Positions 1-25,315 of a DNA stretch of 25,315 nt are shown here, one piece after another. The position numbers and the translations under genes are program-made. Within the stretch, counting starts at the first letter, position 1; each line of letters begins with the position of its first letter. The DNA comes from a virus. The notes below the pieces were generated by a model. The model worked only from the letters and a program-made list of their open reading frames with translations. It did no database searches and was not told the DNA's origin. The DNA is taken from positions 1-25,315 of IMG/VR virus record IMGVR_UViG_3300033388_001351; one strand, written 5' to 3'.

Positions 1-53
1 CAATGTCTATTCCAGACTCGTGTCCGTTGGAGGGTGTAACAGAATAAAATTAT

Positions 54-235
54 AGGGGTGTAGCTCATTGGTAGAGTGTCCGTACGCAAGGGTAGCAGAG
101 GTGGCCTCTTTGTTACATGCAACAGCCGTTTGGTCACGGCGGAAAACGGGAGGAAGGTAAAATGCAAGAAATGAATGGAAGAACGGCCAATAGATTCGTT
201 TTAATTCTTGTATGGTTCGATCCCACCCACCCCTG
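54..235 (+). tRNA. tRNA-like gene with a long structured insert (no normal anticodon arm)
   Basis: The 5' part is a good tRNA half: acceptor strand 54-60 (AGGGGTG), T8/A9, and a D-arm at 63-77 (GCTC, loop, GAGT). The 3' part is also tRNA-like: T-loop TTCGATC at 216-222, then 228-234 (CACCCCT), which pairs fully with the 5' acceptor. Between the halves lie about 130 nt instead of about 35. The insert has hairpins at 97-109 (AGAGG/CCTCT) and 125-140 (GCCGT/ACGGC), and a 9-bp helix 162-170/205-213 that reaches into the T-stem 5' strand. Only 3 bp of the T-stem remain (TGG/CCA). No CCA is encoded. I could not find a convincing anticodon arm, so the amino acid is unknown. It could be an intron-like interruption, a decayed tRNA, or a non-coding RNA using tRNA ends as a scaffold. 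The neighbouring gene has the same design. Confidence 0.55.
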
Positions 236-249
236 CCTTTTTAATTTAC

Positions 250-400
250 GGGAGTATAGCTCAGTGGCAGAGCGACGAACACCACAGTATACGATTGGGT
301 AGCTGGTTCGGAGGGCGGTAAAGGTTAGTTAGATGCTGTGTTGACTTCTAGATAGATGCAGTATAAACCTGGTTTGGTTCGATTCCACCTGCTCCCACCA
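250..400 (+). tRNA. second tRNA-like gene with insert, CCA encoded
   Basis: The acceptor strand 250-256 (GGGAGTA) pairs with 390-396 (TGCTCCC, one G-T wobble), followed by discriminator A and encoded CCA (397-400). The D-arm at 259-273 is canonical (GCTC/GAGC). The T-loop is TTCGATT at 378-384. About 100 nt separate the D-arm from the T-loop, some 70 more than normal. The insert contains a 5-bp stem 276-280/306-310 (CGAAC/GTTCG) where an anticodon stem should begin, but its loop is 25 nt. As in the upstream gene, only TGG/CCA of the T-stem pairs. The two inserts share the short motifs GGGTAGC (90-96, 297-303) and GGTAAA (156-161, 317-322) in the same order. An alternative pairing CACAG/CTGTG (283-287/336-340) is possible. 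Isoacceptor unknown. Confidence 0.55.
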
Positions 401-401
401 A

Positions 402-620
402 TTATACAGGCTCGACAGTAAAATGTTGAGCCTGTTCTTTTGAAAAGGCAATAGTTGTGCCCATTATTCTGAATTCGTATGCGTTGCCAGCAGTAGTGAG
501 GTGCGTTACTTCGACGCCTTCCACTAATCCCATTATCATAAGGCGCTGCACATTAGAGTCGGACACATTAACGGATGTTATAACACCTCTTTGCCCTTTG
601 CCTAGTTCAGTTATACACAT
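402..620 (-). CDS. FeoA-domain protein (72 aa)
   Basis: The whole protein is one FeoA-like SH3 barrel. It has LGKGQRGVITSV at 6-17, the family hallmark RLMIMGLVEGVEV at 26-38, and a closing FRIMGTTIAFSKEQAQHFTV at 50-69. In bacteria FeoA is a small cytosolic partner of the FeoB ferrous iron transporter, and similar domains serve as binding modules in DtxR-type regulators. No feoB is visible here, so iron transport is not implied. The domain may act as a protein-binding module or as an accessory gene affecting host iron uptake. The start overlaps the stop of the upstream gene (TAATG), so it is translationally coupled as the last gene of the late operon read from about 3541. Its 3' end overlaps the tRNA terminator hairpin. 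Confidence 0.8.
   Translation of the reverse strand: MCITELGKGQRGVITSVNVSDSNVQRLMIMGLVEGVEVTHLTTAGNAYEFRIMGTTIAFSKEQAQHFTVEPV
406..441 (+). terminator. Rho-independent terminator after the tRNA-like genes
   Basis: A 12-bp stem (406-417 with 424-435, one G-T pair) with loop GTAAAA is followed by TTCTTTT. It begins 6 nt after the encoded CCA, so it should end the tRNA-like transcript. The same bases encode the last residues of the FeoA-like protein on the opposite strand. Confidence 0.8.
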
Positions 621-1105
621 TAGCTTGTTTGAAGCAGTTTGTCCTGCATTTTTGGTTGTAGACGATAGAATTCTGTTAGCTTCATTGCCTTGCCGCCTAC
701 GTATACAGAGTTGCGTCCGCCACCTGCGTTGATGCCTTCGTATTTTTCCCAGACAAAACCAGGTGCAGTCATAACAAAGCGATACAAAGTAGGAGCATTG
801 CCTGTGCGGCTATTATATGCGGGCTCTCCCTCATATTGGGCTAGGCCAAGGTATTCAAACTCTACGCCGTTCCGTGCTAGGAAATCACTGAGGTATTCAA
901 AGTGTTTCTCTTGAACAGAACTAAGCGTATAGCCCATAGGGTCGCCTGAGTAGTATTCAATTTCAATCCCCTTCTTTTTGAAGTAGGATTCTCCTGAATA
1001 CCAGCCCCCAGTAAACGTCGATGGGTCTAATACCGTAGTATTACGTACCCCTGTTGGAATTCTCTTCTCTGCCATAGCTTCCATTATAACTTCTTTAATC
1101 TGCAT
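620..1105 (-). CDS. hypothetical late protein with possible cleavable leader (161 aa)
   Basis: Not recognised as a known enzyme. I chose the ATG at 1105 because AGGG lies 6 nt upstream; a TTG two codons earlier has no spacing for a ribosome site. It begins MQIKEVIMEAMAEK, where I-M-E|A fits the T4 prohead-protease site and resembles the T4 internal-protein leader MKTYQEFIAEA. The rest is a mixed alpha/beta soluble protein rich in Tyr and Gly with no membrane segment or cysteine motif. It sits between the 800-residue modular protein and the FeoA-domain gene, with a 9-nt gap upstream and a TAATG overlap downstream. A packaged virion protein is the best guess. Confidence 0.6.
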   Translation of the reverse strand: MQIKEVIMEAMAEKRIPTGVRNTTVLDPSTFTGGWYSGESYFKKKGIEIEYYSGDPMGYTLSSVQEKHFEYLSDFLARNGVEFEYLGLAQYEGEPAYNSRTGNAPTLYRFVMTAPGFVWEKYEGINAGGGRNSVYVGGKAMKLTEFYRLQPKMQDKLLQTS

Positions 1106-1114
1106 TGTCAACCC

Positions 1115-3517
1115 TTACATGAACATGGCGTGGAAGCGAGCGGTTGTGCCTTCGTTAGAAGTACCTGCGTAACCAATGCCAATGTTGCCTAATGTGGAAG
1201 CCTGTTTGACAGCCTTCATTATTACTTCAATATTATCATGGTCGTCACTTGTTAGTTTCTTACCATCTTTACGTTTTAATGCAACTGGAACTTCAACATC
1301 GATATCGTAGTCATTGTCGCGCATCATATCAGGATCCTCTACGTCGTCAGCTTGGTCACGCCATACAACATTGTAAAAATCACTATTACGTAAATCGCTT
1401 AGTAGTTGGGCTGCGCCGCCACCAAATTCATATCCGTATTCATCTTCTGAATCATCGATGTAAAGTATAGGGACGTTATCATATTCGACCTTGTTTGTTT
1501 GGTCACGTTTGTATTTTGCTTGACCGCGTTCGCGCTTTGTGCCACCGCCACGTAGGCGCCAGTCATCGTCTTGTTGATGATCTAGTCCTGCCGTAGGCCA
1601 ATCAAGTAGTTCACCTGTTTCAGGATCAACTACGTCGTGACTTACATCATCATCTGGGCCTAGATCGGCTAGAAAACGCTCGGCGTCTTCACTAGTTGCG
1701 CCACCAGTCATTGCACTACTGCCGCGTAGCTCAGGTGGGACTTCAACTACTCGACCAACTGCTTCGTTAAGATCGTTAGAACTTGCAATAATATCATAAT
1801 GATCTAATTCACCACGAATAGAGACGCCTGCTTTACTATCGAAACTTGTAACACCCTCTCGTCGTCCAGGATACTTTATATACAGCAATCTACCATCTGT
1901 ACGTGTAACCTCGCCCATTGCGCCACCGATTTTTGACATTACTTTCTTGCCTTGTGCTAGCAAGCTCTTGACCTGTACTGAGATAGGATCTTCTTCATGA
2001 CGGAAGGTGCCCTCTTCAACATCAGTAGTTCGGTATGCTTTCTTCATACCTGCGTCACGCTTTGCCTTCCTAGCATCATATTTCTTCTGTTGTGCTTTTG
2101 TTTTAGGCTTATCTGGAGTTTGAATCGGGCCGCGCCAAGTAGTAGCTGATCGGTAGTCTTCTTCTAGCCCTTGCTCTCTTTTCTTTCTTCCTGCGTCACC
2201 GCATTTACACGGGAGTCTAATAATGCCGCTGTACGGATTGACCCAGCCGCTGCCGCGGCATGATCGGCATGTCGGATCAGCATCAAGTTTCTCTAGCTCT
2301 TCCTCGTCTTCTTCAAGTTCTGGATTGTACTTGCCGTCTGGACGATGGGTTGGGTCATATGCTAATTCGATCTGATCGTGTGACCATTCACTAAGATAAA
2401 GTGTTACAACAGGGCCGCTATACAACTTAATTTGATATACGCCTTCTTTTGAGCCGCTGTCGCTGTACTCCCAAGTTGCGTCGATGACCTTCCCTGTCTC
2501 ACCCTGATATTCGCCGCCAGTAATTTTAACCGTCTGGCCTAGCCATTGCTCGTAGTTTTCTTCGTACGGGCCAAGGTTCTTATCTTCTTCGCCTTCTTCA
2601 AGACCATCAGTCCTGTTACTCCAACTGTAGTTTGGCTTATCCATGTTGTCTAGCGTCTTGCGCAAGTTCTCTTTCCAATCAGTCTCGCCACCTGCAAGCT
2701 TATCACTCATGTATTGTGCTGCCATATCACCAAGTTGTGTGCGAATTAACTCGATCAATTCATCATCTGGCATTCTCTTATTATAATGTGCAATATCCTC
2801 GGCTGCGGCTGCAAGGCGAGAGTGGTAACTTTCATTTATGTCGTCGCATACACACTCGTCTTCTGACATTGCGCTGCAATTGCGACACCAAAGATCATTA
2901 CGATCTGAGTCACCCTCGTTAACACTCTCAAACGGGTTAGCTAGCATAAAATCATCTTCTGAATCTTCAAATGACATTGTATCAGTATTGAAGATCATAT
3001 CTTCTTCGTGGTCTGTTTCAGGATTCCACGCCATGACACTAACTTGGTTAGGCTGGTCTGTTGTTTTACCCATTGCACCTGGCTGATAACCTGGCTTGGC
3101 TTTTGCCAAATCAGCAACAATCTGTGCATAGATACGGTCGGGTACAAGTGGCCCATCTGTATCATCATCATATTCATCTTCTGATAGTCCTTCGTTAGTC
3201 CAACCAATTATGCCTTCCCCGTCGCAATTGTCACAAAATTCGCCTGTGAAGCCGCCTTCTGTACCTGTATTGCCTTCCCCATCGCATTCAGGGCAGTCGC
3301 GTTCACCTGAAGCGGCGTTTGCAGCTTGCAGAAATTTAGCACGATCAAAGCGTGGGTTGCTTTGTGCGAATACGTCCGCATATAGATTTGCGTTTGCTTG
3401 TCGAGCGTCAACGTCTTCAATTTTAGTAAGTATGTCAGCAACCATCACAAAATCTTTACGTGTATATTCTTCGTCAATCCTTTTGATTGATTCCATTAGT
3501 TTTCGCATTTCGTTCAT
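1115..3517 (-). CDS. large modular zinc-finger late protein, candidate polyprotein (800 aa)
   Basis: Start at 3517 (MNEMRKLMESIKRIDE) rather than 3559, because the gene at 11108 begins with nearly the same sequence and because the late promoter +1 is near 3541. The protein is a string of small acidic modules. CPEC/CDNC DnaJ-like zinc knuckles lie at about 75-98, CRNC/CVC at 211-224, a KOW/SH3-like segment at about 322-386 (WLGQTVKITGGEYQGETGKV), and CRSC/CKC at 417-439. A Lys-rich stretch covers 470-495 and an acidic C-terminal region about 600-760. Modules are separated by VNE|G (201), INE|S (229), LEE|G (308), LEE|D (453), VEE|G (502) and LNE|A (585), which fit T4 gp21-type cleavage. I infer a capsid-packaged protein that may be cut into pieces during head maturation. 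No enzymatic motif was found. An uncleaved structural protein is the alternative. Confidence 0.7.
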   Translation of the reverse strand: MNEMRKLMESIKRIDEEYTRKDFVMVADILTKIEDVDARQANANLYADVFAQSNPRFDRAKFLQAANAASGERDCPECDGEGNTGTEGGFTGEFCDNCDGEGIIGWTNEGLSEDEYDDDTDGPLVPDRIYAQIVADLAKAKPGYQPGAMGKTTDQPNQVSVMAWNPETDHEEDMIFNTDTMSFEDSEDDFMLANPFESVNEGDSDRNDLWCRNCSAMSEDECVCDDINESYHSRLAAAAEDIAHYNKRMPDDELIELIRTQLGDMAAQYMSDKLAGGETDWKENLRKTLDNMDKPNYSWSNRTDGLEEGEEDKNLGPYEENYEQWLGQTVKITGGEYQGETGKVIDATWEYSDSGSKEGVYQIKLYSGPVVTLYLSEWSHDQIELAYDPTHRPDGKYNPELEEDEEELEKLDADPTCRSCRGSGWVNPYSGIIRLPCKCGDAGRKKREQGLEEDYRSATTWRGPIQTPDKPKTKAQQKKYDARKAKRDAGMKKAYRTTDVEEGTFRHEEDPISVQVKSLLAQGKKVMSKIGGAMGEVTRTDGRLLYIKYPGRREGVTSFDSKAGVSIRGELDHYDIIASSNDLNEAVGRVVEVPPELRGSSAMTGGATSEDAERFLADLGPDDDVSHDVVDPETGELLDWPTAGLDHQQDDDWRLRGGGTKRERGQAKYKRDQTNKVEYDNVPILYIDDSEDEYGYEFGGGAAQLLSDLRNSDFYNVVWRDQADDVEDPDMMRDNDYDIDVEVPVALKRKDGKKLTSDDHDNIEVIMKAVKQASTLGNIGIGYAGTSNEGTTARFHAMFM

Positions 3518-3543
3518 AGTGATTCCAAGGTTTAATGTAATAC

Positions 3544-3572
3544 TTGTATTTATCAACAACTTATGTTATACT
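3544..3572 (+). promoter_or_regulatory. extended -10 host-type promoter for uvsW
   Basis: TGt-TATACT (-10 at 3567-3572) with a weak -35 TTGTAT (3544-3549) at 17 bp. Expected start of transcription is about 3579-3580, at the ATG itself. It overlaps the divergent late promoter, so the two would compete for polymerase. Confidence 0.6.
3546..3554 (-). promoter_or_regulatory. T4-type late promoter
   Basis: Reads GATAAATAC on the minus strand. With T4 spacing (last A of the octamer at -6), transcription starts near 3541, giving a 24-nt leader before the ATG at 3517. Confidence 0.8.
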
Positions 3573-3579
3573 ATTGGTT

Positions 3580-5034
3580 ATGAAGAAGACTATCTTAGAA
3601 GTAGTCGATGAAGTAAATTGTAGGTTTAACGGGCTAGACATTCTCACTAGGCGCAAGCTTGTGGAAGAGTTGAGCTTTTTCTTACCGTATGCGCGCCATA
3701 CACCAGCCTTTAAGCTAGGACGGTGGGACGGCAAGATCCGCTACTGTGATGTAGGTGGACGCAGCTACATAAATTTACTTGATCGCCTATTACCAATCGT
3801 TACCGACGCAGGTTACGAAATTGAACTAGACGATAAGCGTGACAAAACTCAATTTACGTTTGAGAAAGTTCATGCACACAGCTATTCTCACTTGACTTGG
3901 CCTGAGGGGCATGAATGTGCTGGTGAACCTATCGTTCTTCGTGATTATCAAGTCGAATTGATTAATGTATTCCTCGCAAATCCTCAGGGTGTGCAATGCA
4001 TCAGTACAGGCGCAGGTAAAACACTAGCGACAGCAGTATTATCACACCTAGCAGAGGTATACGGTCGCACAATTGTTGTTGTACCAAGTAAACAACTGGT
4101 AAGGCAAACAGAACAAGACTATAAGAATCTTGGTTTGGATGTTGGTGTGTTTTTTGGTGATCGGAAGGAATATAACAAGACACATACGATTTGCACATGG
4201 CAGAGTCTAGAGGCACTGAATAAAAAGTCAAAGAACTTTGATCCTGATGTCTCACTAGATGAATTTGTTGAGGGTGTAACCTGTATTATTATTGATGAAG
4301 CGCATGGTGCAAAAGCAGATGCATTGAAACGCTTAATGACTACAACATTTGCAAACGTGCCGCTACGCTGGGGCATGACGGGGACAATTCCAGAGGATGA
4401 GTATGAGGCAATCGCACTTTTTGCTGTGATTGGTAATCTCGTTCATACTGTAACAGCAAAAGAATTACAAGACAAGGGTGTACTATCAAACTTACACGTT
4501 GAAGTTTGTCAGTTAGATGACCCTGTTAGAGTCTTTACTAGTTACCAGCAAGAATTAGCTTGGCTGAGTACCGACAAAGTACGTCTGAGATTTATGGCAG
4601 ATCATATTATTGAACAAGCCAAAACAGGCAACACTTTGGTACTAGTCCAGCGCAAAAAGACAGGGGAATTCTTGGAAGAGATGATACCTGATTCCGTGTT
4701 CATTCACGGAAACGTAAAAGTAACGGATCGACAAGATGAATATGATGAAGTGCGCACTTCTTCAGGGAAAGTCATTATCGCAACAGCAGGCGTTGCCGCA
4801 GTTGGGATTGACGTTCCGCGCATTTTTAATCTTTACTTGTTTGAACCAGGAAAAAGCTTTGTACGTGTCATCCAAAGTATCGGGCGAGGCATTCGCAAAG
4901 CAAAGGATAAGGACTATGTGAACGTATTTGATTTTACATCAACATGCAAGTTCTCAAAGCGCCATTTGACGAAGCGCAAAAAGTTCTACAAGGAAGCAGA
5001 ATATCCCTTCACAATAAGAAAACTCAAATACTAG
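3580..5034 (+). CDS. uvsW: UvsW-like superfamily 2 helicase (484 aa)
   Basis: An SF2 DNA/RNA helicase of the T4 UvsW type, which unwinds R-loops and branch-migrates recombination forks. Motif I is STGAGKT (142-148), motif II is DEAH (239-242), motif III is GMTGT, and motif VI is QSIGRGIRKA near the C-terminus. The N-terminal ~100 residues contain the UvsW-type substrate domain (FKLGRWDGKIRY). The length is close to T4 UvsW (about 500 aa). Start ATG 3580 was chosen over an upstream in-frame ATG at 3544, since the promoter -10 ends at 3572; the mRNA would be leaderless. It is first in a plus-strand cluster reaching 9020. In T4 this gene is late, but here the visible plus promoter is host-type. 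Confidence 0.92.
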   Translation: MKKTILEVVDEVNCRFNGLDILTRRKLVEELSFFLPYARHTPAFKLGRWDGKIRYCDVGGRSYINLLDRLLPIVTDAGYEIELDDKRDKTQFTFEKVHAHSYSHLTWPEGHECAGEPIVLRDYQVELINVFLANPQGVQCISTGAGKTLATAVLSHLAEVYGRTIVVVPSKQLVRQTEQDYKNLGLDVGVFFGDRKEYNKTHTICTWQSLEALNKKSKNFDPDVSLDEFVEGVTCIIIDEAHGAKADALKRLMTTTFANVPLRWGMTGTIPEDEYEAIALFAVIGNLVHTVTAKELQDKGVLSNLHVEVCQLDDPVRVFTSYQQELAWLSTDKVRLRFMADHIIEQAKTGNTLVLVQRKKTGEFLEEMIPDSVFIHGNVKVTDRQDEYDEVRTSSGKVIIATAGVAAVGIDVPRIFNLYLFEPGKSFVRVIQSIGRGIRKAKDKDYVNVFDFTSTCKFSKRHLTKRKKFYKEAEYPFTIRKLKY

Positions 5035-5039
5035 GAGGT
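5033..5039 (+). promoter_or_regulatory. perfect Shine-Dalgarno deciding an ATT start
   Basis: AGGAGGT overlaps the uvsW stop codon (TAG 5032-5034) and lies 4 nt before ATT at 5044. The next conventional start codon in frame (GTG 5110) is 70 nt away and has no such site. Confidence 0.6.
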
Positions 5040-5043
5040 CGTC

Positions 5044-5550
5044 ATTTTAATATTAACAGAAGAGAACAAATCATATAACTTAGATCGTATACCAGAGGAC
5101 GATGTCAAGGTGCGGTATTGCGTATTGGATTGCGCAGACCCTAAGGACATTGACTTTTATTGGTTGCCACTAATTTTTCTTGAGTCATTTAATGCACCAG
5201 CAGTTGTATTAGACATCGGGCCGTATCAATTTCAGATGCCGTTAGATTGGTCAATACTTGTGTGTGACGATAATTATTCTGATATGGAAGTTATGCCACT
5301 TACACAGTTAAATGATCGTGGCTTTCATGCTATTACATTCAATCCGCTTGAGCATATGGTGCCGCTATCTTATGAGGTCACTATATCAAACGTATATGCA
5401 GATGTAAAATGGTATTTTCCAAAATTGAAAAACGGCAGTGTGTTAACAATGCCACTTACAAGTGGTATAAACCCCGTATGCTCGTTATTCGTTAAAGAAG
5501 GAAACAAAGTGCCAGATCCGTTGGATATGGCTATACTATTTGATGGGTAA
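5044..5550 (+). CDS. conserved T4-like phage protein of unknown function (168 aa, ATT start)
   Basis: I recognise this from memory as a protein common in marine T4-like phages (YCVLDCADP, WLPLIFLESF, MPLDWSILV, LNDRGFHAITFNP, WYFPKLKNG). No function is known to me. It is a soluble alpha/beta protein without cysteine clusters or membrane segments. The reading frame is open from the uvsW stop and coding-like upstream of the GTG at 5110. A perfect AGGAGGT precedes ATT 5044, so I place the start there; GTG 5110 would give 146 aa. It lies directly after uvsW, and its stop overlaps the next start. Confidence 0.7.
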   Translation: MLILTEENKSYNLDRIPEDDVKVRYCVLDCADPKDIDFYWLPLIFLESFNAPAVVLDIGPYQFQMPLDWSILVCDDNYSDMEVMPLTQLNDRGFHAITFNPLEHMVPLSYEVTISNVYADVKWYFPKLKNGSVLTMPLTSGINPVCSLFVKEGNKVPDPLDMAILFDG

Positions 5551-5791
5551 GTGGCATTTAATTTGGGTGCTGACCGTGCAAACATATGACGGTGAAGTAG
5601 ACACACGAATAATTGATATGGGTATGGAATCAAGAACGGTCTGTATGCAAGAAGCAGATGTTAAACTGCAAGAATTAGAATTACAACTAGGCAAAGATCA
5701 CTACGTAAACTATAATTACGAGGAACCTATCAAAATGCCACTTGGCGGTAAGCTACTTGGTGTAAGCGTTGGTTGTAATTTGCGTGAGTGA
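5543..5791 (+). CDS. small hypothetical protein (82 aa)
   Basis: Starts MGKWHLIWVLTV, overlapping the previous gene by 8 nt, and ends overlapping the next, as expected for a translationally coupled operon member. It appears to be a small beta-rich protein with no cysteine motif and no clear membrane helix. Not recognised. Confidence 0.6.
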   Translation: MGKWHLIWVLTVQTYDGEVDTRIIDMGMESRTVCMQEADVKLQELELQLGKDHYVNYNYEEPIKMPLGGKLLGVSVGCNLRE

Positions 5792-6083
5792 CGGTTTAGG
5801 TGATGGCCTAATATATTTGACCGAGCTTCGCTTTCCACAACATGCGATGGTGCAGGAGTGGTTGAACGGAACAGAATATGGCGAGCGTTTTCACCTTGTT
5901 GCAACTACTATATCTATAGAAACAAAGAACCCGTGGGGCAACGAACCGAAACGAATATTCGTCCCAGCACTCAAGCCAATAAAAGGAGAAGAAGAATTCA
6001 TGCTTGTCCTCAAAGGCCACGAAGAGACTCAAAAACTAGCGGAGGAATATACGGCTATGGTGCTTGACTTTAAGCGTGAATAA
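5784..6083 (+). CDS. small hypothetical protein (99 aa, GTG start)
   Basis: I place the start at GTG 5784 (MSDGLGDGLIYLTEL), overlapping the upstream stop by 8 nt; an in-frame TTG at 5769 would add five residues. The product is soluble with a charged helical C-terminus (EEYTAMVLDFKRE). No recognised domain. The last codons carry the -35 and -10 elements of the promoter of the following gene. Confidence 0.55.
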   Translation: MSDGLGDGLIYLTELRFPQHAMVQEWLNGTEYGERFHLVATTISIETKNPWGNEPKRIFVPALKPIKGEEEFMLVLKGHEETQKLAEEYTAMVLDFKRE

Positions 6084-6092
6084 ACGTATAAT
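6064..6092 (+). promoter_or_regulatory. consensus sigma70-type promoter, leaderless
   Basis: TTGACT (6064-6069), 17-bp spacer, TATAAT (6087-6092). The ATG at 6099 is the seventh base after the -10, exactly where transcription should start. Confidence 0.8.
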
Positions 6093-6098
6093 ACTACG

Positions 6099-6587
6099 AT
6101 GATAACCATAATACTATTATTGCTTGCTGGTATGTTCTTTGGATGGATGTTTCTCAAGCCTATGTCACCAAAGAAGTTCAGGGCTACTCATTTAAAGCCA
6201 GGCTCGGAGTATTCAAACAGGAAAGGCAGACATTGGGCAGTTAATGATCGCGGGAATCTTGTGCATACAGAATCAATTTTTAGTAATCCAAAGGTACGAG
6301 AGGACATGCAGGCAATGCACCGCATGTTTATGTGCGAAACAATTATCGCGCTTTGGGAAGGCAGACGACCGCCACATTCAGTTGGTGGATACGGCACACT
6401 GACGAAAAAGAAACTCATAATTGAGTGGAACGACGAGTGGCAGGAAGAGATGGATAAACTAAGCGAATATCACGACATTAGTTACAACTTATTGTTTGGT
6501 ATTCCAGAGGATCATCCGCCGATAGGAATTATATTAACAGCAGAAGAGATTTTGGCAGCATATGGCAGCGAAGAAAAAGAAAGTTAG
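6099..6587 (+). CDS. membrane-anchored hypothetical protein (162 aa)
   Basis: The N-terminus is a single membrane helix (MITIILLLLAGMFFGWMFL, residues 1-19) followed by a basic turn (KPMSPKKFR), predicting an anchor with the ~140-residue body in the cytosol. The body has two helical segments (VREDMQAMHRMFMCETIIAL and EWQEEMDKLSEYHD), and a loop rich in Gly and Pro. No known family. It has its own consensus early promoter, and the predicted mRNA starts at the ATG. A role in early takeover at the host membrane is possible but speculative. Confidence 0.7.
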   Translation: MITIILLLLAGMFFGWMFLKPMSPKKFRATHLKPGSEYSNRKGRHWAVNDRGNLVHTESIFSNPKVREDMQAMHRMFMCETIIALWEGRRPPHSVGGYGTLTKKKLIIEWNDEWQEEMDKLSEYHDISYNLLFGIPEDHPPIGIILTAEEILAAYGSEEKES

Positions 6588-6696
6588 TCTTCCGATAAAG
6601 GATCAAATGCAAGCGATAGATCGAAATGACTTCGATTTCTATTCACGCTTAGATGACGAACACAAGAAAGCATTTTTGCATACCATTACTTGTTAA
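6562..6696 (+). CDS. N-terminal part of a split conserved phage gene (44 aa)
   Basis: MAAKKKKVSLPIKDQMQAID begins a 44-codon frame ending TAA at 6694-6696. The start overlaps the previous gene by 26 nt. It resembles, from memory, the N-terminus of a conserved T4-like phage protein whose C-terminal half is encoded in the next frame (6696-6986). In the -1 frame the sequence just after TTTTT (around 6672) reads FAYHYLLMVNDIV and continues smoothly into that half. Either a programmed -1 frameshift, a mutation with a small deletion, or a sequence error joins the two. Confidence 0.5.
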   Translation: MAAKKKKVSLPIKDQMQAIDRNDFDFYSRLDDEHKKAFLHTITC

Positions 6697-6986
6697 TGGT
6701 TAATGACATTGTTAACGTGGACTTTAATTTATTGAAGAAGCATCCTGAGTTACAGTGGAAGCTACTTGCTGTATGTGGACAAGGGTCGAGTACATATCAT
6801 CCTTGGGTCGCACCAGTTAAGCGGCAAAAGAAAAGTAAGTTGGAAGCATTTTTGTTGAAACAGTATCCAACACTTAGCAAAGAAGAATTACATTTATTTG
6901 TCACTATCAACAGCGAAGAAGATGTTAAGAACCTCGCAAGAGATATGGGCTTAGAAGAAAAGGAAATTAAGGAATTATTTAAATGA
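6696..6986 (+). CDS. C-terminal part of the split conserved phage gene (96 aa)
   Basis: If translated separately it begins MVNDIVNVDFNLLKK at the ATG overlapping the TAA of the upstream frame (TAATG), so reinitiation is possible. Recognisable segments are LLKKHPELQWKLLAVCG, YHPWVAPVKRQKKSK and a C-terminal helical pair (YPTLSKEELHLFV, DMGLEEKEIKELF). I recall this family from marine T4-like phages without a proven function. The frame is open upstream to about the TTTTT run, giving FAYHYL before the ATG, which looks like coding sequence and supports fusion with the 44-residue frame. Confidence 0.55.
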   Translation: MVNDIVNVDFNLLKKHPELQWKLLAVCGQGSSTYHPWVAPVKRQKKSKLEAFLLKQYPTLSKEELHLFVTINSEEDVKNLARDMGLEEKEIKELFK

Positions 6987-7516
6987 GTAACATTATAGTA
7001 GACGTTGAAGCAGATGGCCCTTGCCCTGGCTTGTACAGCATGGTATCATTTGGTGCAGTTGTCTTAAGCGAAGGCTTGAACAAAACATTTTATGGTCAGC
7101 TTCGTCCGTTGGACGATGCAAGCATGCCGTACTTGCCAGATGCACTAGCGGTATCAGGACACAGCAGGGAAGAAGTAATGACCTTTCAGAATCCAGAAAC
7201 AACTATGCGAGAATTTGCAGAATGGATTGCGAAAGTAGACAAAGGTCGGCCAATTTTTTGGGCAGACAATAACGGATTTGATTGGCAGTATATCAATTAC
7301 TACTTCCACAGATTTTATGGCCGTAATCCATTCGGGTTCAGTTCACAGAACATAAATAGCTTATATAAGGGAATTACAAGAGACTTGTTTGTGAGCTTCA
7401 AACACTTGCGTAAAACGAAACATACTCACCACCCTGTTGATGATGCAAAGGGTAATGCAGAAGCATTGCTAGCAATGCGAGACACAAAGAATCTAAAGAT
7501 TACAGTTGACAAATAA
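6983..7516 (+). CDS. DEDDh 3'-5' exonuclease (RNase T/DnaQ fold, 177 aa)
   Basis: A small exonuclease removing nucleotides from 3' ends through two metal ions. Exo I is DVEADGP (D7, E9), exo II is WADNNGFDWQYI (D100), and exo III is HTHHPVDDAKGNAEAL (H149/H150 and D153/D154). The length fits a stand-alone exonuclease domain. Similar proteins occur in T4-like cyanophages; it may act like T4 DexA in host DNA degradation, but T4 DexA is larger and the match is by motif only. The start overlaps the previous stop (ATGA), so it is translationally coupled. Confidence 0.85.
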   Translation: MSNIIVDVEADGPCPGLYSMVSFGAVVLSEGLNKTFYGQLRPLDDASMPYLPDALAVSGHSREEVMTFQNPETTMREFAEWIAKVDKGRPIFWADNNGFDWQYINYYFHRFYGRNPFGFSSQNINSLYKGITRDLFVSFKHLRKTKHTHHPVDDAKGNAEALLAMRDTKNLKITVDK

Positions 7517-8192
7517 AGCTAAATTTGCGTGTGGATTTTGCAAACGAGCGTTTACAAATGAACGCACGTTGGGCGCGCACATGTGCGAAAAGAAGCGGCG
7601 TCACAATGACAAGGAAAGTGTAGCTTCTCGTATGGGATTAACATTGTATCAACGCTTTTATGAGTTGAATACAGCAACTAAAAAGCCTAAGTCAATTAAT
7701 GAATTCATCGACAGCAAGTATTACACGGCATTCATAAAGTTTGCACGGCACTTGATGGACTTGAGGCCAGTTGACCAAGCACGGTTTGTCGATTACGTAT
7801 TTCGTAATGGCATTAAGGATAGAGACTGGTGCAAGGACAAAGTATATGAGGCATACATTTTAGACTTGCTAGCAAAAGAACCTGCGTCCAGAGGATTGGA
7901 GCGTAGCATACGCAGCATGGAAGAGTGGGCTAAAGATACAGAGCATGAGTTTAACGAATTCTTCCAGTACGCAACACCATCTGAGGCAACACACATGGTG
8001 CAGATGGGTAAGATTAGTCCGTGGGTTTTGTACTTGGCTGAAACATCAGATTTGTTGTGGGACAGACTTAGTGACGAGCAAGCAAACCTGATTTCGTCTG
8101 TTGTCGATCCAAAAATATGGCAAGCAAAGTTTTCAATCAAACAAGAGGAGTGTAACTTTACACGCGATATATTGCATGAGGCGCACATATAA
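7506..8192 (+). CDS. N-terminal zinc-finger phage protein (228 aa, TTG start)
   Basis: Starts at TTG 7506, overlapping the exonuclease by 11 nt; no ATG precedes the finger. A C2H2-like finger lies at residues 9-33 (CGFCKRAF, then H25, C27 and H33). The remaining ~190 residues are helical with the signature YTAFIKFARHLMDLRPVDQ, a family I recall from marine T4-like phages without a known function. The finger suggests nucleic-acid binding, and its position between an exonuclease and a DnaE-like protein suggests a DNA-metabolism role. Both points are inference. Confidence 0.7.
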   Translation: MTNKAKFACGFCKRAFTNERTLGAHMCEKKRRHNDKESVASRMGLTLYQRFYELNTATKKPKSINEFIDSKYYTAFIKFARHLMDLRPVDQARFVDYVFRNGIKDRDWCKDKVYEAYILDLLAKEPASRGLERSIRSMEEWAKDTEHEFNEFFQYATPSEATHMVQMGKISPWVLYLAETSDLLWDRLSDEQANLISSVVDPKIWQAKFSIKQEECNFTRDILHEAHI

Positions 8193-8776
8193 TGAAAGTT
8201 GACACAGATGTAGACATTGATGTATTTGATCGAAACATTCTCTTAGATAAGGTGCCGCATATTGTTGCCCGCATTGATAGAGAAGATGGCTACGTGAAAC
8301 ACAATACAGGCGTGTACTTCCAACGTATTCCATATGACCCAGTAACAAACATGTCTACGTTCGATCATAAGGACGCCGAAGAACTTGGGTATTTCAAAAT
8401 TGACTTTTTGAATAACAGTGTATACAAAGGTGTGCGTAACGAAAAACACTTGAAGGAACTTGCTGATAAAGAGCCTCAATGGGATTTGTTGGAGCATGAA
8501 GACATTATAGCGAATCTTGTGCATATACATGACTACGCCGAGTTAGTAGGCCGATTAAAGCCAACAACATTACCACAGCTTGCAATGATTCTCGGAGTCA
8601 TTCGACCAGGCAAGGCACACTTGCGCAACAGCACATGGGAAGAAATTGAAAAGGACGTTTGGGTCAAGCCGACTGACGGCAGCTACTACTTCAAAAAATC
8701 TCACGCACATGCTTTTGCATTGTCAATTATGGTGCAGTTGAATTTGATGGTTGAAGTTGCACTAACACAAAGTTGA
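8192..8776 (+). CDS. miniature DnaE-like (Pol III alpha) palm/finger protein (194 aa)
   Basis: The sequence follows the bacterial DnaE catalytic core in condensed order. Residues 4-14 (DTDVDIDVFDR) match PDFDVDF, which holds two catalytic Asp. Residues 36-43 (KHNTGVYF) match KHAGGVVI. Residues 54-73 (MSTFDHKDAEELGYFKIDFL) match the segment ending KFDFLGL, with the third Asp as D71. Residues 119-141 match the segment ending LFRPG (VIRPGK here). Residues 166-178 (YFKKSHAHAFALS) match the FNKSHAAAYAL finger motif. The PHP, thumb, tau- and clamp-binding and OB domains are absent. A T4-like phage should already carry a B-family polymerase, so this may be a relic with a new job or a specialised small polymerase. 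Coupled to the upstream gene by TAATG. Confidence 0.75.
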   Translation: MKVDTDVDIDVFDRNILLDKVPHIVARIDREDGYVKHNTGVYFQRIPYDPVTNMSTFDHKDAEELGYFKIDFLNNSVYKGVRNEKHLKELADKEPQWDLLEHEDIIANLVHIHDYAELVGRLKPTTLPQLAMILGVIRPGKAHLRNSTWEEIEKDVWVKPTDGSYYFKKSHAHAFALSIMVQLNLMVEVALTQS

Positions 8777-8777
8777 T

Positions 8778-9020
8778 ATGACGATCCTTGAAGATCCTGA
8801 TAGAGAATATGGCTTAGTAGTTGGTGAGCCTTATTTGTGGCGTGATTATAACGGCAAGTATTGTATTCTTCAAGATGAGACTATGCTTAAGACAGATGAG
8901 AATGGTCATGTAAATGCATTATATTCGTCAGAAGAACTGGTTGATCCGAATCCATCGGAAGCAGAAATATTCAAATTTATATTAGCGGGTAAGGTTAAAA
9001 AGTCAGGTTATAGGGTATAG
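8778..9020 (+). CDS. small hypothetical protein (80 aa)
   Basis: Begins one base after the previous stop and ends overlapping, tail to tail, the minus-strand gene ending at 9008. It is acidic and predicted to be beta-rich in the first half (YGLVVGEPYLWRDYNGKYCI). No recognised domain. It is the last gene of the uvsW-led cluster. No hairpin terminator is visible at the convergent end. Confidence 0.6.
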   Translation: MTILEDPDREYGLVVGEPYLWRDYNGKYCILQDETMLKTDENGHVNALYSSEELVDPNPSEAEIFKFILAGKVKKSGYRV

Positions 9021-9613
9021 ATTTTGGGATTGCCCTGATCGTCTAGCTCATACTCAGCAGCATGTTTAGCAAATGCTTGATCGCCTTCCCTAAACATATC
9101 TTGTAAGCGTTCCAGCGCACCAATCGTAGCCTTGTAATTCTTCTTACCCAACGTAATAGCAGCATGGCGAGCCATTGCTTGCGCATAATTATAAACAGGA
9201 AGCTTTGCATGTTCCTGTGCGTATGCAGCTAATCTTTTATCTACTTCTGCTCTGTAAGCTTCTTCTGTAAGGCTTGGGTCCTTCTCTTGCCTGTAGCTGA
9301 CGCTAGAACGCACGTTTTCTTCGGCCTCTTTTTCAAATCCGTATCCTCTAGTCAATGTACCCAAAGTCTTTTCTACTTTGTCCCTAACAATTCCAGGATA
9401 GAAACTTCCGTAGTGCGCGTGGTGTGACATACGATGTGTTAGGTCACCCACATGTTCAAGTACAAAACTTAATACGCCACCACCCAATGCTGTCTGCGCC
9501 TTACGCATAGCAATTTCAGGAAGGCCACGTTGCTCGTTGCCTAGTTCAACGAATGCTGCCGCAACATGCTCGGGTAGCTCAATTTCTTTGTTGTCAAACT
9601 CAAATAATCTCAT
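9008..9613 (-). CDS. helical late protein, possible virion cargo (201 aa)
   Basis: Start ATG 9613 (MRLFEFDNKEIEL) overlaps the upstream stop as ATGA. The protein is almost entirely helical, with amphipathic stretches such as EEAYRAEVDKRLAAYAQEHA and ATIGALERLQDMFREGDQAF, and His-rich RMSHHAHYGSF in the middle. No cysteine motif or membrane segment. The opening MRLFEF resembles the short leaders of other late proteins here but lacks a clear (I/L)xE|small site. It is the fifth gene of the minus operon read from the late promoter at 11436-11444. Confidence 0.6.
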   Translation of the reverse strand: MRLFEFDNKEIELPEHVAAAFVELGNEQRGLPEIAMRKAQTALGGGVLSFVLEHVGDLTHRMSHHAHYGSFYPGIVRDKVEKTLGTLTRGYGFEKEAEENVRSSVSYRQEKDPSLTEEAYRAEVDKRLAAYAQEHAKLPVYNYAQAMARHAAITLGKKNYKATIGALERLQDMFREGDQAFAKHAAEYELDDQGNPKIYTL

Positions 9614-10194
9614 GTGCCTATTTCGCGCTTCAACCTTAGTTGTGTTGCAAAGCCTAATCCAGGAACTACGCTGCCGACTTTCCAGCCGAACCATATTTCA
9701 CTGTATGTGCCGTCGTCATTGAGCCATACACGACGCCAGCCAGCAAGTAGGCCCCTACGACGCCACAGCGAGGCGCTGGTCACACCCGCTGCAATCAGAT
9801 CGTGTGCTTCCAAGCTATCTCCTTGCCAACCATACTTGTCAAAAGGTTTATCATCGTCAAATAGGAAGCGCATGTTATTAAGTGGGTTGCGTATAGAGAA
9901 CCACCACCATTGTGGAAATACTTTCTTGTACCAAAAGTTTTGTACATAGCGATCAAACCATGCAGGGTAGCCTTCTTCTTGATTGCCGTAAATTGGGAGC
10001 TTCTTCATGTCTACATTGAATAGCAACGCTAATGGAATTACAACAACCATACCAAACGGAATTAATCCGACTGGCAAGAATGCCTGCCACCATGTTATAT
10101 CAACAAACGGCCATACGATAACGAGTGGGAAAACAAACAACAGCATGATAACTGCCCACTGTACAATGTGAAATAGTTTAACTAAAGGATTCAT
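9610..10194 (-). CDS. phage membrane protein with two N-terminal helices (194 aa)
   Basis: Two hydrophobic helices span about residues 7-30 (IVQWAVIMLLFVFPLVIVW) and 36-60 (WQAFLPVGLIPFGMVVVIPL), followed by a Trp- and Arg-rich soluble part (FPQWWWFSIRNPLNNMRFLF; RRRGLLAGWRRVW). I recall this arrangement from a family of small phage proteins of unknown function. Its place in a late operon suggests a role at the membrane during assembly or lysis, but no holin or spanin signature is present. Linked by ATGA overlaps on both sides. Confidence 0.65.
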   Translation of the reverse strand: MNPLVKLFHIVQWAVIMLLFVFPLVIVWPFVDITWWQAFLPVGLIPFGMVVVIPLALLFNVDMKKLPIYGNQEEGYPAWFDRYVQNFWYKKVFPQWWWFSIRNPLNNMRFLFDDDKPFDKYGWQGDSLEAHDLIAAGVTSASLWRRRGLLAGWRRVWLNDDGTYSEIWFGWKVGSVVPGLGFATQLRLKREIGT

Positions 10195-10625
10195 GCGTAA
10201 TCAGTTGGTTGCCAGCGAGGATGCATGTTCTTAATTTCGTTTCTGTCAAAATCATCCATCTTTGACATAGAGCGAACATCAGCACCATGATAATCTAGGA
10301 CATACCCAGAATCATCGCGCTTTCCGTAAACATTCTTGTCTTCAAAACTGCCATCATCATAAGCTGCATCAAGCTTTCTAGCAATTTCTGCGGCCTGCTC
10401 ATATGACTCAACATTAATGGCTACAACACGCCCGCCATCGCCCTTTCCTTTGTATCGTCCCTTGCCATCAGCAGGATCGCCGTCGCCATACCATTCCCAT
10501 GATTGCGCATGCCACGCAACATAGTAAGGTGAATCTTTCATAGCTTGCTCTTTTTCGCCTTGCTCACTATTGTAATCGACCATCTCTGGATCGTCGCGGC
10601 GAACCGCTATTTCTACTAATTTCAT
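10191..10625 (-). CDS. hypothetical late protein (144 aa)
   Basis: Starts MKLVEIAVRRDDPE. The leader resembles those of other late genes here (MKLLEI, MRLFEF). A central Gly/Lys/Asp stretch (GDPADGKGRYKGKGDGG) is followed by VVAINVESYEQAAEIARKLD, which looks like a small alpha/beta fold. It has no cysteine, membrane or enzyme motif that I recognise. The stop overlaps the next start as ATGA, and 3 nt separate it from the gene upstream. Confidence 0.6.
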   Translation of the reverse strand: MKLVEIAVRRDDPEMVDYNSEQGEKEQAMKDSPYYVAWHAQSWEWYGDGDPADGKGRYKGKGDGGRVVAINVESYEQAAEIARKLDAAYDDGSFEDKNVYGKRDDSGYVLDYHGADVRSMSKMDDFDRNEIKNMHPRWQPTDYA

Positions 10626-10628
10626 AAT

Positions 10629-11108
10629 TTAATCCTTCCTATTCTTTTTGAAAACAGTAACACGTTCGCTATAATAGCCATTTGACTGACCGAACCAACG
10701 TAATGTTACATGCCCTTTTATCGTGCCAAGTTTGTAAAATGTCCAAGTGTATGACTCAACCATGTAGTCACCGTAGTAATCTCTATCATCTTCGTCTGAC
10801 TTCAATCGGTCAGGCGGATTCTCATCTCTGCTAACAACTTCTTCAGCTTCTAAAATTGGGGTGCCGATTAGGTCGTCCAAATCACCAACAATATCTTCAA
10901 GATAAACAGACTCGCAGCAATCGCCTACATGATACATCTCATAATATTCGTCGTCTGCTGTCGTAAAATCAATCTGTGCCTTACCTGAGCCAACCTCAAC
11001 ATGAGTGAGAACTTTTCCTTTAAGGTCGGCAATATCTACTTGGTCATCTTCCCAATAGCCTTCCTCGATTCTCTCGATGGTTTCCATTAGTTTTCGCATT
11101 TCGTTCAT
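10629..11108 (-). CDS. conserved small protein, DUF7448-like, with cargo-type leader (159 aa)
   Basis: After a leader MNEMRKLMETIERIEE|G, nearly identical to that of the 800-residue protein, the body carries LKGKVLTHVEV, then YHVGDCCESVYLEDIVGDLD and IGTPILEAEEV. From memory this matches a widespread phage/bacterial domain listed as DUF7448; function unknown. Family members I recall lack the MNEMRKLME leader, which suggests the leader was added as a targeting tag, probably for packaging into the capsid. I-E-E|G at the leader end fits a prohead-protease site. The start overlaps the upstream stop by ATGA. Confidence 0.7.
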   Translation of the reverse strand: MNEMRKLMETIERIEEGYWEDDQVDIADLKGKVLTHVEVGSGKAQIDFTTADDEYYEMYHVGDCCESVYLEDIVGDLDDLIGTPILEAEEVVSRDENPPDRLKSDEDDRDYYGDYMVESYTWTFYKLGTIKGHVTLRWFGQSNGYYSERVTVFKKNRKD

Positions 11109-11431
11109 AGTCCAAAATCCTTATCAAACGCCGCTTGTTCTTCATCTGTGTACTGCTCGTGCTGTCTGTCCCATGCCTCTAATTCATACTTGTTTTGCTT
11201 GTATCCATTCTTTGCACTCTCAACCAAATACAAGAAATAAAACTTGAACCAGCCCATTCTACGAACTTGCTCAATATGAATGTACTCATGCTTAAATATT
11301 GCAAGCAAATAATCAGGCCGACTCTTTAATGAGGTCGTAGTCCTTGAGTAAAGTATAAATGGGTAGAGTGTAATCGCACCTACTCTGAGTAGTTGCGGAA
11401 TCCAATTGTTGTATTTTCGACGTATCTTCAT
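11105..11431 (-). CDS. HEXXH metallopeptidase-like protein (108 aa), leaderless late mRNA
   Basis: A zinc-binding HEYIH motif (H48, E49, H52) with IEQ following, and a downstream NKYELEAWDRQ (E83) that could supply the third ligand, as in small NPxExEA-type peptidase-like proteins. A hydrophobic stretch WFKFYFLYLV lies at 61-70. Substrate unknown; a role in lysis or virion maturation is possible. The late promoter GATAAATAC at 11436-11444 places transcription start exactly on the A of ATG 11431, so no leader or ribosome site exists. It is first gene of a five-gene operon. Confidence 0.65.
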   Translation of the reverse strand: MKIRRKYNNWIPQLLRVGAITLYPFILYSRTTTSLKSRPDYLLAIFKHEYIHIEQVRRMGWFKFYFLYLVESAKNGYKQNKYELEAWDRQHEQYTDEEQAAFDKDFGL

Positions 11432-11435
11432 ACGT

Positions 11436-11444
11436 GTATTTATC
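11436..11444 (-). promoter_or_regulatory. T4-type late promoter, leaderless
   Basis: GATAAATAC on the minus strand. With T4 spacing, +1 falls at 11431, the first base of the start codon. Confidence 0.8.
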
Positions 11445-11450
11445 GTCGAA

Positions 11451-11831
11451 CTACTTTTTTACTAGCTGTATTTGACGGCGTTTGATGCGTTTCTGGAATA
11501 AGTTATTGAGGGAGGTGATTGGGCCGAAAAGGACTTCGGTATTTTTGACTTGGACTGTGCGGATGTATGGCTTATACGGAGCCAGTTGGCCTTGTAGGAA
11601 TATATTTGGTGGGAGTAGTCTGTTGCTCTCGTACCACCATATCTCGCCTAACTCTAGGAATAGGGCTTGCTCGTTGCCTTCTGGGATTGACTGGTAATCA
11701 TAGAAGCTCATAATCTTTTCATCAGCGTTTAGGATGATGCAGATAAATTCTTGCTCTGCTGCTTTCACACAACTGAGGTATGGGAACTGCTTCTGTATTT
11801 CTTCAAGTCGTTCTAGGTCATCAAAGTCCAT
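11451..11831 (-). CDS. conserved T4-like phage protein of unknown function (126 aa)
   Basis: Recognisable segments are ELGEIWWYESNRLLPPNIFL, PYKPYIRTVQVKNTEVLFGP and a basic tail KRIKRRQIQLVKK. I recall homologues in marine T4-like phages annotated only as hypothetical. The basic C-terminus suggests nucleic-acid contact. It is transcribed from a perfect TATAAATA promoter with a 24-nt leader. The next gene downstream has its own promoter in the 19-nt gap, so this is probably a separate unit with read-through. Confidence 0.65.
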   Translation of the reverse strand: MDFDDLERLEEIQKQFPYLSCVKAAEQEFICIILNADEKIMSFYDYQSIPEGNEQALFLELGEIWWYESNRLLPPNIFLQGQLAPYKPYIRTVQVKNTEVLFGPITSLNNLFQKRIKRRQIQLVKK

Positions 11832-11860
11832 TTTAAGAGTCTCGTTATTGTCTACAGTGA

Positions 11861-11868
11861 TATTTATA
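11861..11868 (-). promoter_or_regulatory. T4-type late promoter, exact consensus
   Basis: TATAAATA on the minus strand, the exact T4 late consensus. Predicted +1 near 11855, 24 nt before ATG 11831. Apart from this and the sigma70 promoter, the 11832-12062 gap holds only AT-rich sequence. Confidence 0.85.
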
Positions 11869-12003
11869 AAAAGCGAAAACCACTATAGTTTATTTTGTGG
11901 AAGATTTTGTAAGTCCTTGATTCTTAAGGCAATATAAGTTGTTGATGCTACAGAATAAGTGAAAAAAGTTATAAGTCATTGATATGTAAGAAGATTTATG
12001 TTT

Positions 12004-12032
12004 GACAAGTGGAGAGAAGTTACGTATAATGT
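12004..12032 (+). promoter_or_regulatory. perfect sigma70 consensus promoter
   Basis: TTGACA (12004-12009), 17-bp spacer, TATAAT (12027-12032). Both hexamers match the consensus. Expected +1 is near 12039, upstream of the gene at 12063 with its GGAG ribosome site. Confidence 0.92.
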
Positions 12033-12062
12033 ACTTATACAATGAGAAAACGGAGTTACACA

Positions 12063-12458
12063 ATGGCTTATATGTCCCAAGACCACAAAAAAGAATTAGC
12101 CCCTGCAATCCGCGACTGGTGTAAGTCGCACGGCGTCAAGGCCAGCATTGCAGTTCGCAATCACTCCACGCTTGTAGTCAATATCAAAAGTGGCCCGCTA
12201 GATTTTTGCGAGAACTACTTTTATACGTCTGCTAAGAGTCGTCCGATCACCGCACAAGTACCGACGTACATTCAAGTCAACACGTATTGGGCGCATGAAC
12301 ATTTTTCTAGCCATTGTCGCAAGTTTCTTGTTGGCTTGATTGATCTCATGAATGTTGGCAACCATGACAAGTCTGACGTTCAAAGTGACTACTTCAATGT
12401 TGGCTGGTATGTCGATGTAAACATCGGCGACAGTAACAAACCCTACGAAGTTTCGTAG
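12063..12458 (+). CDS. conserved early phage protein (131 aa)
   Basis: Start ATG 12063 (MAYMSQDHKKELAPAIRDWC), 5 nt after the stretch GGAGTTA; an upstream in-frame ATG lies too close to the +1. The opening, with VKASIAVRNHSTLVVNIKSG at about 23-42, matches a hypothetical protein family I remember in many phages and some bacteria. Function unknown. The strongest host promoter in the window drives it, and a strong terminator follows, so it is a monocistronic early gene, plausibly acting on a host target soon after infection. The last bases form the palindrome CTACGAA-GT-TTCGTAG over the stop codon. Confidence 0.75.
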   Translation: MAYMSQDHKKELAPAIRDWCKSHGVKASIAVRNHSTLVVNIKSGPLDFCENYFYTSAKSRPITAQVPTYIQVNTYWAHEHFSSHCRKFLVGLIDLMNVGNHDKSDVQSDYFNVGWYVDVNIGDSNKPYEVS

Positions 12459-12474
12459 CCCATTCCGCATAAAC

Positions 12475-12500
12475 AAAAGCCCCGCTCGTCGGGGCTTTTT
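12475..12500 (+). terminator. Rho-independent terminator
   Basis: GCCCCG/CGGGGC stem (12479-12484 with 12490-12495), loop CTCGT, flanked by AAAA and TTTTT. It ends the early gene and isolates the late gene downstream. Confidence 0.93.
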
Positions 12501-12525
12501 CGTGGCTGGTAGAATAGCGAAGTGA

Positions 12526-12534
12526 GATAAATAC
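12526..12534 (+). promoter_or_regulatory. T4-type late promoter, leaderless
   Basis: GATAAATAC. With T4 spacing +1 is 12539, the A of the next ATG. Confidence 0.8.
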
Positions 12535-12538
12535 AAGC

Positions 12539-13390
12539 ATGAACGACATAATCAAACTTTTATCAATGGAGAATCGACTAGACCTCGAATACTGTGATAA
12601 TACAATACGGAGTTGCCAAGTGACGAACAATTCACCCCTCAATAGAAAGACCATAAAAATCCACAAAGGCGTTGATAATAGCATCAGATTCCGAGTGTTA
12701 AACCCAGACAGGAAGCTTGTGTCAGTTGACCACTTATCAATTCAGTGCCGCTTCGTTAATGCTGAAAATCAGGAACGTGTATTAGACAAAACAGCGGTAC
12801 TCGCATCAACAAAGGGCGACGTAAGGCTTAATATTTCAGAAGGTGAACTTGTAAGCATAGCGGCAGGATTTTATCACCTAATAGTAGTTGGCGAAGAGGC
12901 ACTGATGCCAGGTGTAGTGGGTAGTGAAACATTTGCAACACCATTCTATACGAATCAGATGGGTGACATTATTGCAACAGTCGAAATTGTTGCGTCCGCC
13001 GATCCAACACCAGTGCCAACAGTTGAAATAGGCCCAGATAACTGGCGTGTTACTAATGAACTAGGAGCCCCACTTAGATACTATAGCTCTGCTATTTCAG
13101 GAGCAAGGGTACGCAACCACATTAATGCTGTCCATACATTTTCTGTTGCAACGACAGGGTATACGGGTACGCTACAAATCAAGGGCACGTTGGATCAACA
13201 GCCATCCCCTGATATGCAGGGTTATTTCCCTATCGACATAACTTCAGGAACTGATATTATTTCGTTTACTGACTTTACTGGAATTACGTCGCATACATTT
13301 ACGGCTAACTTCCTCTGGATGGTTTTTGTTTATACTCCAGATACGAGCCTCGATGATTTCGGTACAATGGACAAAGTACTATTACGATAA
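12539..13390 (+). CDS. virion/baseplate-type structural protein (283 aa)
   Basis: Almost wholly beta-strand. The N-terminal domain (about 40-120: KIHKGVDNSIRFRVLNPDRK, LSIQCRFVNAENQERVL, GFYHLIVVGEE) resembles Ig-like attachment domains of phage baseplate and tail accessory proteins. The C-terminal half (about 175-283: TFSVATTGYTGTLQIKGTLD) looks like a second beta-sandwich. It is expressed late from its own promoter, which fits a virion protein. The late +1 coincides with ATG 12539. An internal ATG at 12566 has no ribosome site, so I keep the first. Exact location in the particle is unknown. Confidence 0.65.
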   Translation: MNDIIKLLSMENRLDLEYCDNTIRSCQVTNNSPLNRKTIKIHKGVDNSIRFRVLNPDRKLVSVDHLSIQCRFVNAENQERVLDKTAVLASTKGDVRLNISEGELVSIAAGFYHLIVVGEEALMPGVVGSETFATPFYTNQMGDIIATVEIVASADPTPVPTVEIGPDNWRVTNELGAPLRYYSSAISGARVRNHINAVHTFSVATTGYTGTLQIKGTLDQQPSPDMQGYFPIDITSGTDIISFTDFTGITSHTFTANFLWMVFVYTPDTSLDDFGTMDKVLLR

Positions 13391-13392
13391 CA

Positions 13393-13421
13393 TTGCTTTT
13401 TCAGCTATGTTCTGTTATAAT
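13393..13421 (+). promoter_or_regulatory. extended -10 host-type promoter for primase/helicase, leaderless
   Basis: TTGCTT (13393-13398), 17-bp spacer, TGt-TATAAT (13416-13421). ATG 13428 is the seventh base after the -10, at the expected +1. Confidence 0.8.
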
Positions 13422-13427
13422 ACATAG

Positions 13428-14468
13428 ATGGCCGTTGAGGAAATTCTAAAAGATACAATAAGCCAGCATATCGGTCCTTTGAAACAAACACCTAGTGGAT
13501 GGAAAAAGAGGAACTGTATGCTGTGCCACCTACGCGGACAGTCGATGGACAAGCGGGAACGATTCGGCATTATTGACATTGAAGGAGGCATGAATATAAA
13601 CTGCTTCAACTGTGGATTTACAACAGGCTGGAGGCCAGCATCACTACTTGGCGACAAGATGGTATTTTTCTTGACTGCGTTAGGCGTAGCAGAAGAGGAT
13701 GTTAAGAGACTCAAGTTTGAAGCGTTCAGGGAAGCGAACAATATACAAACAAAGGAGTTCAAGCTAAAGGGTGCGATAACGGCCAAGTGGCATGAGATTG
13801 ATTTGATCGAAGACTGCCATCCTATGAGATTTTGGATCGAGAATGCATGTGAGGACAAAGACTTTTTGAAGGCAATCGAATACACAGACAGTCGTAGCTT
13901 ACTTGACATTGATAAAGTGTACTGGACACCAACAAAGAAGCGTATGTTTAACAAGCGATTCATTTATCCGTTCTTCTACAAGGGAAAAATTGTTGGCTAC
14001 ACTGGTCGCCTATCAGGCAACCCGCCAAGCAAGAACGTACCAAAGTATTTGACTGAAATGCCACCATCATACATATACGGTGTGGACAATCAGGTGGACA
14101 AGAAGTTCATAATTGTGGGCGAAGGCATGACTGATGCTGTAGTTACAGATGGAATTGGTGTGTTGCACAATAAAATTAACGCTGACCAAGTAAGCTTGAT
14201 AAATAGTTTGCCTGGACAAAAGATTCTTTGTCCAGATAGGGATAAGGATGGCGATGAATTAATAGAAACAGCAATAGAAAATAAATGGTTTGTTGCGTTT
14301 CCAAATTGGGGCCGTAACAAGAAAGGCGATCCCGTTAAAGATGCTAGTGAAGCAACAGAAATATACGGGCATTTGCTAACACTCAAAAGCATAATAGAAT
14401 CTCGAACGAAAGATTCACATGCAATAAGAATGAAAAGAAAATTAGATAGGGTAACACATGGATATTAA
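13428..14468 (+). CDS. 61: DNA primase, T4 gp61-like (346 aa)
   Basis: Makes RNA primers for lagging-strand synthesis with the gp41 helicase. The N-terminal zinc finger has C30, C33, C59 and C62 (CMLC, CFNC). The TOPRIM catalytic core has IIVGEGMTDAVV (E232) and CPDRDKDGDE (D270, D272, D274). The length equals T4 gp61 (about 342 aa). The start codon sits on the predicted transcription start, so the mRNA would be leaderless. The gene overlaps the helicase gene by 11 nt, the standard T4-like pairing for a primosome. Confidence 0.93.
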   Translation: MAVEEILKDTISQHIGPLKQTPSGWKKRNCMLCHLRGQSMDKRERFGIIDIEGGMNINCFNCGFTTGWRPASLLGDKMVFFLTALGVAEEDVKRLKFEAFREANNIQTKEFKLKGAITAKWHEIDLIEDCHPMRFWIENACEDKDFLKAIEYTDSRSLLDIDKVYWTPTKKRMFNKRFIYPFFYKGKIVGYTGRLSGNPPSKNVPKYLTEMPPSYIYGVDNQVDKKFIIVGEGMTDAVVTDGIGVLHNKINADQVSLINSLPGQKILCPDRDKDGDELIETAIENKWFVAFPNWGRNKKGDPVKDASEATEIYGHLLTLKSIIESRTKDSHAIRMKRKLDRVTHGY

Positions 14469-15867
14469 CGAATACACAAAAGATATAGAAGACTTGTTTT
14501 TGAAGATGCTGTACAACGACGCTGAAACGTTTGTACGGGTAAAGAATATAATCAGTCCTGGGTTTTTCGAGGATCTTGACAATCGAAAGACAATCGAATT
14601 CATACTAGAATACACAAACGAACACACCTCACTACCATCAAACTCACAGCTTAAGGCTATTACAGGTCATGAGATTGAAATAGAGCAATTTGATGAAAGC
14701 GCGACGGATTGGTTCATGGGAGAGTTTGAAACCTTCTGTCAGCAAAAAGCAGCAGCACAAGTAGCGTATGATTCAATTGATTTGATTAAAGACAACAACA
14801 TCGGTGAAGTTTTGTCGCGCATGAAGGCGGCAGTTGAGCTAGGCATCGTCAAAGACTTGGGTATTGACTATTTTGAAAATCCTGCAGAGCGTTTGAAGCA
14901 CATGCGGGACAATAGTAAGATGATTTCAACAGGTTGGAAGACAATTGACGCTAAATTGTACGGCGGACTCGAAAGAGGCACGCTTACAATTTGGGCAGGG
15001 CAGTCAGGTGCAGGTAAATCACTTTTCTTGCAAAATCAGGCGTTGAATTGGGCAGAACTCGGTCTTAATGTTGTATATATCAGTTTAGAGCTTAGTGAAC
15101 AGCTAACTTCGATGCGTGTTGACGCAATGACTACGAATTACAGCACAAAAGAGATCATGAAGAACATTGATGACGTTGCATTGAAGGTCGGAGCGTTTAA
15201 GAAGAAGTGTAAATCAGGATCCTTCCAAATTAAGCAGCTTCCGAACGGCAGTACTGCAAACGACATCAAAGCGTACATTAAAGAGTACGAAATTCAGACA
15301 AAATCAAAGGTCGATGCAATTTTGGTCGATTACTTGGACTTGTGTGCGCCACTTGACAAGAGAGTAAGTCCTTCGGATATGTTTGTTAAGGATAAGTACG
15401 TATCTGAAGAGCTACGCAACATTGCAATTGACTTGGATGTGCTTATGGTCACGGCAAGCCAGTTGAATAGGGGCTCACATGACGAAATCGAGTTTAGTCA
15501 TGCGCATATTGCGGGTGGTATCTCGAAAATCAATACAGCAGACAATGTGATTGCAATTTTCACAACAATTTCCATGAAGGAAAACGGTCGTTATCAAATT
15601 CAGTTCATGAAGACACGATCATCTGCGGGTGTTGGGCAAAAGGTTGACTTGAAATTCGATATTAAGTCACTCAGGATTGTCGATCTTGAAGAAGGCGAAG
15701 AAGATGCGCAGACACATACAGCATCAAACATTCTCGATACACTCAAACGCACGAATGTTGTGAAAGATGTGCAAGAAACTGAGTCTGAGAAGGACAAAAG
15801 GTCTGGATCTGACGCAAAACAGAAGGCAAAAGCACTTCGCCAACTCGTCAAGACGGGTAATATTTAA
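14458..15867 (+). CDS. 41: replicative DNA helicase, T4 gp41-like (469 aa)
   Basis: A hexameric 5'-3' DnaB-family helicase that unwinds the fork and activates the primase. Walker A is GQSGAGKS (181-188), the H1a segment is YISLELSE (207-214), and Walker B is AILVDYLDL (about 286-294). Further on are VTASQLNRG and FMKTRSSAGVG, the DnaB-type motifs H3 and H4. The N-terminal ~150 residues are the helical oligomerisation region. The length matches T4 gp41 (475 aa). The C-terminal tail is charged and Lys-rich (ESEKDKRSGSDAKQKAKALR). Overlaps the primase gene by 11 nt. Confidence 0.95.
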   Translation: MDINEYTKDIEDLFLKMLYNDAETFVRVKNIISPGFFEDLDNRKTIEFILEYTNEHTSLPSNSQLKAITGHEIEIEQFDESATDWFMGEFETFCQQKAAAQVAYDSIDLIKDNNIGEVLSRMKAAVELGIVKDLGIDYFENPAERLKHMRDNSKMISTGWKTIDAKLYGGLERGTLTIWAGQSGAGKSLFLQNQALNWAELGLNVVYISLELSEQLTSMRVDAMTTNYSTKEIMKNIDDVALKVGAFKKKCKSGSFQIKQLPNGSTANDIKAYIKEYEIQTKSKVDAILVDYLDLCAPLDKRVSPSDMFVKDKYVSEELRNIAIDLDVLMVTASQLNRGSHDEIEFSHAHIAGGISKINTADNVIAIFTTISMKENGRYQIQFMKTRSSAGVGQKVDLKFDIKSLRIVDLEEGEEDAQTHTASNILDTLKRTNVVKDVQETESEKDKRSGSDAKQKAKALRQLVKTGNI

Positions 15868-15879
15868 ATAGCACGTTTG

Positions 15880-15927
15880 CGCCAGTTTTTAGATAAATAC
15901 ACAGAGTAACTTATTTAGGAACTGGCG
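15880..15927 (+). repeat. inverted repeat enclosing a late promoter and reaching the start codon
   Basis: CGCCAGTT (15880-15887) and AACTGGCG (15920-15927) are perfect complements. The late promoter lies in the loop. The right arm lies just after TTTAGG and ends on the G of the GTG start codon. Only read-through RNA from the helicase gene would carry both arms. Confidence 0.75.
15892..15900 (+). promoter_or_regulatory. T4-type late promoter for the cargo operon
   Basis: GATAAATAC; predicted +1 at 15905, giving a 22-nt leader before GTG 15927. The RNA starts inside the loop of the surrounding inverted repeat. Confidence 0.82.
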
Positions 15928-16223
15928 TGAAAAATAAAAAAATTGCCCTACACCAAAGCTCTCGCTCCATATTGGAGGAGCTCCAACGTGCTGCACCGAC
16001 AAAGACAAAAGAACATGTTGTCGAAAGTCGGGGCCATCACATTATCTCGTCCGCAGTACATTTTCTGGACGTACTAACAGAGAACTACACAGAAGAAGAG
16101 GCAGAGCAAATCACACGCAGGTTCCTCAGTGCGATACGAGGCGGCGACCCACAACGATTTGTCCGTTCTGTACGTAAAATACAAGAAAGCCAACAGGAGA
16201 AGAAACGTGAGGGCGATGCATAA
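15927..16223 (+). CDS. conserved small T4-like phage protein (98 aa, GTG start)
   Basis: GTG 15927 with AGGA upstream. The protein is helical: SSRSILEELQRAAPTKTKEH, then VVESRGHHIISSAVHFLDVL, YTEEEAEQITRRFLSAIRGG and a charged tail. I recall similar small proteins beside gene 41 in marine T4-like phages, with no known function. Its start codon lies in the right arm of an inverted repeat, so translation is probably restricted to late transcripts. Confidence 0.65.
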   Translation: MKNKKIALHQSSRSILEELQRAAPTKTKEHVVESRGHHIISSAVHFLDVLTENYTEEEAEQITRRFLSAIRGGDPQRFVRSVRKIQESQQEKKREGDA

Positions 16224-16581
16224 AGGAATACTAACAGCAGGACTATTGTCTATGCTGTTTTTGACAAGTTGCGATCCAGATGGAAGCAAATTGCCAGAAG
16301 ATTTTGATAGGAGTGGTGAGGTAATTGAGATTACAGTTATTTGGCATCCTAGCCAACAAGCAGTTGACAAGGCTTACGTAGAAGAATTTGGACGAGCACG
16401 CAATGAGCGTGCAATTAATCGTTTAGGCTTTGCAGTTTGGGCAAACCCAAGTAGAGAGCCAAAATGGTGCAGAATTCATGCGATGAAGCCAACAAGCGTC
16501 AAAGGTGGCGATAAAATGAACACATTGGGACACGAACTATTACATTGTGTGATCGGAACGTTCCACCCAGAACCAGATTAA
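16207..16581 (+). CDS. lipoprotein with HExxH metal site (124 aa)
   Basis: Start GTG 16207 has AGGAGA 7 nt upstream. The N-terminus MRAMHKGILTAGLLSMLFLT ends at lipobox LTSC (C22), predicting signal peptidase II cleavage and lipid attachment. The C-terminus has GHELLHCVIGTFHPE (H109, E110, H113, with H120 as likely third ligand), a zinc-peptidase-type signature with one residue more than the metzincin spacing. An exported lipid-anchored metalloprotein encoded in a late operon could act in lysis, for example at the outer membrane, or alter the cell surface. This is inference. It overlaps the upstream gene by 17 nt. Confidence 0.75.
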   Translation: MRAMHKGILTAGLLSMLFLTSCDPDGSKLPEDFDRSGEVIEITVIWHPSQQAVDKAYVEEFGRARNERAINRLGFAVWANPSREPKWCRIHAMKPTSVKGGDKMNTLGHELLHCVIGTFHPEPD

Positions 16582-16582
16582 T

Positions 16583-16768
16583 ATGAAACTATTAGAAATA
16601 CAACGACAAATGAAAAAGCGTAGGAATTTCCGTGAAGGAAATTATGCTATTTCTGTGAACCTAGTAAATCCAGGCGATGAATTTCAAGAATTTCTAAAAG
16701 TAAAAATTACAGAAGACGGCAAGATCGTTGCAAAGTTTTCTATATCTAATATACGTATTACGAAATGA
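16583..16768 (+). pseudogene. truncated copy A of a duplicated small gene
   Basis: MKLLEIQRQMKKRRNF and the following residues are the same as copy B downstream up to DGKIVAK. After the GCAAAG ending at 16735 the sequence changes to an unrelated short tail (FSISNIRITK) and stops. The first 153 bp match copy B except for two synonymous changes (CTA/CTG Leu, CGT/CGC Arg). This looks like a truncated duplicate; the peptide may still be made, as it has its own start 1 base after the upstream stop. Confidence 0.65.
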
Positions 16769-16868
16769 CGGCACAGATGTACTTAACGGCCATCCAGATT
16801 CGCGTCGATACTACGCTAAAGAAGATTTTGAGTGGCTGGAAGGCACATGGGAAGCACCGCAGAGATGA
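16736..16868 (+). pseudogene. C-terminal remnant of a gene between repeats
   Basis: In the frame ending TGA 16866-16868 the segment reads YVLRNDGTDVLNGHPDSRRY and YYAKEDFEWLEGTWEAPQR, which looks like real protein. No start codon or coding-like sequence joins it upstream. Its stop overlaps the ATG of copy B (ATGA), the normal operon junction of this phage. It seems to be the tail of a gene whose front was replaced by copy A. Confidence 0.5.
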
Positions 16869-17231
16869 AACTGTTAGAAATACAACGACAAATGAAAAAG
16901 CGCAGGAATTTCCGTGAAGGAAATTATGCTATTTCTGTGAACCTAGTAAATCCAGGCGATGAATTTCAAGAATTTCTAAAAGTAAAAATTACAGAAGACG
17001 GCAAGATCGTTGCAAAGCCTAGTAAATCCAGGCGATGAATTTCAAGAATTTCTAAAAGTAAAAATTACAGAAGACGGCAAGATCGTTGCAAAGGCACTTT
17101 TTAAACAGTGGGCGGGTAAAGACAGGTGGGAACCACTTAGCGTTACTATCGAAAACCCAGCACAACGCATTAGTTTGCGCGAGATGATTTATAACGCAGC
17201 CACTAATGCAGGATTTTTTATCAAGGACTAA
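16865..17231 (+). pseudogene. small late gene broken by an exact 76-bp tandem duplication
   Basis: Copy B starts MKLLEIQRQMKKRRNF at 16865 and runs to DGKIVAK, then goes out of frame at 17018 because the last 76 bp are repeated and 76 is not a multiple of three; it stops at 17038. The third copy continues in another frame as VAKALFKQWAGKDRWEPLSV to the end at 17231. Removing one 76-bp unit restores one protein of about 96 aa: a leader, a beta-rich segment (AISVNLVNPGDEFQEFLKVK) and a helical end. No function recognised. It may be a live mutation, a mixed population or an assembly error. Confidence 0.65.
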
Positions 17232-17232
17232 C

Positions 17233-18390
17233 ATGAAGAATATTACAGAAGCATCCACACTATCAGGCTTGGGAATTCCAGACAATATTGTAAAGAGAAT
17301 TCACACAGAATTTAGCCCTACACTTAAACATGACCATGAATTTGAAGAGCTTAAGACAAAAGGCCAGATGCAGACAAAGCTGAAGCGCGGCAAACTCATT
17401 ATTGGTTTTAGTCCAAAGGGCGACATTGCAAGTATGCGTGAGGGTGGCAAACGCCACACAAGGTACTACGGAACTATTGGCTCAGAAGAGGTTGATTCCT
17501 CGGCTAGCATGAAAGACATGCTAACTAACTTTTCAGGACGGGGTTGGAAGTGGTTTGCTACAGTTGACGGTTGGAGAGATAAGCCGTACCATGAATTCAG
17601 GCGCCAAGAAACACCAAATTATGAAATACATGATGCGTTCAAAGATAAGCTAGAAAAAGTACATGGCCCAAAACTACGTAAAGAAGCAGCACAATACGCC
17701 GAAGACATAAAAGAATTTCTAGTTACATTTGCAACAGGTGATGAAGTGAAAGTTGATAAGCATAGGTGGCGCGGCGATGCGGATCCTAATGATCTGTATA
17801 TGGGCAAACTTCGTAGAGCAATGCATAACCTACGTAAAGTCGCAAGTTCAGATACGCCACACCATGAATTTTCCCCGAAAGGTATTGCTGATCTTATTGA
17901 CCAAAATGTAGGCGAGCCAAAAGTCGATTATGATTTCCAAAAAGTAGATGATAAGTCAGGAAAATACATGCGCAATGCTAAATTAGGAACTGCTAAGGTA
18001 GCTCAACTGGTTTTGCGTAAGTTACGTGCATATAGGGATGATGTGATTGACGCGGCTAAGAAAGATCGTGCTAGTCAAACAAAGAAACGTTCACTTGGTA
18101 AAGTAAAGAAAGCTTGGGAAAGCTACAAAGATTCAGGCAAGGTAAATGTTTTGTCAGAAGACGAGTTTGACCAATATGCTGCTGAGGTAGATCCGTATAC
18201 CTCAGGCTACAAAGCAGGTCTAAAGCAAGAAGAAGCAAGCCGATTTGATGCCGTACGCGATGCTAGCGCATTTCAGGCATACAAAGCATGGATAATCGAA
18301 GTAGGACAAAGTTCAGCCTCAGTTAAAAATGCAGAAGAATTTGTGCGTGGTTGGAATGATGGTGAAGCAATCAGTGGAGTAGGTATATAA
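17233..18390 (+). CDS. basic late protein with cargo-type leader (385 aa)
   Basis: Start ATG 17233, 2 nt from the upstream stop. It begins MKNITEASTLSGLG, where I-T-E|A matches the prohead-protease site and resembles T4 internal proteins. The body is Lys/Arg-rich and helical in the second half (LGTAKVAQLVLRKLRAYRDD, KKRSLGKVKKAWESYKDSGK). The first part has an alternating Gly/Thr-rich segment (RHTRYYGTIGSEEVDSS) and WKWFATVDGWRDKPYHEF. No known enzyme motif. Basic, packaged proteins of this sort could bind the genome or enter the host with it; this is inference from leader and composition. Confidence 0.6.
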   Translation: MKNITEASTLSGLGIPDNIVKRIHTEFSPTLKHDHEFEELKTKGQMQTKLKRGKLIIGFSPKGDIASMREGGKRHTRYYGTIGSEEVDSSASMKDMLTNFSGRGWKWFATVDGWRDKPYHEFRRQETPNYEIHDAFKDKLEKVHGPKLRKEAAQYAEDIKEFLVTFATGDEVKVDKHRWRGDADPNDLYMGKLRRAMHNLRKVASSDTPHHEFSPKGIADLIDQNVGEPKVDYDFQKVDDKSGKYMRNAKLGTAKVAQLVLRKLRAYRDDVIDAAKKDRASQTKKRSLGKVKKAWESYKDSGKVNVLSEDEFDQYAAEVDPYTSGYKAGLKQEEASRFDAVRDASAFQAYKAWIIEVGQSSASVKNAEEFVRGWNDGEAISGVGI

Positions 18391-18746
18391 TGAACGACAT
18401 GAGAAAATTAATGGAAGCTGTTGAGCAAGCACAGACAGCAAATCCTGTAGATACAGTCACAGTAGACATTCCTCTATTGATTCGACTACTTGAATTCTCC
18501 CGCGAAGATGCAAAGACTGATATGGATTTGCATAACCTAGCAGACAATATGATTAACTTGTCGCCTGAGGGTAACACATTAACAATGGCTGACTACGAGG
18601 AATTGATAATGGGACTTGCAGGCGATGATGACGCCGAAGGCCCAGAAACATTTACTACAGACGATGGTCGCGAAGAACCAGTACGTGGTAGAATGTCAGA
18701 CGATGATGATTATGGTGTTGGCGGACTGATTGACCAAGGACGATAA
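18390..18746 (+). CDS. acidic late protein with MNDMRKLME leader (118 aa)
   Basis: Begins MNDMRKLMEAVEQAQ, the third copy in the window of this leader type. The core VTVDIPLLIRLLEFSREDAK, MDLHNLADNMINLS and LTMADYEELI is a small helical fold I recall from marine T4-like phages without function. The C-terminus is very acidic (GDDDAEGPE, SDDDDYG). Overlaps its neighbours at both ends (TAATG). Confidence 0.65.
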   Translation: MNDMRKLMEAVEQAQTANPVDTVTVDIPLLIRLLEFSREDAKTDMDLHNLADNMINLSPEGNTLTMADYEELIMGLAGDDDAEGPETFTTDDGREEPVRGRMSDDDDYGVGGLIDQGR

Positions 18747-19600
18747 TGAGAGCACTTGAGCTACTAGAAAAACGCCGCATAGTTGAAGGCGGAAACGTAT
18801 TTCCAGATGTGGGTGCAATACATATCTCGGAAGTCGAGCCTACGCTCAAGGCAATTGGAAAATACATTAACTACCCGCAAGCATCGCAGCAGGCACTAGG
18901 CAGTGTCGGCAAAACAGATTACTCAGGTGACATTGATATTGCATTAGACGTTCAACCCGAACAAATCAAAGTTATGCATGATAAAATTTCTAAGAAGCTC
19001 GGCGCAGACAGCGTGAAGATGGTATCGGGCATTTTGACCCTACGCTTTCCGATTGCAAATTATGACGAGTCCCAACAGGAGCGTCAACCACGTACTGGAC
19101 TAGTACAGGTTGATTTGATCCCAGGTAACGTTGATTGGATGCGTACATTTTTCCATTCTCCAGGCAAGACATCCGAATATAAAGGCGCACATAGAAACAT
19201 AGCACTGGCGACAGTTGCGGCGCTACTTGAGAACACGGCAAGCAAAGAAATGGACAGTCACGACCGCCCAGTTGCAGCAGAACGTTGGTCTTGGGGTAAG
19301 AAAGAAGGACTACAGAAAGTTCGTAAAACAGGAATCAAGAAAGGCGACAAGTGGCTTAAGAAACAAGACATTGAGGTCATTTCTACGCCTACAAAAAATC
19401 CTAATGAAATTGCAAAGATACTTTTCAAAGGCAAAGCTGGTGCAGAAGCACTAAACAGCTTAGAGTCTATTATTGCAGCGGTACAAGTAGCATATAGCCC
19501 TGACGAAGCCGCAGCAATCTTTGAACGCATGGCGTGGTCACTGAATACACGCGATCTTGATGCTAAACTTCCACCCGAACTAGAGCCATATAGAAAATGA
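18746..19600 (+). CDS. Pol-beta-fold nucleotidyltransferase with cargo-type leader (284 aa)
   Basis: The leader MRALELLEKRRIVE|GG fits a prohead-protease site. The core has the minimal nucleotidyltransferase signature: GS at 52-53, then DYSGDIDIAL with D62 and D64, and third acidic residue D123 in LVQVDLI. Such enzymes transfer nucleotides to proteins, RNA ends or small molecules. A C-terminal half rich in Lys (GIKKGDKWLKKQD) and helices could bind nucleic acid. Its 3' end overlaps the ligase-like gene by 4 nt (ATGA), so the two are co-translated and probably work together. Substrate unknown; RNA-end repair, nucleotide tagging of a host protein, or a role in the capsid are all open. Confidence 0.75.
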   Translation: MRALELLEKRRIVEGGNVFPDVGAIHISEVEPTLKAIGKYINYPQASQQALGSVGKTDYSGDIDIALDVQPEQIKVMHDKISKKLGADSVKMVSGILTLRFPIANYDESQQERQPRTGLVQVDLIPGNVDWMRTFFHSPGKTSEYKGAHRNIALATVAALLENTASKEMDSHDRPVAAERWSWGKKEGLQKVRKTGIKKGDKWLKKQDIEVISTPTKNPNEIAKILFKGKAGAEALNSLESIIAAVQVAYSPDEAAAIFERMAWSLNTRDLDAKLPPELEPYRK

Positions 19601-20802
19601 GAGCAAGAGAGCTTCTAGCAGAGGCCAAGAACCCTCACCTCGCCCACCTTGAAGATTTACTTTTCGATAAGGGTTATGCGGGTGCAGTGGAGTCTCTAAA
19701 ACTTGCGACAGGTGTTCGCAATATGCTTGCAAAAGGCAAGGGAAAGCGCGGCAAGGTCACAGTCAAGTTTGACGGTGCTCCTGCAATCTTCGCAGGCATT
19801 GATCCTGCTGACGGTAAGTTTTTTGTCGGCGGCAAGGCAGCATTTTCCAAGAATCCAAAAATGATTAAGAAGCCGTCTGATATGAAAAAGTTTTATGATG
19901 GCGCGCCCGAAGGATTTACTTCCAAAATGGCTATTGCATATACTGAGCTAAAGAAGCTAGGCATTAAGAACGTATTACAGGGCGATTTAATGTTTGTAAG
20001 TGATATGCTAGACCACACAACAATTGATGGCGAGGAATACCTTACATTTACACCAAATACAATTACGTATGCAGTTGAGGCAGGTTCAGACTTAGCAAAA
20101 GAAATGCAACGTGCAAAATTTGGCATTGTATTCCATACAGCATATGAGGGTGGAGAAACAATTAACGATGCAGATAAGACATTTGACATTGACTTGAGTG
20201 GATTGAACAACACGCCTGACGTTTGGTACGATGATGCAGAATACAAAGACATGACAGGCATTGCTTCCCTGACTCTTGAAGAAGATGAGCACCTACGTCA
20301 AGAGATTATTGCAGCAAAAGCCAGGTTAACAGAATTGGGCAAGGGTGCAATTGACACAATTGTAAATAACCCTGAATTCAAGAAAACAATTCAAGTCTTT
20401 GTTAACGCTAATGTACGCGCTGGGCAGCACATGCCGTCATCTGAACAGTTTACTAGGGATTTCCTAAACTTCCACAAAGAACGCACATTGCAAGATGTTG
20501 GTGATTTGAAATCGGATCTTGCAAAGCAAAAGAGGCACCAAAAAGTCGAGGACAAGAAATCATTTATTGAACAAAATCAACAAAGCGTATACAAGCTAAT
20601 TGATTTGTATAATCACCTAAATGAGATTAAATTGATCCTTATAAACAAGCTAAATACTATTGATGGAATGAAGACATTTATTCGATCAGGAAATGGATTT
20701 GAAGTTACAAACCCTGAGGGCTTTGTAGCACTAGGTCATCAAGGTGACGCAACAAAATTAGTTAACAGGATGGAGTTCTCACAGCAGAACTTCAACAAAT
20801 AA
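19597..20802 (+). CDS. ATP-dependent ligase-like protein, DUF6267-type (401 aa)
   Basis: The leader MRARELLAE|A resembles that of its partner gene. The body shows the covalent nucleotidyltransferase motifs of ligases in order. Motif I is VKFDGAPAIFAG (K57 predicted nucleophile, D59, G60). A motif III-like VLQGDLMF lies at 126-133. The motif IV-like EGFVAL has E374, and the motif V-like TKLVNRMEFS has K387. A helical insertion at about 230-350 widens the III-IV spacing. From memory the family is listed as DUF6267 in T4-like phages; its ligase relationship is my reading of the motifs. DNA or RNA end joining is plausible, possibly with the nucleotidyltransferase upstream. Confidence 0.65.
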   Translation: MRARELLAEAKNPHLAHLEDLLFDKGYAGAVESLKLATGVRNMLAKGKGKRGKVTVKFDGAPAIFAGIDPADGKFFVGGKAAFSKNPKMIKKPSDMKKFYDGAPEGFTSKMAIAYTELKKLGIKNVLQGDLMFVSDMLDHTTIDGEEYLTFTPNTITYAVEAGSDLAKEMQRAKFGIVFHTAYEGGETINDADKTFDIDLSGLNNTPDVWYDDAEYKDMTGIASLTLEEDEHLRQEIIAAKARLTELGKGAIDTIVNNPEFKKTIQVFVNANVRAGQHMPSSEQFTRDFLNFHKERTLQDVGDLKSDLAKQKRHQKVEDKKSFIEQNQQSVYKLIDLYNHLNEIKLILINKLNTIDGMKTFIRSGNGFEVTNPEGFVALGHQGDATKLVNRMEFSQQNFNK

Positions 20803-22103
20803 TGAGCAAATACGAATTAGTACATGAACTTTGTGAGAGTCGGATTTTCCGTAGCAAACAAGCTATGGGTAAATACAATGAACGCCAAGCAAATGAACTA
20901 CTTTATTCTATATTGCTATCTACTATTGCATTAGCACTAAACCCAAAAACACATACTTGGGCTACGAAATATGCAGCTAAAACTGGCGCATTTGGCAACT
21001 TTACCTTTTTCCGACCAACAGCTACCGACCTATATGTGTTAACATATATGGCGTACAAAGAGAATGGCGCAATTGGTAAACAGGGTGCCCAAAAACTCTT
21101 GCGTCTTTACAAAGAATTAGGCAGGGGTGACGTTGATTCAAATTATGCAGAACAGACACTATTGCGTTTGGAACGTGGATTGAAAGTTAACAATGCGCGC
21201 CTACGTAATGCTCGTCGTGTGCTTACGCATTGGGGCAACTCTTCTCCAGATGAACAAAAGCAAACACTAGCAAACCTGTATCGTATTGTTCGAGCAGATG
21301 CTAAACTAGCGGAAGTATTGCCGTACTTGCAAGTAGCACAAGCTGGTGAGCCAGGACACTTTGGTAAAATGGGCATTGGCAAATTTGCAGCAGCATTAGC
21401 TGGCGCTGGACTTGCTGGTGTTGCATTAGGCTCAAGACTCTATGATCCTGGCAAACGTTGGGGCGTATTGAGGAACAGCGCAGAAAAGGGCGGCATTTAC
21501 CTCAAAGAAGATCGACCAACACAGTTATTCAACCTTGTACAAAATCTAAACCAGCATCCTGACATTGAAAAGATCATTAGCGTTAACTATCTAGTTGACG
21601 GTGCATCTGCATTTGTTCGCACTACTGATGGTAACGCATATGAACTAGAAATTCGGCCTGCCCCATTCGCTAAGGGACACGATGTAAAACGTGGTGTAAC
21701 TGAGGCTGTTGGAAAAATTGCTTGCTTGAAATGTGACGAAGTTTCAACTGAAAAAGCATGGAATGAGAACGATGATGTTTGTCCTAAATGTCATGCATCT
21801 ACACAGGGCGTAGCTGAGAGCTATACAGTTACAATTACTGAGCGCAACGATGCGGCAATTACAGGCAATGATGCAGCAATAATAGCACGAACAGCCAAGC
21901 AGGCAGCAGAAGTTTTTGACAAAGCAGACAAAGGCGGCGATGGTTGTGCTGTTGAGGGCGAGTCTGTTCAGGATCATTTGAAAAATGTTCGTGCTATGTA
22001 TGGCGTAGAAATCGTAGATGACTTCTTAGATGTGCTTGACTTTCCTAATGCTGAAGGCGACACTGCTAAACAACAAAGTTTACTCACAAAAGACAATAGA
22101 TAA
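20802..22103 (+). CDS. modular late protein with zinc ribbon and predicted cleavage sites (433 aa)
   Basis: Begins MSKYELVHELCE|SRIF, a leader with a possible (L)xE site. Residues 15-230 are a helical body with a Gly/Ala-rich hydrophobic stretch near 193-210 (FAAALAGAGLAGVALG) that could insert into a membrane. Then come GVTE|AVGKIACLKC, a zinc-ribbon module (CLKC, CPKC), GVAE|SYTVTITE, and a final helical module (VQDHLKNVRAMYGVEIVDDF). The module borders use the same VxE|(A/S) pattern as the 800-residue protein, and EAVGK here parallels EAVGR there. I infer a packaged, processed protein; the membrane-like stretch would suit delivery into the host. Confidence 0.6.
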   Translation: MSKYELVHELCESRIFRSKQAMGKYNERQANELLYSILLSTIALALNPKTHTWATKYAAKTGAFGNFTFFRPTATDLYVLTYMAYKENGAIGKQGAQKLLRLYKELGRGDVDSNYAEQTLLRLERGLKVNNARLRNARRVLTHWGNSSPDEQKQTLANLYRIVRADAKLAEVLPYLQVAQAGEPGHFGKMGIGKFAAALAGAGLAGVALGSRLYDPGKRWGVLRNSAEKGGIYLKEDRPTQLFNLVQNLNQHPDIEKIISVNYLVDGASAFVRTTDGNAYELEIRPAPFAKGHDVKRGVTEAVGKIACLKCDEVSTEKAWNENDDVCPKCHASTQGVAESYTVTITERNDAAITGNDAAIIARTAKQAAEVFDKADKGGDGCAVEGESVQDHLKNVRAMYGVEIVDDFLDVLDFPNAEGDTAKQQSLLTKDNR

Positions 22104-22134
22104 GCCGCAAAATTGCCCAAAACTAACGTAGGTA

Positions 22135-22143
22135 GATAAATAC
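22135..22143 (+). promoter_or_regulatory. T4-type late promoter
   Basis: GATAAATAC; predicted +1 near 22148, 40-nt leader to ATG 22188. Confidence 0.85.
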
Positions 22144-22150
22144 ATTTATA

Positions 22151-22166
22151 GCAGGATATAACCTGC
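22151..22166 (+). promoter_or_regulatory. 5' UTR hairpin of a late mRNA
   Basis: GCAGG-ATATAA-CCTGC forms a 5-bp stem three bases from the predicted mRNA 5' end. The following stretch to the AGGAG ribosome site is repeated at the next gene. Probably protects the transcript or aids translation. Confidence 0.6.
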
Positions 22167-22187
22167 GACAAAATTAGGAGAAGTAAA

Positions 22188-22439
22188 ATGGTAGATAGAA
22201 TTAATGGTGGCCCTCTTCAGGGTATTTGGTTCTCGCAAGATGTTCGTTTTGCGAGTGTTACACTAACAAACGGCGGCGACAGCTTTTTAACAGAGCTAGG
22301 AAACAGCCCAACAGGTAACGGTGATGCAGCAGTTGTAACATCAATTGATACTCAAATCGAACTTATTGCAGACCTATCTGTAGCTACAGTTACAGTAGAG
22401 TCTGGTTTTGGCCCAGTTGCAGAAGGCACACCAGGATAA
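22188..22439 (+). CDS. small late paralogue 1 (83 aa)
   Basis: Begins MVDRINGGPLQGIWFSQDVR and ends VTVESGFGPVAEGTPG, both matching the next gene (paralogue 2), but the middle is about 50 residues shorter. It is Gly/Thr/Val-rich, lacks Cys and Lys, and is probably a compact beta protein. Own late promoter, strong ribosome site (AGGAG) and terminator indicate high late expression, as for a capsid decoration or other abundant virion protein. Function is inferred from expression signals only. Confidence 0.65.
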   Translation: MVDRINGGPLQGIWFSQDVRFASVTLTNGGDSFLTELGNSPTGNGDAAVVTSIDTQIELIADLSVATVTVESGFGPVAEGTPG

Positions 22440-22465
22440 TTACTTTCACAGTAATAAAAAATTAA

Positions 22466-22490
22466 GCAGCACTTCGGTGCTGTTTTTTTT
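22466..22490 (+). terminator. Rho-independent terminator with UUCG loop
   Basis: CAGCAC-TTCG-GTGCTG followed by eight T. Confidence 0.95.
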
Positions 22491-22521
22491 GGCTCATAAC
22501 TATATAAAAATAACACAGATA

Positions 22522-22530
22522 GATAAATAC
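22522..22530 (+). promoter_or_regulatory. T4-type late promoter
   Basis: GATAAATAC; predicted +1 near 22535, 39-nt leader to ATG 22574. Confidence 0.85.
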
Positions 22531-22537
22531 TTGCATA

Positions 22538-22552
22538 GTAGGATTAACCTGC
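22538..22552 (+). promoter_or_regulatory. 5' UTR hairpin, second copy
   Basis: GTAGG-ATTAA-CCTGC; the C-to-T change relative to the first copy turns a C-G pair into U-G, so the stem is kept although the loop changed. Confidence 0.6.
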
Positions 22553-22573
22553 GACAAAATTAGGAGAAGTAAA

Positions 22574-22966
22574 ATGGTAACAAGAGTAAATGGCGCACCA
22601 ACACAGGGCGTATGGTTTTCAGCAAATGTTCGTTTCTTAGATCTAACAGTAACAAACGGCGATTTCCTTAACGACCTAACTGTACCTGGTACAGCACCTG
22701 TACCAAACAGCACACTAGAAGTAGTTCTAGAAGCAATTGCAACACGCGGCACAATCATCGGAGTAACAGTCATTGATATTGATGACGTTAATGTTATGGT
22801 TGATTATGCACAAGCATATGACGATGCAGCAGTTGTAGCAGAAGTTACAGCACTAATTGATGCATTCGACGGCGCAACTCCAGGCTTGGATGTTGCTGAT
22901 CTAACAGCTTCAGCATTCGTAGTTGAATCTGGTTTTGCAGGCGCAACACAGGGTACACCAGCATAA
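22574..22966 (+). CDS. small late paralogue 2 (130 aa)
   Basis: Shares its start (MVTRVNGAPTQGVWFSANVR) and end (VVESGFAGATQGTPA) with paralogue 1. Its middle (LEVVLEAIATRGTIIGVTVI, then DIDDVNVMVDYAQAYDDAAV) aligns with paralogue 3 downstream. The composition is acidic and beta-rich with no Cys or Trp beyond the N-terminus. Late promoter, conserved 5' UTR hairpin, strong ribosome site and terminator point to an abundant virion protein. Confidence 0.65.
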   Translation: MVTRVNGAPTQGVWFSANVRFLDLTVTNGDFLNDLTVPGTAPVPNSTLEVVLEAIATRGTIIGVTVIDIDDVNVMVDYAQAYDDAAVVAEVTALIDAFDGATPGLDVADLTASAFVVESGFAGATQGTPA

Positions 22967-22993
22967 TAGCTAGTATACTTGCACAAAATTTAA

Positions 22994-23020
22994 AGCAGTC
23001 CTTCGGGGCTGCTTTTTTTT
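22994..23020 (+). terminator. Rho-independent terminator with UUCG loop
   Basis: AGCAGTCC-TTCG-GGGCTGCT (one G-T pair) followed by a T run to 23020. Confidence 0.95.
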
Positions 23021-23039
23021 GTCTTAAAAATATCTTTTA

Positions 23040-23048
23040 GATAAATAA
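23040..23048 (+). promoter_or_regulatory. T4-type late promoter
   Basis: GATAAATAA; predicted +1 near 23053, 25-nt leader with AGGAG before ATG 23078. Confidence 0.8.
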
Positions 23049-23077
23049 CAGTATAACCAAATTCAGGAGTTAGAACA

Positions 23078-23785
23078 ATGGCAGTAAGAGTACACGGCGG
23101 CATAATTAATGACCAAATGCTAGCAGGTAACATTCGATATTTCGATATTGAAGAAGCTAACATGACAGTGAATACAATTGCGAGTCTAGGCACAGCTAAT
23201 CCATTCCAAGTAACCAAAGCCGAAACAGTAGTTGGTGGTACGGGCTATTCGGTACTTGATGTATTGACAGTAGTTGGTGCAGGCACAGCAGCAACATTGA
23301 CTGTAGAAGTTGTAGACGCGGGCGTAGTTGTTGGTGTTTCGTTAACAACACCTGGTTCTTACACTACCCTGCCGACTAATCCAGTAGCCACAACTGGTGG
23401 CGCGGCCACAGCAACATTTGATCTGAGCTATACAAGTACCCTAATCATCCCAGGTGCAGGAACAGGCGCAAATGAATACTTTGTTGCCCGTGATAAGCCA
23501 GTTGCAGGCAGCGCAGTAGATCAAGTGCTATTTGAAGTTGCAAAATTTGGCACAATTGTACAAATCGCAATAGTAGACGTAGATACAGTACGTGTAGCAC
23601 TTGAAAACGATAGCATGTCTTGGGATACGGCTGTAGTAGGTGACGCGGCAGCAGAGATGGAAGATGCAATTCAAGCACTAGGTACAATAACAGTTCCTGA
23701 CGTAACAACAAACGGCCTAGGTTTTGACCTAAGTTTAGCAACGGTCAACGAGCGTACACTCGCAAGTTTCGCACCATTGCCGTAA
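23078..23785 (+). CDS. late paralogue 3 with inserted beta domain (235 aa)
   Basis: The ends and C-terminal part follow the small late paralogues: MAVRVHGG at the start, FEVAKFGTIVQIAIVDVDTV and a segment near DAAAEMEDAIQALGTI. Between about residues 47 and 122 it carries an extra Gly/Val/Thr-rich domain (VVGGTGYSVLDVLTVVGAGT, VSLTTPGSYTTLPTNPVATT) of a kind I recall as an insertion in marine phage structural proteins. I infer a domain gain in a duplicated virion protein, possibly exposed on the particle. Own promoter and terminator. Confidence 0.65.
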   Translation: MAVRVHGGIINDQMLAGNIRYFDIEEANMTVNTIASLGTANPFQVTKAETVVGGTGYSVLDVLTVVGAGTAATLTVEVVDAGVVVGVSLTTPGSYTTLPTNPVATTGGAATATFDLSYTSTLIIPGAGTGANEYFVARDKPVAGSAVDQVLFEVAKFGTIVQIAIVDVDTVRVALENDSMSWDTAVVGDAAAEMEDAIQALGTITVPDVTTNGLGFDLSLATVNERTLASFAPLP

Positions 23786-23812
23786 TATAAGATTTCGTTG
23801 GCAAAAAGTAAT

Positions 23813-23836
23813 GGGCACTTCGGTGCCCTTTCTTTT
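23813..23836 (+). terminator. Rho-independent terminator with UUCG loop
   Basis: GGGCAC-TTCG-GTGCCC followed by TTTCTTTT. An outer TTGGCA/TGCCAA pair (from about 23798 to 23856) flanks it. Confidence 0.92.
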
Positions 23837-23860
23837 GTATGCGTTTTCTGCCAAGGTGTT

Positions 23861-23869
23861 GATAAATAC
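23861..23869 (+). promoter_or_regulatory. T4-type late promoter
   Basis: GATAAATAC; predicted +1 near 23874, 21-nt leader with GGGAG before ATG 23895. It reads the last three genes of the window. Confidence 0.85.
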
Positions 23870-23894
23870 TTGTACATACACATAGGGAGACGAT

Positions 23895-24341
23895 ATGGTT
23901 AGTAAGACACATGGCATAGCCAGTGCTACAAGAATCGTCACAGGAGCTTTACAATGTTACACAGTTTGGTGCAAGTCACCTAGCGCATATACTGATCCAG
24001 ATAATGCGTCAGGGGTAAACTTGAAAATAACGGGTAATATTGTAGACGAAACACAGAAAAATTTTGAATTAATGGTACAAAGCATTGGCCTAAGGACTAT
24101 GCCCATTATTTTGAATGATCCACAGGCTGTGATTGACTTAGCAGAAGATGGAGCAGCCTCACTTAATGGTGAGGGGTTTGTATGGCGCTTTGGCGTTGAA
24201 CAAATCGGCATCTTTAGAAATGCAAAAAGTGAATTCGGACTATTGGTTGACGAGATGAATGGTGTAGTATTATCGAATGGTGCAATATTGCGCACTTCGG
24301 GAAATGACCAGAATATAGAGTTTGAGAAACAGGAATTATAA
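23895..24341 (+). CDS. late hypothetical protein (148 aa)
   Basis: Begins MVSKTHGIASATRIVTGALQ, a start with some likeness to the small paralogues (short charged opening then Gly) but not clearly homologous. The rest is mixed alpha/beta: LKITGNIVDETQKNFELMVQ, RTMPIILNDPQAVIDLAEDG, FVWRFGVEQIGIF. It has no Cys cluster beyond C21/C26, and no membrane segment. First gene of a late unit with the two modular genes that follow; stop overlaps the next start (TAATG). A virion protein is likely. Confidence 0.6.
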   Translation: MVSKTHGIASATRIVTGALQCYTVWCKSPSAYTDPDNASGVNLKITGNIVDETQKNFELMVQSIGLRTMPIILNDPQAVIDLAEDGAASLNGEGFVWRFGVEQIGIFRNAKSEFGLLVDEMNGVVLSNGAILRTSGNDQNIEFEKQEL

Positions 24342-24910
24342 TGCTAGTTGAAGAAGTAGTAACGTCCGACGAAAAATACGTAGTTATTGGTAGGGATTCT
24401 GACGGATACCAGTGGGACGTTGATCGTGACCTCAGCAAAGAGCAAGCTATGGCAGCAGGTGCTTCCGCGGCAGAAGAAGACGTTAACGTATACGGCGAAA
24501 ACGCAACAATGGAAAGAACTAGCGAGTGGTCTTGGCGTGTAAAATCTCCAGGACACAGCTATACGGCTTGGTTTACTGTTTATCTCCAAGACGAGAACGA
24601 AGACAAAGAACTTGCTGCTGACAATGAATGGCATGACGGTATAGCTGAAGAGGTAGACGTTGAAGAAGGCATAGCTTGGAAAAAGCGAGGCCAAAAAATT
24701 ATACGTCAATTTCGTTGTGCATCAGGCCCACGTAAAGGTCGCGTTGTAGCTAGCCCAGGACAATGCTTCAAGCCAATCGACATTAAGAAGCGGGCTTCTT
24801 TGCGCCGAACAAAAGCAAAGATGGGTACAAGAGCAACACGTAAGAGTCAACGAACAAAGAAATTTAACCCTGTAAGCAAAAGGGTTAAGTCAATGAACAA
24901 GAGACGATAA
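24341..24910 (+). CDS. two-part late protein with basic C-terminal domain (189 aa)
   Basis: Residues 1-105 are acidic and include a YVVIGRDSDGYQWDVDRDLS segment. After GIAE|EVDVEE|GIAWKKRG, which contains candidate protease sites, comes an 80-residue, strongly basic domain (KIIRQFRCASGPRKGRVVAS, PGQCFKPIDIKKRASLRRTK, ending KRVKSMNKRR). I recall this basic module at the C-terminus of proteins in many marine T4-like phages. Two conserved Cys may bind metal. Cleavage at VEE|G would release a DNA-binding, histone-like peptide inside the head; this is inference. Confidence 0.65.
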   Translation: MLVEEVVTSDEKYVVIGRDSDGYQWDVDRDLSKEQAMAAGASAAEEDVNVYGENATMERTSEWSWRVKSPGHSYTAWFTVYLQDENEDKELAADNEWHDGIAEEVDVEEGIAWKKRGQKIIRQFRCASGPRKGRVVASPGQCFKPIDIKKRASLRRTKAKMGTRATRKSQRTKKFNPVSKRVKSMNKRR

Positions 24911-25315
24911 TGAAAAAGTTTATACAGAACCTAGAAGAGAAGACACAGTCTGTGTTGTTTGAAGGACTTTCAGATGACGCTGCCGAACTAACTGGCATTG
25001 ACAAAGAAATGGTAGATGACGCAGTTAAGGGACTCAGTTATGCTAACTACTTGGAACTTGGCAATGCTATTGACATTGACGATGTTGAGACAGTAAAAGA
25101 AATCCTAGGCACAGTTGTTGATCTAGTCCCAGGCGATGACATTGATCTTGAAGAGGGTATATTCGGCGACATGATTCACGACCTTACAAAAGAAAAATGC
25201 GATTATTGTGGCGGCGAGTTTCAATTTGAAGGCGAAGATGTGCATGACTATAAGGGCGGAACAAAATCCATGGGCGACCCATTTCGGTTATGTGGAGTAT
25301 GCGATAGTGTATGGA
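24910..25315 (+). CDS. modular late protein, cut by the window end (135+ aa)
   Basis: Begins MKKFIQNLEEKTQSVLFE|GL, another leader ending in LxE|G. A helical module (ELTGIDKEMVDDAVKGL, then YANYLELGNAIDIDDVETVK) is followed by IDLEE|GIFGD and a zinc-ribbon module (CDYCGGEF, CGVC). The same build as the 800- and 433-residue proteins: small domains separated by LEE|G-type borders. The start overlaps the upstream stop (TAATG). The 3' end is outside the window. Confidence 0.65.
   Translation, partial: MKKFIQNLEEKTQSVLFEGLSDDAAELTGIDKEMVDDAVKGLSYANYLELGNAIDIDDVETVKEILGTVVDLVPGDDIDLEEGIFGDMIHDLTKEKCDYCGGEFQFEGEDVHDYKGGTKSMGDPFRLCGVCDSVW

Follow-up and report, generated by a model that had tools for sequence, protein, structure and literature searches.

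tRNA-like phage genes interrupted at two sites point to a previously undescribed RNA family

Two adjacent tRNA-like genes, g1 and g2, together with their homologues in related contigs, point to a previously undescribed phage RNA family, for which we favour stable RNAs as the products and consider a new kind of tRNA intron less likely. The two genes lie near one end of a 25,315-nucleotide stretch of virus DNA (IMG/VR record IMGVR_UViG_3300033388_001351; the whole stretch is called the window here), and in them a tRNA frame is interrupted by insert I in the anticodon loop and by insert II inside the T-stem. All features described below are predictions from DNA.

The locus and its relatives

The 25.3-kb virus fragment encodes UvsW, a DnaB-like helicase, a 3'-5' exonuclease and a FeoA-domain protein, and its DnaB is nearest to those of the PA5oct group of large Pseudomonas phages (53% identity). 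An earlier note on this DNA had claimed two adjacent tRNA-like genes at 54–400, and this was borne out by frames at 54–238 (g1) and 250–400 (g2), each with seven of seven acceptor pairs, a D-arm and a T-loop. The FeoA-domain gene (402–620, minus strand; Pfam PF04023, E 4.9e-12) is convergent with the RNA genes and is their syntenic neighbour in all relatives. Between them lies an intrinsic terminator-like hairpin (406–435, plus strand; a 12-bp stem followed by TCTTTT); the search for such hairpins found one against 0.7 expected in shuffles, and similar sequences are present in contigs L226 and L227. Elsewhere in the window, at 16583–17093, a small open reading frame is truncated by repeats: a 164-nt unit is present twice (96% identity) and a 76-nt unit three times (100% identity), with two of the latter head to tail. 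The repeats are a recent duplication or an assembly artefact.

A DNA-pattern search led to contig L002/L125, which has three interrupted tRNA-like genes in tandem and a UvsW 93% identical to that of the window, and a search with the FeoA protein led to four further contigs, each with two interrupted genes at the same locus. The RNA genes of L228 and L229 are identical, and with identical copies counted once there are 11 distinct members spread over five phage lineages, namely the window and four IMG/VR contig groups, all beside the same FeoA gene; these lineages are related, so the 11 sequences have limited independence. Two search patterns were discarded: one containing GGGTAGC picked up L002 together with two contigs whose tRNAs are ordinary, and TATACGATNGGGTAGCTG gave matches in coding-type DNA.

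We sorted the members into A-types (gA, A226, A228 and A227), B-types (g1, gB, B226 and B227) and a looser C group (g2, gC and C228). The homologues of g1 are gB (L002:1465–1647), B226 (L226:4403–4221, minus strand) and B227 (L227:4404–4221, minus strand), and that of g2 is gC (L002:1651–1802). In the relatives an A-type gene sits just upstream; the window has only 53 nt (1–53) ahead of g1, which show no trace of an A-type gene end, and either the window lacks that copy or the contig is different at this point. The interrupted genes are clustered together and, in the relatives, lie near amber-suppressor-type tRNAs (CUA anticodon). The latter are upstream of the RNA cluster at 3157–3232 and 3679–3750 in L125 and, on the minus strand, at 6970–6895 in L226, 6406–6331 in L227 and 6713–6638 in L228; TAG remains a stop codon in some long open reading frames of these contigs, and full recoding is not implied.

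Anatomy of the interrupted RNAs

The acceptor has seven of seven pairs in every member, with double changes at six of the seven; the T-loop is likewise kept in all 11, and a D-arm (3–4 bp, GG in the loop) in 10, having been lost in A227. The earlier note took the anticodon arm to be replaced, and this proved wrong, since the stem is present in g1 (79–83/146–150) and g2 (276–280/306–310) and is kept in the family with compensatory changes in the relatives. It is the anticodon loop that insert I (25–62 nt) occupies, so that there is no 7-nt loop; in A- and B-types this insert forms helix H1 (8–9 bp, with a 7-nt loop containing YGGYC) and helix H2, and in g2 and gC it is a single short extended hairpin. 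A variable region of 3–6 nt follows the anticodon stem, and then come the T-stem GG (nucleotides 49–50), insert II and the remaining three T-stem nucleotides. In the 11-member model insert II is a branched arm of 53–66 nt between T-stem nucleotides 50 and 51, and its consensus in most members is UAAA, P1 (6–8 bp), UUAGG, P2 with the loop CGRCCAA, AAAC and P1'; the UUAGG/AAAC part is divergent in g1 and gB, and the P2 loops of the C group are different.

This arrangement accounts for the T-stem defect (TGG/CCA only) that the two genes had been said to share: TGG/CCA is indeed what is visible in both, but only because insert II splits the stem, and the missing GG, which is the start of GGUAAA, pairs with CC across the 53–66 nt insert. 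Thus, of the two motifs reported as shared, GGTAAA is homologous (T-stem GG plus the start of insert II, with GGU there in 11/11 members) and GGGTAGC is a coincidence; as a core motif the latter was rejected, being the 5' strand of H1 in g1 but hairpin loop plus 3' strand in g2, with other letters in the relatives of g1. Only gC has a local alternative for the T-stem, GGUGG/CCACC.

In g1 (B-type, plus strand), which runs from the acceptor to GCCT with CCA not fully encoded, the acceptor AGGGGTG/CACCCCT (54–60 with 228–234) has four double-changed pairs among B-type members. It is followed by the D-arm (63–77; GCTC/GAGT, GG in the loop) and the anticodon stem TCCGT/ACGGG (79–83 with 146–150, the 5' strand being nucleotides 27–31). 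Insert I (84–145) contains H1 (92–100/108–116; 9 bp, loop GTGGCCT at 101–107) and H2 (125–129/136–140); a GAGG/CCUC hairpin with a UGG loop was replaced by this 7-nt-loop register, which fits the relatives. The T-stem GG (156–157, beginning GGTAAA) pairs with CC at 226–227. Insert II (158–212) consists of UAAAA, P1 (163–169/206–212) and P2 (182–185/197–200), and the upper T-arm with the closing CC (213–227) reads TGG, T-loop TTCGATC, CCA and CC.

In g2 (C-type, plus strand), in which CCA is encoded, the acceptor is GGGAGTA/TGCTCCC, the D-stem GCTC/GAGC and the T-loop TTCGATT. The anticodon arm (276–310; stem CGAAC 276–280 with GTTCG 306–310) holds the insert I hairpin CAGT.TAC/GTAGCTG (285–305), and its sequence is nearly invariant between g2 and gC. 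The T-stem GG (317–318) pairs with CC at 388–389, and insert II (319–374) is made up of UAAA, P1 (323–328/369–374), UUAG/AAAC and P2 (333–342/355–364); P1 has four G-U pairs in g2 and is fully Watson-Crick in gC.

Comparative evidence and searches against known RNA classes

Compensatory changes, which the earlier note had proposed as a check, are present in all main helices across the five lineages. In an alignment built without structure (A6, by MAFFT), the five pairs of P1 are paired in 100% of cells in 11 sequences with 11 double-changed cells, as against 0/500 shuffles and at most 59% in slid controls; at a fixed place in dinucleotide-shuffled inserts P1 arises in 0.3–4% per sequence, and these values cannot be multiplied because the members are related. 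The full-length A-type structure (49 pairs) is 94.9% paired with 11 double-changed pairs (slid controls ≤45%), and that of the B-types (42 pairs) is 98.2% paired, also with 11 double-changed pairs (0/500 shuffles, slid controls ≤50%). For H1, 99% of cells are paired over eight members with four double-changed pairs (alignment A8); since we positioned H2 and P2 manually, the high pairing seen in them is not independent evidence. Taken singly, g1 and g2 do not have unusually stable folds (z −1.1 and +0.5), and gC has z −3.4. The more-than-chance structure predicted for the family rests on comparative evidence, single-sequence folding energies being uninformative.

In eight of the 11 members (the A- and B-types) the 7-nt insert I loop can base-pair with the terminal loop of insert II, over 5 bp in g1, gB, B226, B227 and gA and over 4 bp in the other A-types; such complementarity was not found in g2, gC or C228. 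In g1 the loop at 101–107 could thus kiss the insert II loop region containing GGCCAA. The loop pair is UGGCC/GGCCA in B-types and UGGUC/GACCA in gA, a compensatory change from C-G to U-A, and support for the interaction consists of this one double-changed pair plus the palindromic GGCC; since GGCC is palindromic, pairing between molecules is also possible. An alternative kissing interaction in g1 and gB, of GGCCAA with the H2 loop (UUGGUC), was dropped because the H1-loop pairing is conserved in more members.

In A-types the inserts are about as conserved as the tRNA body or more so. A226 and A227 are 83% identical in insert I, 71% in insert II and 59% in the tRNA part, and A227, which has no D-stem, keeps all insert helices; A226 and A228 are 100% and 95% identical in the two inserts and 79% in the acceptor strands. 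B- and C-type pairs mostly conserve the tRNA part better (g1 versus B226: tRNA part 83%, inserts 52% and 51%). The A-type conservation, the helices kept in A227 and the apparent contact between the inserts argue that the inserts would matter in themselves.

A covariance model of insert II plus the T-arm (R1) gave members 60–79 bits (63.6 bits at 156–227 in g1 and 62.3 bits at 317–389 in g2) and everything else tested 22.9 bits or less. It found no members in the more distant relatives G001 (237 kb), G002 (127 kb), PA5oct and T4, and a scan of bacterial and archaeal genomes for the insert II motif gave 10 hits, none with a fitting tRNA frame; the family is thus narrow. Normal-mode ARAGORN called neither g1 nor g2, and its intron mode gave one poor and unconvincing "Ser" reading, of g1 only, in the window and two other readings in L002. 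At E ≤ 10, Rfam had no match at all in window 30–410 (group I, group II domain V and tRNA included), and none to group I or group II in L002 1255–1830; gC matched the Rfam tRNA model (RF00005) at 44.5 bits with large insertions, and g1 and g2 had no score against it at E ≤ 10. ARAGORN found no tmRNA in the window, and Rfam tmRNA models reached 7–11 bits in L002, where the cut-off is 47.

The RNAs have in common with RF00005 the acceptor, D-arm, anticodon stem and T-loop, but they differ from it in having an unusable anticodon loop that carries insert I and a T-stem that carries insert II. In bacteria and phages, group I tRNA introns likewise place structured RNA in the anticodon loop, whereas the phage inserts are 25–66 nt long, lie at two sites and have no Rfam-detectable catalytic core, and the earlier exclusion of group I introns stands. 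Archaeal bulge-helix-bulge tRNA introns are short, occur at canonical and non-canonical positions and are sometimes more than one per gene. The phage inserts are similarly short, but the motif (a 3-nt bulge, a 4-bp helix and a 3-nt bulge) is absent at their junctions; at the junction of insert II there is a UAAA-like stretch of 4–5 nt, on the 5' side only, and then P1. The splicing endonuclease domain PF01974 is absent from all nine records searched, the member contigs among them being fragments. An RtcB RNA ligase gene is present at 161459–162586 of G001 (the record of L133), the 237-kb relative that lacks interrupted RNAs.

The stable RNAs C (species 1, 139 nt) and D (species 2, 119 nt) that end the phage tRNA cluster of T4 are alike in kind, and RNA C folds with a T-arm-like hairpin plus extra arms; their function is still described as unknown (PMC9697503). 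In the T4 genome R1 had no match at RNA C or D (best 15.7 and 14.0 bits elsewhere), and no D-arm frame or paired inserts were recognised in them, in contrast to the two defined interruption sites and mostly complementary loops of the present family. Also similar in kind, tRNA genes of Lak megaphages carry conserved inserts of unknown class, which their authors call "enigmatic" introns (Devoto 2019, PMC6784885); the part of that report used here does not describe an insert that splits the T-stem, and it is by description only that we set those introns apart.

Other unusual tRNA genes were seen in passing. G002, the record of L134 (including L223 and L224), is a phage contig of 127 kb; its roughly 50 tRNAs are divergent and cover nearly all amino acids, and odd ones with long variable regions are among them (111 nt at L224:10543 and 124 nt at L224:12386, both minus strand). 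Another candidate interrupted tRNA is a tRNA-like gene of 127 nt in an unrelated phage contig (L074:3037–2911, minus strand); its acceptor and T-arm are intact, its anticodon loop is large, and TCCGGT/ACCGGA may form a pseudoknot. A scan for acceptor, D-arm and T-loop also gave overlong frames (115 and 186 nt) at L016:10697 (plus), L097:2298 (minus) and L110:8912 (minus).

What the interrupted RNAs may be

We lean towards reading the family as stable RNAs of a group of large phages that derive from tRNA but do not decode, because the inserts would matter in themselves and because the members lack a usable anticodon loop, have a T-stem that branches, and vary between orthologues in the discriminator base (nucleotide 73 is G or C among the B-types). 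Eight of the 11 loops, read at 32–38, have no U33, and all A-types have a G-A mismatch at 31–39, which also speaks against decoding in the present form. The RNA genes would be transcribed together, ending at the terminator at 406–435, and their ends would be matured like those of a tRNA (RNase P, CCA end), which would shield the RNA. The kissing loops would clamp the anticodon end onto the side arm, and the T-stem branch and blocked anticodon would keep the RNA off EF-Tu and the ribosome. Like a more elaborate form of the T4 stable RNAs, the molecule could then present its tRNA-like body as a decoy or scaffold to a host or phage tRNA-binding protein; that the target is a tRNA-handling protein is a guess.

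The earlier note had left the choice between a new intron type and a phage RNA using tRNA ends; the RNA alternative fits better, and the intron alternative keeps some support. It is possible, if rather doubtful, that the members are precursors of tRNAs and that their inserts are introns belonging to an undescribed class, one after nucleotide 38 in the anticodon loop and one between nucleotides 50 and 51 in the T-stem. Excision of both would leave normal tRNAs, for example Cys(GCA) from B-types and Val from g2 and gC, and the anticodon stem together with GG|UGG pairing to CCACC would keep the exons in register. The inserts do interrupt an otherwise complete tRNA at exact sites, and when they were removed in silico ARAGORN called seven of the 11 members as tRNA (Cys three times, Ala, Ser and Val twice) where it had called none before; the letters GCA are kept in all four B-types, the tRNA part is better conserved than the inserts in most B- and C-type pairs, and introns of unknown class have been reported for Lak phage tRNAs (PMC6784885). 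Against this, the A-types give no tRNA after removal. U33, with the loop read at 32–38, is present in three of the 11 (B226, gC and C228) and missing in g1, gB, gA, g2 and the other A-types, and tRNA-Cys is identified by U73, of which the G73 or C73 of the putative Cys(GCA) is atypical. A227 has kept its inserts without a D-stem, Rfam detects no group I or II core, and these fragmentary contigs show no tRNA-intron endonuclease domain, RtcB being found only in the insert-less G001. That the two inserts form one bipartite self-folding splicing element, a new class of intron pair with its halves at two sites in one tRNA, assembled by the kissing loop and then removed to give a mature tRNA, appears unlikely to us.

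More unlikely again is that the full-length RNAs act in translation unspliced, as unusual tRNAs or tmRNA-like rescue RNAs: the intact acceptor and T-loop, the CCA of most members and the tRNA score of gC would suit such a role, but the Rfam tmRNA models match unconvincingly, and neither EF-Tu nor the decoding site should accommodate a T-stem with a branch and an anticodon loop with structure in it. Very improbable, finally, is decay of tRNA genes expanded by random insertions, to which the two imperfect frames (the D-arm of A227 and the incomplete CCA of g1) and the unremarkable single-sequence folds of g1 and g2 could be ascribed. The earlier argument that a shared design speaks against random decay is upheld by syntenic homologues that keep their pairing through compensatory changes in the main helices in five lineages and by conserved loop motifs, and decay is ruled out for the family because in A227 all insert helices persist although the D-arm is gone; individual members might nevertheless lack a function. 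Homologues decaying at random and a recognised intron class, the two outcomes named in advance as refuting, were both looked for, and neither occurred.

The interrupted genes make up an RNA family that has covariation support, is absent from Rfam and is overlooked by tRNA finders; its tRNA frame is broken at two sites, and the two inserts seem to fold against one another. Splicing of the inserts, if it occurs, would make them an intron class new to viruses of bacteria. The puzzle of T4 RNAs C and D gains a comparative family.

Follow-up and report, generated by a model that had tools for sequence, protein, structure and literature searches.

A mosaic open reading frame with a capsid-targeting-like leader and gp21-type border sites: a putative cargo polyprotein of T4-like large phages

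The window analysed here is a virus record of 25,315 bases, itself a fragment, that carries on its minus strand an ORF of 800 amino acids (ATG at 3517, stop codon at 1115–1117). The initial annotation had read this ORF as a late gene for a polyprotein, with at least six [LIV]-x-E/[GSAD] motifs located between small modules (here and below a slash marks the predicted cut). The locus raises the question whether these motifs are sites at which several proteins are released or mere features of an acidic sequence. In phage T4 the protease gp21 cuts after L/I-X-E (PMC9026906). We counted 13 [LIV]xE motifs in the ORF compared to 11.3 in shuffled sequences (p = 0.34), that is no enrichment, and 9 compared to 3.7 when the motif is followed by G, S, A or D (p about 0.009). 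Since the plain motif occurs at chance level, motif number alone is weak evidence. Counting was therefore dropped as the sole proof and the question becomes one of position. Module borders with an [LIV]xE were found at residues 16, 113, 201, 229, 308, 403, 453, 502 and 585, which confirms the claimed motifs with nine border sites; most of these were found again at the same module edges in relatives on other contigs. The motif at residue 9 lies within the leader, those at 256, 377 and 592 lie within modules. A composition proxy for disorder at the borders gave p about 0.014; it is a proxy only and no structure prediction. A chance frequency of [LIV]xE in a protein with high D and E content would also fit a multidomain protein that is neither cut nor packaged, its sites being accidents of acidic linkers and its leader serving, for example, membrane or replication-site targeting.

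Cutting at the borders is inferred and would divide the ORF as follows:

3470–3517, minus strand: leader, residues 1–16 (MNEMRKLMESIKRIDE), capsid-targeting-like, with the predicted site IDE/E at its end
3179–3469, minus strand: predicted product 1, residues 17–113, ending LSE/D
2915–3178, minus strand: predicted product 2, residues 114–201, PLVPD module, ending VNE/G
2831–2914, minus strand: predicted product 3, residues 202–229, short Cys-rich piece (CRNC...CVC), ending INE/S
2594–2830, minus strand: predicted product 4, residues 230–308, SRLAAA module, ending LEE/G
2309–2593, minus strand: predicted product 5, residues 309–403, KOW-like module, ending LEE/D
2159–2308, minus strand: predicted product 6, residues 404–453, CRSC...CKCG piece, ending LEE/D
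2012–2158, minus strand: predicted product 7, residues 454–502, basic DYRS module (pI 10.0), ending VEE/G
1763–2011, minus strand: predicted product 8, residues 503–585, SLLAQGK module, ending LNE/A
1115–1762, minus strand: predicted product 9, residues 586–800, C-terminal module with the stop codon

Homologues were obtained by IMG/VR scans (L001–L005) and by leader and module searches (L040 and G020, the latter as L112, also L121). Products 1, 3 and 6 were delimited from the sequence, product 8 by alignment with L001, L002 and G020, and product 9 by alignment with L001, L002, L004 and G020. The domain claims of the initial annotation held in part. Three CxxC pairs or clusters are visible, product 1 contains two CxxCxGxG motifs that are DnaJ-type zinc-like, and a basic module is present at residues 454–502. 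The KOW match remained sub-threshold, with 19.2 bits against a Pfam cut-off of 22.3, and was likewise sub-threshold in two homologues (range 19.2 to 21.0 bits). Apart from this match Pfam returned nothing for the ORF. No relative was detected by tblastn against 50,697 named phage records, nor did the L001, L002 and L004 polyproteins yield any relatives by tblastn against named phages. The KOW piece had no match in named phages; this query was perhaps out of frame and adds nothing to the search with the whole ORF.

The polyprotein family in IMG/VR is small, comprising 8 distinct ORFs including that of the window, one of which is also present on a second contig. Searching with the C-terminal, SLLAQ and SRLA modules led mostly to known contigs, and in addition to L122 and to 3300033155_000566, which carries the same polyprotein as G020. 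The homologues on seven other contigs do not match end-to-end; they are built from a shared set of modules, arranged and combined differently. SRLAAA, for instance, has an internal position in L002 and in the window, stands right behind the MNEMRKLME leader in L004, and comes after a different leader-like stretch in G020. The KOW-like module is preceded by the PLVPD module in L001, by SRLAAA in the window and by other modules in L003 and L004. DYRS is located before SLLAQ in the window and after it in L001.

The residues at these junctions are similar across contexts. For the SRLA module we found IEE/GYFSRLA at the leader of L004, IDE/GYFSRMA and INE/SYHSRLA internally in L002 and the window, and IDE/SYFSRLA in G020, whose module is 75% identical to that of the window; I-x-E immediately ahead of the module is invariant. 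Site 113 is seen again ahead of the next module in L001 (INE/D) and L005 (LEE/E). This PLVPD module (67% identical to L001, 56% to L005 and 31% to L002) is then followed by different modules in L001 and L005, with borders IEE/G and LEE/S. The KOW-like module (83% identical to L003, 75% to L001, 46% to L004) ends in LEE in all four proteins, window included, and the next context differs in each. Before the C-terminal module the border reads LNE/AVGRVVEV in the window, IHE/GVGRVVEV in L001, VQE/AKGKVVQV in L002 and LEE/EVVEV in L004. Another module occurs in two contexts with 82% identity, after the leader in L044 (IEE/ANQGGKTEHS) and internally in L054 (VNE/ANQGGKTEHS).

An edge was defined as the start of a BLAST segment in a pair of polyproteins, simple continuations excluded, and was scored for the presence of [LIV]xE. 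Both partners carried the motif at the start of homology in 18 of 28 pairs, where 1.05 were expected from random positions and 5000 draws gave at most 6. With every edge counted a single time, a site was present at 18 of 33 (6.3 expected), and the same test on other leader proteins gave 8 of 16 (1.6 expected). None of these counts is corrected for shared ancestry among the homologues. At 10 of the 28 edges the site was not present in both partners, and in L001 the SLLAQ module is joined on without an [LIV]xE ahead of it. Independent modules split by protease-type sites, one criterion for a viral polyprotein, are nevertheless found, and the permuted modules with their shared edge sites support the polyprotein with gp21-type borders that had been claimed, with cleavage inferred.

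This claim is further supported by a relative in which one module corresponds to an entire protein that stands alone in other phages. Residues about 338–415 of the G020 polyprotein, located between VGE/E and LNE/A, match 74 named phage records, mostly of Gordonia and Mycobacterium phages. The matching proteins of Mycobacterium phage Iwokeuplikedis (gp93) and of phage DSL-LC05 have 80 amino acids and are covered almost from end to end, while in Gordonia phage Remus the match is the C-terminal part of a 137-amino-acid protein. Two starts are possible for the G020 polyprotein, MSQKQWK (683 amino acids) and MNAISEF (634 amino acids). As far as sequence comparison can tell, the best explanation would be that modules shift by recombination between polyprotein genes and stand-alone leader genes, with only the protease site kept at each join.

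The internal sites could also be relics of gene fusion, in a packaged multidomain protein that loses nothing but its leader and works as a single chain. T4 internal proteins lose one N-terminal propeptide (PMC9026906), and a fusion of neighbouring leader genes would carry their sites into the product. A 499-amino-acid protein of another phage (L122), which contains part of the C-terminal module, indeed still holds leader-like copies inside: it has the internal leader copy IKIKRSQLRRLIRE/, and its downstream neighbours begin with MKITxRQLRRIIRE/ or close variants. At the joins of the window family, however, only the last leader residues (L/I/V-x-E) are retained and the rest is gone, in homologues that are 31–83% identical. 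As relics would decay, selection on the site is likelier than fusion debris, and we regard cutting of the leader alone as unlikely.

Two features had been missed by the initial annotation, the N-terminal leader and a second polyprotein in the window. The leader has the 16-residue consensus MN[DE]MRKLMExxxx[IL]xE. MN[DE]MRKLME opens proteins in 54 IMG/VR stretches, corresponding to 47 nonredundant proteins that are otherwise unrelated, with up to six of them per contig. The leader codons vary synonymously, so that conservation is at the protein level. An [LIV]xE ending at residues 13–22 was found in 38 of the 47 proteins, in 24 of these at residue 16; shuffling gave 12.1, with at most 24 in 2000 shuffles, and the control windows had such a motif in 16% of cases. 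In the remaining 9, including the gene at 18390, no [LIV]xE is present at the expected place. The first 10 residues of T4 IPIII constitute a capsid-targeting sequence (CTS) that is enough for uptake into the head, and IPIII carrying Asp at position 10 is still targeted yet escapes processing (PMC9026906). The window leader fulfils the T4-type criterion of a short N-terminal leader ending in L/I-x-E and resembles the T4 sequence; targeting and uptake into the head are inferred. The other genes of interest in the window are:

10629–11108, minus strand: second gene with the MNEMRKLME leader (..RIEE/G, then DUF7448)
18390–18746, plus strand: third leader gene (MNDMRKLMEAVEQAQ), no [LIV]xE right after the leader
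18746–19600, plus strand: gene with the short leader MRALELLEKRRIVE/G, homologue of the MS-detected gp253 of PA5oct
19597–20802, plus strand: DUF6267 gene with the short leader MRARELLAE/A
20802–22103, plus strand: second mosaic polyprotein-like gene, 433 amino acids, with borders LCE/S (12), LKE/D (236), VTE/A (301) and VAE/S (339)

In the second leader gene both the Pfam match to DUF7448 (residues 28–151) and the match to phrog_2650 (residues 18–156) lie outside the 16-residue leader. Most homologues of the DUF6267 protein among the matches listed align from residue 10. The corresponding leader in phage Melnitz is LINFSKYITE/D, and DUF6267 of Synechococcus phage S-SZBM1 is without a leader; different leaders therefore seem to be attached to, or missing from, the same protein. 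In PA5oct no MNEMRKLME leader was found by tblastn. Short leaders of the type M[KR]hx[ED]h with a ribosome-site-like sequence upstream belong in PA5oct to MS-detected proteins in 5 of 6 cases. This result is only suggestive since the motif was picked after viewing those proteins. Short PA5oct leaders with their predicted sites include those of gp104 (LTE/K), gp246 (LVE/S) and gp333 (ITE/G). A short query for the MNEMRKLME leader against named phages gave a sole match, in a microvirus, which was judged to be due to chance. As a separate observation, a second leader system built along the same lines is present in L122 (178-kb contig), where positions 7167–11053 hold a run of MKITxRQLRRIIRE/-type genes with leader-like copies in the fused protein.

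The 433-amino-acid protein matches G012 (53%) up to the site at 301, which is VTE/A in the window and INE/G in G012. Beyond residue 301 no convincing similarity to G012 was found, and the homologue in G023 comprises module 1 only. Virion proteins of PA5oct are marked by ESI-MS/MS in its GenBank record. Two of these, gp253 and gp252, are homologous to the window genes at 18746 and 20802, respectively; what gp252 has in common with its window counterpart is mainly the module starting at LKE/D (LQE/S in gp252). By helicase, which is 53–57% identical, PA5oct-like Pseudomonas phages rank among the closest named relatives.

Upstream of the 800-amino-acid ORF we found a promoter-like motif:

3547–3554, minus strand: GATAAATA, T4-late-promoter-like, about 30 nt upstream of the polyprotein ATG

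The late promoter of T4 is TATAAATA, which GATAAATA resembles. The motif occurs 9 times in the window compared to 1.17 expected, and TGATAAATAC is located 37–42 nt upstream of the homologous ORFs L001–L005. This consensus match supports the proposed late expression of the polyprotein, for which expression data are not available, so that it remains putative. Further copies of GATAAATA are located at 15892–15899 (plus strand), ahead of the late cluster (15927 onward), and at 11437–11444 (minus strand), ahead of minus-strand genes including the second leader gene.

The initial annotation had also suggested looking for gp21 and its sites in gp23. No gp21 was found in the 25-kb window fragment, in a search that did not take in gp23. 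Peptidase_S77 (gp21) and Gp23 are, however, both present in four leader-bearing contigs (G005, G015, G016 and G017), two of which are 328 and 340 kb long. All 62 loci of PA5oct gp23 relatives in which this region could be located carry [LI]xE/[SN]A[TS]A, at the position where T4 gp23 is processed, and the group's capsid protein thereby bears out the expected site. Capsid genes of this kind are also present on contigs from the samples that yielded L001, L002, G012 and G020; their assignment to the same phages is a guess. Weak and short gp23 matches in G007, G010, G012 and G022 were not taken as capsid proteins, and the gp23-like ORFs inspected in G012 and G010 are small and no capsid proteins. 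Proteins of about 120 amino acids with an N-terminal piece of gp23, e.g. LIPLIRKIAPSMIANDLVNVQPMTG, are encoded at L079:12796–13176 (G012) and L080:6092–6439 (G010).

Together these data bear on the possibility that the 800-residue protein is neither cut nor packaged. No member of the polyprotein family has been seen in a virion, which would be in line with it, as is the chance frequency of the plain motif. The coincidence of edges and sites is, however, far above chance, the site is fixed immediately after the leader, a late-promoter-like motif is present and T4-type head genes lie on leader-bearing contigs; an uncut protein appears quite improbable to us. A third possibility is a core or scaffold protein which is cut many times and the fragments of which exit the head, so that it would not carry cargo. 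In T4 gp21 cuts the core proteins into several fragments (PMC9026906), and gp22, gp67 and gp68 have, like the window polyprotein, several gp21-type sites per protein. These T4 proteins, unlike the proposed cargo polyprotein, are parts of the scaffold, and their fragments mostly leave the head. In the wider group a separate gene occupies the scaffold position between the protease and capsid genes. The modules are diverse; some have the look of folded domains (KOW-like, Cys pairs), and one corresponds to a phage protein that occurs by itself. All of this leaves very little room for a scaffold role. No similarity to the T4 core and scaffold families (gp22, gp67, gp68) was found by Pfam or PHROG.

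Our preferred reading, to which we assign a probability of roughly 0.7, is that ORF 3517–1115 encodes a late cargo polyprotein that is targeted by its leader to the prohead and cut by gp21 into up to nine proteins. It is limited in that neither cutting nor presence in virions has been documented for this phage or clade. During assembly the first 16 residues would bind the prohead core. A gp21-type prohead protease would then cut after L/I/V-x-E at exposed linkers and remove the leader. Up to nine small proteins of 3–24 kDa would be freed within the head, their packaging being inferred, and may be ejected from it together with the DNA, which is inferred as well. Nucleic-acid or protein binding would fit the Cys-pair and KOW-like modules, for which there are no binding data. 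By analogy to T4 IPI and the P1 Dar proteins, counter-defence in the host may be a reasonable guess for the role of the products. The findings suggest that many different proteins can be loaded into a phage head from a single gene. For the T4-like large-phage clade we lean, by a small degree only, towards a modular loading system in which interchangeable, protease-separated cargo polyproteins and a standard capsid leader deliver sets of small proteins into the host with the genome; module content would be reshuffled between phages, and at least one small protein apparently stands alone elsewhere.

The CTS has been proposed in a review as the means by which T4-like phages take up various proteins (PMC9026906). 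The window group shares with T4 IPI–IPIII and Alt an N-terminal leader of 10–20 residues ending in [LI]xE that recurs on proteins which otherwise differ, a protease and capsid proteins of T4 type (seen in related contigs), and a late-promoter-like motif. It differs in the sequence of the leader, in that one ORF appears to hold up to nine cargo modules separated by sites, and in the exchange of modules between fused and stand-alone genes. In phiKZ and SPN3US, as far as the accessible part of the sources covers them, many packaged head proteins (ejection or inner-body proteins) are similarly trimmed after Glu by a diverged gp21, and SPN3US gp53 and gp54 are divergent paralogues with identical N-termini (PMC5694885). 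There, however, multiple sites lie in discarded propeptides, the motif is S/A-X-E (phiKZ) or A-X-E (SPN3US), and cargo modules separated by sites are not described in that part. In P1 an N-terminal signal brings the large antirestriction protein DarB into the head (PMC9024508); DarB is a single protein with its own signal, and no multi-module polyprotein is described. PA5oct (Arenbergviridae) has a similar late cluster with the gp253 and gp252 homologues detected by MS and a capsid protein with LVE/N, but no match to the window polyprotein.

If the preferred reading is true, one gene and one targeting signal load several different proteins into a phage head, and leader plus site constitute a sequence rule that predicts capsid cargo in genomes where most genes lack a known function. 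A search with the leader yields many candidate cargo proteins at once, and what large phages inject besides DNA becomes directly testable. For capsid delivery of multiple cargoes, so far achieved in T4 via single fusions, it would also offer a design from nature.

Some further features of the window were noticed. Downstream of the polyprotein, 402–620 (minus strand) encodes a FeoA-domain protein (Pfam 4.9e-12), and similar small ORFs come after the polyprotein in the L001–L004 and G020 relatives. At 16583–17231 (plus strand) a segment that encodes NLVNPGDEFQEFLKVKITEDGKIVAK and measures at most roughly 150 bases is present three times, with truncated and frame-broken copies; either it was duplicated in tandem recently or the repeat is an artefact of assembly. 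The stretch 22188–23785 (plus strand) encodes three small proteins that look related (M-V-x-R-x-N/H-G...), and each of them has a GATAAATA motif of its own. The window protein at 23078 has a weak match to a head-decoration PHROG, and PA5oct gp250 and gp251, both MS-detected, resemble the window proteins at 23895 and 23078.

Follow-up and report, generated by a model that had tools for sequence, protein, structure and literature searches.

The 25,315-nt stretch of viral DNA analysed here (hereafter the window) encodes proteins that start with similar short peptides and continue with unrelated bodies, which raises the question of what these shared leaders are for. The window represents part of the genome of a T4-like (Kyanoviridae-related) myovirus. 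Used as a near-DNA query against phage records it gave no match, PHROGs and Pfam named few of its leader-bearing bodies, and head genes were not found in this fragment. The capsid-targeting sequence has been regarded as a speciality of T4 with a handful of cargoes. In T4 it is carried by the internal proteins IPI, IPII, IPIII and Alt (Mullaney and Black 1996; PMC9026906, PMC5694885). As detailed below, the leaders of the window are very probably capsid-targeting sequences of the same kind.

Leaders of the window

A sequence-only reading had proposed that the shared leaders are capsid-targeting tags of late proteins. Every leader that it quoted was found as translated in the window ORFs (Table 1; a slash marks the putative cut): MNEMRKLME at 3517 and 11108 on the minus strand (the former outside the interval 9008-25315 to which the leaders had been assigned), MNDMRKLME, MRALELLE, MRARELLAE, MKLVE, MKLLE and MKKFIQNLEEKTQSVLFE/G. 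MKNITEA opens the gene at 17233, the second ATG of its frame; a start from the first (17206) overlaps the ORF before it. Two leaders, MRLFE (9613, minus strand) and MSKYELVHELCE (20802, plus strand), had been overlooked, and MLVE (24341, plus strand) is probably a further one: homologues of this protein begin MRIDE/, MIINE/ and MKITE/. The leader phenomenon is larger than had been described. Scans with the 18746 and 20802 proteins returned only a close relative, L002, in which the MKLLE gene is intact and present in one copy.

Table 1. Leaders, leader-bearing proteins and promoter-like sites of the window
Feature	Position	Strand	Remarks
Leader MNEMRKLMESIKRIDE/ of 800-aa protein	3470..3517	-	[LI]xE at residues 9 and 16
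Leader-bearing 800-aa acidic protein	1115..3517	-	net charge -75; weak KOW match; more internal [LI]xE
Late-promoter-like GATAAATA	3547..3554	-	37 nt before 3517 start
Leader MRLFE/ of gene 9008-9613	9599..9613	-	G003 homologue begins MRLKNILE/
Leader MKLVE/ of gene 10191-10625	10611..10625	-	
Leader MNEMRKLMETIERIEE/ of DUF7448 protein	11061..11108	-	leaderless homologues begin at its end
DUF7448 protein including leader	10629..11108	-	
Late-promoter-like GATAAATA	11437..11444	-	heads minus-strand operon 11431-9008
Late-promoter-like GATAAATA	15892..15899	+	heads operon 15927-22103
Leader MKLLE/	16583..16597	+	gene disrupted by tandem duplication 16583-17231
Leader MKNITE/ of gene 17233-18390	17233..17250	+	compare T4 Alt ITE-6
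Leader MNDMRKLME/ of gene 18390-18746	18390..18416	+	
Leader MRALELLE/ of gene 18746-19600	18746..18769	+	low-confidence region of model
Pol-beta-type nucleotidyltransferase	18746..19600	+	motif GSVGKTDYSGDIDIA; G003 has a fusion with DUF6267
Leader MRARELLAE/A of DUF6267 protein	19597..19623	+	residues 1-13 pLDDT <50
DUF6267, predicted RNA-ligase-like	19597..20802	+	KxDG invariant
Leader MSKYELVHELCE/S	20802..20837	+	LCE/SRIF retained in G001, G003
Late-promoter-like GATAAATA	23861..23868	+	heads 23895-25315
Protein with start MLVE/	24341..24910	+	C-terminal half strongly basic, net +26, after DVEE/G
Leader MKKFIQNLEEKTQSVLFE/G	24910..24963	+	gene truncated by window end

The leaders end in [L/I]xE, which is the motif cut by the prohead protease gp21 in T4. 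Among the window proteins of at least 75 aa, 14 of 33 have an [LI]xE with its E at residues 5-12, against 4.9 in shuffles (z 4.9). An excess of [LI]xE was also observed in the relatives G001, G003, G018 and G017 and in T4; no excess appeared in S-PM2 in the same shuffle test. Across the window, G001, G003 and G018 the shuffle tests gave z values of 3.8-6.2, and in G017 the start M[KR][LI]xE occurs 12 times against 0.8 expected. Short N-terminal K/R-hydrophobic-E runs are frequent, and an [LI]xE turns up close to some 10-15% of any N-termini or internal stretches; nevertheless, given these excesses and the recurrence of the same 9-mers on unrelated proteins, chance is a negligible explanation. 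The strict T4 rule (hydrophobic residues at P7 and P4, [LI] at P3 and E at P1) picks leaders in relatives and misses the class A (MNEMRKLME) and class C leaders of the window, the classes having been drawn up after inspection of the data; one window protein fits the rule against 0.3 expected. The hydrophobic residues that T4 IPIII has at the equivalent positions (4 and 7 in a leader of 10 residues) recur in many of the relatives' DUF6267 and NMNAT leaders and are lacking in MNEMRKLME and MRLFE.

Similar leaders on unrelated bodies

IMG/VR was searched with a DNA pattern for MN[ED]MRKL[ML]E. The pattern was found in 54 stretches, yielding 56 distinct proteins, in all of which the leader stands at the start of an ORF of 61 aa or more. 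Their bodies form 33 clusters that BLAST does not connect with one another. Residues 10-16, which lie outside the search pattern, are still conserved as [AT][VIL]xx[IL]xE: conservation runs to the second [L/I]xE at residue 16 and ends there; an [LI]xE with its E at residues 12-18 occurs in 21/33, and one with its E at 19-25 in 1/33. Synonymous codons vary (40 distinct 27-mers among 58), which indicates that selection acts on the protein; an RNA-level signal at the start was rejected on this ground. Besides MN[ED]MRKLMExVxx[IL]xE, the leader families comprise MRAxELLxE and M[RK]L[FYHV]E; leader sequences of the clade include MNEMRKLMETIERIEEG, MRARELLAEA and MRLFE. Class A bodies are acidic beyond the average (median -0.07 to -0.10 charge per residue), and class B and C bodies are close to neutral. 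The basic mature body of T4 internal proteins was found in none of these three classes; strong basicity is limited to some proteins, such as the product of 24341-24910 in its C-terminal half.

The absence of a common fold, as the sequence-only reading had stated, was borne out for the bodies that could be typed (DUF7448, the ligase-like DUF6267 and the Pol-beta nucleotidyltransferase). Its statement that some of these domains exist elsewhere without a leader also holds: DUF7448 homologues from Bacillus and Pseudomonas phages lack exactly the leader. In the DUF6267 proteins of IMG/VR, [LI]xE lies at most 8 residues from the body in 60/69, and the residue after the cut is A in 34 and S in 14. 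Many DUF6267 orthologues carry leaders like MKSFKKYIAE/A, near-identical to that of T4 IPIII; those of S-SZBM1, S-CRM01 and S-PM2 are leaderless and start MAKNTHLEHLED or similarly. K57, D59 and G60 are invariant in 45 DUF6267 sequences. The DUF6267 model matched the Naegleria RNA ligase in VIA (Z 8.6 over 183 residues), ligases filling the top rows nearly throughout, and a G017 protein matched Pfam RNA_ligase at 1.2e-4, under the curated cut-off. Foldseek returned carbonic-anhydrase rows only, which are meaningless, where VIA gave ligases. Related bodies can bear different leaders. T4 Acb1 has an N-terminus of similar length without [LI]xE, and the leader of Acb1 in relatives may substitute for native N-terminal residues rather than being added to them.

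Links to the phage head, and other explanations

The prohead protease gp21 (PF03420) is present in G005, G017, G018 and G019, all of them MN[ED]MRKLME carriers, and these proteins of the S77 family retain the His, Ser and Asp residues. The gp21, gp22 and gp23 proteins of the same four relatives begin MSNKLYE/, MRKFEDILAE/, MANKLFE/ and the like. The PF03420 profile found no match in G001, G003 and G004, contigs without a visible head module. Within leader bodies the ratio of observed to expected internal [LI]xE is 0.92, against 1.20 in other proteins, and 0/5000 random sets were as low; in T4, IPII and IPIII contain the leader site only, and the degraded gp22 contains 16 [LI]xE sites. Late-promoter sites precede 75/95 leader operons versus 553/1284 others (odds ratio 4.9). 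Late-promoter-like sites head leader operons in the window (Table 1), and judged from these sequences the leader genes are predicted to be expressed late.

Packaging was checked by re-analysis of published mass spectrometry of virions, which covers cultured relatives outside the clade of the window. Leaders are enriched on non-structural virion proteins: in S-CREM2 they occur on 7/13 non-structural proteins detected in virions and on 6/88 undetected ones (P=1.2e-4). NMNAT-like virion proteins begin MKSFLQFLKE/A, MRFRQFIIE/A and MKNFSSFLTE/A, the first of which resembles MKTYQEFIAE/A of T4 IPIII; the virion data yielded further leaders on a SAM hydrolase (MKDFDSFLEE) and a kinase (VKRFDAFLTE). 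NMNAT/cytidylyltransferases, kinases and SAM hydrolase of cyanophages have been described as virion-associated (PMC10665884, PMC9146016, PMC9602691, PMC3037559). Authors of the proteomics papers caution that abundant proteins may be carried over in CsCl preparations.

The alternative that deserves most weight is that part of the set, mainly the acidic MNEMRKLME proteins, are components of the prohead core or scaffold like T4 gp22, gp67 and gp68, which would join the core through this N-terminal motif, be degraded by gp21 and never be delivered. These T4 proteins, which are cut to pieces (PMC5694885), likewise begin with [LI]xE leaders, the class A bodies are acidic, and the 800-aa protein, conceivably a polyprotein, contains 7 [LI]xE/[GADSN] sites versus 2.9 expected (z 2.5). 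However, core proteins are conserved families and class A comprises 33 unrelated bodies, whose internal sites are no more numerous than those of other proteins; moreover, DUF7448 is a folded domain that occurs also in phages without such a head type. We consider this alternative possible, if unlikely.

Docking of the leaders elsewhere (host chaperone, membrane, tail or transcription complex), with [L/I]xE incidental, would be compatible with the sequence alone, but conservation stops at the protease-type site, the motif is common to head proteins of the same genomes and avoided inside leader bodies, leader-bearing orthologues were detected in virions, and there is no hydrophobic core of the secretion-signal kind; these observations make such docking improbable. 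A similarity inherited by diverged paralogues whose N-terminus evolves slowest, or imposed by an RNA signal at the start codon, is still less credible. A few leader genes do adjoin each other (in G005 and G001), but the bodies of the 33 clusters lack detectable similarity and contain different domains, related bodies have different leaders, and codons and upstream bases are free to vary. The interpretation of the leaders as capsid-targeting tags is supported by the protease site, the head proteins, the late promoters, the avoidance of internal sites, the proteomics of relatives and the DUF6267 leaders.

Proposed delivery and comparison with known systems

In the proposed mechanism, the N-terminal peptide of 5-18 residues would bind the prohead core during assembly, so that a late protein of any body could be incorporated into the prohead via its leader. 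A gp21-type protease would then cut after [L/I]xE and remove the leader, and the mature body would remain in the head beside the DNA, most likely to enter the host at ejection. In this clade the leader is a swappable module, a few families being reused on dozens of unrelated bodies. Of the earlier suggestion, the part on targeting tags is the one supported; for the phage of the window we infer packaging, cleavage and injection, as well as the roles of single bodies. The leaders probably mark a large exchangeable internal-protein cargo, including the RNA-ligase-like DUF6267 and, in relatives, the anti-CBASS protein Acb1. On balance, we lean towards a modular delivery system in which zip-code leaders load a large, fast-changing set of counter-defence and repair enzymes acting before phage gene expression. 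The cargo proposed for it, with the same slight preference, consists of the RNA ligase/Pol-beta repair pair, Acb1, ADP-ribosyltransferase-like proteins, NMNAT, 5'-nucleotidase and superoxide dismutase. If this is true, the leader alone predicts the cargo of uncultured T4-like phages.

With the leaders read as targeting tags, environmental T4-like phages apply the T4 principle to unrelated bodies by the dozen, and a simple sequence rule would predict which unknown phage proteins are packaged. In cultured cyanophages the leaders would explain the presence of NMNAT-like proteins, SAM hydrolase and kinases in virions. Tagged anti-CBASS and RNA-repair enzymes are likely first-wave counter-defence, and the leaders could serve as natural tags to load proteins into phage heads.

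The leaders share with T4 a short N-terminal sequence with an [I/L]xE end, unrelated bodies behind similar leaders, predicted late expression, a gp21-family protease (found in relatives of the same clade) and, in DUF6267 and NMNAT, leaders near-identical to MKTYQEFIAE/A. In contrast to the handful of T4 cargoes, there are several leader families and dozens of bodies per clade, and one leader of the clade has 16 residues and two sites. The hydrophobic residue that T4 IPIII has right in front of [I/L] is missing from class A, whose bodies are acidic whereas those of T4 are basic. The long propeptides of head and ejection proteins in the giant phages phiKZ and SPN3US (PMC5694885, PMC7411985) are likewise shared N-terminal sequences on diverged proteins, cut after glutamate by a gp21-related protease; however, they are mostly longer than 100 residues and end in AxE/SxE, versus 5-18 residues and [L/I]xE in this clade. 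The cyanophage virion enzymes have the same kind of leader and lie in the same syntenic module (gp41 - DUF6267 - NMNAT - ... - gp61). The parts of the cyanophage papers considered (PMC10665884, PMC9146016, PMC9602691, PMC3037559) give their presence in virions and name no targeting leader; compared with these phages, the clade of the window uses other leader families on other bodies.

Leaders ending at a protease-type site

The window, an IMG/VR virus record of 25,315 bases, is a fragment of a T4-like myovirus. Its DUF6267-containing module lies 3′ of gp41 and is broadly syntenic with the modules of the Kyanoviridae HTVC008M, Melnitz, S-SZBM1 and S-SCSM1 (order: gp41, hypothetical, DUF6267, hypothetical, NMNAT-like cytidylyltransferase, ..., gp61), and also with that of DLP_6. 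The short N-terminal leaders that the sequence-only reading had quoted on window proteins, as candidate capsid-targeting tags, are present as translated, and MRLFE (9613-), MSKYELVHELCE (20802+) and probably MLVE (24341+) can be added. Nearly all window leaders end in [L/I]xE. In T4, gp21 cuts after [L/I]xE, at ITE-6 in Alt (PMC5694885), and after a 10-residue leader in IPIII (PMC9026906). The IPIII leader reads MKTYQEFIAE.

When compared with shuffles of residues 2-16, [L/I]xE with E at residue 5-12 was found in 14/33 window proteins versus 4.9 (z 4.9). The same comparison gave 30 versus 16.3 in G001, 24 versus 8.6 in G003, 22 versus 9.6 in G018 and 64 versus 40.1 in G017 (contigs of uncultured relatives, gene starts being called in this analysis), and 37 versus 22.0 in T4; S-PM2 had no excess (12 versus 11.8). 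The short form M[KR][LI]xE is prominent in the window's clade (8 versus 0.4 in G001, 12 versus 0.8 in G017). G017 (328 kb) and G019 (340 kb; loci L174-L207 for the two) are T4-like contigs of jumbo size, and each has a large set of leaders. The leader classes were set after inspection of the data; separate checks come from S-CREM2, from the residues outside the search pattern and from the comparison of promoters. A search of an open-access library found no description of these leader families.

The window also encodes a very acidic protein of 800 aa, in which CxxC motifs resembling zinc knuckles, a KOW-like stretch and several [L/I]xE sites are found; its relatives differ in domain content.

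Features of the window and of related phages (a slash marks the predicted cut point after the protease-type site)
Feature	Genome	Positions	Leader or start
UvsW	window	3544-5034	
DnaQ-like exonuclease	window	6983-7516	
DNA polymerase, part of split enzyme	window	8192-8776	
gp61-like primase	window	13428-14468	
gp41 helicase	window	14458-15867	
Acidic protein	window	1115-3517	
Disrupted small leader gene	window	16583-17231	
Three successive small proteins	window	22188-23785	MVDRINGG, MVTRVNGA, MAVRVHGG
Overlapping Pol-beta nucleotidyltransferase and DUF6267 genes	window	18746-20802	
DUF6267	window	19597-20802	MRARELLAE/A
DUF6267	G001		MRAWELLFE/A
DUF6267	G018		MRFRDLVE/S
DUF6267	HTVC008M		MYNDLLVE/D
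DUF6267	DLP_6		MMKFTQFLAE/S
SAM hydrolase, virion	S-CREM2		MKDFDSFLEE/
Kinase, virion	S-CREM2		VKRFDAFLTE/
gp13, virion	S-CREM2		MKDLHSFLTE/
NMNAT, virion	S-CREM2		MKNFSSFLTE/A
NMNAT-like, virion	S-SCSM1		MKSFLQFLKE/A
NMNAT-like, virion	S-SZBM1		MRFRQFIIE/A
Cas9-like nuclease, virion	S-CREM2	L294 7704-10313(-)	RFASFMAE/A, ~25 residues in
T4-GC190 'cytidyltransferase'	S-PM2	L056 3025-4804 = S-PM2 103025-104804	
Fused 18746 and 19597 proteins	G003	L016 9986-12034(-)	junction LNE/STVLRE/A
Acb1	G017	L185 12773-13225	MRLYE/
Acb1	G018	L165 18918-19700	MRLFE/
Fe/Mn superoxide dismutase	G019	L200 14765-15304(-)	MKLHDFLTE/

The leader as an exchangeable module

The leader is modular. In IMG/VR, a DNA pattern for MN[ED]MRKL[ML]E recovered 54 stretches encoding 56 distinct proteins in 33 body clusters; in all 56 the leader opens a reading frame of at least 61 aa, and its codons vary freely (40 different 27-mers in 58 copies). 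Conservation past the pattern was scored on one protein per body cluster. Residues 10-17, unconstrained by the search, read [AT][VIL]xx[IL]xE[GAD], where conservation stops; [L/I]xE has its E at 12-18 in 21/33 representatives and at 19-25 in 1/33. As conservation reaches [L/I]xE and then stops, this leader is about 16 residues long and ends at a protease-type site. Homologues of the window DUF7448 protein in Bacillus and Pseudomonas phages start at the point where its leader ends.

That related bodies carry differing leaders is shown by DUF6267. In 60/69 IMG/VR members [L/I]xE lies at most 8 residues from the body. The residue after it is A in 34 and S in 14, and Y, F or L often stands in front of it; among these leaders are near copies of the T4 one, e.g. 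MKSFKKYIAE/A. In the model of the window protein (mean pLDDT 83), residues 1-13 score below 50, so that the fold does not confidently include the leader.

Two repeats disrupt one small leader gene of the window: a perfect one of 76 nt, present three times, and one of 164 nt (96%). They reflect either a recent duplication or an assembly artefact; a close relative (L002) has a single intact copy.

Virions, head genes and late promoters

S-CREM2 was scored from its virion proteome (PMC10665884) with annotated starts in two genome stretches, the virion-detected set being limited to non-structural or unnamed proteins: [L/I]xE with E at 5-12 occurs in 7/13 detected versus 6/88 undetected proteins (Fisher P=1.2e-4), and with E at 5-18 in 9/13 versus 13/88. 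The DUF6267 protein of S-SZBM1 has no leader and is absent from the S-SZBM1 virion table, a single but suggestive case. T4-GC190 was detected in the S-SM1 virion (PMC3037559). In S-PM2, T4-GC190 is a fusion of part of DUF6267 with NMNAT: the DUF6267 C-terminal half precedes the NMNAT domain and the N-terminal half forms a separate frame, probably split off by a frameshift. The leader-like stretch of the S-CREM2 Cas9-like nuclease has M in place of L/I.

In four relatives with the head module (G005, G017, G018, G019), gp21, gp22 and gp23 start with MSNKLYE/, MRKFEDILAE/, MANKLFE/, MANLFE/ and similar sequences, and gp21 keeps its His, Ser and Asp positions. T4-type late-promoter sites (NATAAATA) lie close 5′ of the window leader operons, at 3554(-), 11444(-), 15892(+) and 23861(+); none is immediately upstream of the window UvsW and polymerase genes. 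Across eight genomes, 75/95 leader genes belong to an operon headed by such a site, versus 553/1284 others (stratified odds ratio 4.9, z 6.8). Each of the three successive small genes, whose products have similar starts, also has a late-promoter-like site of its own in front; G001 has similar genes.

The observed/expected ratio of internal [L/I]xE is 0.92 in leader bodies versus 1.20 in others, with 0/5000 random sets as low, as expected if these proteins must survive gp21. In shuffles, avoidance mainly concerned [L/I]xE: [L/I]xD and Ex[L/I] controls were not depleted, and [L/I]xxE and [VMF]xE were also low, in class B. The T4 IPII and IPIII proteins have the leader [L/I]xE only, and gp22, which is degraded, has sixteen sites. 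This signal, sought after the leaders had been defined, is moderate. Class A (MNEMRKLME-type) bodies are acidic, so some of them may belong to the core and be degraded in the prohead.

Candidate cargo and a putative RNA-repair pair

Among the bodies that carry leaders in relatives are two Acb1 anti-CBASS proteins, possibly packaged counter-defence, the superoxide dismutase of the 340-kb contig, a 5'-nucleotidase, a cytidylyltransferase, an acetyltransferase, an amidoligase and, by a weak match, an Arr-like ADP-ribosyltransferase.

The unnamed DUF6267 gene is widespread among marine T4-like phages (594/600 pattern stretches confirmed). K57, D59 and G60 are conserved in 45 sequences, and the best structural matches of the model are RNA ligases (Naegleria ligase, Z 8.6, rmsd 3.8, 183 residues; T4 Rnl1, Z 7.5), nearly all top rows being ligases. 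From the KxDG motif and these matches, the window protein looks like an RNA-ligase-type nucleotidyltransferase. The adjoining 18746 protein contains GSVGKTDYSGDIDIA as a motif, and its model, of low confidence, is of the Pol-beta type (Z up to 6.2). In G003 the two are fused, and the junction keeps two [L/I]xE sites. Together they may constitute a packaged RNA-repair pair; the arrangement, an RNA-ligase-like gene adjoining a Pol-beta nucleotidyltransferase, is reminiscent of the RlaP pairing for RNA repair that has been described in jumbo phages (PMC7824862).
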